Notes under the pieces: model-generated
The model's input: the letters and a program-made list of their open reading frames with translations, nothing else
Database searches by the model: none
What the model was told of the DNA's origin: nothing
In this document: positions 1 to 64,000 of the stretch, piece after piece
Layout of the letters: each line of letters opens with the position of its first letter
How positions within the stretch are numbered: position 1 is the first letter of the stretch
Source of the DNA: Sipunculus nudus
Taxonomy: Eukaryota; Annelida; Sipuncula; Golfingiida; Sipunculidae
DNA length: 64,000 nt
Assembly (NCBI GenBank): GCA_026874595.1
Contig: CM049320.1
Location: forward strand, 3,661,464-3,725,463
Reading direction: 5' to 3'
Made by a program: the position numbers and the translations under genes

Positions 1-1
1 C

Positions 2-360
2 ATGAAAAATAGAAATTTTCATAACAAATGCATATATACTGATTTTTTTCCTCAGTGCCTGCAGATACCACCCTGATTTTTTATGTGTAGGCAGATAATT
101 ACAGTTACAGATCGAGTTCGCGTTTCATCCCGGTTGACCTACTTTTGATTGTTTTACGGCTCCTTAACATAGAAAATTTCATGAAAGACAGAAATTTTTA
201 TGGAAAATGCACATGTATGGACTTTTTTTCACAATGCCTGCATAAACTGGCATGATTTTTGGTGTGTTGCTTGATAATGACCCGTTACAGATCGAGTTTG
301 CATTTTGCCCTTGTTGACCTACTTTTGACCATACGACACCTCCTGAACTTAAAAAATTTT
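2..360. repeat. Diverged ~180-bp tandem pair
   Basis: Two head-to-tail copies, about 2-180 and 181-360. Both begin ATGAAA-A-AGAAATTTT and share, in order, a GCCTGCA block, a GTTACAGATCGAGTT block, a GTTGACCTACTTTTGA block and a final CTCCT-AAC stretch. They differ by many substitutions and small indels, so the duplication is old. Reading frames through them are short and start in the middle of the repeat, so I do not treat it as coding. The GTTGACCTACTTTTGA core resembles dispersed repeats I associate with mollusc genomes, but that is recall and not a search result. Confidence 0.7.
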
Positions 361-387
361 TCAAAATTTTACATATGTTTCTAATTT

Positions 388-421
388 GCCCCAGGCGGGG
401 GCATTCGTGTCGTTCCGACAC
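388..421. repeat. Paired short hairpins ending the 180-bp repeat
   Basis: Two adjacent perfect inverted repeats: GCCCC / GGGGC (388-392 and 398-402), then GTGTCG-TTC-CGACAC (407-421). They lie directly after the 180-bp tandem pair and before the composite repeat. The arrangement could be the structured end of a small mobile element, but I see no target duplication or terminal repeat to prove it. Confidence 0.5.
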
Positions 422-602
422 ATCTAGTTTAAGAAAATACCTCATGATCATTTACCCTTATATTGGCCTAAAGGAGATATCTATGGGACATATCTTTATA
501 GTTAGAAATCTAGCCGGCCGGTGGGGCTCTCAGTTTGTACTTTTATATTAAGTATCACATAAATATATTTAAGAAATATTTATGATCATGTACTTTTATA
601 GG

Positions 603-623
603 AAATACTTATAAGAAGTATTT
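603..623 (+). other. AT hairpin with ATAAG loop (copy A)
   Basis: Perfect 8-bp stem AAATACTT / AAGTATTT around the loop ATAAG. The same hairpin is in copy B at 3916-3936. A sister hairpin with the same loop but stem CATAAATATTT / AAATATTTATG sits just upstream in copy B (3871-3897). It is altered in copy A, where the left arm has changed. Confidence 0.6.
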
Positions 624-671
624 TTATATAAGTGCAGACTGAGAGAAACGGGGGCGGGGGTAGTTGAGGCT

Positions 672-729
672 AGTGGCGGCATCAGTTTCCATCCACTTGC
701 TAGTGGCCGGCTTCAGTTTCCATGCCACT
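672..729 (+). other. Tandem AGTGG hairpins (copy A)
   Basis: Two consecutive related hairpins. The first pairs AGTGG (672-676) with CCACT (693-697). The second pairs AGTGGC (702-707) with GCCACT (724-729). Both enclose the same TCAGTTTCCAT loop core. Copy B has the same pair at 3985-4010 and 4015-4042. The duplicated loop shows the two hairpins arose from one. Confidence 0.6.
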
Positions 730-1075
730 GGTCTGCCGGAAATGCTGTAATTACTAGTAAAATCTATAATTATATCTTATATATGAGCGTCGGATAACCA
801 GATATTGCGTCGATATTGTGAAAAATACAAAAACAAAAGGGTGAAAAACCGGTAAAAATCGTAAAAACGTGGGTTAGTGTGCTTGAAAAACGATGAGTGA
901 AGCGGTGTATTTACATGAATTATGCCTTTTTTTTTATTGTTAAAGGTTGATGGTGTATAAAACAGTATGGTGCATTTTATATACATAGGTTTAGTATGGT
1001 TCTATTCTAATTGAGGGTGTATTAGTAGTGGTTAGTGGTGTGGTGTTCTGTCGGTGGATATGTATGTCTCAGAGT

Positions 1076-2085
1076 TTGTATGTTTGTCTAGAATGTTTGT
1101 CTTATATGTTTTAGATGTTGGTGAGAAGGTAACTCGCGACCCGACCGGGCCTGCAGGTTACTCATCCCGTATATAGTTGTGTTTTTAATTAAAGATGTTT
1201 GTGTATGGGCATTATTTTTATAAATCTCCGACAATAATAGTGTCCCGGTTTGGGCACTTTGTCTTCGATTTAGGTTATTGTGGGTTTTAATAAACTATTG
1301 TATATTTCTGAGTATTGCTGTTTTATATTCCTTGTAGTTTTTGTTTTATTATTTTAGATATTTGTGGGAAGGTAGCTCGCGAACCGACCGAGCCTGCGAG
1401 TTACTCAATCCGTGTCCTGTTAATTAAATCTCCGACAATAATAGTGCCCCGGTTTGGGCACTTTGTCTTCGATTTATGTTATTGTGGATTTTATTAAACT
1501 ATTGTATACTTTTTGAGTATTGTTGTTCTAAATTCCTTGTAGTTTCTGTTTTTATATTGTTTGTTTTATATTCGTGGGGAGGTAGCTCGCGACCCGACCG
1601 AGCCTGTGAGGTACTCATCCCATGTCTGGTAATGTTATGTGTGTGGTTTAATTGAAGATGATTATGTTTTAAATAAATCTCAGACAATAATAGTGTCAAG
1701 GTTTGGGCACTTTGTCTTTGATTTATGTTGTTTTGGGAATTTAATAAACTGTTGTATTGTTTGGTTGGTGGTTTGTTTTTATTTTATTGTATATTTGAGG
1801 GAAGGTAACCCGCGACCCGTCCGAGCCTGCGAGTTACTCATCCAGATATATAGTTTTTTGTTTTAGGTTTTAGTTAAGGAAGTTGATGTGTCGGTTTTTT
1901 ATATAGATCTCAGACAATAACAGTGTTCCGGTTTGGACACTTTGTCTTTGATTTATGTTGTTTATGGATTTCGAATAAACTATTTACGCTGTTTTTTTTA
2001 TAAATCTTAGACAATAATAGTGTCCAGGTTTGAACACTTTGTCTTCGATTTGTGTTGTTTTGTTTTTAATAAAGTTTTGTTTGAT
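1076..2085. repeat. Array A of ~220-bp two-hairpin units
   Basis: Imperfect tandem units spaced about 210-240 bp. Each full unit has a GTAAC-type stem-loop (1129-1161, 1372-1404, 1582-1614, 1805-1837), then an ACAATAA-flanked GTGYCC stem-loop (inner stems 1240-1257, 1444-1461, 1693-1710, 1923-1940, 2020-2037). An AATAAA or ATTAAA follows 30-50 bases later (1289-1294, 1493-1498, 1743-1748, 1974-1979, 2068-2073). The last copy lacks the GTAAC hairpin. The GTGYCC hairpin is often nested in an outer ACAATAA / TTATTGT stem. The recurring hairpin plus AATAAA looks like a repeated 3'-end module, but no coding sequence is attached. Confidence 0.75.
1231..1294 (+). other. Nested stem-loop plus AATAAA, type unit
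   Basis: The outer stem is ACAATAA (1231-1237) with TTATTGT (1275-1281). The inner stem is GTGTCC with GGGCAC (1240-1257) around the loop CGGTTT, and AATAAA follows at 1289-1294. Eight related copies occur in the window, three of them in array B. The plus strand is the inferred sense because AATAAA follows the hairpin. A histone-type 3' hairpin was considered, but the stem sequence and the 6-nt loop do not match that element. Confidence 0.55.
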
Positions 2086-2445
2086 ATGAGGATGTTGTTT
2101 TGTTGTTTTTAAGGTGTTTGGGAGGTTTTAATTTACTAGAGTTATAAGTGATCGGTTTCGGGCGGGAGCGGTTTGCGCTCTTTTATGGGACCTCTAATTT
2201 TGTGTTTGATATTTTGGGGGGGACGAGTGGAGTGAGGTTTGTTTTTTGTGCGAGTTCCTTTATTGTATTATTTGTTCGTGTGTAGTTTTTATTCTTTGTC
2301 ATGTCGGGGCGAGTGCTTTATTTTATTTTTAAGTGTGAGTTTTATTATCGTTTTGTTAGGAAATGGGTGGTTTTGTGGTTTATTTTTATTGTTATGTTGT
2401 TTGGGAGTCGGTTTGGCCGGGGGGCGGGGCGAATATGCTAATTAG
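2086..2445. other. T/G-rich spacer with a GAGCG hairpin
   Basis: No supported gene. The stretch is rich in T and G. Its one clear feature is a perfect GAGCG-GTTTG-CGCTC hairpin at 2166-2180, followed by TTTTA. The loop recalls the CGGTTT loop of the upstream array but the stem is unrelated. I found no counterpart in the second composite copy. Confidence 0.4.
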
Positions 2446-2795
2446 GGGATGCCAGCTGCAGAGGAGTACAGGTACTGTGTTCCTCTGCAGCTGGGATCCG
2501 ATGATTGATTGATGGTCGGGGTGTTTTTGCTGTTTTTCTAGGCCTAATATTTCTTATGATTTTTATTATTTTTCGGCAAAATTTCGTAAGTTTGTAGTCT
2601 GGATAAAGTTCTGTTAATTTTGAGTTTCTATTACTATTTCAAGTGTGTTTATTTTGTTCCTAAAGTTTGTACGGGCCGCTTTTTGGTTACTAATTTGTGT
2701 AATAGGATGGGGTGGATTGGGGGTCGTGGGTCATTGAATGCAGGTCGCGGCCCCGACCTAGTGCCTTTGCCTGACTAGACTAGACTAGATCTAGT
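2446..2795. repeat. CTGCAG-hairpin module, copy 1
   Basis: Begins AGGGGATG, followed by a perfect 14-bp stem CCAGCTGCAGAGGA (2452-2465) with TCCTCTGCAGCTGG (2481-2494). Then come GATCCGATG, GATGGTCGGGGTG, a CCTAATATTTC block and a GGGCCGCT block. It closes with an AGGTCG / CGACCT hairpin (2742-2759) and a 12-bp palindrome ACTAGATCTAGT (2784-2795). The same order occurs at 4933-5270, with a truncated copy at 5287-5560 and a short one at 5780-5930. No reading frame is conserved among copies, so the unit is a non-coding repeat. Confidence 0.75.
2452..2494 (+). other. CCAGCTGCAG stem-loop, copy 1
   Basis: Fourteen uninterrupted base pairs around a 15-nt loop that itself repeats GTAC. It is the best-formed member of a four-copy family. 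The distal five pairs are GAGGA / TCCTC here, GCGGG / CCCGC in copies 2 and 3, and GGGGT / ACCTC in copy 4. Confidence 0.75.
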
Positions 2796-3168
2796 ATTTT
2801 GAGTCACTAGACAGACACGGTTGAGGTGGTCTGGGACCACCGCCCTGGCCTGTCTCTTTAGACTATAATTTTGATGCCGAAAATTGCCACACAAGCCAAG
2901 CCCAGGAGCCGCGAAGAGCCACCAGCATGCACCCGCATCGGTGACCGTGAAAGCTACATCATCCACACCCACAAAGCCCCGAGCGGGCCACTCACCGCAC
3001 GGATACCAGCAGCAAAGCCGCTGCCCCCACGAACCCGGTCGCGAGCGACATCCCCGAGCAGAATGCGCACCACAACAGAGAGACCCCAACACAAGCAGGG
3101 AAACCCAGACCGCCGACAGAACAACTCCTACCGCGAAGAGCCGGACTTCCTGTGACTTGGATCGGGCG
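2796..3168. other. GC-rich spacer, no gene recognised
   Basis: More GC-rich than its surroundings. It contains a perfect GGTGGTC-TGG-GACCACC hairpin (2825-2841). Overlapping open frames of 94-127 residues exist on both strands here. All are of biased composition (R, P, T, S rich), match nothing I recognise, and are expected where stop codons are rare. An exon cannot be excluded, but I would not annotate one. The motif CGCGAAGAGCC occurs twice (about 2908 and 3132). Confidence 0.4.
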
Positions 3169-3380
3169 GCTGTCTTGGCTTGGTCTTCAGCTGGTCCCCG
3201 AGCAGTGGGCCTAAAGTTGTCTGTTTGCCCACTGTCAGGGATTCTTGACTTGTCTTGCTTGTCTTGACTTGGGTTCCGGCTGTCGGGGTTGTCTTGTCTT
3301 CTCTTGGCTTGTCCCAGGGCTACCAGTCTTGACTTGTCTTGAGGCTTGGTCTTGGGTCTTGAGGTCTTGGTCTTGTGGCA
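3169..3380. repeat. CTTGT/CTTGA low-complexity tract
   Basis: Irregular repetition of TCTTG, ACTTG and CTTGT words, interrupted by the first CAGTGGGC hairpin (3203-3234). It is low complexity and not coding. The strand asymmetry (T and G on the plus strand) is marked. Confidence 0.6.
3203..3234 (+). other. CAGYGGRC hairpin, copy 1
   Basis: Perfect 8-bp stem CAGTGGGC (3203-3210) with GCCCACTG (3227-3234). The 16-nt loop begins CTAAAGTTGTCTG. Exactly 180 bp downstream lies a second copy with the same loop (one change) and a stem altered at two paired positions. Confidence 0.7.
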
Positions 3381-3416
3381 GGCAGCGGACCTAAAGTTGT
3401 CTGTCTGTCCGCTGCC
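3381..3416 (+). other. CAGYGGRC hairpin, copy 2
   Basis: Perfect 10-bp stem GGCAGCGGAC (3381-3390) with GTCCGCTGCC (3407-3416). Relative to the copy at 3203-3234, a T-A pair became C-G and a G-C pair became A-T, while the 16-nt loop kept 15 of 16 bases. Both stems remain fully paired. Confidence 0.7.
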
Positions 3417-3436
3417 AGGTCGATGAGTGATTGATT

Positions 3437-3489
3437 AGTCCTGAATAGGACTGTTGGGGGGGGGGGGGGGGGTAGTCCTAAGAAGGACT
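3437..3489. repeat. Two AGTCCT hairpins flanking a G17 run
   Basis: AGTCCT-GAAT-AGGACT (3437-3452) and AGTCCT-AAGA-AGGACT (3474-3489) are a direct repeat of a perfect 6-bp hairpin with different 4-nt loops. Each is followed by CTGTTGGGG. Seventeen consecutive G (3456-3472) lie between them. The G run probably grew from the GTTGGGG end of the first copy by slippage. Confidence 0.65.
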
Positions 3490-3736
3490 GTTGGGGAGCT
3501 GTCCCGGTGTAGGTCTGGGTAGTCGTCTTGGAAGTTGCTGTCAGTGGGTGGATGGGGTGTGCGCTCGTCTGGGTGCCCTCTAATCTTCCGCTGGTGGTGT
3601 AGGGGGGCTGCCGCTGGACTTGCGCGTCGGTGTCGGATGCTGTTGGTGGTGGTTGTCAGGGGTAGTTGTTGTTCGTGGTGGGGGTGGGGGGGGGGGGGGG
3701 CGTAGATTTCTTTATAATTTTTTAAGTATCACATGG
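3490..3736. other. G-rich spacer with G15 run
   Basis: No gene recognised. It is G-rich on the plus strand and ends in a G-run cluster (about 3678-3700, longest run 15 G at 3686-3700), which could form a quadruplex. It leads directly into the second copy of composite module 1. Confidence 0.5.
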
Positions 3737-3870
3737 GATTTTTTAAGAAAATGATTATGATCATTTACCCTTATATTGGCCTAAAGGAGATATCTATAGG
3801 AGATATCTTTATAGTTAGAAATCTAGCCGGCCGGTTGGGCTCTCGGTTTGTACTTTTATATTAAGTATCA

Positions 3871-3936
3871 CATAAATATTTATAAGAAATATTTATGATC
3901 ATGTACTTTTATAGGAAATACTTATAAGAAGTATTT
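3871..3936 (+). other. Two ATAAG-loop hairpins in tandem
   Basis: CATAAATATTT / AAATATTTATG (3871-3881 and 3887-3897) and AAATACTT / AAGTATTT (3916-3923 and 3929-3936) share the loop ATAAG. Over the shared eight pairs, one pair differs on both strands (C-G against T-A), so pairing is kept. All-AT stems can arise by chance more easily than GC stems, so the weight is moderate. Confidence 0.55.
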
Positions 3937-4237
3937 TTATATATAAGCGCAGACTGAGAGGGAGGGGCGGGGGTAGTTGAGGCTAGTGGCGGCATCAGTT
4001 TCCATCCACTTGCTAGTGGCCGGCTTCAGTTTCCATGCCACTGGTCTGCCGGAAATGCTGTAATTACTAATAAAATCTATAATTATATCTTATATATGAG
4101 CGTCGGATAACCAGATATTGCGTCGATATTGTGAAAAATACAAAAACAAAAGGGTGAAAAACCGGTAAAAATCGTAAAAAACGTGGGTTAGTGTGCATGA
4201 AAAATGATGAGTGAGGTGGTGTATTTACATGAATTGT

Positions 4238-4241
<4 letters not shown>

Positions 4242-4269
<28 letters not shown>
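4242..4269 (+). repeat. Poly-T run (28)
   Basis: Twenty-eight consecutive T in copy B at a site with nine T in copy A (927-935). This looks like slippage, though the exact length could also be a sequencing or assembly error. Confidence 0.8.
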
Positions 4270-4410
4270 GTTAAAAGTTAATGGTGTGTAAAACAGAATG
4301 GTGCATTTTTTGTACATGGGTTTAGTATGGTTCTATTCTAATTGGGGGTGTATTAGTATTGGTTAGTGGAGCGGTGTTGTGTCGGTGAATATGTGTTTCC
4401 CAGAGTTGTG

Positions 4411-4890
4411 TTTTGATTTAATCTCCGACAATAATAGTGTCCCGGTTTGGGCACTTTGTCTTCGATTTTAGTTATTATTGTTCTTTAATAAAATATTGTG
4501 TATTGCTCAGTATTAGTTGTTTTATGTTCCTTGTAGTTTCTGCTTTTATTTTGTTTGGTTTTTATTTTGTGGGGAGGTAAAACGCGTCCCGACCGGGCCT
4601 GCGAATTACTCATCCCTTATCTGTGTATGGGCATTATTTTAATAAATCTCCGACAATAATAGTGTCCCGGTTTGGGCACTTTGTCTTCGATTTATGTTAT
4701 TGTGGGTTTTAATAAACTATTGTATATTCCTGAGTATTGCTGTTTTATATTCCTTGTATTTTTTATTTTGTTATTTTATATATATGTGGGGAGGTAGCTC
4801 GCGACCCGACTGGGCCTGCGAGTTACTCATCCCGTGTCCTGTTAATTAAATCTCCGACAATAATAGTGTCCCGGTTTGGGCACTTTGTCT
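4411..4890. repeat. Array B of ~220-bp two-hairpin units
   Basis: Shorter version of array A. GTGTCC stem-loops are at 4437-4454, 4662-4679 and 4866-4883. GTAAC-type hairpins are at 4577-4609 and 4794-4826. AATAAA is at 4487-4492 and 4711-4716. The first unit has an 8-bp outer stem, ACAATAAT with ATTATTGT. The last unit is cut just after TTTGTCT and joins the CTGCAG module leader. Array A has five hairpin units and array B three. Confidence 0.75.
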
Positions 4891-4932
4891 GACCTGTTAG
4901 TTTAATTATTGAGTTATGTTGTATGCTAAACA

Positions 4933-5270
4933 GGGGATGCCAGCTGCAGCGGGGTAAGTTGTGTTCCCGCCGCAGCTAGGATCCGATGTTTAATTGATGG
5001 TCGGGGTGTTTTTGCAGGTTTTCTGGGCCTAATATTTCGTATGATTTTTATTATTTCTCGACGTTATTTCGTAAAACTAGAGATTGGATAAAGTTTTGTG
5101 TGTTATTTTTGAGTTTCTATTACTATTTTAAGTATGTTTATTTTGCTCCTAAAAATTGTGCGGGCCGCTGTTTAGTTACTAATGTGTGTGGAGGGATGGG
5201 GTGTCTTAGGGGTCATTTGAATGTAGGTCGCGGCCTCGACCTAGTGTCTTGATCTGACCTGACATTTAAT
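4933..5270. repeat. CTGCAG-hairpin module, copy 2
   Basis: Same block order as 2446-2795. The opening stem is CCAGCTGCAGCGGG (4940-4953) with CCCGCCGCAGCTAGG (4966-4980), which has one A-C mismatch and one bulged A. It is followed by GATCCGATG, GATGGTCGGGGTG, the CCTAATATTTC block and GGGCCGCT. It closes with AGGTCG / CGACCT (5225-5242). The leader TATGCTAAACAGGGGATG is repeated at copy 3, 364 bp downstream, so copies 2 and 3 are a local tandem duplication. Confidence 0.7.
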
Positions 5271-5286
5271 GTTTAAGGGATTTTGT

Positions 5287-5560
5287 ATGCTAAACAGGGG
5301 ATGCCAGCTGCAGCGGGATAAGCAGTGTTCCCGCCGCAACTGGGATCCGATGTTTTAATTTGATGGTCGGGGTGGTTTTTTTACGTTTTTCTGGCCTAAA
5401 TATTTTCTAAGATTTCTATTTTTATTCACTGAAACTTCGTAATATTTAAGTCTAGGTAGGGTTCTGTGGGTTCTGAGGATTTTGGGGGTATATTTTTATT
5501 TCAAGTGTGTTAATTCGATTACTAAAGTTGGTACGGGGCGTTGTTTTGCCTATTAGACTT
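5287..5560. repeat. CTGCAG-hairpin module, copy 3 (truncated)
   Basis: Opens with CCAGCTGCAGCGGG (5304-5317) and CCCGCCGCAACTGG (5330-5343), a stem with two mismatches. Homology to the other copies continues through GATCCGATG, GGTCGGGGTG and the TTTCAAGTGTGTTAATTCG region, then fades at about 5550 without the closing AGGTCG hairpin. It is more diverged than copy 2 from copy 1. Confidence 0.65.
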
Positions 5561-5779
5561 GGAGGGCCGGGAGTGATTTTTCCCTAGTTTTGATCTTTGT
5601 ATAAAATCGTTAATATTTGGTTATTTTCTTTGCAATTTAGGGGATTGGAAAATCTTAAAACGTTCTTTTGGTCTTTATATTATTTTGGGATTTGGGGAAG
5701 TATAAGTTGATTAATTTTGGGGTTGAAATTGATACGGACCTTAATTATGTGATATTTGGGTTGCGTGGACCTAGTATGC
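5561..5779. other. AT-rich spacer, nothing recognised
   Basis: No supported feature. A 63-residue plus-strand frame (5668-5859) runs into the next CTGCAG hairpin module and matches nothing I recognise. Confidence 0.4.
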
Positions 5780-5930
5780 AAATTAGGGGATGCCAGCTGC
5801 AGGGGTCTAAATTACCTCTGCAGATTCGATCACCCTATTGCTCGAAGGTCGGGGTATGATAAATGGAGGTCAGGTCGGTTTACAGGTGCGGGGTCGCGAC
5901 CTATATCGCTGACCTCTTGTTTTTGTGAGT
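5780..5930. repeat. CTGCAG-hairpin module, copy 4 (short)
   Basis: Has the leader AATTAGGGGATGCCAG, then CTGCAGGGGT (5797-5806) pairing with ACCTCTGCAG (5814-5823) with one G-T wobble. After GATTCGATCACC and GGTCGGGGT it goes straight to a closing structure. That structure is GAGGTCAG (5866-5873) with CTGACCTC (5909-5916), enclosing the 10-bp palindrome GGTCGCGACC (5892-5901). About 200 bp of the module interior are absent compared with copies 1 and 2. Confidence 0.6.
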
Positions 5931-5989
5931 GTTGGGTACTGTATTGTGGGCTTTCGTTGGGGAGGCTTGTGTGTGCGGTTTTTGATGTT

Positions 5990-6011
5990 TTATATATATA
6001 TATATATATAT
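5990..6011. repeat. (TA)n tail next to the retroelement
   Basis: About ten TA units, immediately beyond the A/T-rich end of the minus-strand retrotransposon fragment. It lies where a non-LTR element's 3' tail would be, but could be an independent microsatellite. Confidence 0.6.
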
Positions 6012-6031
6012 TTTATTAATTATTTATTTTG

Positions 6032-6505
6032 TTATTGTTGATTTTTTCCCTCTAGGATGAAATCTAGAGGGGATTTTATTTTTATGTTGTTTTTAGGTTG
6101 TGTGTAATCGTGTTGATATTTAAGAAGTTTTATTGTGTCCAGGTCTTTTATTCTTTCATAGGAGTTTGTTGCTTGTTCTTTTAGATATTCAGTGATTTTG
6201 GGGGTGTTTGTTTTTTCTCTTAGTTCGTCTGTTTTTGTTAGTTTGTGTGTTCTGAGGATGGCTCTCAGTGCTTTATTTTGTGTGATTTCTAATTTATTTA
6301 ACATTGTTTTCCCTGCGCCTAGAAACGCAATGGACCCATATGTGCCTATAGGGCGGATCCATTGCTTGTACAGGTAACTGGCCGTTTCTGCTTTCGGTCA
6401 GTCATGTTTGTAGCACAGAGCTTTTAAAATATTTACTCTGTTCCACATTCTCTGGATTATGTTCTCGATGTGCGGTTTCCAAGTGGCTCTTGAGTCGAAT
6501 GTTAC
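6032..6505 (-). pseudogene. Non-LTR retrotransposon RT carboxy-terminal fragment
   Basis: Read on the minus strand from about 6502 down to TAA at 6032-6034, this encodes about 156 codons of the region after the reverse-transcriptase palm. Visible blocks are TFDSRATWKPHIENII (6502-6455), YLYKQWIRPIGTYGS (6376-6332) and LNKLEITQNKALRAILRT (6301-6248). They match the usual order in jockey, CR1 and I-like elements: an FDS-TW-HI block, an LY-IRP-YGS block and an IQN-ALR block. One in-frame TGA (6398-6400) sits just before the second block, where family members usually have a tryptophan, so a single base change is likely. The catalytic YADD region and endonuclease are absent: the 5' side stops at the satellite edge. 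A very short A/T-rich 3' region and (TA)n follow the stop. It is a dead fragment, and its exact clade is uncertain. Confidence 0.85.
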
Positions 6506-6858
6506 AGTGCACGCTAACCGAAACCACACTGACCCCTTGGAAGGCATTTTTCTTTTTTGTGGTATGCACAAGTTTCCTTCTCGTAAGATCAGACGCTTTC
6601 AATGCAGAACAGCAACATTGGCACATGCTTTGGTAGCTTTTCACGTATTTTCTGTAATTTAACAAATATGTTTTCAAAACTCGCGTAGGTACTACGCCAT
6701 ATACTATAACACGTTTCCGTTACACTGACACAAATCCATGCAGTCAAAGGAAAGTAAAGTGTATAGTCATTTTTTGCATCTCGTAGCCTGTTGTGTACCA
6801 GTTGATTACATTTATTTGACAGAAACTATTCTGTTTAGGTTTCCTGCAATGTGGAGCC

Positions 6859-6868
6859 TGTCTAGACA
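6859..6868. other. TGTCTAGACA palindrome (type unit)
   Basis: Perfect 10-bp palindrome found in nearly every long and short unit, about 54 bp before the landmark. Rare variants occur: TCTAGTCA near 22451 and TCTAGACATG at the units with the 42-bp deletion. The dyad AAGGC / GCCTT (6884-6901) follows it. Confidence 0.7.
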
Positions 6869-6915
6869 AGTTTCGATCCTGTTAAGGCCACAAGAAGCCT
6901 TATATCGTTCCCGTG

Positions 6916-6929
6916 TCGCCCTCTAGCGG
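6916..6929 (-). promoter_or_regulatory. CTCF-like motif (type unit)
   Basis: The minus strand reads CCGCTAGAGGGCGA. Against the animal CTCF core consensus CCASYAGRKGGCRS it matches 12 of 14 positions, missing only the third and last. The same 14 bases recur at the landmark of about 50 long units, always in the same orientation; 22500 has one change. Short units instead read CCGGCGG, CCGGCCG or CCGGCAG on the plus strand at the same place. Binding is not shown by sequence. The match could reflect an ancestral mobile-element end. Confidence 0.35.
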
Positions 6930-7138
6930 ACAAAAGGTACGTTACGATTTTATACCTTTCCGATTCGCACAAGCCAACATTATATCTGAAAACAAGACAA
7001 ATCGACGAAAAAGAAGGAAGCCTATCAATGCAGGACGACCGAATAAAAAGCGCGCGTTCTTTGATTTCAGATTATTTCCCAGTTTTAGAAATGTGCATCT
7101 AACGGATGCCTTTGTCAGTTGATACATAGAAACACTGT

Positions 7139-7146
7139 CCAATCAG
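7139..7146 (+). promoter_or_regulatory. CCAATCAG box (type unit)
   Basis: CCAATCAG, the NF-Y type CCAAT core, lies about 226 bp after the landmark in almost every long unit. It is altered in a few, for example TGTAATCAG at 21781 and TCTAATCAG near 29250. Short units lack this segment. No convincing TATA box or start site accompanies it, so promoter activity is conjecture. Confidence 0.3.
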
Positions 7147-7338
7147 AAAAGAATGACCTCTGCAAAATAATTAAATTCCACGGCCAACCTAGATGCATGA
7201 GATACAATACAACACGGCAATGTACAGGGAGAGATTTCAAGGCTGAAAGAAAACAGAAGAGTCTATTTGTTTTTCTGCGGCCTAAATGTACTTTCTGCTA
7301 TTGAGGGAAAGGGATCGCTGATTTTGAAATGTTTATTA

Positions 7339-7354
7339 CCCTGTCGATGCAGGG
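7339..7354. other. CCCTGC-CGAT-GCAGGG dyad (type unit)
   Basis: A 6-bp inverted repeat with a 4-nt loop in long units; here one pair is a T-G wobble (CCCTGT). Variants seen elsewhere are CCATGC (for example 8283), CCTTCC near 17611 and a changed right arm near 44036. Together with 7095-7109 (GCATC-TAACG-GATGC) and 7627-7641 (GCGTAG-CTA-CTACGC), it gives each long unit at least three short hairpins. Confidence 0.5.
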
Positions 7355-10300
7355 CTTCAGAAATTATTCACAGACTCATTGTAGTTTTCCACTCCACGGA
7401 AATCTTTAGTAAAAGGCGAAAGATTTGTACGTGGCTGAAGAGAAACCAGAGTGCACGCTAACCGAAACCACACCGACCCCTTGGAAGTCATTTTTCTTTT
7501 TTGTGGTATGCACAAGTTTCCTTCTCGTAAGATCAGACGCTTTCAATGCAGAACAGCAACATTGGCATATGCTTTGGTAGCTTTTCACGTATTTTCTGTA
7601 ATTTAACAAATATTTTTCCACAACTCGCGTAGCTACTACGCCATATACTATAACACGTTTCCGTTACACTGAAACAAATCCATGCAGTCAAAGGAAAGTA
7701 AAGGTACATAATCTTTTTTTTTTCAACCCGTAGCCTGTTGTGTACGAATTGATAAAATTTATTTGACAGAAACTTTTGTTTACGTTTCCTGCAATGTGGA
7801 GCCTGTCTAGACAAGTTTCGATCCTGTTAAGGCCTGAAAAAGCCTTATATCGTTCCCGTGTCGCCCTCTAGCGGACTAATGGTACGTTGCGATTTCATAC
7901 CTTTTCGATTCACACAAGCCAACATTGTATCTGAAAACAAGACAAATCGACGAAAAAGAAGAAGCCTATCAATGCAGGACGACCGAATAAAAAGCGCGCG
8001 TTCTTTGATTCCAGATTATTTCCGAGTTTTAGAAATGTGCATCTAACGGATGCCTTTGTCAGTTGATACATAGAAACACTGTCCAATCAGAAAAGAATGA
8101 CCTCTGCAAAATAATTAAATTTCACGGCCAACCTAGATGCATGAGATATAATACAACACGGCAATGTACAGGGAGAGATTTCAAGGCTGAAAGAAAACAG
8201 AAGAGTCTATTTGTTTTTCTGCGGCTTAGATGTACTTTCTGCTATTGAGGGAAAGGGATCGCTGATTTTGGAATGTTTATTACCATGCCGATGCAGGGCT
8301 TCAGAAATTAATCATAGACTCATTGTAGTGTTCCTCTCCACGGAAATCTTTAGTAAAAGGCGAAAGATTTGTACGTGGCTGAAGAGAAACCAGAGTGCAC
8401 GCTAACCGAAACCACACCGACCCCTTGGAAGGCATTTTTCTTCTTTGTGTTATGCACAAGTTTCCTTCTCGTAAGATCAAACGCTTTCAATGCAGAACAG
8501 TAACATTGGCATATGCTTTGGTAGCTTTTCACGTATTTTCTGTAATTTAACAAATATTTTTCCACAACTCGCGTAGCTACTACGCCATATACTATAACAC
8601 GTTTCTGTTACACTGAAACAAATCCATGCAGTCAAAGGAAAGTAAAGGTACATAATCTTTTTTTTTCAACCCGTAGCCTGTTGTGTACGAATTGATTAAA
8701 TTTATTTGACAGAAACTTTTGTTTACGTTTCCTGCAATGTGGAGCCTGTCTAGACAAGTTTCGATCCTGTTAAGGCCACAAGAAGCCTTTTATCGTTCCC
8801 GTGTCGCCCTCCGGCGGACAAAAGGTACGTTACGATTTGACAACTTGTAATTTAACAAATTTTTTTCACAACTCGCGTAGCTACTACGCCATATACTATA
8901 ACACGTTTCCGTTACACTGAAACAAATCCATGCAGTCAAAGGAAAGTAAAGTGTATAGTCATTTTTTGCATCTCGTAGCCTGTTGTGTACCAGTTGATTA
9001 CATTTATTTGACAGAAACTATTGTGGTTAGGTTTCCTGCAATGTGGAGCCTGTCTAGACAAGTTTCGATCCTGTTAAGGCTACAAGAAGCCTTATATCGT
9101 TCCCGTGTCGCCCTCTAGCGGACGAAAGGTACGTTGCGATTTCATACCTTTTCGATTCGCACAAGCCATTATTGTATCTGAAAACAAGACAAATCGACGA
9201 AAAAGAAGGAAGTCTGTAAATGCGGGAAGACCGAATAAAAAGCGCGCGTTCTTTGATTCCAGATTATTTCCCAGTTTTAGTAATGTGCATCTAACGGATG
9301 CGTTTGTCAGTTGATTCATAGAAACAGTGTCCAATCAAAAAAGGATGACCTCTGCAAAATAATTAATTTCCCACGGCCACCCTAGATGCATGAGACACAA
9401 TACAACACGGCAATGTACAGGGAGAGATTTCAAGGCTGAAAGAAAACAGAAGAGTCTATTTTTTCCTGCGGCTTAAATGTACTTTCTGCTATTGAGGGAA
9501 AGGGATCGCTGATTTTGGAATGTTTATTACCCTGCCGATGCAGGGCTTCAGAAATTAATCATAGACTCATTGTTGTGTTCCTCTCCACGGAAATCTTTAG
9601 TAAAAGGCGAAAGATTTGTACGTGGCTGAAGAGAAACCAGAGTGCACGCTAACCGAAACCACTCCGACCCCTTGGAAGGCATTTTTCTTTTTTGTGGTAT
9701 GCACAAATTACCTTCTCGTAAGATCAGACGCTTTCAATGCAGAACAGCAACATTGGCATATGCTTAGCTAGCTTTTATCGTATTTTCTGTAATTTAACCA
9801 ATATGTTTTCACACCTCGCTTAGCTACTACGCCATATTCTATAACACGTTTCCCTTACACTAAAACAAATCAATGCAGTCAAATGAAAGTAAAGGTGTAT
9901 AGTCATTTTTTTTGCATCTCGTAGCCTCTTGTGTACGAATTGATTAAATGTATTTGACAGAAATTATTCTGTTTAGGTTCCCTGCAATGTGGAGCCTGTC
10001 TAGACAAGTTTCGATCCTGTTAAGGCCACAAGAAGCCTTATATCGTTCCCGTGTCGCCCTCTAGCGGACAAAAGGTACGTTACGATTTTATATCTTTTCG
10101 ATTCGCACAAGCCAACATTATATCTGAAAACAAGACAAATCGACGAAAAAGAAGGAAGCTTATCAATGCAGGACGACCGAATAAAAAGCGCGCGTTCTTT
10201 GATTCCAGATTATTTCCCAGTTTTAGAAATGTGCATCTAACGGATGCCTTTGTCAGTTGATACATAGAAACACTGTCCAATCAGAAAAGAATGACCTCTG

Positions 10301-10992
10301 CAAAATAATTAAATTCCACGGCCAACCTGGATGCATGAGATACAATAAAACACGGCAATGTACAGGGAGAGATTTCAAGGCTGAAAGAAAACAGAAGAGT
10401 ATTTGTTTTTCTGCGGCTTAAATGTACTTTCTGCTATTGAGGGGAAGGGATCGCTGATTTTGAAATGTTTATTACCCTGCCGATGCAGGGCTTCAGAAAT
10501 TATTCATAGACTCATTGTAGTGTTCCTCTCCACGGAAATCTTTAGTAAAAGGCGAAAGATTTGTACGTGGCTGAAGAGAAACCAGAGTGCACGCTAACCG
10601 AAACCACACCGACCCCTTGGAAGGCATTTTTCTTTTTTGTGGTATGCACAAGTTTCCTTCTCGTAAGATCAGACGCTTTCAATGCAGAACAGTAACATTG
10701 GCATATGCTTTGGTAGCTTTTCATGTATTTTCTGTAATTTAACAAATATGTTTCCACAACTCGCGTAGCTACTACGCCATATACTATAACACGTTTCCGT
10801 TACACTGAAACAAATCCATGCAGTCAAAGGAAAGTAAAGTGTATAGTCATTTTTTGCATCTCGTAGCCTGTTGTGTACCAGTTGATTACATTTATTTGAC
10901 AGAAACTATTGTGGTTAGGTTTCCTGCAATGTGGAGCCTGTCTAGACAAGTTTCGATCCTGTTAAGGCCTCAAGAAGCCTTATATCGTTCCC

Positions 10993-13900
10993 GTGTCGCC
11001 CTCTAGCGGACGAAAGGTACGTTGCGATTTCATACCTTTTCGATTCGCACAAGCCAACATTGTATCTGAAAACAAGACAAATCGACGAAAAAGAAGAAGC
11101 CTATCAATGCAGGACGACCGAATAAAAAGCGCGCGTTCTTTGATTCCAGATTAATACCCAGTTTTAGAAATGTGCATCTAACGGATGCCTTTGTCAGTTG
11201 ATACATAGAAGCACTGTCCAATCAGAAAAGAATGACCTCTGCAAAATAATTAAATTCCACGGCCAACCTAGATGCATGAGATACAATACAACACGGCAAT
11301 GTACAGGGAGAGATTTCAAGGCTGAAAGAAAACAGAAGAGTCTATTTGTTTTTCTGCGGCTTAAATGTACTTTCTGCTATTGAGGGGAAGGGATCGCTGA
11401 TTTTGAAATGTTTATTACCCTGCCGATGCAGGGCTTCAGAAATTAATCATAGACTCATTGTTGTGTTCCTCTCCACGGAAATCTTTAGTAAAAGGCGAAA
11501 GATTTGTACGTGGCTGAAGAGAAACCAGAGTGCACGCCAACCGAAACCACACCGACCCCTTGGAAGGCATTTTTCTTTTTTGTGGTATGCACAAGTTTCC
11601 TTCTCGTAAGATCAGACGCTTTCAATGCAGAACAGTAACATTGGCATATGCTTTGGTAGCTTTTCACGTATTTTCTGTAATTTAACAAATATTTTTCCAC
11701 AACTCGCGTAGCTACTACGCCATATACTATAACACCTTTTTGTTCCATGCAGTCAAAGGAAAGTAAAGTGTATAGTCATTTTTTTGCATCTCGTAGCCTG
11801 TTGTGTACCAGTTGATTACATTTACTTGACAAAAACTATTGTGGTTAGGTTTCCTGCAATGTGGAGCCTGTCTAGACAAGTTTCGATCCTGTTAAGGCCA
11901 CAAGAAGCCTTTTATCGTTCCCGTGTCGCCCTCCGGCGGACAAAAGGTACGTTACGATTTGACAACTTGTAATTTAACATATATTTTTTCACAACTCGCG
12001 TAGCTACTACGCCATATACTATAACACGTTTCCGTTACACTGAAACAAATCCATGCAGTCAAAGGAAAGTAAAGTGTATAGTCATTTTTTGCATCTCGTA
12101 GCCTGTTGTGTACCAGTTGATTACATTTATTTGACAGAAACTATTGTGGTTAGGTTTCCTGCAATGTGGAGCCTGTCTAGACAAGTTTCGATCCTGTTAA
12201 GGCTACAAGAAGCCTTATATCGTTCCCGTGTCGCCCTCTAGCGGACGAAAGGTACGTTGCGATTTCATACCTTTTCGATTCGCACAAGCCAACATTGTAT
12301 CTGAAAACAAGACAAATCGAGGAAAAAGAAGGAAGTCTGTAAATGCAGGACGACCGAATAAAAAGCGCGCGTTCTTTGATTCCAGATTATTTCCCAGTTT
12401 TAGAAATGTGCATCTAACGGATGCCTTTGTCAGTTGATACATAGAAACACTGTCCAATCAGAAAAGAATGACCTCTGCAAAATAATTAAATTCCACGGCC
12501 AACCTAGATGCATGAGATACAATACAACACGGCAATGTACAGGGAGAGATTTCAAGGCTGAAAGAAAACAGAAGAGTCTATTTGTTTTTCTGCGGCCTAA
12601 ATGTACTTTCTGCTATTGAGGGAAAGGGATCGCTGATTTTGAAATGTTTATTACCATGCCGATGCAGGGCTTCAGAAATTAATCATAGACTCATTGTAGT
12701 GTTCCTCTCCACGGAAATCTTTAGTAAAAGGCGAAAGATTTGGACGTGGCTGAAGAGAAACCAGAGTGCACGCTAACCGAAACCACACCGACCCCTTGGA
12801 AGGCATTTTTCTTTTTTGTGGTATGCACAAGTTTCCTTCTCGTAAGATCAGACGCTTTCAATGCAGAACAGTAACATTGGCATATGCTTTGGTAGCTTTT
12901 CACGTATTTTCTGTAATTTAACAAATATTTTTCCACAACTCGCGTAGCTACTACGCCATATACTATAACACGTTTTTGTTCCATGCAGTCAAAGGAAAGT
13001 AAAGTGTATAGTCATTTTTTTGCATCTCGTAGCCTGTTGTGTACCAGTTGATTACATTTACTTGACAGAAACTATTGTGGTTAGGTTTCCTGCAATGTGG
13101 AGCCTGTCTAGACAAGTTTCGATCCTGTTAAGGCCACAAGAAGCCTTTTATCGTTCCCGTGTCGCCCTCCGGCCGACAAAAGGTACGTTACGATTTGACA
13201 ACTTGTAATTTAACAAATATTTTTTCACAACTCGCGTTGCTACTACGCCATATACTATAACACGTTTCCGTTACACTGAAACAAATCCATGCAGTCAAAG
13301 GAAAGTAAAGTGTATAGTCATTTTTTGCATCTCGTAGCCTGTTGTGTACCAGTTGATTACATTTATTTGACAGAAACTATTGTGGTTAGGTTTCCTGCAA
13401 TGTGGAGCCTGTCTAGACAAGTTTCGATCCTGTTAAGGCTACAAGAAGCCTTATATCGTTCCCGTGTCGCCCTCTAGCGGACGAAAGGTACGTTGCGATT
13501 TCATACCTTTTCGATTCGCACAAGCCAACATTGTATCTGAAAACAAGACAAATCGACGAAAAAGAAGGAAGTCTGTAAATGCAGGACGACCGAATAAAAA
13601 GCGCGCGTTCTTTGATTCCAGATTATTTCCCAGTTTTAGAAATGTGCATCTAACGGATGCCTTTGTCAGTTGATACATAGAAACACTGTCCAATCAGAAA
13701 AGAATGACCTCTGCAAAATAATTAAATTCCACGGCCAACCTAGATGCATGAGATACAATACAACACGGCAATGTACAGGGAGAGATTTCAAGGCTGAAAG
13801 AAAACAGAAGAGTCTATTTGTTTTTCTGCGGCCTAAATGTACTTTCTGCTATTGAGGGAAAGGGATCGCTGATTTTGAAATGTTTATTACCCTGCCGATG

Positions 13901-16900
13901 CAGGGCTTCAGAAATTAATCATAGACTCATTGTAGTGTTCCTCTCCACGGAAATCTTTAGTAAAAGGCGAAAGATTTGTACGTGGCTGAAGAGAAACCAG
14001 AGTGCACGCTAACCGAAACCACACCGACCCCTTGGAAGGCATTTTTCTTTTTTGTGGTATGCACAAGTTTCCTTCTCGTAAGATCAGACGCTTTCAATGC
14101 AGAACAGCAACATTTCCATATGCTTAGCTAGCTTTTAACGTATTTTCTGTAATTTAACAAATATGTTTTCACATTTCGCGTAGCTACTACGCCATATACT
14201 ATAACACGTTTCCGTTACACTGAAAGAAATCCATGCAGTCAAAGGAAAGTAAAGGTACATAATCTTTTTTTTTCAACCCGTAGCCTGTTGTGTACGAATT
14301 GATTAAATTTATTTGACAGAAACTTTTGTTTACGTTTCCTGCAATGTGGAGCCTGTCTAGACAAGTTTCGATCCTGTTAAGGCCACAAGAAGCCTTTTAT
14401 CGTTCCCGTGTCGCCCTCCGGCGGACAAAAGGTACGTTACGATTTGACAACTTGTAATTTAACAAATATTTTTTCACAACTCGCGTAGCTACTACGCCAT
14501 ATACTATAACACGTTTCCGTTACACTGAAACAAATCCATGCAGTCAAAGGAAAGTAAAGTGTATAGTCATTTTTTGCATCTCGTAGCCTGTTGTGTACCA
14601 GTTGATTACATTTATTTGACAGAAACTATTGTGGTTAGGTTTCCTGCAATGTGGAGCCTGTCTAGACAAGTTTCGATCCTGTTAAGGCCTCAAGAAGCCT
14701 TATATCGTTCCCGTGTCGCCCTCTAGCGGACAAAAGGTACGTTACGATTTCATATCTTTTCGATTCGCACAAGCCAACATTATATCTGAAAACAAGACAA
14801 ATCGACGAAAAAGAAGGAAGCCTATCAATGCAGGACGACCGAATAAAAAGCGCGCGTTCTTTGATTCCAGATTATTTCCCAGTTTTAGAAATGTGCATCT
14901 AACGGATGCCTTTGTCAGTTGATACATAGAAACACTGTCCAATCAGAAAAGAATGACCTCTGCAAAATAATTAAATTCCACGGCCAACCTAGATGCATGA
15001 GATACAATACAACACGGCAATGTACAGGGAGAGATTTCAAGGCTGAAAGAAAACAGAAGAGTCTATTTGTTTTTCTGCGGCTTAAATGTACTTTCTGCTA
15101 TTGAGGGAAAGGGATCGCTGATTTTGGAATGTTTATTACCATGCCGATGCAGGGCTTCAGAAATTAATCATAGACTCATTGTAGTGTTCCTCTCCACGGA
15201 AATCTTTAGTAAAAGGCGAAAGATTTGTACGTGGCTGAAGAGAAACCAGAGTGCACGCTAACCGAAACCACACCGACCCCTTGGAAGGCATTTTTCTTTT
15301 TTGTGGTATGCACAAGTTTCCTTCTCGTAAGATCAGACGCTTTCAATGCAGAACAGTAACATTGGCATATGCTTTGGTAGCTTTTCACGTATTTTCTGTA
15401 ATTTAACAAATATTTTTCCACAACTCGCGTAGCTACTACGCCATATACTATAACACGTTTTTGTTCCATGCAGTCAAAGGAAAGTAAAGTGTATAGTCAT
15501 TTTTTTGCATCTCGTAGCCTGTTGTGTACCAGTTGATTACATTTACTTGACAAAAACTATTGTGGTTAGGTTTCCTGCAATGTGGAGCCTGTCTAGACAA
15601 GTTTCGATCCTGTTAAGGCCACAAGAAGCCTTTTATCGTTCCCGTGTCGCCCTCCGGCCGACAAAAGGTACGTTACGATTTGACAACTTGTAATTTAACA
15701 TATATTTTTTCACAACTCGCGTAGCTACTACGCCATATACTATAACACGTTTCCGTTACACTGAAACAAATCCATGCAGTCAAAGGAAAGTAAAGTGTAT
15801 AGTCATTTTTTGCATCTCGTAGCCTGTTGTGTACCAGTTGATTACATTTATTTGACAGAAACTATTGTGGTTAGGTTTCCTGCAATGTGGAGCCTGTCTA
15901 GACAAGTTTCGATCCTGTTAAGGCTACAAGAAGCCTTATATCGTTCCGGTGTCGCCCTCTAGCGGACGAAAGGTACGTTGCGATTTCATACCTTTTCGAT
16001 TCGCACAAGCCAACATTTTATCTGAAAACAAGACAAATCGAAGAAAAAGAAGGAAGTCTGTAAATGCAGGACGACCGAATAAAAAGCGCGCGTTCTTTGA
16101 TTCCAGATTATTTCCCAGTTTTAGAAATGTGCATCTAACGGATGCCTTTGTCAGTTGATACATAGAAACACTGTCCAATCAGAAAAGAATGACCTCTGCA
16201 AAATAATTAAATTCCACGGCCAACCTAGATGCATGAGATACAATACAACACGGCAATGTACAGGGAGAGATTTCAAGGCTGAAAGAAAACAGAAGAGTCT
16301 ATTTGTTTTTCTGCGGCCTAAATGTACTTTCTGCTATTGAGGGAAAGGGATCGCTGATTTTGAAATGTTTATTACCATGCCGATGCAGGGCTTCAGAAAT
16401 TAATCATAGACTCATTGTAGTGTTCCTCTCCACGGAAATCTTTAGTAAAAGGCGAAAGATTTGTACGTGGCTGAAGAGAAACCAGAGTGCACGCTAACCG
16501 AAACCACACCGACCCCTTGGAAGGCATTTTTCTTTTTTGTGGTATGCACAAGTTTCCTTCTCGTAAGATCAGACGCTTTCAATGCAGAACAGTAACATTG
16601 GCATATGCTTTGGTAGCTTTTCACGTATTTTCTGTAATTTAACAAATATTTTTCCACAACTCGCGTAGCTACTACGCCATATACTATAACACGTTTTTGT
16701 TCCATGCAGTCAAAGGAAAGTAAAGTGTATAGTCATTTTTTTGCATCTCGTAGCCTGTTGTGTACCAGTTGATTACATTTACTTGACAGAAACTATTGTG
16801 GTTAGGTTTCCTGCATTGTGGAGCCTGTCTAGACAAGTTTCGATCCTGTTAAGGCCACAAGAAGCCTTTTATCGTTCCCGTGTCGCCCTCCGGCCGACAA

Positions 16901-18421
16901 AAGGTACGTTACGATTTGACAACTTGTAATTTAACAAATATTTTTTCACAACTCGCGTAGCTACTACGCCATATACTATAACACGTTTCCGTTACACTGA
17001 AACAAATCCATGCAGTCAAAGGAAAGTAAAGTGTATAGTCATTTTTTGCATCTCGTAGCCTGTTGTGTACCAGTTGATTACATTTATTTGACAGAAACTA
17101 TTGTGGTTAGGTTTCCTGCAATGTGGAGCCTGTCTAGACAAGTTTCGATCCTGTTAAGGCTACAAGAAGCCTTATATCGTTCCCGTGTCGCCCTCTAGCG
17201 GACGAAAGGTACGTTGCGATTTCATACCTTTTCGATTCGCACAAGCCAACATTGTATCTGAAAACAAGACAAATCGACGAAAAAGAAGGAAGTCTGTAAA
17301 TGCAGGACGACCGAATAAAAAGCGCGCGTTCTTTGATTCCAGATTATTTCCCAGTTTTAGAAATGTGCATCTAACGGATGCCTTTTTCAGTTGATACATA
17401 GAAACACTGTCCAATCAGAAAAGAATGACCTCTGCAAAATAATTAAATTCCACGGCCAACCTAGATGCATGAGATACAATACAACACGGCAATGTACAGG
17501 GAGAGATTTCAAGGCTGAAAGAAAACAGAAGAGTCTATTTGTTTGTCTGCGGCCTAAATGTACTTTCTGCTATTGAGGGAAAGGGATCGCTGATTTTGAA
17601 ATGTTTATTACCCTTCCGATGCAGGGCTTCAGAAATTAATCATAGACTCATTGTAGTGTTCCTCTACACGGAAATCTTTAGTAAAAGGCGAAAGATTTGT
17701 ACGTGGCTGAAGAGAAACCAGAGTGCACGCTAACCGAAACCACACCGACCCCTTGGAAGGCATTTTTCTTTTTTTTTGGTATGCACAAGTTTCCTTCTCG
17801 TAAGATCAGACGCTTTCAATGCAGAACAGTGACATTGGCATATGCTTTGGTAGCTTTTCACGTATTTTCTGTAATTTAACAAATATTTTTCCACAACTCG
17901 CGTAGCTACTACGCCATATACTATAACACGTTTTTGTTCCATGCAGTCAAAGGAAAGTAAAGTGTATAGTCATTTATTTGCATCTCGTAGCCTGTTGTGT
18001 ACCAGTTGATTACATTTACTTGACAGAAACTATTGTGGTTAGGTTTCCTGCAATGTGGAGCCTGTCTAGACAAGTTTCGATCCTGTTAAGGCCACAAGAA
18101 GCCTTTTATCGTTACCGTGTCGCCCTCCGGCGGACAAAAGGTACGTTACGATTTGACAACTTGTAATTTAACAAATATTTTTTCACAACTCGCGTAGCTA
18201 CTACGCCATATACTATAACACGTTTCCGTTACACTGAAACAAATCCATGCAGTCAAAGGAAAGTAAAGTGTATAGTCATTTTTTGCATCTCGTAGCCTGT
18301 TGTGTACCAGTTGATTACATTTATTTGACAGAAACTATTGTGGTTAGGTTTCCTGCAATGTGGAGCATGTCTAGACAAGTTTCGATCCTGTTAAGGCTAC
18401 AAGAAGCCTTATATCGTTCCC
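10993..18421 (+). repeat. Regular long-plus-short dimer array (x6)
   Basis: Six consecutive dimers with long units at 10993, 12228, 13464, 14713, 15949 and 17185, and short units at 11923, 13159, 14408, 15644, 16880 and 18117. The dimer period is 1,235-1,237 bp, except 13464-14713, which is 1,249 bp because that long unit keeps the 13 bases lost in the others. This is a local higher-order repeat of one 930-932-bp unit plus one 305-bp unit. The short units at 13159, 15644 and 16880 share CCGGCCG, so the dimers spread as pairs. Confidence 0.85.
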
Positions 18422-20307
18422 GTGTCGCCCTCTAGCGGACGAAAGATACGTTGCGATTTCATACCTTTTCGATTCGCACAAGCCAACATTGTATCTGAAA
18501 ACAAGACAAATCGACGAAAAAGAAGGAAGTCTGTAAATGCAGGACGACCGAATAAAAAGCGCGCGTTCTTTGATTCCAGATTATTTCCCAGTTTTAGAAA
18601 TGTGCATCTAACGGATGCCTTTGTCAGTTGATACATAGAAACACTGTCCAATCAGAAAAGAATGACCTCTGCAAAATAATTAAATTCCACGGCCAACCTA
18701 GATGCATGAGATACAATACAACACGGCAATGTACAGGGAGAGATTTCAAGGCTGAAAGAAAACAGAAGAGTCTATTTGTTTTTCTGCGGCTTATATGTAC
18801 TTTCTGCTATTGAGGTAAATGGATCGCTGATTTTGAAATGTTTATTACCCTGCCGATGCAGGGCTTCAGAAATTAATCATAGACTCATTGTAGTGTTCCT
18901 CTCCACGGAAATCTTTAGTAAAAGGCGAAAGATTTGTACGTGGCTGAAGAGAAACCGGAGTGCACGCTAACCGAAACCACACCGACCCCTTGGAAGTCAT
19001 TTTTCTTTTTTGTGGTATGCACAAGTTTCCTTCTCGTAAGATCAGACGCTTTCAATGCAGAACAGCAACATTGGCATATGCTTTGGTAGCTTTTCACGTA
19101 TTTTCTGTAATTTAACAAATATGTTTTCACAACTCGCGTGGCTTACGCCATATTCTTTAAAACGTTTCCGTTACACTGACACAAAGCAATGCAGTCAAAG
19201 GAAAGTAAAGGTGTATAGTCATTTTTTTCATCTTGTAGCCTGATATGTACGAATTGATTAAATGTATTTGACAGAAATTATTGTGTTTAGGTGTCCTCTA
19301 ATGTGGAGCCTGTCTAGACAAGTTTCGATCCTGTAAAGGCCACAAGAAGTCTTTTATCGTTCCCGTGTCGCCCTCTAGCGGACGAAAGGTACGTTACGAT
19401 TTCATACCTTTTCGATTCGCACAAGCCAACATTGTATCTGAAAACAAGACAAATCGACGAAAAAGAAGGAAGTCTGTAAATGCAGGACGACCGAATAAAA
19501 AGCGCGCGTTCTTTGATTCCAGATTATTTCCCAGTTTTAGAAATGTGCATCTAACGGATGCCTTTGTCAGTTGATACATAGAAACACTGTCCAATCAGAA
19601 AAGAATGACCTCTGCAAAATAATTAAATTCCACGGCCAACCTAGATGCATGAGATACAATACAACACGGCAATGTACAGGGAGAGATTTCAAGGCTGAAA
19701 GAAAACAGAAGAGTCTATTTGTTTTTCTGCGGCTTATATGTACTTTCTGCTATTGAGGTAAATGGATCGCTGATTTTGAAATGTTTATTACCCTGCCGAT
19801 GCAGGGCTTCAGAAATTAATCATAGACTCATTGTAGTGTTCCTCTCCACGGAAATCTTTAGTAAAAGGCGAAAGATTTGTACGTGGCTGAAGAGAAACCG
19901 GAGTGCACGCTAACCGAAACCACACCGACCCCTTGGAAGTCATTTTTCTTTTTTGTGGTATGCACAAGTTTCCTTCTCGTAAGATCAGACGCTTTCAATG
20001 CAGAACAGCAACATTGGCATATGCTTTGGTAGCTTTTCACGTATTTTCTGTAATTTAACAAATATGTTTTCACAACTCGCGTGGCTTACGCCATATTCTT
20101 TAAAACGTTTCCGTTACACTGACACAAAGCAATGCAGTCAAAGGAAAGTAAAGGTGTATAGTCATTTTTTTCATCTTGTAGCCTGATATGTACGAATTGA
20201 TTAAATGTATTTGACAGAAATTATTGTGTTTAGGTGTCCTCTAATGTGGAGCCTGTCTAGACAAGTTTCGATCCTGTAAAGGCCACAAGAAGTCTTTTAT
20301 CGTTCCC
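18422..20307 (+). repeat. Near-exact 943-bp tandem duplication
   Basis: Units at 18422 and 19365 match with no difference that I noticed from about 18456 onward at a lag of 943 bp. The match persists into the third unit until about 20677, where CGGCTTATATG becomes CGGCCTAAATG. The shared private variants include GAGGTAAATGG and GCGTGGCTTACGCC. It is either a very recent unequal exchange or an assembly duplication. Confidence 0.75.
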
Positions 20308-23300
20308 GTGTCGCCCTCTAGCGGACGAAAGGTACGTTACGATTTCATACCTTTTCGATTCGCACAAGCCAACATTGTATCTGAAAACAAGACAAATCGA
20401 CGAAAAAGAAGGAAGTCTGTAAATGCAGGACGACCGAATAAAAAGCGCGCGTTCTTTGATTCCAGATTATTTCCCAGTTTTAGAAATGTGCATCTAACGG
20501 ATGCCTTTGTCAGTTGATACATAGAAACACTGTCCAATCAGAAAAGAATGACCTCTGCAAAATAATTAAATTCCACGGCCAACCTAGATGCATGAGATAC
20601 AATACAACACGGCAATGTACAGGGAGAGATTTCAAGGCTGAAAGAAAACAGAAGAGTCTATTTGTTTTTCTGCGGCCTAAATGTACTTTCTGCTATTGAG
20701 GGAAAGGGATCGCTGATTTTGAAATGTTTATTACCCTGTCGATGCAGGGCTTCAGAAATTATTCATAGACTTATTGTAGTGTTCCTCTCCACGGAAATCT
20801 TTAGTAAAAGGCGAAAGATTTGTACGTGGCTGAAGAGAAACCAGAGTGCACGCTAACCGAAACCACACCGACCCCTTGGAAGTCATTTTTCTTTTTTGTG
20901 GTATGCACAAGTTTCCTTCTCGTAAGATCAGACGCTTTCAATGCAGAACAGCAACATTGGCATATGCTTTGGTAGCTTTTCACGTATTTTCTGTAATTTA
21001 ACAAATATGTTTCCACAACTCGCGTAGGTACTACGTCATATACTATAACACGTTTCCGTTACACTGAAAGAAATCCATGCAGTCAAAGGAAAGTAAAGGT
21101 ACATAATCTTTTTTTTTCAACCCGTAGCCTGTTGTGTACGAATTGATTAAATTTATTTGACAAAAACTTTTGTTTACGTTTCCTGCAATGTGGAGCCTGT
21201 CTAGACAAGTTTCGATCCTGTTAAGGCCACAAGAATCCTTTTATCGTTCCCATGTCGCCCTCCGGCGGACAAAAGGTACGTTACGATTTGACAACTTGTA
21301 ATTTAACAAATATTTTTTCACAACTCGCGTAGCTACTACGCCATATACTATAACACGTTTCCGTTACACTGAAACAAATTCATACAGTCAAAGGAAAGTA
21401 AAGTGTATAGTCATTTTTTGCATCTCGTAGCCTGTTGTGTACCAGTTGATTACATTTATTTGACATAAACTATTGTGGTTAGGTTTCCTGCAATGTGGAG
21501 CCTGTCTAGACAAGTTTCGATCCTGTTAAGGCCTCAAGAAGCCTAATATCGTTCCCGTGTCGCCCTCTAGCGGACAAAAGGTACGTTACGATTTCATATC
21601 TTTTCGATTCGCACAAGCCAACATTATATCTGAAAACAAGACAAATCGACGAAAAAGAAGGAAGCCTATCAATGCAGGACGACCGAATAAAAAGCGCGCG
21701 TTCTTTGATTCCAGCTTATTTCCCAGTTTTAGAAATGTGCATCTAACGGATGCCTTTGTCAGTTGATACATAGAAACACTGTGTAATCAGAAAAGAATGA
21801 CCTCTGCAAAATAATTAAATTCCACGGCCAACCTAGATGCATGAGAAACAATACAACATGGCAATGTACAGGGAGAGATTTCAAGGCTGAAAGAAAACAG
21901 AAGAGTATTTGTTTTTCTGCGGCTTAAATGTACTTTCTGCTATTGAGGGGAAGGGATCGCTGATTTTGAAATGTTTATTACCCTGCCGATGCAGGGCTTC
22001 AGAAATTATTCATAGACTCATTGTAGTGTTCCTCTCCACGGAAATCTTTAGTAAAAGGCGAAAGATTTGTACGTGGCTGAAGAGAAACCAGAGTGCACGC
22101 TAACCGAAACCACACCGACCCCTTGGAAGGCATTTTTCTTTTTTTGTGGTATGCACAAGTTTCCTTCTCGTAAGATCAGACGCTTTCAATGCAGAACAGC
22201 AACATTGGCATATGCTTAGCTAGCTTTTAACGTATTTTCTGTAATTTAACAAATATGTTTTCACACCTCGCGTAGCTACTACGCCATATTCTATAACACG
22301 TTTCCCTTACACTGAAACAAATCCATGCAGTCAAAGGAAAGTAAAGTGTACAGTCATTTTTCGCATCTCGTAGCCTGTTGTGTACCAATTAATTACATTT
22401 ATTTGACAGAAACTATTGTGGTTAGGTTTCCTGCAATGTGGAGCCTGTCTAGTCAAGTTTCGATCCTGTTAAGGCCTCAAGAAGCCTTATATCGTTCCCG
22501 TGTCGCTCTCTAGCGGACAAATGGTACGTTGCGATTTCATACCTTTTCGATTCGCACAAGCCAACATTGTATCTGAAAACAAGACAAATCGACGAAAAAG
22601 TAGAAGCCTATCAATGCAGGACGACCGAATAAAAAGCGCGCGTTCTTTGATTCCAGATCATTTCCCAGTTTTAGAAATGTGCATCTTACGGATGCCTTTG
22701 TCAGTTGATACATAGAAACACTGTCCAATCAGAAAAGAATGACCTCTGCAAAATAATTAAATTCCACGGCCAACCTAGATGCATGAGATACAATACAACA
22801 CGGCAATGTACAGGGAGAGATTTCAAGGCTGAAAGAAAACAGAAGAGTCTATTTGTTTTTCTGCGGCCTAAATGTACTTTCTGCTATTGAGGGAAAGGGA
22901 TCGCTGATTTTGAAATGTTTATTACCATGCCGATGCAGGGCTTCAGAAATTAATCATAGACTCATTGTAGTGTTCCTCTCCACGGAAATCTTTAATAAAA
23001 GGCGAAAGATTTGTACGTGGCTGAAGAGAAACCAGAGTGCACTCTAACCGAAACCACACCGACCCCTTGGAAGGCATTTTTCTTTTTTGTGGTATGCACA
23101 AGTTTCCTTCTCGTAAGATCAGACGCTTTCAATGCAGAACAGTAACATTGGCATATGCTTTGGTAGCTTTTCACGTATTTTCTGTAATTTAACAAATATT
23201 TTTCCACAACTCGCGTAGCTACTACGCCATATACTATAACACGTTTTTGTTCCATGCAGTCAAAGGAAAGTAAAGTGTATAGTCATTTTTTTGCATCTCG

Positions 23301-26300
23301 TAGCCTGTTGTGTACCAGTTGATTACATTTACTTGACAGAAACTATTGTGGTTAGGTTTCCTGCAATGTGGAGCCTGTCTAGACAAGTTTCGATCCTGTT
23401 AAGGCCACAAGAAGCCTTTTATCGTTCCCGTGTCGCCCTCCGGCGGACAAAAGGTACGTTACGATTTGACAACTTGTAATTTAACAAATATTTTTTCACA
23501 ACTCGCGTAGCTACTACGCCATATACTATAACACGTTTCCGTTACACTGAAACAAATCCATGCAGTCAAAGGAAAGTAAAGTGTATAGTCATTTTTTGCA
23601 TCTCGTAGCCTGTTGTGTACCAGTTGATTACATTTATTTGACAGAAACTATTGTGTTTAGGTGTCCTCTAATGTGGAGCCTGTCTAGACAAGTTTCGATC
23701 CTGTAAAGGCCACAAGAAGCCTTTTATCGTTCCCGTGTCGCCCTCTAGCGGACGAAAGGTACGTTACGATTTCATACCTTTTCGATTCGCACAAGCCAAC
23801 ATTGTATCTGAAAACAAGACAAATCGACGAAAAAGAAGGAAGTCTGTAAATGCAGGACGACCGAATAAAAAGCGCGCGTTCTTTGATTCCAGATTATTTC
23901 CCAGTTTTAGAAATGTGCATCTAACGGATGCCTTTGTCAGTTGATACATAGAAACACTGTCCAATCAGAAAAGAATGACCTCTGCAAAATAATTAAATTC
24001 CACGGCCAACCTAGATGCATGAGATACAATACAACACGGCAATGTACAGGGAGAGATTTCAAGGCTGAAAGAAGCAGAAGAGTCTATTTGTTTTTCTGCG
24101 GCCTAAATGTACTTTCTGCTATTGAGGGAAAGGGATCGCTGATTTTGAAATGTTTATTACCCTGTCGATGCAGGGCTTCAGAAATTATTCATAGACTCAT
24201 TGTAGTGTTCCTCTCCACGGAAATCTTTAGTAAAAGGCGAAAGATTTGTACGTTGCTGAAGAGAAACCAGAGTGCACGCTAACCGAAACCACACCGACCC
24301 CTTGGAAGTCATTTTTCTTTTTTGTGGTATGCACGAGTTTCCTTCTCGTAAGATCAGACGCTTTCAATGCAGAACAGCAACATTGGCATATGCTTTGGTA
24401 GCTTTTCACGTATTTTCTGTAATTTAACAAATATGTTTCCACAACTCGCGTAGGTACTACGCCATATACTATAACACGTTTCCGTTAGACTGAAAGAAAT
24501 CCATGCAGTCAAAGGAAAGAAAAGGTACATAATCTTTTTTTTTCAACCCGTAGCCTGTTGTGTACGAATTGATTAAATTTATTTGACAGAAACTTTTGTT
24601 TACGTTTCCTGCAATGTGGAGCCTGTCTAGACAAGTTTCGATCCTGTTGAGGCCACAAGAAGCCTTTTATCGTTCCCGTGTCGCCCTCTAGCGGACGAAA
24701 GGTACGTTACGATTTGACAACTTGTAATTTAACAAATATTTTTTCACCACTCGCGTAGCTACTACGCCATATACTATAACACGTTTCCGTTATACTGAAA
24801 CAAATCCATGCAGTCAAAGTAAAGTAAAGTGTATAGTCATTTTTTGCATCTCGTAGCCTGTTGTGTACCAGTTGATTACATTTATTTGACAGAAACTATT
24901 GTGGTTAGGTTTCCTGCAATGTGGAGCCTGTCTAGACAAGTTTCGATCCTGTTAAGGCCTCAAGAAGCCTTATATCGTTCCCGTGTCGCCCTCTAGCGGA
25001 CAAAAGGTACGTTACGAATTCATATCTTTTCGATTCGCACAAGCCCACATTATTTCTGAAAACAAGACAAATCGACGAAAAAGAAGGAAGCCTATCAATG
25101 CAGGACGACCGAATAAAAAGCGCGCGTTCTTTGATTCCAGATTATTTCCCAGTTTTAGAAATGTGCATCTTACGGATGCCTTTGTCAGTTGATACATAGA
25201 AACACTGTCCAATCAGAAAAGAATGACCTCTGCAAAATAATTAAATTCCACGGCCAACCTAGATGCATGAGATACAATACAACACGGCAATGTACAGGGA
25301 GAGATTTCAAGGCTGAAAGAAAACAGAAGAGTCTATTTGTTGTTCTGCGGCCTAAATGTACTTTCTGCTATTGAGGGAAAGGGATCGCTGATTTTGAAAT
25401 GTTTTTTACCCTGTCGATGCAGGGCTTCAGAAATTATTCATAGACTCATTGTAGTGTTCCTCTCCACGGAAATCTTTAGTAAAAGGCGAAAGATTTGTAC
25501 GTGGCTGAAGAGAAACCAGAGTGCACGCTAACCGAAACCACACCGACCCCTTGGAAGTCATTTTTCTTTTTTGTGGTATGCACAAGTTTCCTTCTCGTAA
25601 GATCAGACGCTTTCAATGCAGAACAGCAACATTGGCATATGCTTTGGTAGCTTTTCACGTATTTTCTGTAATTTAACAAATATGTTTCCACAACTCGCGT
25701 AGCTACTACGCCATATACTATAACACGTTTCCGTTACACTGAAAGAAATCCATGCAGTCAAAGGAAAGTAAAGGTACATAATCTTTTTTTTTCAACCCGT
25801 AGCCTGTTGTGTACGAATTGATTAAATTTATTTGACAGAAACTTTTGTTTACGTTTCCTGCAATGTGGAGCCTGTCTAGACAAGTTTCGATCCTGTTAAG
25901 GCCACAAGAAGCCTTTTATCGTTCCCGTGTCGCCCTCCGGCGGACAAAAGGTACGTTACGATTTGACAACTTGTAATTTAACAAATATTTTTTCACAACT
26001 CGCGTAGCTACTACGCCATATACTATAACACGTTTCCGTTACACTGAAACAAATCCATGCAGTCAAAGGAAAGTAAAGTGTATAGTCATATTTTGCATCT
26101 CGTAGCCTGTTGTGTACCAGTTGATTACATTTATTTGACAGAAACTATTGTGGTTAGGTTTTCTGCAATGTGGAGCCTGTCTAGACATGTTTCCATCCTG
26201 TTAAGGCTACAAGAAGCCTTATATCGTTATACCTTTTCGATTCGCACAAGCCAACATTGTATCTGAAAACAAGACAAATCGACGAAAAAGAAGGAAGTCT

Positions 26301-27134
26301 GTAAATGCAGGACGACCGAATAAAAAGCGCGCGTTCTTTGATTCCAGATTATTTCCCAGTTTTAGAAATGTGCATCTAACGGATGCCTTTGTCAGTTGAT
26401 ACATAGAAACACTGTCCAATCAGAAAAGAATGACCTCTGCAAAATAATTAAATTCCACGGCCAACCTAGATGCATGAGATACAATACAACACGGCAATGT
26501 ACAGGGAGAGATTTCAAGGCTGAAAGAAAACAGAAGAGTCTATTTGTTTTTCTGCGGCCTAAATGAACTTTCTGCTATTGAGGGAAAGGGATCGCTGATT
26601 TTGAAATGTTTATTACCCTGTCGATGCAGGGCTTCAGAAATTATTCATAGACTCATTGTAGTGTTCCTCTCCACGGAAATCTTTAGTAAAAGGCGAAAGA
26701 TTTGTACGTGGCTGAAGAGAAACCAGAGTGCACGCTAACCGAAACCACACCGACCCCTTGGAAGGCATTTTTCTTTTTTGTGGTATGCACAAGTTTCCTT
26801 CTCGTAAGATCAGACGCTTTCAATGTAGAACAGCAACATTGGCATATGCTTAGCTAGCTTTTAACGTATTTTCTGTAATTTAACAAATATGTTTTCACAC
26901 CTCGCGTAGCTACTATGCCATATTCTCTAACACGTTTCCCTTACACTGAAACAAATCCATGCAGTCAAAGGAAAGTAAAGGTGTATAGTCATTTTTTTCA
27001 TCTCGTAGCCTGTTGTGTACCATTTGATTACATTTATTTGACTGAAACTATTGTGGTTAGGTTTCCTGCAATGTGGAGCCTGTCTAGACATGTTTCGATC
27101 CTGTTAAGGCTACAAGAAGCCTTATATCGTTCCC
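20308..27134 (+). repeat. Mixed dimer and monomer block
   Basis: Landmarks are 20308, 21252 (short), 21557, 22500, 23430 (short), 23735, 24678 (short), 24983, 25927 (short), about 26230 and 27135. Four dimers are interspersed with single long units. The unit at about 26230 lacks 42 bp, including the whole CTCF-like site (CGTT joins ATACC). The short unit at 24678 is the only short unit with the long-type CTAGCGG sequence. Confidence 0.75.
24678..24982 (+). repeat. Short unit with long-type landmark
   Basis: A 305-bp unit with the usual internal deletion (ACGATTT joined to GACAACT), but reading CTCTAGCGGACGAAAGG at the landmark where the other 23 short units have CTCCGG. This fits gene conversion from a long unit over the first few tens of bases. 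Confidence 0.7.
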
Positions 27135-30100
27135 GTGTCGCCCTCTAGCGGACGAAAGGTACGTTGCGATTTCATACCTTTTCGATTCGCACAAGCCAAC
27201 ATTGTATCTGAAAACAAGACAAATCGACGAAAAAGAAGGAAGTCTGTAAATGCAGGACGACCGAATAAAAAGCGCGCGTTCTTTGATTCCAGATTATTTC
27301 CCAGTTTTAGAAATGTGCATCTAGCGGATGCCTTTGTCAGTTGATACATAGAAACACTGTCCAATCATGAAAGAATGACCTCTGCAAAATAATTAAATTC
27401 CACGGCCAACCTAGATGCATGAGACACAATACAACACGGCAATGTACAGGGAGAGATTTCAAGGCTGAAAGAAAACAGAAGAGTCTATTTGTTTTTCTGC
27501 GGCTTATATGTACTTTCTGCTATTGAGGGAAATGGATCGCTGATTTTGGAATGTTTATTACCCTGCCGATGCAGGGCTTCAGAAATTAATCATAGACTCA
27601 TTGTAGTGTTCCTCTCCACGGAAATCTTTAGTAAAAGGCGAAAGATTTGTACGTGGCTGAAGAGAAACCAGAGTGCACGTTAACCGAAACCACACCGACC
27701 CCTTGGAAGTCATTTTTCTTTTTTGTGGTATGCACAAGTTTCCTTCTCGTAAGATCAGACGCTTTCAATGCAGAACAGCAACATTGGCATATGCTTTGGT
27801 AGCTTTTCACGTATTTTCTGTAATTTAACAAATATGTTTTCACAACTCGCGTGGCTTACGCCATATTCTTTAAAACGTTTCCGTTACACTGACACAAATC
27901 AATGCAGTCAAAGGAAAGTAAAGGTGTATAGTCATTTTTTTCATCTTGTAGCCTGATATGTACGAATTGATTAAATGTATTTGACAGAAATTATTGTGTT
28001 TAGGTGTCCTCTAATGTGAAGCCTGTCTAGACAAGTTTCGATCCTGTAAAGGCCACAAGAAGCCTTTTATCGTTCAAGTGTCGCCCTCTAGCGGACGAAA
28101 GGTACGTTACGATTTCATACTTTTTCGATTCGCACAAGCCAACATTGTATCTGAAAACAAGACAAATCGACGAAAAAGAAGGAAGTCTGTAAATGCAGGA
28201 CGACCGAATAAAAATCGCGCGTTGTTTGATTCCAGATTATTTCCCAGTTTTAGAAATGTGCATCTAACGGATGCCTTTGTCAGTTGATACATAGAAACAC
28301 TGTCCAATCAGAAAAGAATGACCTCTGCAAAATAATTAAATTCCACGGCCAACCTAGATGCAAGAGATACAATACAACACGGCAATGTACAGGGAGAGAT
28401 TTCAAGGCTGAAAGAAAACAGAAGAGTCTATTTGTTTTTCTGCGGCCTAAATGTACTTTCTGCTATTGAGGGAAAGGGATCGCTGATTTTGAAATGTTTA
28501 TTACCCTGTCGATGCAGGGCTTCAGAAATTATTCATAGACTCATTGTAGTGTTCCTCTCCACGGAAATCTTTAGTAAAAGGCGAAAGATTTGTACGTGGC
28601 TGAAGAGAAACCAGAGTGCACGCTAACCGAAACCACACCGACCCCTTGGAAGTCATTTTTCTTTTTTGTGGTATGCACAAGTTTCCTTCTCGTAAGATCA
28701 GACGCTTTCAATGCAGAACAGCAACATTGGCATATGCTTTGGTAGCTTTTCACGTATTTTCTGTAATTTAACAAATATGTTTCCACAACTCGCGTAGGTA
28801 CTACGCCATATACTATAACACGTTTCCGTTACACTGAAACAAATCCATGCAGTAAAAGGAAAGTAAAGTGTATAGTCATTTTTTGCATCTCGTAGCCTGT
28901 TGTGTACCAGCTGATTACATTTATTTGACGGAAACTATTGTGGTTAGGTTTCCTGCAATGTGGAGCCTGTCTAGACAAGTTTCGATCCTGTTAAGGCCTC
29001 AAGAAGCCTTATATCGTTCCCGTGTCGCCCTCTAGCGGACGAAAGGTACGTTGCGATTTCATATCTTTTCGATTCGCACAAGCAAACATTATATCTGAAA
29101 ACAAGACAAATCGACGAAAAAGAAGGAAGCCTATCAATGCAGGACGACCGAATAAAAAGCGCGCGTTCTTTGATTCCAGATTATTTCCCAGTTTTAGAAA
29201 TGTGCATCTAACGGATGCCTTTGTCAGTTGATACATAGAAACACTGTCTAATCAGAAAAGAATGACCTCTGCAAAATAATTAAATTCCACGGCCAACCTA
29301 GATGCATGAGATACAATACAACATGGCAATGTACAGGGAGAGATTTCAAGGCTGAAAGAAAACAGAAGAGTATTTGTTTTTCTGCGGCTTAAATGTACTT
29401 TCTGCTATTGAGGGGAAGGGATCGCTGATTTTGAAATGTTTATTACCCTGCCGATGCAGGGCTTCAGAAATAATTCATAGACTCATTGTAGTGTTTCTCT
29501 CCACGGAAATCTTTAGTAAAAGGCGAAAGATTTGTACGTGGCTGAAGAGAAACCAGAGTGCACGCTAACCGAAACCACACCGACCCCTTGGAAGGCATTT
29601 TTCTTTTTTGTGGTATGCACAAGATTCCTTCTCGTAAGATCAGACGCTTTCAATGCAGAACAGTAACATTGGCATATCCTTTGGTAGCTTTTCATGTATT
29701 TTCTGTAATTTAACAAATATGTTTCCACAACTCGCGTAGCTACTACGCCATATACTATAACACGTTTCCGTTACACTGAAACAAATCCATGCAGTCAAAG
29801 GAAAGTAAAGTGTATAGTCATTTTTTGCATCTCGTAGCCTGTTGTGTACCAGTTGATTACATTTATTTGACAGAAACTATTGTGGTTAGGTTTCCTGCAA
29901 TGTGGAGCCTGTCTAGACATGTTTCGATCCTGTTAAGGCTGCAAGAAGCCTTATATCGTTATACCTTTTCGATTCGCACAAGCCAACATTGTATCTGAAA
30001 ACAAGACAAATCGACGAAAAAGAAGGAAGTCTGTAAATGCAGGACGACCGAATAAAAAGCGCGCGTTCTTTGATTCCAGATTATTTCCCAGTTTTAGAAA

Positions 30101-32103
30101 TGTGCATCTAACGGATGCGTTTGTCAGTTGATTCATAGAAACACTGTCCAATCAGAAAAGAATGACCTCTGCAAAATAATTAATTTCCCACGGCCACCCT
30201 AGATGCATGAGACACAATACAACACGGCAATGTACAGGGAGAGATTTCAAGGCTGAAAGAAAACAGAAGAGTCTATTTTTTCCTGCGGCTTAAATGTACT
30301 TTCTGCTATTGAGGGAAAGGGATTGCTGATTTTGGAATGTTTATTACCCTGCCGATGCAGGGCTTCAGAAATTAATCATAGACTCATTGTAGTGTTCCTC
30401 TCCACGGAAATCTTTAGTAAAAGGCGAAAGATTTGTACGTGGCTGAAGAGAAACCAGAGTGCACGATATCCGAAAGCACACCGACCCCTTGGAAGGCATT
30501 TTTCTTTTTTGTGGTATGCACAAATTACCTTCTCGTAAGATCAGACGCTTTCAATGCAGAACAGCAACATTGGCATATGCTTAGCTAGCTTTTAACGTAT
30601 TTTCTGTAATTTAACAAATATGTTTCACACCTCGCGTAGCTACTACGCCATATTCTATAACACGTTTCCGTTACACTAAAACAAATCAAAGCAGTCAAAG
30701 GAAAGTAAAGGTGTATAGTCATTTTTTTTGCATCTCGTAGCCTGTTGTGTACGAATTGATTAAATGTATTTGACAGAAATTATTCTGTTTAGGTTTCCTG
30801 CAATGTGGAGCCTGTCTAGACAAGTTTTGATCCTGTTAAGGCTACAAGAAGCCTTATATCGTTCCCGTGTCGCCCTCTAGCGGACGAAAGGTACGTAACG
30901 ATTTCATATCTTTTCGATTCGCACAAGCCAACATTATATCTGAAAACAAGACAAATCGACGAAAATGAAGGAAGCCTATCAATGCAGGACGACCGAATAA
31001 AAAGCGCGCGTTCTTTGATTCCAAATTATTTCCCAGTTTTAGAAATGTGCATCTAACGGATGCCTTTGTCAGTTGATACATAGAAACACTGTCCAATCAG
31101 AAAAGAATGACCTCTGCAAAATAATTCAATTCCACGGCCAACCTAGATGCATGAGATACAATACAACACGGCAATGTACAGGGAGAGATTTCAAGGCTGA
31201 AAGAAAACAGAAGAGTCTATTTGTTTTTCTGCGGCTTAAATGTACTTTCTGCTATTGAGGGGAAGGGATCGCGGATTTTGAAATGTTTATTACCCTGCCA
31301 ATGCAGGGCTTCAGAAATTAATCATAGACTCATTGTTGTGTTCCTCTCCACGGAAATCTTTAGTAAAAGGCGAAAGATTTGTACGTGACTGAAGAGAAAC
31401 CAGAGTGCACGCTAACCGAAACCACACCGACCCTTTGGAAGGTATTTTTCTTTTTTGTGGTATGCACAAGTTTCCTTCTCGTAAGATCAGACGCTTTCAA
31501 TGCAGAACAGTAACATTGGCATATGCTTTGGTAGCTTTTCACGTATTTTCTGTAATTTAACAAATATTTTTCCACAACTCGCGTAGCTACTACGCCATAT
31601 ACCATAACACGTTTTAGTTCCATGCAGTCAAAGGAAAGTAAAGTGTATAGTCATTTTTTTTGCATCTCGTAGCCTTTTGTGTACCAGTTGATTACATTGA
31701 CTTGACTGAAACTATCGTGGTTAGGTTTCCTGCAATGTGGAGCCTGTCTAGACAAGTTTCGATCCTGTTAAGGCCACAAGAAGCCTTTTATCGTTCCCGT
31801 GTCGCCCTCCGGCGGACAAAAGGTACGTTACGATTTGACAACTTGTAATTTAACAAATATTTTTTCACAACTCGCGTAGCTACTACGCCATATTCTATAA
31901 CACGTTTCGGTTACACTAAAACAAATCAAAGCAGTCAAAGGAAAGCAAAGTGTATAGTCATTTTTTGCATCTCGTAGCCTGTTGTGTACCAGTTAATTAC
32001 ATTTATTTGACAGAAACTATTGTGGTTAGGTTTCCTGCAATGTGGAGCCTGTCTAGACAAGTTTCGATCCTGTTAAGGCTACAAGAAGCCATATATCGTT
32101 CCC
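27135..32103 (+). repeat. Partial higher-order copy
   Basis: Landmarks are 27135, 28078, 29022, about 29951 (42-bp deletion), 30867 and 31799 (short). The block from 27135 to 32104 is 4,969 bp, exactly the spacing of 33339-38308 and 49196-54165, with the same unit order and subtype markers. It is the left-most recognisable copy of that segment of the higher-order repeat. It carries private changes such as CTAGCGGATGCC near 27322. Confidence 0.85.
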
Positions 32104-35100
32104 GTGTCGCCCTCTAGCGGACGAAAGGTACGTTGCGATTTCATACCTTTTCGATTCGCACAAGCCAACATTGTATCTGAAAACAAGACAAATCGACGAA
32201 AAAGAAGGAAGCCTGTAAATGCAGGACGACCGAATAAAAAGCGCGCGTTCTTTGATTCCAGATTATTTCCCAGTTTTAGAAATGTGCATCTAACGGATGC
32301 CTTTGTCAGTTGATACATAGAAACACTGTCCAATCAGAAAAGAATGACCTCTGCAAAATAATTCAATTCCACGGCCAACCTAGATGCATGAGATACAATA
32401 CAACACGGCAATGTACAGGGAGAGATTTCAAGGCTGAAAGAAAACAGAAGAGTCTATTTGTTTTTCTGCGGCTTATATGTACTTTCTGCTATTGAGGGGA
32501 AGGGATCGCTGATTTTGAAATGTTTATTACCCTGCCGATGCAGGGCTTCAGAAATTAATCATAGACTCATTGTTGTGTTCCTCTCCACGGAAATCTTTAG
32601 TAAAAGGCGAAAGATTTGTACGTGACTGAAGAAAAACCAGAGTGCACGCTAACCGAAACCACACCGACCCTTTGGAAGGTATTTTTCTTTTTTGTGGTAT
32701 GCACAAGTTTCCTTCTCGTAAGATCAGACGCTTTCAATGCAGAACAGTAACATTGGCATATGCTTTGGTAGCTTTTCACGTATTTTCTGTAATTTAACAA
32801 ATATTTTTACACAACTCGCGTAGCTACTACGCCATATACCATAACACGTTTTCAGTCCATGCAGTCAAAGGAAAGTAAAGTGTATAGTCATTTTTTTGCA
32901 TCTCGTAGCCTGTTGTGTACCAGTTGATACATTTACTTGACAGAAACTATTGTGGTTAGGTTTCCTGCAATGTGGAGCCTGTCTAGACAAGTTTCGATCC
33001 TGTTAAGGCCACAAGAAGCCTTTTATCGTTCCCGTGTCGCCCTCCGGCAGACAAAAGGTACATTACGATTTGACAACTTGTAATTTAACAAATATTTTTT
33101 CACAACTCGCGTAGCTACTACGCCATATTCTATAACACGTTTCGGTTACACTAAAACAAATCAAAGCAGTCAAAGGAAAGTAAAGTGTATAGTCATTTTT
33201 TGCATCTCGTAGCCTGTTGTGTACCAGTTGATTACATTTATTTGACAGAAACTATTGTGGTTAGGTTTCCTGCAATGTGGAGCCTGTCTAGACAAGTTTC
33301 GATCCTGTTAAGGCTACAAGAAGCCTTATATCGTTCCCGTGTCGCCCTCTAGCGGACGAAAGGTACGTTGCGATTTCATACCTTTTCGATTCGCACAAGC
33401 CAACATTGTATCTGAAAACAAGACAAATCGACGAAAAAGAAGGAAGTCTGTAAATGCAGGACGACCGAATAAAAAGCGCGCGTTCTTTGATTCCAGATTA
33501 TTTCCCAGTTTTAGAAATGTGCATCTAACGGATGCCTTTGTCAGTTGATACATAGAAACACTGTCCAATCAGAAAAGAATGACCTCTGCAAAATAATTAA
33601 ATTCCACGGCCAACCTAGATGCATGAGACACAATACAACACGGCAATGTACAGGGAGAGATTTCAAGGCTGAAAGAAAACAGAAGAGTCTATTTGTTTTT
33701 CTGCGGCTTATATGTACTTTCTGCTATTAAGGGAAATGGATCGCTGATTTTGGAATGTTTATTACCCTGCCGATGCAGGGCTTCAGAAATTAATCATAGA
33801 CTCATTGTAGTGTTCCTCTCCACGGAAATCTTTAGTAAAAGGCGAAAGATTTGTACGTGGCTGAAGAGAAACCAGAGTGCACGCTAACCGAAACCACACC
33901 GACCCCTTGGAAGTCATTTTTCTTTTTTGTGGTATGCACAAGTTTCCTTCTCGTAAGATCAGACGCTTTCAATGCAGAACAGCAACATTGGCATACGCTT
34001 TGGTAGCTTTTCACGTATTTTCTGTAATTTAACAAATATGTTTTCACAACTCGCGTGGCTTACGCCATATTCTTTAAAACGTTTCCGTTACACTGACACA
34101 AATCAATGCAGTCAAAGGAAAGTAAAGGTGTATAGTCATTTTTTTCATCTTGTAGCCTGATATGTACGAATTGATTAAATGTATTTGACAGAAATTATTG
34201 TGTTTAGGTGTCCTCTAATGTGAAGCCTGTCTAGACAAGTTTCGATCCTGTAAAGGCCACAAGAAGCCTTTTATCGTTCAAGTGTCGCCCTCTAGCGGAC
34301 GAAAGGTACGTTACGATTTCATACCTTTTCGATTCGCACAAGCCAACATTGTATCTGAAAACAAGACAAATCGACGAAAAAGAAGGAAGTCTGTAAATGC
34401 TGGACGACCGAATAAAAAGCGCGCGTTCTTTGATTCCAGATTATTTCCCAGTTTTAGAAATGTGCATCTAACGGATGCCTTTGTCAGTTTATACATAGAA
34501 ACACTGTCCAATCAGAAAAGAATGACCTCTGCAAAATAATTAAATTCCACGGCCAACCTAGATCCAAGAGATACAATACAACACGGCAATGTACAGGGAG
34601 AGATTTCAAGGCTGAAAGAAAACAGAAGAGTCTATTTGTTTTTCTGCGGCCTAAATGTACTTTCTGCTATTGAGGGAAAGGGATCGCTGATTTTGAAATG
34701 TTTATTACCCTGTCGATGCAGGGCTTCAGAAATTATTCATAGACTCATTGTAGTGTTCCTCTCCACGGAAATCTTTAGTAAAAGGCGAAAGATTTGTACG
34801 TGGCTGAAGAGAAACCAGAGTGCATGCTAACCGAAACCACACCGACCCCTTGGAAGTCATTTTTCTTTTTTGTGGTATGCACAAGTTTCCTTCTCGTAAG
34901 ATCAGACGCTTTCAATGCAGAACAGCAACATTGGCATATGCTTTGGTAGCTTTTCACGTATTTTCTATAATTTAACAAATATGTTTCCACAACTCGCGTA
35001 GGTACTACGCCATATACTATAACACGTTTCCGTTACACTGAAACAAATCCATGCAGTCAAAGGAAAGTTAAGTGTATAGTCATTTTTTGCATCTCGTAGC

Positions 35101-38100
35101 CTGTTGTGTACCAGCTGATTACATTTATTTGACGGAAACTATTGTGGTTAGGTTTCCTGCAATGTGGAGCCTGTCTAGACAAGTTTCGATCCTGTTAAGG
35201 CCTCAAGAAGCCTTATATCGTTCCCGTGTCGCCCTCTAGCGGACAAAAGGTACGTTGCGATTTCATATCTTTTCGATTCGCACAAGCCAACATTATATCT
35301 GAAAACAAGACAAATCGACGAAAAAGAAGGAAGCCTATCAATGCAGGACGACCGAATAAAAAGCGCGCGTTCTTTGATTCCAGATTATTTCCCAGTTTTA
35401 GAAATGTGCATCTAACGGATGCCTTTGTCAGTTGATACATAGAAACACTGTCTAATCAGATAAGAATGACCTCTGCAAAATAATTAAATTCCACGGCCAA
35501 CCTAGATGCATGAGATACAATACAACATGGCAATGTACAGGGAGAGAATTCAAGGCTGAAAGAAAACAGAAGAGTATTTGTTTTTCTGCGGCTTAAATGT
35601 ACTTTCTGCTATTGAGGGGAAAGGATCGCTGATTTTGAAATGTTTATTACCCTGCCGATGCAGGGCTTCAGAAATAATTCATAGACTCATTGTAGTGTTT
35701 CTCTCCACGGAAATCTTTAGTAAAAGGCGAAAGATTTGTACGTGGCTGAAGAGAAACCAGAGTGCACGCTAACCGAAACCACACCGACCGCTTGGAAGGC
35801 ATTTTTCTTTTTTGTGGTATGCACAAGTTTCCTTCTCGTAAGATCAGACGCTTTCATTGCAGAACAGTAACATTGGCATATCCTTTGGTAGCTTTTCATG
35901 TATTTTCTGTAATTTAACAAATATGTTTCCACAACTCGCGTAGCTACTACGCCATATACTATAACACGTTTCCGTTACACTGAAACAAATCCATGCAGTC
36001 AAAGGAAAGTAAAGTGTATAGTCATTTTTTGCATCTCGTAGCCTGTTGTGTACCAGTTGATTACATTTATTTGACAGAAACTATTGTGGTTAGGTTTCCT
36101 GCAATGTGGAGCCTGTCTAGACATGTTTCGATCCTGTTAAGGCTGCAAGAAGCCTTATATCGTTATACCTTTTCGATTCGCACAAGCCAACATTGTATCT
36201 GAAAACAAGACAAATCGACGAAAAAGAAGGAAGTCTGTAAATGCAGGACGACCGAATAAAAAGCGCGCGTTCTTTGATTCCAGATTATTTCCCAGTTGTA
36301 GAAATGTGCATCTAACGGATGCGTTTGTCAGTTGATTCATAGAAACACTGTCCAATCAGAAAAGAATCACCTCTGCAAAATAATTAATTTCCCACGGCCA
36401 CCCTAGATGCATGAGACACAATACAACACGGCAATGTACAGGGAGAGATTTCAAGGCTGAAAGAAAACAGAAGAGTCTATTTTTTCCTGCGGCTTAAATG
36501 TACTTTCTGCTATTGAGGGAAAGGGATTGCTGATTTTGGAATGTTTATTACCCTGCCGATGCAGGGCTTCAGAAATTAATCATAGACTCATTGTAGTGTT
36601 CCTCTCCACGGAAATCTTTAGTAAAAGGCGAAAGATTTGTACGTGGCTGAAGAGAAACCAGAGTGCACGCTATCCGAAAGCACACCGACCCCTTGGAAGG
36701 CATTTTTCTTTTTTGTGGTATGCACAAATTACCTTCTCGTAAGATCAGACGCTTTCAATTCAGAACAGCAACATTGGCATATGCTTAGCTAGCTTTTAAC
36801 GTATTTTCTGTAATTTAACAAATATGTTTCACACCTCGCGTAGCTACTACGCCATATTCTATAACACGTTTCCGTTACACTAAAACAAATCAAAGCAGTC
36901 AAAGGAAAGTAAAGGTGTATAGTCATTTTTTTTGCATCTCGTAGCCTGTTGTGTACGAATTGATTAAATGTATTTGACAGAAATTATTCTGTTTAGGTTT
37001 CCTGCAATGTGGAGCCTGTCTAGACAAGTTTCGATCCTGTTAAGGCCACAAGAAGCCTTATATCGTTCCCGTGTCGCCCTCTAGCGGACGAAAGGTACGT
37101 AACTATTTCATATCTTTTCGATTCGCACAAGCCAACATTATATCTGAAAACAAGACAAATCGACGAAAATGAAGGAAGCCTATCAATGCAGGACGACCGA
37201 ATAAAAAGCGCGCGTTCTTTGATTCCAAATTATTTCCCAGTTTTAGAAATGTGCATCTAACGGATGCCTTTGTCAGTTGATACATAGAAACACTGTCCAA
37301 TCAGAAAAGAATGACCTCTGCAAAATAATTAAATTCCACGGCCAACCTAGATGCATGAGATACAATACAACACGGCAATGTACAGGGAGAGATTTCAAGG
37401 CTGAAAGAAAACAGAAGAGTCTATTTGTTTTTCTGCGGCTTAAATGTACTTTCTGCTATTGAGGGGAAGGGATCGCGGATTTTGAAATGTTTATTACCCT
37501 GCCGATGCAGGGCTTCAGAAATTAATCATAGACTCATTGTTGTGTTCCTCTCCACGGAAATCTTTAGTAAAAGGCGAAAGATTTGTACGTGACTGAAGAG
37601 AAACCAGAGTGCACGCTAACCGAAACCACACCGACCCTTTGGAAGGTATTTTTCTTTTTTGTGGTATGCACAAGTTTCCTTCTCGTAAGATCAGACGCTT
37701 TCAATGCAGAACAGTAACATTGGCATATGCTTTGGTAGCTTTTCACGTATTTTCTGTAATTTAACAAATATTTTTCCACAACTCGCGTAGCTACTACGCC
37801 ATATACCATAACACGTTTTAGTTCCATGCAGTCAAAGGAAAGTAAAGTGTATAGTCATTTTTTTTGCATCTCGTAGCCTTTTGTGTACCAGTTGATTACA
37901 TTGACTTGACTGAAACTATCGTGGTTAGGTTTCCTGCAATGTGGAGCCTGTCTAGACAAGTTTCGATCCTGTTAAGGCCACAAGAAGCCTTTTATCGTTC
38001 CCGTGTCGCCCTCCGGCGGACAAAAGGTACGTTACGATTTGACAACTTGTAATTGAACAAATATTTTTTCACAACTCGCGTAGCTACTACGCCATATTCT

Positions 38101-41100
38101 ATAACACGTTTCGGTTACACTAAAACAAATCAAAGCAGTCAAAGGAAAGTAAAGTGTATAGTCATTTTTTGCATCTCGTAGCCTGTTGTGTACCAGTTAA
38201 TTACATTTATTTGACAGAAACTATTGTGGTTAGGTTTCCTGCAATGTGGAGCCTGTCTAGACAAGTTTCGATCCTGTTAAGGCTACAAGAAGCCTTATAT
38301 CGTTCCCGTGTCGCCCTCTAGCGGACGAAAGGTACGTTGCGATTTCATACCTTTTCGATTCGCACAAGCCAACATTGTATCTGAAAACAAGACAAATCGA
38401 CGAAAAAGAAGGAAGTCTGTAAATGCAGGACGACCGAATAAAAAGCGCGCGTTCTTTGATTCCAGATTATTTCCCAGTTTTAGAAATGTGCATCTAACGG
38501 ATGCCTTTGTCAGTTGATACATAGAAACACTGTCCAATCAGAAAAGAATGACCTCTGCAAAATAATTCAATTCCACGGCCAACCTAGATGCATGAGATAC
38601 AATACAACACGGCAATGTACAGGGAGAGATTTCAAGGCTGAAAGAAAACAGAAGAGTCTATTTGTTTTTCTGCGGATTATATGTACTTTCTGCTATTGAG
38701 GGGAAGGGATCGCTGATTTTGAAATGTTTATTACCCTGCCGATGCAGGGCTTCAGAAATTAATCATAGACTCATTGTTGTGTTCCTCTCCACGGAAATCT
38801 TTAGTAAAAGGCGAAAGATTTGTACGTGACTGAAGAGAAACCAGAGTGCACGCTAACCGAAACCACACCGACCCTTTGGAAGGTATTTTTCTTTTTTGTG
38901 GTATGCACAAGTTTCCTTCTCGTAAGATCAGACGCTTTCAATGCAGAACAGTAACATTGGCATATGCTTTGGTAGCTTTTCACGTATTTTCTGTAATTTA
39001 ACAAATATTTTTCCACAACTCGCGTAGCTACTACGCCATATACCATAACACGTTTTCGTTCCATGCAGTCAAAGGAAAGTAAAGTGTATAGTCATTTTTT
39101 TGCATCTCGTAGCCTGTTGTGTACCAGTTGATTACATTTACTTGACAGAAACTATTGTGGTTAGGTTTCCTGCAATGTGGAGCCTGTCTAGACAAGTTTC
39201 GATCCTGTTAAGGCCACAAGAAGCCTTTTATCGTTCCCGTGTCGCCCTCCGGCAGACAAAAGGTACGTTACGATTTGACAACTTGTAATTTAACAAATAT
39301 TTTTTCACAACTCGCGTAGCTACTACGCCATATTCTATAACACGTTTCGGTTACACTAAAACAAATCAAAGCAGTCAAAGGAAAGTAAAGTGTATAGTCA
39401 TTTTTTGCATCTCGTAGCCTGTTGTGTACCAGTTGATTACATTTATTTGACAGAAACTATTGTGGTTAGGTTTCCTGCAATGTGGAGCCTGTCTAGACAA
39501 GTTTCGATCCTGTTAAGGCTACAAGAAGCCTTATATCGTTCCCGTGTCGCCCTCTAGCGGACGAAAGGTACGTTGCGATTTCATACCTTTTCGATTCGCA
39601 CAAGCCAACATTGTATCTGAAAACAAGACAAATCGACGAAAAAGAAGGAAGTCTGTAAATGCAGGACGACCGAATAAAAAGCGCGCGTTCTTTGATTCCA
39701 GATTATTTCCCAGTTTTAGAAATGTGCATCTAACGGATGCCTTTGTCAGTTGATACATAGAAACACTGTCCAATCAGAAAAGAATGACCTCTGCAAAATA
39801 ATTCAATTCCACGGCCAACCTTGATGCATGAGATACAATACAACACGGCAATGTACAGGGAGAGATTTCAAGGCTGAAAGAAAACAGAAGAGTCTATTTG
39901 TTTTTCTGCGGATTATATGTACTTTCTGCTATTGAGGGGAAGGGATCGCTGATTTTGAAATGTTTATTACCCTGCCGATGCAGGGCTTCAGAAATTAATC
40001 ATAGACTCATTGTTGTGTTCCTCTCCACGGAAATCTTTAGTAAAAGGCGAAAGATTTGTACGTGACTGAAGAGAAACCAGAGTGCACGCTAACCGAAACC
40101 ACACCGACCCTTTGGAAGGTATTTTTCTTTTTTGTGGTATGCACAAGTTTCCTTCTCGTAAGATCAGACGCTTTCAATGCAGAACAGTAACATTGGCATA
40201 TGCTTTGGTAGCTTTTCACGTATTTTCTGTAATTTAACAAATATTTTTCCATAACTCGCGTAGCTACTACGCCATATACCATAACACGTTTTCGTTCCAT
40301 GCAGTCAAAGGAAAGTAAAGTGTATAGTCATTTTTTTGCATGTCGTAGCCTGTTGTGTACCAGTTGATTACATTTACTTGACAGAAACTATTGTGGTTAG
40401 GTTTCCTGCAATGTGGAGCCTGTCTAGACGAGTTTCGATCCTGTTAAGGCCACAAGAAGCCTTTTATCGTTCCCGTGTCGCCCTCCGGCAGACAAAAGGT
40501 ACGTTACGATTTGACAACTTGTAATTTAACAAATATTTTTTCACAACTCGCGTAGCTACTACGCCATATTCTATAACACGTTTCGGTTACACTAAAACAA
40601 ATCAAAGCAGTCAAAGGAAAGTAAAGTGTATAGTCATTTTTTGCATCTCGTAGCCTGTTGTGTACCAGTTGATTACATTTATTTGACAGAAACTATTGTG
40701 GTTAGGTTTCCTGCAATGTGGAGCCTGTCTAGACAAGTTTCGATCCTGTTAAGGCTACAAGAAGCCTTATATCGTTCCCGTGTCGCCCTCTAGCGGACGA
40801 AAGGTACGTTGCGATTTCACACCTTTTCGATTCGCACAAGCCAACATTGTATCTGAAAACAAGACAAATCGACGAAAAAGAAGGAAGTCTGTAAATGCAG
40901 GACGACCGAATAAAAAGCGCGCGTTCTTTGATTCCAGATTATTTCCCAGTTTTAGAAATGTGCATCTAACGGATGCCTTTGTCAGTTGATACATAGAAAC
41001 ACTGTCCAATCAGAAAAGAATGACCTCTGCAAAATAATTAAATTCCACGGCCAACCTAGATGCATGAGACACAATACAACACGGCAATGTACAGGGAGAG

Positions 41101-44100
41101 ATTTCAAGGCTGAAAGAAAACAGAAGAGTCTATTTGTTTTTCTGCGGCTTATATGTACTTTCTGCTATTGAGGGAAATGGATCGCTGATTTTGGAATGTT
41201 TATTACCCTGCCGATGCAGGGCTTCAGAAATTAATCATAGACTCATTGTAGTGTTCCTCTCCACGGAAATCTTTAGTAAAAGGCGAAAGATTTGTACGTG
41301 GCTGAAGAGAAACCAGAGTGCACGCTATCCGAAACCACACCGACCCCTTGGAAGTCATTTTTCTTTTTTGTGGTATGCACAAGTTTCCTTCTCGTAAGAT
41401 CAGACGCTTTCAATGCAGAACAGCAACATTGGCATATGCTTTGGTAGCTTTTCACGTATTTTCTGTAATTTAACAAATATGTTTTCACAACTCGCGTGGC
41501 TTACGCCATATTCTTTAAAACGTTTCCGTTACACTGACACAAATCAATGCAGTCAAAGGAAAGTAAAGGTGTATAGTCATTTTTTTCATCTTGTAGCCTG
41601 ATATGTACGAATTGATTAAATGTATTTGACAAAAATTATTGTGTTTAGGTGTCCTCTAATGTGAAGCCTGTCTAGACAAGTTTCGATCCTGTAAAGATCA
41701 CAAGAAGCCTTTTATCGTTCAAGTGTCGCCCTCTAGCGGACAAATGGTACGTTGCGATTTCATACCTTTTCGATTCGCACAAGCCAACATTGTATCTGAA
41801 AACAAGACAAATCGACGAAAAAGAAGAAGCCTATCAATGCAGGACGACCGAAAAAAAAGCGCGCGTTCTTTGATTCCAAATTATTTCCCAGTTTTAGAAA
41901 TGTGCATCTAACGGATGCCTTTGTCAGTTGATACATAGAAACACTGTCCAATCAGAAAAGAATGACCTCTGCAAAATAATTAAATTCCACGGCCAACCTA
42001 GATGCATGAGATACAATACAACACGGCAATGTACAGGGAGAGATTTCAAGGCTGAAAGAAAACAGTAGAGTCTATTTGTTTTTCTGCGGCTTATATGTTC
42101 TTTCTTCTATTGAGGGAAAGGGATCGCTGATTTTGAAATGTTTATTACCATGCCGATGCAGGGCTTCAGAAATTAATCATAGACTCATTGTAGTGTTCCT
42201 CTCCACGGAAATCTTTAGTAAAAGGCGAAAGATTTGTACGTGGCTGAAGAAAAACCAGAGTGCACGCTAACCGAAACCACACCGACCCCTTGGAAGGCAT
42301 TTTTCTTTTTTTGTGGTATGCAGAAGTTTCCTTCTCGTAAGATCAGACGCTTTCAATGCAGAACAGTAACATTGGCATATGCTTTGGTAGCTTTTCACGT
42401 ATTTTCTGTAATTTAACAAATATTTTTCCACAACTCGCGTAGCTACTACGCCATATACTATAACACGTTTTTGTTCCATGCAGTCAAAGGAAAGTAAAGG
42501 TGTATAGTCATTTTTTTATCTTGTAGCCTGATATGTACGAATTGATTAAATGTATTTGACAGAAATTATTGTGTTTAGGTGTCCTCTAATGTGAAGCCTG
42601 TCTAGACAAGTTTCGATCCTGTAAAGGCCACAAGAAGCCTTTTATCGTTCAAGTGTCGCCCTCTAGCGGACGAAAGGTACGTTACGATTTCATACCTTTT
42701 CGATTCGCACAAGCCAACATTGTATCTGAAAACAAGACAAATCGACGAAAAAGAAGGAAGTCTGTAAATGCAGGACGACCGAATAAAAATCGCGCGTTCT
42801 TTGATTCCAGATTATTTCCCAGTTTTAGAAATGTGCATCTAACGGATGCCTTTGTCAGTTGATACATAGAAACACTGTCCAATCAGAAAAGAATGACCTC
42901 TGCAAAATAATTAAATTCCACGGCCAACCTAGATGCAAGAGATACAATACAACACGGCAATGTACAGGGAGAGATTTCAAGGCTGAAAGAAAACAGAAGA
43001 GTCTATTTGTTTTTCTGCGGCCTAAATGTACTTTCTGCTATTGAGGGGAAGGGATCGCTGATTTTGAAATGTTTATTACCCTGCCGATGCAGGGCTTCAG
43101 AAATTATTCATAGACTCATTGTAGTGTTCCTCTCCACGGAAATCTTTAGTAAAAGGCGAAAGATTTGTACGTGGCTGAAGAGAAACCAGAGTGCACGCTA
43201 ACCGAAACCACACCGACCCCTTGGAAGTCATTTTTCTTTTTTGTGGTATGCACAAGTTTCCTTCTCGTAAGATCAGACGCTTTCAATGCAGAACAGTAAC
43301 ATTGGCATATGCTTTGGTAGCTTTTCACGTATTTTCTGTAATTTAACAAATATGTTTCCACAACTCGCGTAGGTACTACGCCATATACTATAACACGTTT
43401 CCGTTACACTGAAACAAATCCATGCAGTCAAAGGAAAGTAAAGTGTATAGTCATTTTTTTTTGCATCTCGTAGCCTGTTGTGTACGAATTTATCAAATGT
43501 ATTTGACAGAAATTATTCTGTTTAGGTTTCCTGCAATGTGGAGCCTGTCTAGACAAGTTTCGATCCTGTTAAGGCCACAAGAAGCCTTATATCGTTCCCG
43601 TGTCGCCCTCTAGCGGACGAAAGGTACGTTACGATTTCATACCTTTTCGATTCGCACAAGCCAACATTATATCTGAAAACAAGACAAATCGACGAAAAAG
43701 AAGGAAGCCTATCAATGCAGGACGACCGAATAAAAAGCGCGCGTTCTTTGATTCCAGATTATTTCCCAGTTTTAGAAATGTGCATCTAACGGATGCCTTT
43801 GTCAGTTGATTCATAGAAACACTGTCCAATCAGAAAAGAATAACCTCTGCAAAATAATTAATTTCCCACGGCCACCCTAGATGCATGAGACACAATACAA
43901 CACGGCAATGTACAGGGAGAGATTTCAAGGCTGAAAGAAAACAGAAGAGTCTATTTGTTTTTCTGCGGCTTAAATGTACTTTCTGCTATTGAGGGGAAGG
44001 GATCGCTGATTTTGAAATGTTTATTACCCTGCCGATACAGGGCTTCAGAAATTAATCATAGACTCATTGTAGTGTTCCTCTCCACGGAAATCTTTAGTAA

Positions 44101-47100
44101 AAGGCGAAAGATTTGTACGTGGCTGAAGAGAAACCAGAGTGCACGCTAACCGAAACCACACCGACCCCTTGGAAGGCATTTTTCTTTTTTGTGGTATGCA
44201 CAAGTTTCCTTCTCGTAAGATCAGACGCTTTCAATGCAGAACAGCAACATTGGCATATGCTTAGCTAGCTTTTAACGTATTTTCTGTAATTTAACAAATA
44301 TGTTTCACACCTCGCGTAGCTACTACGCCATATTCTATAACACGTTTCCGTTACACTAAAACAAATCAAAGCAGTCAAAGGAAAGTAAAGGTGTATAGTC
44401 ATTTTTTTTGCATCTCGTAGCCTGTTGTGTACGAATTGATTAAATGTAATTCACAGAAATTATTCTGTTTAGGTTTCCTGCAATGTGGAGCCTGTCTAGA
44501 CAAGTTTTGATCCTGTTAAGGCCACAAGAAGCCTTATATCGTTCCCGTGTCGCCCTCTAGCGGACGAAAGGTACGTAACGATTTCATATCTTTTCGATTC
44601 GCACAAGCCAACATTATATCTGAAAACAAGACAAATCGACGAAAATGAAGGAAGCCTATCAATGCAGGACGACCGAATAAAAAGCGCGCGTTCTTTGATT
44701 CCAAATTATTTCCCAGTTTTAGAAATGTGCATCTAACGGATGCCTTTGTCAGTTGATACATAGAAACACTGTCCAATCAGAAAAGAATGACCTCTGCAAA
44801 ATAATTCAATTCCACGGCCAACCTAGATGCATGAGATACAATACAACACGGCAATGTACAGGGAGAGATTTCAAGGCTGAAAGAAAACAGAAGAGTCTAT
44901 TTGTTTTTCTGCGGCTTAAATGTACTTTCTGCTATTGAGGGGAAGGGATCGCGGATTTTGAAATGTTTATTACCCTGCCGATGCAGGGCTTCAGAAATTA
45001 ATCATAGACTCATTGTTGTGTTCCTCTCCACGGAAATCTTTAGTAAAAGGCGAAAGATTTGTACGTGACTGAAGAAAAACCAGAGTGCACGCTAACCGAA
45101 ACCACACCGACCCTTTGGAAGGTATTTTTCTTTTTTGTGGTATGCACAAGTTTCCTTCTCGTAAGATCAGACGCTTTCAATGCAGAACAGCAACATTGGC
45201 ATATGCTTAGCTAGCTTTTAACGTATTTTCTGTAATTTAACAAATATGTTTCACACCTCGCGTAGCTACTACGCCATATTCTATAACACGTTTCCGTTAC
45301 ACTAAAACAAATCAAAGCAGTCAAAGGAAAGTAAAGGTGTATAGTCATTTTTTTTGCATCTCGTAGCCTGTTGTGTACGAATTGATTAAATGTAATTCAC
45401 AGAAATTATTCTGTTTAGGTTTCCTGCAATGTGGAGCCTGTCTAGACAAGTTTTGATCCTGTTAAGGCCACAAGAAGCCTTATATCGTTCCCGTGTCGCC
45501 CTCTAGCGGACGAAAGGTACGTAACGATTTCATATCTTTTCGATTCGCACAAGCCAACATTATATCTGAAAACAAGACAAATCGACGAAAATGAAGGAAG
45601 CCTATCAATGCAGGACGACCGAATAAAAAGCGCGCGTTCTTTGATTCCAAATTATTTCCCAGTTTTAGAAATGTGCATCTAACGGATGCCTTTGTCAGTT
45701 GATACATAGAAACACTGTCCAATCAGAAAAGAATGACCTCTGCAAAATAATTCAATTCCACGGCCAACCTAGATGCATGAGATACAATACAACACGGCAA
45801 TGTACAGGGAGAGATTTCAAGGCTGAAAGAAAACAGAAGAGTCTATTTGTTTTTCTGCGGCTTAAATGTACTTTCTGCTATTGAGGGGAAGGGATCGCGG
45901 ATTTTGAAATGTTTATTACCCTGCCGATGCAGGGCTTCAGAAATTAATCATAGACTCATTGTTGTGTTCCTCTCCACGGAAATCTTTAGTAAAAGGCGAA
46001 AGATTTGTACGTGACTGAAGAAAAACCAGAGTGCACGCTAACCGAAACCACACCGACCCTTTGGAAGGTATTTTTCTTTTTTGTGGTATGCACAAGTTTC
46101 CTTCTCGTAAGATCAGACGCTTTCAATGCAGAACAGTAACATTGGCATATGCTTTGGTAGCTTTTCACGTATTTTCTGTAATTTAACAAATATTTTTCCA
46201 CAACTCGCGTAGCTACTACGCCATATACCATAACACGTTTTAGTTCCATGCAGTCAAAGGAAAGTAAAGTGTATAGTCATTTTTTTTGCATCTCGTAGCC
46301 TTTTGTGTACCAGTTGATTACATTGACTTGACTGAAACTATCGTGGTTAGGTTTCCTGCAATGTGGAGCCTGTCTAGACAAGTTTCGATCCTGTTAAGGC
46401 CACAAGAAGCCTTTTATCGTTCCCGTGTCGCCCTCCGGCGGACAAAAGGCACGTTACGATTTGACAACTTGTAATTTAACAAATATTTTTTCACAACTCG
46501 CGTAGCTACTACGCCATATTCTATAACACGTTTCGGTTACACTAAAACAAATCAAAGCAGTCAAAGGAAAGTAAAGTGTATAGTCATTTTTTGCATCTCG
46601 TAGCCTGTTGTGTACCAGTTGATTACATTTATTTGACAGAAACTATTGTGGTTAGGTTTCCTGCAATGTGGAGCCTGTCTAGACAAGTTTCGATCCTGTT
46701 AAGGCTACAAGCAGCCTTATATCGTTCCCGTGTCGCCCTCTAGCGGACGAAAGGTACGTTGCGATTTCATACCTTTTCGATTCGCACAAGCCAACATTGT
46801 ATCTGAAAACAAGACAAATCGACGAAAAAGAAGGAAGTCTGTAAATGCAGGACGACCGAATAAAAAGCGCGCGTTCTTTGATTCCAGATTATTTCCCAGT
46901 TTTAGAAATGTGCATCTAACGGATGCCTTTGTCAGTTGATACATAGAAACACTGTCCAATCAGAAAAGAATGACCTCTGCAAAATAATTCAATTCCACGG
47001 CCAACCTAGATGCATGAGATACAATACAACACGGCAATGTACAGGGAGAGATTTCAAGGCTGAAAGAAAACAGAAGAGTCTATTTGTTTTTCTGCGGATT

Positions 47101-47960
47101 ATATGTACTTTCTGCTATTGAGGGGAAGGGATCGCTGATTTTGAAATGTTTATTACCCTGCCGATGCAGGGCTTCAGAAATTAATCATAGACTCATTGTT
47201 GTGTTCCTCTCCACGGAAATCTTTAGTAAAAGGCGAAAGATTTGTACGTGACTGAAGAGAAACCAGAGTGCACGCTAACCGAAACCACACCGACCCTTTG
47301 GAAGGTATTTTTCTTTTTTGTGGTATGCACAAGTTTCCTTCTCGTAAGATCAGACGCTTTCAATGCAGAACAGTAACATTGGCATATGCTTTGGTAGCTT
47401 TTCACGTATTTTCTGTAATTTAACAAATATTTTTCCACAACTCGCGTAGCTACTACGCCATATACTATAACACGTTTTCGTTCCATGCAGTCAAAGGAAA
47501 GTGTATAGTCATTTTTTTGCATCTCGTAGCCTGTTGTGTACCAGTTGATTACATTTACTTGACAGAAACTATTGTGGTTAGGTTTCCTGCAATGTGGAGC
47601 CTGTCTAGACAAGTTTCGATCCTGTTAAGGCCACAAGAAGCCTATTATCGTTCCCGTGTCGCCCTCCGGCAGACAAAAGGTACGTTACGATTTGACAACT
47701 TGTAATTTAACAAATATTTTTTCACAACTCGCGTAGCTACTACGCCATATTCTATAACACGTTTCGGTTACACTAAAACAAATCAAAGCAGTCAAAGGAG
47801 AGCAAAGTGTATAGTCATTTTTTGCATCTCGTAGCCTGTTGTGTACCAGTTAATTACATTTATTTGACAGAAACTATTGTGGTTAGGTTTCCTGCAATGT
47901 GGAGCCTGTCTAGACAAGTTTCGATCCTGTTAAGGCTACAAGAAGCCATATATCGTTCCC
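32104..47960 (+). repeat. Higher-order repeat, copy 1 (15,857 bp, 21 units)
   Basis: Long-unit landmarks are 32104, 33339, 34282, 35226, 36155 (42-bp deletion), 37071, 38308, 39544, 40780, 41723, 42653, 43600, 44547, 45493 and 46730. Short units start at 33034, 38003, 39239, 40475, 46425 and 47656. Each unit has subtype markers that recur at the same position in copy 2, for example GATCACAAGAAGCC before 41723 and ATTCAATTCC in particular units. Relative to copy 2 it has one extra dimer (about 40200-41440) and one extra long monomer (44547 or 45493). Confidence 0.9.
44547..46424 (+). repeat. Extra duplicated monomer in copy 1
   Basis: Units 44547 and 45493 are near-identical. Both are preceded by a private GTAATTCACAG (about 44446 and 45392), where every other higher-order copy reads GTATTTGACAG. 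Unit 44547 has the first part of its twin but the tail of unit 43600 (CAGCAACATTGG, CTTAGCTAGC). Copy 2 has only one unit at this position (59169). Confidence 0.8.
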
Positions 47961-50900
47961 GTGTCGCCCTCTAGCGGACGAAAGGTACGTTGCGATTTCA
48001 TACCTTTTCGATTCGCACAAGCCAACATTGTATCTGAAAACAAGACAAATCGACGAAAAAGAAGGAAGTCTGTAAATGCAGGACGACCGAATAAAAAGCG
48101 CGCGTTCTTTGATTCCAGATTATTTCCCAGTTTTAGAAATGTGCATCTAACGGATGCCTTTGTCAGTTGATACATAGAAACACTGTCCAATCAGAAAAGA
48201 ATGACCTCTGCAAAATAATTCAATTCCACGGCCAACCTAGATGCATGAGATACAATACAACACGGCAATGTACAGGGAGAGATTTCAAGGCTGAAAGAAA
48301 ACAGAAGAGTCTATTTGTTTTTCTGCGGCTTATATGTACTTTCTGCTATTGAGGGGAAGGGATCGCTGATTTTGAAATGTTTATTACCCTGCCGATGCAG
48401 GGCTTCAGAAATTAATCATAGACTCATTGTTGTGTTCCTCTCCACGGAAATCTTTAGTAAAAGGCGAAAGATTTGTACGTGACTGAAGAGAAACCAGAGT
48501 GCACGCTAACCGAAACCACACCGACCCTTTGGAAGGTATTTTTCTTTTTTGTGGTATGCACAAGTTTCCTTCTCGTAAGATCAGACGCTTTCAATGCAGA
48601 ACAGTAACATTGGCATATGCTTTGGTAGCTTTTCACGTATTTTCTGTAATTTAACAAATATTTTTACACAACTCGCGTAGCTACTACGCCATATACCATA
48701 ACACGTTTTCAGTCCATGCAGTCAAAGGAAAGTAAAGTGTATAGTCATTTTTTTGCATCTCGTAGCCTGTTGTGTACCAGTTGATACATTTACTTGACAG
48801 AAACTATTGTGGTTAGGTTTCCTGCAATGTGGAGCCTGTCTAGACAAGTTTCGATCCTGTTAAGGCCACAAGAAGCCTTTTATCGTTCCCGTGTCGCCCT
48901 CCGGCAGACAAAAGGTACATTACGATTTGACAACTTGTAATTTAACAAATATTTTTTCACAACTCGCGTAGCTACTACGCCATATTCTATAACACGTTTC
49001 GGTTACACTAAAACAAATCAAAGCAGTCAAAGGAAAGTAAAGTGTATAGTCATTTTTTGCATCTCGTAGCCTGTTGTGTACCAGTTGATTACATTTATTT
49101 GACAGAAACTATTGTGGTTAGGTTTCCTGCAATGTGGAGCCTGTCTAGACAAGTTTCGATCCTGTTAAGGCTACAAGAAGCCTTATATCGTTCCCGTGTC
49201 GCCCTCTAGCGGACGAAAGGTACGTTGCGATTTCATACCTTTTCGATTCGCACAAGCCAACATTGTATCTGAAAACAAGACAAATCGACGAAAAAGAAGG
49301 AAGTCTGTAAATGCAGGACGACCGAATAAAAAGCGCGCGTTCTTTGATTCCAGATTATTTCCCAGTTTTAGAAATGTGCATCTAACGGATGCCTTTGTCA
49401 GTTGATACATAGAAACACTGTCCAATCAGAAAAGAATGACCTCTGCAAAATAATTCAATTCCACGGCCAACCTAGATGCATGAGACACAATACAACACGG
49501 CAATGTACAGGGAGAGATTTCAAGGCTGAAAGAAAACAGAAGAGTCTATTTGTTTTTCTGCGGCTTATATGTACTTTCTGCTATTAAGGGAAATGGATCG
49601 CTGATTTTGGAATGTTTATTACCCTGCCGATGCAGGGCTTCAGAAATTAATCATAGACTCATTGTAGTGTTCCTCTCCACGGAAATCTTTAGTAAAAGGC
49701 GAAAGATTTGTACGTGGCTGAAGAGAAACCAGAGTGCACGCTAACCGAAACCACACCGACCCCTTGGAAGTCATTTTTCTTTTTTTGTGGTATGCACAAG
49801 TTTCCTTCTCGTAAGATCAGACGCTTTCAATGCAGAACAGCAACATTGGCATACGCTTTGGTAGCTTTTCACGTATTTTCTGTAATTTAACAAATATGTT
49901 TTCACAACTCGCGTGGCTTACGCCATATTCTTTAAAACGTTTCCGTTACACTGACACAAATCAATGCAGTCAAAGGAAAGTAAAGGTGTATAGTCATTTT
50001 TTTCATCTTGTAGCCTGATATGTACGAATTGATTAAATGTATTTGACAGAAATTATTGTGTTTAGGTGTCCTCTAATGTGAAGCCTGTCTAGACAAGTTT
50101 CGATCCTGTAAAGGCCACAAGAAGCCTTTTATCGTTCAAGTGTCGCCCTCTAGCGGACGAAAGGTACGTTACGATTTCATACCTTTTCGATTCGCACAAG
50201 CCAACATTGTATCTGAAAACAAGACAAATCGACGAAAAAGAAGGAAGTCTGTAAATGCAGGACGACCGAATAAAAAGCGCGCGTTCTTTGATTCCAGATT
50301 ATTTCCCAGTTTTAGAAATGTGCATCTAACGGATGCCTTTGTCAGTTTATACATAGAAACACTGTCCAATCAGAAAAGAATGACCTCTGCAAAATAATTA
50401 AATTCCACGGCCAACCTAGATGCAAGAGATACAATACAACACGGCAATGTACAGGGAGAGATTTCAAGGCTGAAAGAAAACAGAAGAGTCTATTTGTTTT
50501 TCTGCGGCCTAAATGTACTTTCTGCTATTGAGGGAAAGGGATCGCTGATTTTGAAATGTTTATTACCCTGTCGATGCAGGGCTTCAGAAATTATTCATAG
50601 ACTCATTGTAGTGTTCCTCTCCACGGAAATCTTTAGTAAAAGGCGAAAGATTTGTACGTGGCTGAAGAGAAACCAGAGTGCACGCTAACCGAAACCACAC
50701 CGACCCCTTGGAAGTCATTTTTCTTTTTTGTGGTATGCACAAGTTTCCTTCTCGTAAGATCAGACGCTTTCAATGCAGAACAGCAACATTGGCATATGCT
50801 TTGGTAGCTTTTCACGTATTTTCTATAATTTAACAAATATGTTTCCACAACTCGCGTAGGTACTACGCCATATACTATAACACGTTTCCGTTACACTGAA

Positions 50901-53900
50901 ACAAATCCATGCAGTCAAAGGAAAGTAAAGTGTATAGTCATTTTTTGCATCTCGTAGCCTGTTGTGTACCAGCTGATTACATTTATTTGACGGAAACTAT
51001 TGTGGTTAGGTTTCCTGCAATGTGGAGCCTGTCTAGACAAGTTTCGATCCTGTTAAGGCCTCAAGAAGCCTTATATCGTTCCCGTGTCGCCCTCTAGCGG
51101 ACAAAAGGTACGTTGCGATTTCATATCTTTTCGATTCGCACAAGCCAACATTATATCTGAAAACAAGACAAATCGACGAAAAAGAAGGAAGCCTATCAAT
51201 GCAGGACGACCGAATAAAAAGCGCGCGTTCTTTGATTCCAGATTATTTCCCAGTTTTAGAAATGTGCATCTAACGGATGCCTTTGTCAGTTGATACATAG
51301 AAACACTGTCTAATCAGATAAGAATGACCTCTGCAAAATAATTAAATTCCACGGCCAACCTAGATGCATGAGATACAATACAACATGGCAATGTACAGGG
51401 AGAGAATTCAAGGCTGAAAGAAAACAGAAGAGTATTTGTTTTTCTGCGGCTTAAATGTACTTTCTGCTATTGAGGGGAAGGGATCGCTGATTTTGAAATG
51501 TTTATTACCCTGCCGATGCAGGGCTTCAGAAATAATTCATAGACTCATTGTAGTGTTTCTCTCCACGGAAATCTTTAGTAAAAGGCGAAAGATTTGTACG
51601 TGGCTGAAGAGAAACCAGAGTGCACGCTAACCGAAACCACACCGACCCCTTGGAAGGCATTTTTCTTTTTTGTGGTATGCACAAGTTTCCTTCTCGTAAG
51701 ATCAGACGCTTTCATTGCAGAACAGTAACATTGGCATATCCTTTGGTAGCTTTTCATGTATTTTCTGTAATTTAACAAATATGTTTCCACAACTCGCGTA
51801 GCTACTACGCCATATACTATAACACGTTTCCGTTACACTGAAACAAATCCATGCAGTCAAAGGAAAGTAAAGTGTATAGTCATTTTTTGCATCTCGTAGC
51901 CTGTTGTGTACCAGTTGATTACATTTATTTGACAGAAACTATTGTGGTTAGGTTTCCTGCAATGTGGAGCCTGTCTAGACATGTTTCGATCCTGTTAAGG
52001 CTGCAAGAAGCCTTATATCGTTATACCTTTTCGATTCGCACAAGCCAACATTGTATCTGAAAACAAGACAAATCGACGAAAAAGAAGGAAGTCTGTAAAT
52101 GCAGGACGACCGAATAAAAAGCGCGCGTTCTTTGATTCCAGATTATTTCCCAGTTTTAGAAATGTGCATCTAACGGATGCGTTTGTCAGTTGATTCATAG
52201 AAACACTGTCCAATCAGAAAAGAATCACCTCTGCAAAATAATTAATTTCCCACGGCCACCCTAGATGCATGAGACACAATACAACACGGCAATGTACAGG
52301 GAGAGATTTCAAGGCTGAAAGAAAACAGAAGAGTCTATTTTTTCCTGCGGCTTAAATGTACTTTCTGCTATTGAGGGAAAGGGATTGCTGATTTTGGAAT
52401 GTTTATTACCCTGCCGATGGAGGGCTTCAGAAATTAATCATAGACTCATTGTAGTGTTCCTCTCCACGGAAATCTTTAGTAAAAGGCGAAAGATTTGTAC
52501 GTGGCTGAAGAGAAACCAGAGTGCACGCTATCCGAAAGCACACCGACCCCTTGGAAGGCATTTTTCTTTTTTGTGGTATGCACAAATTACCTTCTCGTAA
52601 GATCAGACGCTTTCAATGCAGAACAGCAACATTGGCATATGCTTAGCTAGCTTTTAACGTATTTTCTGTAATTTAACAAATATGTTTCACACCTCGCGTA
52701 GCTACTACGCCATATTCTATAACACGTTTCCGTTACACTAAAACAAATCAAAGCAGTCAAAGGAAAGTAAAGGTGTATAGTCATTTTTTTTGCATCTCGT
52801 AGCCTGTTGTGTACGAATTGATTAAATGTATTTGACAGAAATTATTCTGTTTAGGTTTCCTGCAATGTGGAGCCTGTCTAGACAAGTTTCGATCCTGTTA
52901 AGGCCACAAGAAGCCTTATATCGTTCCCGTGTCGCCCTCTAGCGGACGAAAGGTACGTAACTATTTCATATCTTTTCGATTCGCACAAGCCAACATTGTA
53001 TCTGAAAACAAGACAAATCGACGAAAATGAAGGAAGCCTATCAATGCAGGACGACCGAATAAAAAGCGCGCGTTCTTTGATTCCAAATTATTTCCCAGTT
53101 TTAGAAATGTGCATCTAACGGATGCCTTTGTCAGTTGATACATAGAAACACTGTCCAATCAGAAAAGAATGACCTCTGCAAAATAATTAAATTCCACGGC
53201 CAACCTAGATGCATGAGATACAATACAACACGGCAATGTACAGGGAGAGATTTCAAGGCTGAAAGAAAACAGAAGAGTCTATTTGTTTTTCTGCGGCTTA
53301 AATGTACTTTCTGCTATTGAGGGGAAGGGATCGCGGATTTTGAAATGTTTATTACCCTGCCGATGCAGGGCTTCAGAAATTAATCATAGACTCATTGTTG
53401 TGTTCCTCTCCACGGAAATCTTTAGTAAAAGGCGAAAGATTTGTACGTGACTGAAGAGAAACCAGAGTGCACGCTAACCGAAACCACACCGACCCTTTGG
53501 AAGGTATTTTTCTTTTTTGTGGTATGCACAAGTTTCCTTCTCGTAAGATCAGACGCTTTCAATGCAGAACAGTAACATTGGCATATGCTTTGGTAGCTTT
53601 TCACGTATTTTCTGTAATTTAACAAATATTTTTCCACAACTCGCGTAGCTACTACGCCATATACCATAACACGTTTTAGTTCCATGCAGTCAAAGGAAAG
53701 TAAAGTGTATAGTCATTTTTTTGCATCTCGTAGCCTTTTGTGTACCAGTTGATTACATTGACTTGACTGAAACTATCGTGGTTAGGTTTCCTGCAATGTG
53801 GAGCCTGTCTAGACAAGTTTCGATCCTGTTAAGGCCACAAGAAGCCTTTTATCGTTCCCGTGTCGCCCTCCGGCGGACAAAAGGTACGTTACGATTTGAC

Positions 53901-56900
53901 AACTTGTAATTTAACAAATATTTTTTCACAACTCGCGTAGCTACTACGCCATATTCTATAACACGTTTCGGTTACACTAAAACAAATCAAAGCAGTCAAA
54001 GGAAAGTAAAGTGTATAGTCATTTTTTGCATCTCGTAGCCCGTTGTGTACCAGTTGATTACATTTATTTGACAGAAACTATTGTGGTTAGGTTTCCTGCA
54101 ATGTGGAGCCTGTCTAGACAAGTTTCGATCCTGTTAAGGCTACAAGAAGCCTTATATCGTTCCCGTGTCGCCCTCTAGCGGACGAAAGGTACGTTGCGAT
54201 TTCATACCTTTTCGATTCGCACAAGCCAACATTGTATCTGAAAACAAGACAAATCGACGAAAAAGAAGGAAGTCTGTAAATGCAGGACGACCGAATAAAA
54301 AGCGCGCGTTCTTTGATTCCAGATTATTTCCCAGTTTTAGAAATGTGCATCTAACGGATGCCTTTGTCAGTTGATACATAGAAACACTGTCCAATCAGAA
54401 AAGAATGACCTCTGCAAAATAATTCAATTCCACGGCCAACCTAGATGCATGAGATACAATACAACACGGCAATGTACAGGGAGAGATTTCAAGGCTGAAA
54501 GAAAACAGAAGAGTCTATTTGTTTTTCTGCGGATTATATGTACTTTCTGCTATTGAGGGGAAGGGATCGCTGATTTTGAAATGTTTATTACCCTGCCGAT
54601 GCAGGGCTTCAGAAATTAATCATAGACTCATTGTTGTGTTCCTCTCCACGGAAATCTTTAGTAAAAGGCGAAAGATTTGTACGTGACTGAAGAGAAACCA
54701 GAGTGCACGCTAACCGAAACCACACCGACCCTTTGGAAGGTATTTTTCTTTTTTGTGGTATGCACAAGTTTCCTTCTCGTAAGATCAGACGCTTTCAATG
54801 CAGAACAGTAACATTGGCATATGCTTTGGTAGCTTTTCACGTATTTTCTGTAATTTAACAAATATTTTTCCACAACTCGCGTAGCTACTACGCCATATAC
54901 CATAACACGTTTTCGTTCCATGCAGTCAAAGGAAAGTAAAGTGTATAGTCATTTTTTTGCATCTCGTAGCCTGTTGTGTACCAGTTGATTACATTTACTT
55001 GACAGAAACTATTGTGGTTAGGTTTCCTGCAATGTGGAGCCTGTCTAGACAAGTTTCGATCCTGTTAAGGCCACAAGAAGCCTTTTATCGTTCCCATGTT
55101 GCCCTCCGGCAGACAAAAGGTACGTTACGATTTGACAACTTGTAATTTAACAAATATTTTTTCACAACTCGCGTAGCTACTACGCCATATTCTATAACAC
55201 GTTTCGGTTACACTAAAACAAATCAAAGCAGTCAAAGGAAAGTAAAGTGTATAGTCATTTTTTGCATCTCGTAGCCTGTTGTGTACCAGTTGATTACATT
55301 TATTTGACAGAAACTATTGTGGTTAGGTTTCCTGCAATGTGGAGCCTGTCTAGACAAGTTTCGATCCTGTTAAGGCTACAAGAAGCCTTATATCGTTCCC
55401 GTGTCGCCCTCTAGCGGACGAAAGGTACGTTGCGATTTCATACCTTTTCGATTCGCACAAGCCAACATTGTATCTGAAAACAAGACAAATCGACGAAAAA
55501 GAAGGAAGTCTGTAAATGCAGGACGACCGAATAAAAAGCGCGCGTTCTTTGATTCCAGATTATTTCCCAGTTTTAGAAATGTGCATCTAACGGATGCCTT
55601 TGTCAGTTGATACATAGAAACACTGTCCAATCAGAAAAGAATGACCTCTGCAAAATAATTCAATTCCACGGCCAACCTTGATGCATGAGATACAATACAA
55701 CACGGCAATGTACAGGGAGAGATTTCAAGGCTGAAAGAAAACAGAAGAGTCTATTTGTTTTTCTGCGGATTATATGTACTTTCTGCTATTGAGGGGAAGG
55801 GATCGCTGATTTTGAAATGTTTATTACCCTGCCGATGCAGGGCTTCAGAAATTATTTATAGACTCATTGTTGTGTTCCTCTCCACGGAAATCTTTAGTAA
55901 AAGGCGAAAGATTTGTACGTGACTGAAGAGAAACCAGAGTGCACGCTAACCGAAACCACACCGACCCTTTGGAAGGTATTTTTCTTTTTTGTGGTATCCA
56001 CAAGTTTCCTTCTCGTAAGATCAGACGCTTTCAATGCAGAACAGTAACATTGGCATATGCTTTGGTAGCTTTTCACGTATTTTCTGTAATTTAACAAATA
56101 TGTTTTCACAACTCGCGTGGCTTACGCCATATTCTTTAAAACGTTTCCGTTACACTGACACAAATCAATGCAGTCAAAGGAAAGTAAAGGTGTATAGTCA
56201 TTTTTTTCATCTTGTAGCCTGATATGTACGAATTGATTAAATGTATTTGACAAAAATTATTGTGTTTAGGTGTCCTCTAATGTGAAGCCTGTCTAGACAA
56301 GTTTCGATCCTGTAAAGATCACAAGAAGCCTTTTATCGTTCAAGTGTCGCCCTCTAGCGGACAAATGGTACGTTGCGATTTCATACCTTTTCGATTCGCA
56401 CAAGCCAACATTGTATCTGAAAACAAGACAAATCGACGAAAAAGAAGAACCCTATCAATGCAGGACGACCGAAAAAAAAGCGCGCGTTCTTTGATTCCAG
56501 ATTATTTCCCAGTTTTAGAAATGTGCATCTAACGGATGCCTTTGTCAGTTGATACATAGAAACACTGTCCAATCAGAAAAGAATGACCTCTGCAAAATAA
56601 TTAAATTCCACGGCCAACCTAGATGCATGAGATACAATACAACACGGCAATGTACAGGGAGAGATTTCAAGGCTGAAAGAAAACAGAAGAGTCTATTTGT
56701 TTTTCTGCGGCTTATATGTACTTTCTTCTATTGAGGGAAAGGGATCGCTGATTTTGAAATGTTTATTACCATGCCGATGCATGGCTTCAGAAATTAATCT
56801 TAGACTCATTGTAGTGTTCCTCTCCACGGAAATCTTTAGTAAAAGGCGAAAGATTTGTACGTGGCTGAAGAAAAACCAGAGTGCACGCTAACCGAAACCA

Positions 56901-59900
56901 CACCGACCCCTTGGAAGGCATTTTTCTTTTTTTGTGGTATGCACAAGTTTCCTTCTCGTAAGATCAGACGCTTTCAATGCAGAACAGTAACATTGGCATA
57001 TGCTTTGGTAGCTTTTCACGTATTTTCTGTAATTTAACAAATATTTTTCCACAACTCGCGTAGCTACTACGCCATATACTATAACACGTTTTTGTTCCAT
57101 GCAGTCAAAGGAAAGTAAAGGTGTATAGTCATTTTTTTTATCTTGTAGCCTGATATGTACGAATTGATTAAATGTATTTGACAGAAATTATTGTGTTTAG
57201 GTGTCCTCTAATGTGAAGCCTGTCTAGACAAGTTTCGATCCTGTAAAGGCCACAAGAAGCCTTTTATCGTTCAAGTGTCGCCCTCTAGCGGACGAAAGGT
57301 ACGTTACGATTTCATACCTTTTCGATTCGCACAAGCCAACATTGTATCTGAAAACAAGACAAATCGACGAAAAAGAAGGAAGTCTGTAAATGCAGGTCGA
57401 CCGAATAAAAATCGCGCGTTCTTTGATTCCAGATTATTTCCCAGTTTTAGAAATGTGCATCTAACGGATGCCTTTGTCAGTTGATACATAGAAACACTGT
57501 CCAATCAGAAAAGAATGACCTCTGCAAAATAATTAAATTCCACGGCCAACCTAGATGCAAGAGATACAATACAACACGGCAATGTACAGGGAGAGATTTC
57601 AAGGCTGAAAGAAAACAGAAGAGTCTATTTGTTTTTCTGCGGCCTAAATGTACTTTCTGCTATTGAGGGGAAGGGATCGCTGATTTTGAAATGTTTATTA
57701 CCCTGCCGATGCAGGGCTTCAGAAATTATTCATAGACTCATTGTAGTGTTCCTCTCCACGGAAATCTTTAGTAAAAGGCGAAAGATTTGTACGTGGCTGA
57801 AGAGAAACCAGAGTGCACGCTAACCGAAACCACACCGACCCCTTGGAAGTCATTTTTCTTTTTTGTGGTATGCACAAGTTTCCTTCTCGTAAGATCAGAC
57901 GCTTTCAATGCAGAACAGTAACATTGGCATATGCTTTGGTAGCTTTTCACGTATTTTCTGTAATTTAACAAATATGTTTCCACAACTCGCGTAGGTACTA
58001 CGCCATATACTATAACACGTTTCCGTTACACTGAAACAAATCCATGCAGTCAAAGGAAAGTAAAGTGTATAGTCATTTTTTTTTGCATCTCGTAGCCTGT
58101 TGTGTACGAATTTATCAAATGTATTTGACAGAAATTATTCTGTTTAGGTTTCCTGCAATGTGGAGCCTGTCTAGACAAGTTTCGATCCTGTTAAGGCCAC
58201 AAGAAGCCTTATATCGTTCCCGTGTCGCCCTCTAGCGGACGAAAGGTACGTTACGATTTCATACCTTTTCGATTCGCACAAGCCAACATTATATCTGAAA
58301 ACAAGACAAATCGACGAAAAAGAAGGAAGCCTATCAATGCAGGACGACCGAATAAAAAGCGCGCGTTCTTTGATTCCAGATTATTTCCCAGTTTTAGAAA
58401 TGTGCATCTAACGGATGCCTTTGTCAGTTGATTCATAGAAACACTGTCCAATCAGAAAAGAATAACCTCTGCAAAATAATTAATTTCCCACGGCCACCCT
58501 AGATGCATGAGACACAATACAACACGGCAATGTACAGGGAGAGATTTCAAGGCTGAAAGAAAACAGAAGAGTCTATTTGTTTTTCTGCGGCTTAAATGTA
58601 CTTTCTGCTATTGAGGGGAAGGGATCGCTGATTTTGAAATGTTTATTACCCTGCCGATACAGGGCTTCAGAAATTAATCATAGACTCATTGTAGTGTTCC
58701 TCTCCACGGAAATCTTTAGTAAAAGGCGAAAGATTTGTACGTGGCTGAAGAGAAACCAGAGTGCACGCTAACCGAAACCACACCGACCCCTTGGAAGGCA
58801 TTTTTCTTTTTTGTGGTATGCACAAGTTTCCTTCTCGTAAGATCAGACGCTTTCAATGCAGAACAGCAACATTGGCATATGCTTAGCTAGCTTTTAACGT
58901 ATTTTCTGTAATTTAACAAATATGTTTCACACCTCGCGTAGCTACTACGCCATATTCTATAACACGTTTCCGTTACACTAAAACAAATCAAAGCAGTCAA
59001 AGGAAAGTAAAGGTGTATAGTCATTTTTTTTGCATCTCGTAGCCTGTTGTGTACGAATTGATTAAATGTATTTGACAGAAATTATTCTGTTTAGGTTTCC
59101 TGCAATGTGGAGCCTGTCTAGACAAGTTTTGATCCTGTTAAGGCCACAAGAAGCCTTATATCGTTCCCGTGTCGCCCTCTAGCGGACGAAAGGTACGTAA
59201 CGATTTCATATCTTTTCGATTCGCACAAGCCAACATTATATCTGAAAACAAGACAAATCGACGAAAATGAAGGAAGCCTATCAATGCAGGACGACCGAAT
59301 AAAAAGCGCGCGTTCTTTGATTCCAAATTATTTCCCAGTTTTAGAAATGTGCATCTAACGGATGCCTTTGTCAGTTGATACATAGAAACACTGTCCAATC
59401 AGAAAAGAATGACCTCTGCAAAATAATTCAATTCCACGGCCAACCTAGATGCATGAGATACAATACAACACGGCAATGTACAGGGAGAGATTTCAAGGCT
59501 GAAAGAAAACAGAAGAGTCTATTTGTTTTTCTGCGGCTTAAATGTACTTTCTGCTATTGAGGGGAAGGGATCGCGGATTTTGAAATGTTTATTACCCTGC
59601 CGATGCAGGGCTTCAGAAATTAATCATAGACTCATTGTTGTGTTCCTCTCCACGGAAATCTTTAGTAAAAGGCGAAAGATTTGTACGTGACTGAAGAAAA
59701 ACCAGAGTGCACGCTAACCGAAACCACACCGACCCTTTGGAAGGTATTTTTCTTTTTTGTGGTATGCACAAGTTTCCTTCTCGTAAGATCAGACGCTTTC
59801 AATGCAGAACAGTAACATTGGCATATGCTTTGGTAGCTTTTCACGTATTTTCTGTAATTTAACAAATATTTTTCCACAACTCGCGTAGCTACTACGCCAT

Positions 59901-61636
59901 ATACCATAACACGTTTTAGTTCCATGCAGTCAAAGGAAAGTAAAGTGTATAGTCATTTTTTTTGCATCTCGTAGCCTTTTGTGTACCAGTTGATTACATT
60001 GACTTGACTGAAACTATCGTGGTTAGGTTTCCTGCAATGTGGAGCCTGTCTAGACAAGTTTCGATCCTGTTAAGGCCACAAGAAGCCTTTTATCGTTCCC
60101 GTGTCGCCCTCCGGCGGACAAAAGGCACGTTACGATTTGACAACTTGTAATTTAACAAATATTTTTTCACAACTCGCGTAGCTACTACGCCATATTCTAT
60201 AACACGTTTCGGTTACACTAAAACAAATCAAAGCAGTCAAAGGAAAGTAAAGTGTATAGTCATTTTTTGCATCTCGTAGCCTGTTGTGTACCAGTTGATT
60301 ACATTTATTTGACAGAAACTATTGTGGTTAGGTTTCCTGCAATGTGGAGCCTGTCTAGACAAGTTTCGATCCTGTTAAGGCTACAAGAAGCCTTATATCG
60401 TTCCCGTGTCGCCCTCTAGCGGACGAAAGGTACGTTGCGATTTCATACCTTTTCGATTCGCACAAGCCAACATTGTATCTGAAAACAAGACAAATCGACG
60501 AAAAAGAAGGAAGTCTGTAAATGCAGGACGACCGAATAAAAAGCGCGCGTTCTTTGATTCCAGATTATTTCCCAGTTTTAGAAATGTGCATCTAACGGAT
60601 GCCTTTGTCAGTTGATACATAGAAACACTGTCCAATCAGAAAAGAATGACCTCTGCAAAATAATTCAATTCCACGGCCAACCTAGATGCATGAGATACAA
60701 TACAACACGGCAATGTACAGGGAGAGATTTCAAGGCTGAAAGAAAACAGAAGAGTCTATTTGTTTTTCTGCGGATTATATGTACTTTCTGCTATTGAGGG
60801 GAAGGGATCGCTGATTTTGAAATGTTTATTACCCTGCCGATGCAGGGCTTCAGAAATTAATCATAGACTCATTGTTGTGTTCCTCTCCACGGAAATCTTT
60901 AGTAAAAGGCGAAAGATTTGTACGTGACTGAAGAGAAACCAGAGTGCACGCTAACCGAAACCACACCGACCCTTTGGAAGGTATTTTTCTTTTTTGTGGT
61001 ATGCACAAGTTTCCTTCTCGTAAGATCAGACGCTTTCAATGCAGAACAGTAACATTGGCATATGCTTTGGTAGCTTTTCACGTATTTTCTGTAATTTAAC
61101 AAATATTTTTCCACAACTCGCGTAGCTACTACGCCATATACTATAACACGTTTTCGTTCCATGCAGTCAAAGGAAAGTGTATAGTCATTTTTTTGCATCT
61201 CGTAGCCTGTTGTGTACCAGTTGATTACATTTACTTGACAGAAACTATTGTGGTTAGGTTTCCTGCAATGTGGAGCCTGTCTAGACAAGTTTCGATCCTG
61301 TTAAGGCCACAAGAAGCCTATTATCGTTCCCGTGTCGCCCTCCGGCAGACAAAAGGTACGTTACGATTTGACAACTTGTAATTTAACAAATATTTTTTCA
61401 CAACTCGCGTAGCTACTACGCCATATTCTATAACACGTTTCGGTTACACTAAAACAAATCAAAGCAGTCAAAGGAGAGCAAAGTGTATAGTCATTTTTTG
61501 CATCTCGTAGCCTGTTGTGTACCAGTTAATTACATTTATTTGACAGAAACTATTGTGGTTAGGTTTCCTGCAATGTGGAGCCTGTCTAGACAAGTTTCGA
61601 TCCTGTTAAGGCTACAAGAAGCCATATATCGTTCCC
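47961..61636 (+). repeat. Higher-order repeat, copy 2 (13,676 bp, 18 units)
   Basis: Long-unit landmarks are 47961, 49196, 50140, 51084, 52013 (42-bp deletion), 52929, 54165, 55401, 56344, 57275, 58222, 59169 and 60406. Short units start at 48891, 53860, 55096, 60101 and 61332. Offsets to copy 1 are 15,857-15,858 up to 55401, 14,621-14,622 from 56344, and 13,676 from 60101. Each step equals one dimer or one monomer. Sequence identity to copy 1 is very high by eye. Indels such as the shortened GGAAAGTGTATAG near 47500 and 61175 are shared. Confidence 0.9.
55401..56343 (+). repeat. Hybrid monomer from unequal exchange
   Basis: The first part matches unit 39544, including the private CCTTGATGCATG (about 55677; compare 39819) and GGTATTTTTC. 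The tail matches unit 40780 (ATGTTTTCACAAC, GCGTGGCTTACGCC). The switch lies between the last 39544-type base (T of CAGTAAC, about 56045) and the first 40780-type base (G at 56102). One 1,236-bp dimer is missing as a result. Confidence 0.8.
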
Positions 61637-64000
61637 GTGTCGCCCTCTAGCGGACGAAAGGTACGTTGCGATTTCATACCTTTTCGATTCGCACAAGCCA
61701 ACATTGTATCTGAAAACAAGACAAATCGACGAAAAAGAAGGAAGTCTGTAAATGCAGGACGACCGAATAAAAAGCGCGCGTTCTTTGATTCCAGATTATT
61801 TCCCAGTTTTAGAAATGTGCATCTAACGGATGCCTTTGTCAGTTGATACATAGAAACACTGTCCAATCAGAAAAGAATGACCTCTGCAAAATAATTCAAT
61901 TCCACGGCCAACCTAGATGCATGAGATACAATACAACACGGCAATGTACAGGGAGAGATTTCAAGGCTGAAAGAAAACAGAAGAGTCTATTTGTTTTTCT
62001 GCGGCTTATATGTACTTTCTGCTATTGAGGGGAAGGGATCGCTGATTTTGAAATGTTTATTACCCTGCCGATGCAGGGCTTCAGAAATTAATCATAGACT
62101 CATTGTTGTGTTCCTCTCCACGGAAATCTTTAGTAAAAGGCGAAAGATTTGTACGTGACTGAAGAGAAACCAGAGTGCACGCTAACCGAAACCACACCGA
62201 CCCTTTGGAAGGTATTTTTCTTTTTTGTGGTATGCACAAGTTTCCTTCTCGTAAGATCAGACGCTTTCAATGCAGAACAGTAACATTGGCATATGCTTTG
62301 GTAGCTTTTCACGTATTTTCTGTAATTTAACAAATATTTTTACACAACTCGCGTAGCTACTACGCCATATACCATAACACGTTTTCAGTCCATGCAGTCA
62401 AAGGAAAGTAAAGTGTATAGTCATTTTTTTGCATCTCGTAGCCTGTTGTGTACCAGTTGATACATTTACTTGACAGAAACTATTGTGGTTAGGTTTCCTG
62501 CAATGTGGAGCCTGTCTAGACAAGTTTCGATCCTGTTAAGGCCACAAGAAGCCTTTTATCGTTCCCGTGTCGCCCTCCGGCAGACAAAAGGTACATTACG
62601 ATTTGACAACTTGTAATTTAACAAATATTTTTTCACAACTCGCGTAGCTACTACGCCATATTCTATAACACGTTTCGGTTACACTAAAACAAATCAAAGC
62701 AGTCAAAGGAAAGTAAAGTGTATAGTCATTTTTTGCATCTCGTAGCCTGTTGTGTACCAGTTGATTACATTTATTTGACAGAAACTATTGTGGTTAGGTT
62801 TCCTGCAATGTGGAGCCTGTCTAGACAAGTTTCGATCCTGTTAAGGCTACAAGAAGCCTTATATCGTTCCCGTGTCGCCCTCTAGCGGACGAAAGGTACG
62901 TTGCGATTTCATACCTTTTCGATTCGCACAAGCCAACATTGTATCTGAAAACAAGACAAATCGACGAAAAAGAAGGAAGTCTGTAAATGCAGGACGACCG
63001 AATAAAAAGCGCGCGTTCTTTGATTCCAGATTATTTCCCAGTTTTAGAAATGTGCATCTAACGGATGCCTTTGTCAGTTGATACATAGAAACACTGTCCA
63101 ATCAGAAAAGAATGACCTCTGCAAAATAATTCAATTCCACGGCCAACCTAGATGCATGAGACACAATACAACACGGCAATGTACAGGGAGAGATTTCAAG
63201 GCTGAAAGAAAACAGAAGAGTCTATTTGTTTTTCTGCGGCTTATATGTACTTTCTGCTATTAAGGGAAATGGATCGCTGATTTTGGAATGTTTATTACCC
63301 TGCCGATGCAGGGCTTCAGAAATTAATCATAGACTCATTGTAGTGTTCCTCTCCACGGAAATCTTTAGTAAAAGGCGAAAGATTTGTACGTGGCTGAAGA
63401 GAAACCAGAGTGCACGCTAACCGAAACCACACCGACCCCTTGGAAGTCATTTTTCTTTTTTTGTGGTATGCACAAGTTTCCTTCTCGTAAGATCAGACGC
63501 TTTCAATGCAGAACAGCAACATTGGCATACGCTTTGGTAGCTTTTCACGTATTTTCTGTAATTTAACAAATATGTTTTCACAACTCGCGTGGCTTACGCC
63601 ATATTCTTTAAAACGTTTCCGTTACACTGACACAAATCAATGCAGTCAAAGGAAAGTAAAGGTGTATAGTCATTTTTTTCATCTTGTAGCCTGATATGTA
63701 CGAATTGATTAAATGTATTTGACAGAAATTATTGTGTTTAGGTGTCCTCTAATGTGAAGCCTGTCTAGACAAGTTTCGATCCTGTAAAGGCCACAAGAAG
63801 CCTTTTATCGTTCAAGTGTCGCCCTCTAGCGGACGAAAGGTACGTTACGATTTCATACCTTTTCGATTCGCACAAGCCAACATTGTATCTGAAAACAAGA
63901 CAAATCGACGAAAAAGAAGGAAGTCTGTAAATGCAGGACGACCGAATAAAAAGCGCGCGTTCTTTGATTCCAGATTATTTCCCAGTTTTAGAAATGTGCA
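61637..64000 (+). repeat. Higher-order repeat, copy 3 (start only)
   Basis: Landmarks are 61637, 62567 (short), 62872 and 63816, at offset 13,676 from copy 2. The array is cut by the window end inside the unit begun at 63816. Markers such as CTATTAAGGGAAATGG (about 63258) and the missing base in GTTGATACATTTACTTG (about 62456) agree with copies 1 and 2 at the corresponding places. Confidence 0.85.

What the first reader, a model, noticed from the sequence alone, without database searches (positions are those of the whole stretch)
27135..64000. Multi-unit higher-order satellite repeat of 13.7-15.9 kb
Landmark spacing repeats as an ordered series of 943-, 930-, 916- and 305-bp units. Copy 2 to copy 3 has a constant lag of 13,676 bp. 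Copy 1 to copy 2 has a lag of 15,857 bp that drops in two steps equal to one dimer and one monomer. An 18-21-unit higher-order repeat built from a 943-bp monomer and its deletion derivative is large compared with most described satellites. It implies long-range homogenisation, as at centromeres.
Basis: seen in the sequence. Interest (0 to 1): 0.75.

Follow-up and report, generated by a model that had tools for sequence, protein, structure and literature searches.

The report
Tandem U5 spliceosomal RNA gene array
What looked like a centromere-type satellite is a long tandem array of genes for U5, an RNA needed for splicing, in which whole blocks of 16 to 21 repeat units have been copied in order.

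Summary
The ordered repeat is real. A 21-unit block (34023-49880) is followed by an 18-unit copy (49881-63556) and the first 444 bp of a third. Corresponding units are 99.8% identical, non-corresponding ones 96.4% (0 of 20,000 shuffles reach the observed value). The lag falls 15,858 to 14,621 to 13,676 bp by one dimer and one monomer, as reported. Units of 916 or 305 bp do not occur inside the given coordinates.

The identification is wrong. Each of 53 long units carries a complete U5 snRNA gene on the minus strand; none of 24 short units does. The short units are a deletion derivative without gene or promoter. In the 1.43-Gb assembly the array spans about 216 kb of contig C15, insertions included, with at least 159 U5 genes, four full ordered copies of the large block and part of a fifth. 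A promoter-like element is shared with four dispersed U5 genes. The array has its own U5 variant. It is a tandem snRNA gene array, a known kind, with unusually clear higher-order structure, most likely made by unequal exchange. Expression and centromere function are untested.

The parts
6507..64000 (-). Part of the U5 snRNA gene array inside the window (genes on the minus strand); it continues on both sides in the assembly (C15 about 3577225-3793619)
7338..63413 (-). 53 complete U5 snRNA genes, one in each of 53 full-length units (first 7338-7454, last 63297-63413; all coordinates)
   Evidence: Rfam RF00020, 83.2-96.5 bits, gathering score 40
37496..37612 (-). Representative U5 gene; across the window loop I CGCCTTTTACTAAAG is intact in 52 of 53 and the Sm-like site AATTTCTGA in 50 of 53
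31551..31843 (.). Representative short (S, 293 bp) unit: holds unit positions 1 to about 298, then 7 bases of its own; no U5 gene, no proximal promoter; 24 such units in the window
   Evidence: no RF00020 match
26874..34022 (.). U30 and the 8-unit half block U31-U38 (27819-34022, 6,204 bp) before copy 1
34023..49880 (.). Higher-order repeat copy 1: 21 units, 15,858 bp
49881..63556 (.). Higher-order repeat copy 2: 18 units, 13,676 bp
63557..64000 (.). First 444 bp of higher-order repeat copy 3, identical to the start of copy 2
   Evidence: continuation
40228..41463 (.). S+L dimer (U47-U48) present in copy 1, absent from copy 2: accounts for the lag step 15,857 to 14,621
44285..45230 (.). L monomer (U52) present in copy 1, absent from copy 2: accounts for the lag step 14,622 to 13,676
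42407..43336 (.). U50, 930-bp mosaic unit: columns 60-110 are like an S unit (1 difference, same 14-column deletion; best L 17 differences), the rest is like a type-3 L unit; trace of an S-L exchange
1..6506 (.). Right part of a 9,484-bp insertion inside the array (C15:3658485-3667968), with the 11-bp direct repeat AGTGCACGCTA of the U5 5' end on both sides; a dispersed element family, not part of the gene unit

Best explanation
This is a tandem array of U5 spliceosomal snRNA genes. Each long unit carries a whole U5 gene, a promoter-like element about 50 bp upstream and a 3'-box-like sequence about 8 bp downstream. Unequal crossing-over and gene conversion amplified the units, spread one 287-305-bp deletion derivative without a gene, and repeatedly duplicated runs of 16-21 units, which left the higher-order order. 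The array most likely supplies gene dosage for a U5 variant, transcribed by RNA polymerase II as snRNA genes are. Shown here: gene content, order, block duplications, a mosaic unit, one array in the scored genome matches. Inferred: transcription, use in splicing, and unequal exchange as the mechanism.
For: 53 of 53 L units and 0 of 24 S units in the window carry U5; 105 more genes in L010-L023 and 1 in L024, 159 in all. Loop I intact in 122 of 124 and AATTTCTG in 116 of 124 L units of 880-960 bp from the whole region (33 unit intervals of other lengths, many of them 962-970-bp units, were left out). Promoter-like element: the array consensus and four dispersed U5 genes have 4 columns identical in 5 of 5 within 20 bp (-52, -51, -50, -45); letter shuffles reach this in 7 of 5000 and random registers in 9 of 5000 (I had seen the motif by eye before the test). 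Its ACC is present in 113 of 124 array units, absent in 1, and 10 could not be scored. Stem-loop I core: 5 of 35 variable sites against 315 of 827 in spacer, p = 0.0038. Corresponding-unit identity 0.9980 against 0.964; tree; mosaic S-L unit. U1 in the same genome also lies in tandem arrays (42 scored hits, two places on C6).
Against: Constraint on the whole U5 gene is weak: 19 of 117 variable sites against 191 of 827 in spacer, p = 0.098; in the larger region 37 of 117 against 315 of 827, p = 0.19. The promoter-like region is no less variable than spacer inside the array (9 of 22 sites, p = 0.83). No covariation beyond the controls. 12 U1 genes compared are invariant (0 of 164 sites) while the U5 genes are not, though those 12 were the first of 42 equally scored best hits. 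4 of 105 U5 copies outside the window score only 66-75 bits and some matches are 112-124 bases long instead of 117. No expression data.
Confidence: 0.8

Rival explanations
1. The array is now mostly a U5-derived satellite: units once were genes, but expansion is by exchange alone and splicing relies on the dispersed U5 genes on C9, C10 and C13.
For: Weak constraint on the whole gene; near-fixed difference from the dispersed genes (CACGTACAAATC in 119 of 124 array units, CACGCATAAATC in 0 of 124; the four dispersed genes read CACGCATAAATC); 4 of 105 copies at 66-75 bits; 12 U1 genes compared are invariant.
Against: Loop I in 122 of 124, Sm-like site in 116 of 124 and promoter ACC in 113 of 124 units; reduced variation in the stem-loop I core; among 26 representatives of the window, 0 of 117 gene sites show an indel against 69 of 827 spacer sites.
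Confidence: 0.17
2. A centromeric or pericentromeric satellite with higher-order repeats.
For: True higher-order architecture, edge fragments at 80-86% identity (other pieces at the right edge are 95-96%), element insertions in the array.
Against: Each L unit is a U5 gene unit; the spacer piece matched only here among the 40 of 166 candidates scored; no CENP-B-box core in the window; position 3.6-3.8 Mb on a 64.2-Mb contig.
Confidence: 0.03
3. The long-range order is an assembly artefact (mis-joined or duplicated reads).
For: Very high identity in part: 3 mismatches in 5,094 aligned bases at lag 13,676. No reads available.
Against: Copies differ by whole units and by scattered substitutions (7 of 943 and 8 of 2,180 in other stretches), and four full copies with different unit losses and part of a fifth lie in one contig.
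Confidence: 0.04

Closest known systems
Human RNU2 locus (U2 snRNA genes in a 6.1-kb tandem unit, 6-82 copies; PMC3795722, passages read)
   Same: Polymerase II snRNA gene in every tandem unit, one array
   Different: U5 instead of U2; 0.94-kb unit; gene-free short units; [quoted passage not shown]
U2-U5 snDNA repeats of teleost fish such as Plectorhinchus mediterraneus (PMC3464664, passages read)
   Same: U5 genes in a repeat with promoter element and 3' box
   Different: There U5 is linked with U2; here no other Rfam gene was found in the unit
Tandem U snRNA families (U1, U2, U5, U6) of morabine grasshoppers (PMC7754599, passages read)
   Same: U5 among the tandem multigene families recovered from reads
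   Different: Unit structure and higher-order order of U5 not given in the passages read
Xenopus laevis U5 genes (Kazmaier, Tebb and Mattaj 1987; not held; tandem repetition recalled)
   Same: U5 repeats, as recalled
   Different: Could not be checked
ClatSat13-761 of the tapeworm Caryophyllaeus laticeps (PMC12274263, passages read)
   Same: A repeat first listed as a satellite that proves to hold an snRNA gene
   Different: U1; no higher-order repeat in the passages read
Alpha-satellite higher-order repeats (PMC11050224 and others, search listing only)
   Same: Ordered multi-monomer blocks far more alike than their monomers (recalled)
   Different: Alpha satellite is gene-free centromeric DNA (recalled); here the monomer is a gene unit

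Membership tests
U5 spliceosomal snRNA gene (Rfam RF00020) | Match to the family model above the curated score | tested here: met
   53 matches at 83.2-96.5 bits, gathering score 40
U5 spliceosomal snRNA gene (Rfam RF00020) | Conserved loop I and an Sm-binding site | tested here: met
   Loop I 52 of 53; AATTTCTGA 50 of 53. The site has C where the Rfam consensus has U; three of four dispersed genes have the same C
U5 spliceosomal snRNA gene (Rfam RF00020) | snRNA-type promoter (PSE) and 3' box | tested here: inconclusive
   Shared element at -52 to -45 with four dispersed U5 genes; 3'-box-like TTTCAAAATCAGC in 36 of 53, 13 more differ by one base, 4 not read by the pattern; box consensus recalled
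U5 spliceosomal snRNA gene (Rfam RF00020) | Transcribed and assembled into snRNP | not testable with these tools
   No expression data
Tandem snRNA gene array | Many head-to-tail units each with the gene | tested here: met
   159 genes, all on the minus strand of one stretch of C15
Higher-order repeat array | Corresponding units in successive blocks more alike than units within a block | tested here: met
   0.9980 against 0.964, 0 of 20,000 shuffles; tree
Centromeric satellite DNA | Repeat without a functional-type gene | tested here: not met
   U5 gene in each of 53 L units
Centromeric satellite DNA | Usually present on several chromosomes | tested here: inconclusive
   57 listed matches all in this array, but only 40 of 166 candidates were scored
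Centromeric satellite DNA | CENP-A chromatin | not testable with these tools
   No chromatin data

The most novel reading that the evidence does not exclude
The array is a dedicated locus for a specialised U5 isoform, distinct from the dispersed U5 genes by near-fixed bases beside stem-loop I, expressed at a stage of very high demand (oocyte or early embryo), and its block-wise amplification sets the dose of that isoform. Gene arrays would then form higher-order repeats by the same exchange process as centromeric satellites, without any centromere.
Probability: 0.3. Interest if true: 0.6.

Novelty: new variant of a known kind. Interest (0 to 1): 0.4.

Why it matters
It shows that alpha-satellite-like higher-order repeats can arise in an array of RNA gene units, so this architecture alone is no sign of a centromere. 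It offers a natural case in which the units can be scored for function (loop I, Sm site, promoter) while exchange reorders them. It also warns that satellite catalogues may list snRNA gene arrays as satellites. If the array-specific U5 is expressed, U5 isoform use becomes directly testable, because array and dispersed U5 RNAs differ at near-fixed bases.

Tried and rejected
Centromeric satellite: rejected mainly on gene content, as weaker support. Other RNA genes or tRNAs: no other Rfam family at the gathering score in the window, none up to E 5 in 34023-41463, no tRNA. Window units in public collections: exact patterns gave 0 matches in viral contigs and in bacterial and archaeal genome contigs. 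A U5-targeting retrotransposon: the 9.48-kb insertion sits at the U5 5' end with an 11-bp direct repeat, and PMC4640811 lists only U2, U1 and U6 as snRNA-gene targets of transposons (passages read). The idea was dropped because the second insertion at the same site looks like a copy of the first (elements 99.45% and left flanks 99.8% identical; against this, the right flanks are only 96.0% identical over 1,399 bp, which needs a later exchange), and because the family matches on 15 contigs (42 matches listed; 40 of 419 candidates scored). The target sites of those other copies were not examined. Reverse-transcriptase identity of the ORF at 6032-6397 (minus strand): no Pfam family, best PDB match E 0.0066 to a helicase and not convincing, no relative in viral contigs; the likeness to a Jockey-type C-terminus is recalled only. 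Covariation test of the U5 structure: uninformative. One script failed on BLAST settings (question answered by another method); one stopped at its last line after printing the other results (that count redone).
Full report
What is there. From 6507 to the end, the window is a head-to-tail array of 53 long units (901-948 bp, mostly 942-946) and 24 short units (287-305 bp), with one partial unit at the end. The short units hold unit positions 1 to about 298 followed by 7 bases of their own; the five whose ends were printed share the same junction, so they look like one deletion derivative. They are more like each other (0.958) than like long units (0.923) over the first 285 columns; long units among themselves are 0.942 alike there.

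The order. Clustering the units gives, from U31, the run 3-10-12-6-s-14-s-15, then 3-10-12-6-s-14-s-14-s-15-1-2-5-6-6-s-14-s-14-s-15 (34023-49880, 21 units), then 3-10-12-6-s-14-s-14-1-2-5-6-s-14-s-14-s-15 (49881-63556, 18 units). 18 of the 21 units of the first block pair with the 18 of the second at 0.9980 mean identity; within-copy pairs are 0.9638 and 0.9636 and non-corresponding cross pairs 0.9638; 0 of 20,000 shuffles of unit order within class reach 0.9980. Ungapped diagonals, which need no unit segmentation, include lags 6,204, 13,676, 14,622, 15,857/15,858 and 22,062. The drop from 15,857 to 14,621 is the dimer U47-U48 and the drop to 13,676 the monomer U52. The last 444 bases repeat the start of copy 2 exactly. 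A maximum-likelihood tree of the 53 long units groups them by position in the block (19 of 47 inner branches strongly supported, 19 drawn open).

What the unit is. Rfam's U5 model (RF00020) matches 53 times in the window, always on the minus strand, once in each long unit and never in a short one, at 83.2-96.5 bits against a curated cut-off of 40. A permissive scan of 34023-41463 up to E 5 showed nothing else. The unit is therefore an snRNA gene unit. Loop I is intact in 52 of 53 and the Sm-like site AATTTCTGA in 50 of 53. The short unit lacks the gene and the 142 bp in front of it, and lies upstream of a gene.

The whole locus. The genome search placed the window at C15:3661464-3725463 of a 1.43-Gb assembly in 153 contigs. 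The species was not identified. Reading C15:3571464-3805463, unit matches run from 3577225 to 3793619, 237 of 238 BLAST pieces on one strand (up to 3795463). Edge fragments are 80-86% like the consensus, with some right-edge pieces at 95-96%. cmscan found 105 U5 genes in L010-L023 and 1 in L024, none in L009 and L040; with the window's 53 this is 159, and genes cut by the ends of the 10-kb stretches may be missing. The large block continues: copies begin at 3695486, 3711344, 3725020, about 3737464 and about 3751140; the third is shorter by one dimer (lag 12,444) and the fifth is incomplete (the last two starts are worked out from labels and lags). For this labelling 186 unit intervals (124 long, 62 short) were used and 33 intervals of other lengths were left out, among them many 962-970-bp and some 853-855-bp units in the left part. 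Other local higher-order repeats have periods of 3,146 and 4,342 bp to the left and 6,865 bp to the right. So the locus is a patchwork of separately amplified blocks.

Genome distribution. A 481-bp piece of the unit without the gene matched 57 times, all in this array (40 of 166 candidates scored). A U5 query taken from C13 found four dispersed genes (C9, C10, two on C13), one 104-base match at C15:3907585 on the other strand, and 35 matches in the array (40 of 171 candidates scored).

Is it a working gene array? For: BLAST finds no likeness between the unit and the four dispersed loci except the gene and up to about 35 bp behind it. Yet with position +1 set four bases before CTCTGG, columns -52, -51, -50 and -45 are identical in all five (four genes and the array consensus), which letter shuffles reach in 7 of 5000 and random registers in 9 of 5000. 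I had noticed the motif by eye before testing; the statistic takes the best 20-bp window anywhere in 140 bp. ACC stands there in 113 of 124 array units; 10 could not be scored and one lacks it. A 3'-box-like TTTCAAAATCAGC follows the gene in 36 of 53 units, 13 others differ by one base and 4 were not read by the pattern (box consensus recalled). In 51 representatives of the larger region the stem-loop I core (nt 24-58, chosen for its known role but after a first look at variation by position) has 5 of 35 variable sites against 315 of 827 in spacer, p = 0.0038; 4 of 909 windows of that size are as low or lower. Against: the gene as a whole is not clearly more conserved than spacer (19 of 117 against 191 of 827, p = 0.098; 37 of 117 against 315 of 827, p = 0.19); the promoter-like region is as variable as spacer inside the array (9 of 22, p = 0.83); covariation does not exceed its controls; 4 of 105 copies outside the window score only 66-75 bits, two of them probably the genes split by the 1.37-kb insertion. 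In contrast 12 U1 genes of the same genome have 0 of 164 variable sites against 72 of 2,729 in their spacers, but these 12 come from the 42 best-scoring, equally scored hits, which favours identical genes.

A variant U5. The array reads CACGTACAAATC beside stem-loop I in 119 of 124 units and never CACGCATAAATC, the form of all four dispersed genes. At the 5' end the array has CACTCTGG and three of the four dispersed genes have TACTCTGG; the second C13 gene has CACTCTGG too, so that difference is not clean. U5 isoforms with changing use in development are known in Drosophila and mouse (PMC4291461, passages read), which makes an isoform role plausible, not shown.

How it works, most likely. Unequal exchange and conversion between units, dimers and blocks: whole-unit gains and losses between copies; a mosaic unit U50 that in columns 60-110 is like a short unit (1 difference, with its 14-column deletion, against 17 for the best long unit) and from column 110 on like a type-3 long unit; insertions copied with array DNA (9.48-kb insertion at C15:3629003 and 3658485, 99.45% identical, left flanks 99.8% but right flanks 96.0%; 1.37-kb poly(A)-ended insertion at 3600814 and 3647286, 99.8%).

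Literature. Searches for U5 gene tandem arrays listed, among others, fish U2-U5 repeats (PMC3464664, passages), grasshopper tandem U snRNA families (PMC7754599, passages), linked U3-U5 genes of Euglena (PMC2784804, listing only) and a coral paper that cites 5S rDNA linkage with U1, U2 and U5 in fish (PMC8167085, passages). The search for higher-order repeat with snRNA and gene array returned 0 papers. In the search for satellite DNA, U5 snRNA and higher-order repeat (two of three terms; 220 papers, 20 listed) the grasshopper paper was the only listed one that holds U5 snRNA. The library lacks most subscription journals, so this is weak evidence of absence. The tapeworm repeat ClatSat13-761, first listed as a satellite and found to be U1 (PMC12274263, passages), is a close parallel to the misreading here.

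Verdict. Observation right in its main points, interpretation right on architecture and wrong on identity. Tandem snRNA gene arrays are known; the gene-free short units, the nested blocks and the array-specific U5 variant make this a new variant of a known kind.

Noticed in passing
window 1-6506 (C15:3658485-3667968): 9,484-bp insertion with strong strand asymmetry in its right part, internal tandem repeats with a period of about 179 bp and two partial copies of the same element (its positions 1-980 and 5757-6722 are 92% alike); 11-bp direct repeats AGTGCACGCTA at the U5 5' end. A second copy lies at C15:3629003-3638476.
   Followed up: partly
G000 C2:25.09-25.11 Mb, C3:13.19-13.27 Mb, C5:80.13-80.15 Mb, C14:19.16-19.28 Mb, C15:35.31-35.33 Mb, C17:43.99-44.03 Mb: Among the 42 listed matches to the same element family, several lie in tight clusters on these six contigs (40 of 419 candidates scored). 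Such clusters might mark centromeric regions; on C15 the cluster is about 31 Mb from the U5 array.
   Followed up: no
C15:3600814-3602181 and 3647286-3648651: 1.37-kb insertion ending in poly(A), inside a U5 gene, with a direct repeat of about 15 bp (one mismatch), present twice at 99.8% identity: copied with the array.
   Followed up: partly
G000 C6:50.26-50.37 Mb and 88.24-88.30 Mb: Two tandem U1 snRNA gene arrays in opposite orientation on one contig, spacing mostly 2.8-2.9 kb; the 42 scored U1 genes all have the same score.
   Followed up: partly
C15:3907585-3907688 (+): A single 104-base U5 match, 97% to the C13 gene (the array copies listed match it at 93%), about 114 kb beyond the array and on the other strand.
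   Followed up: no
C15:3760161-3793619: Right end of the array: U5 unit fragments (about 450 and 538 bp) split by other DNA and amplified with a 6,865-bp period.
   Followed up: partly
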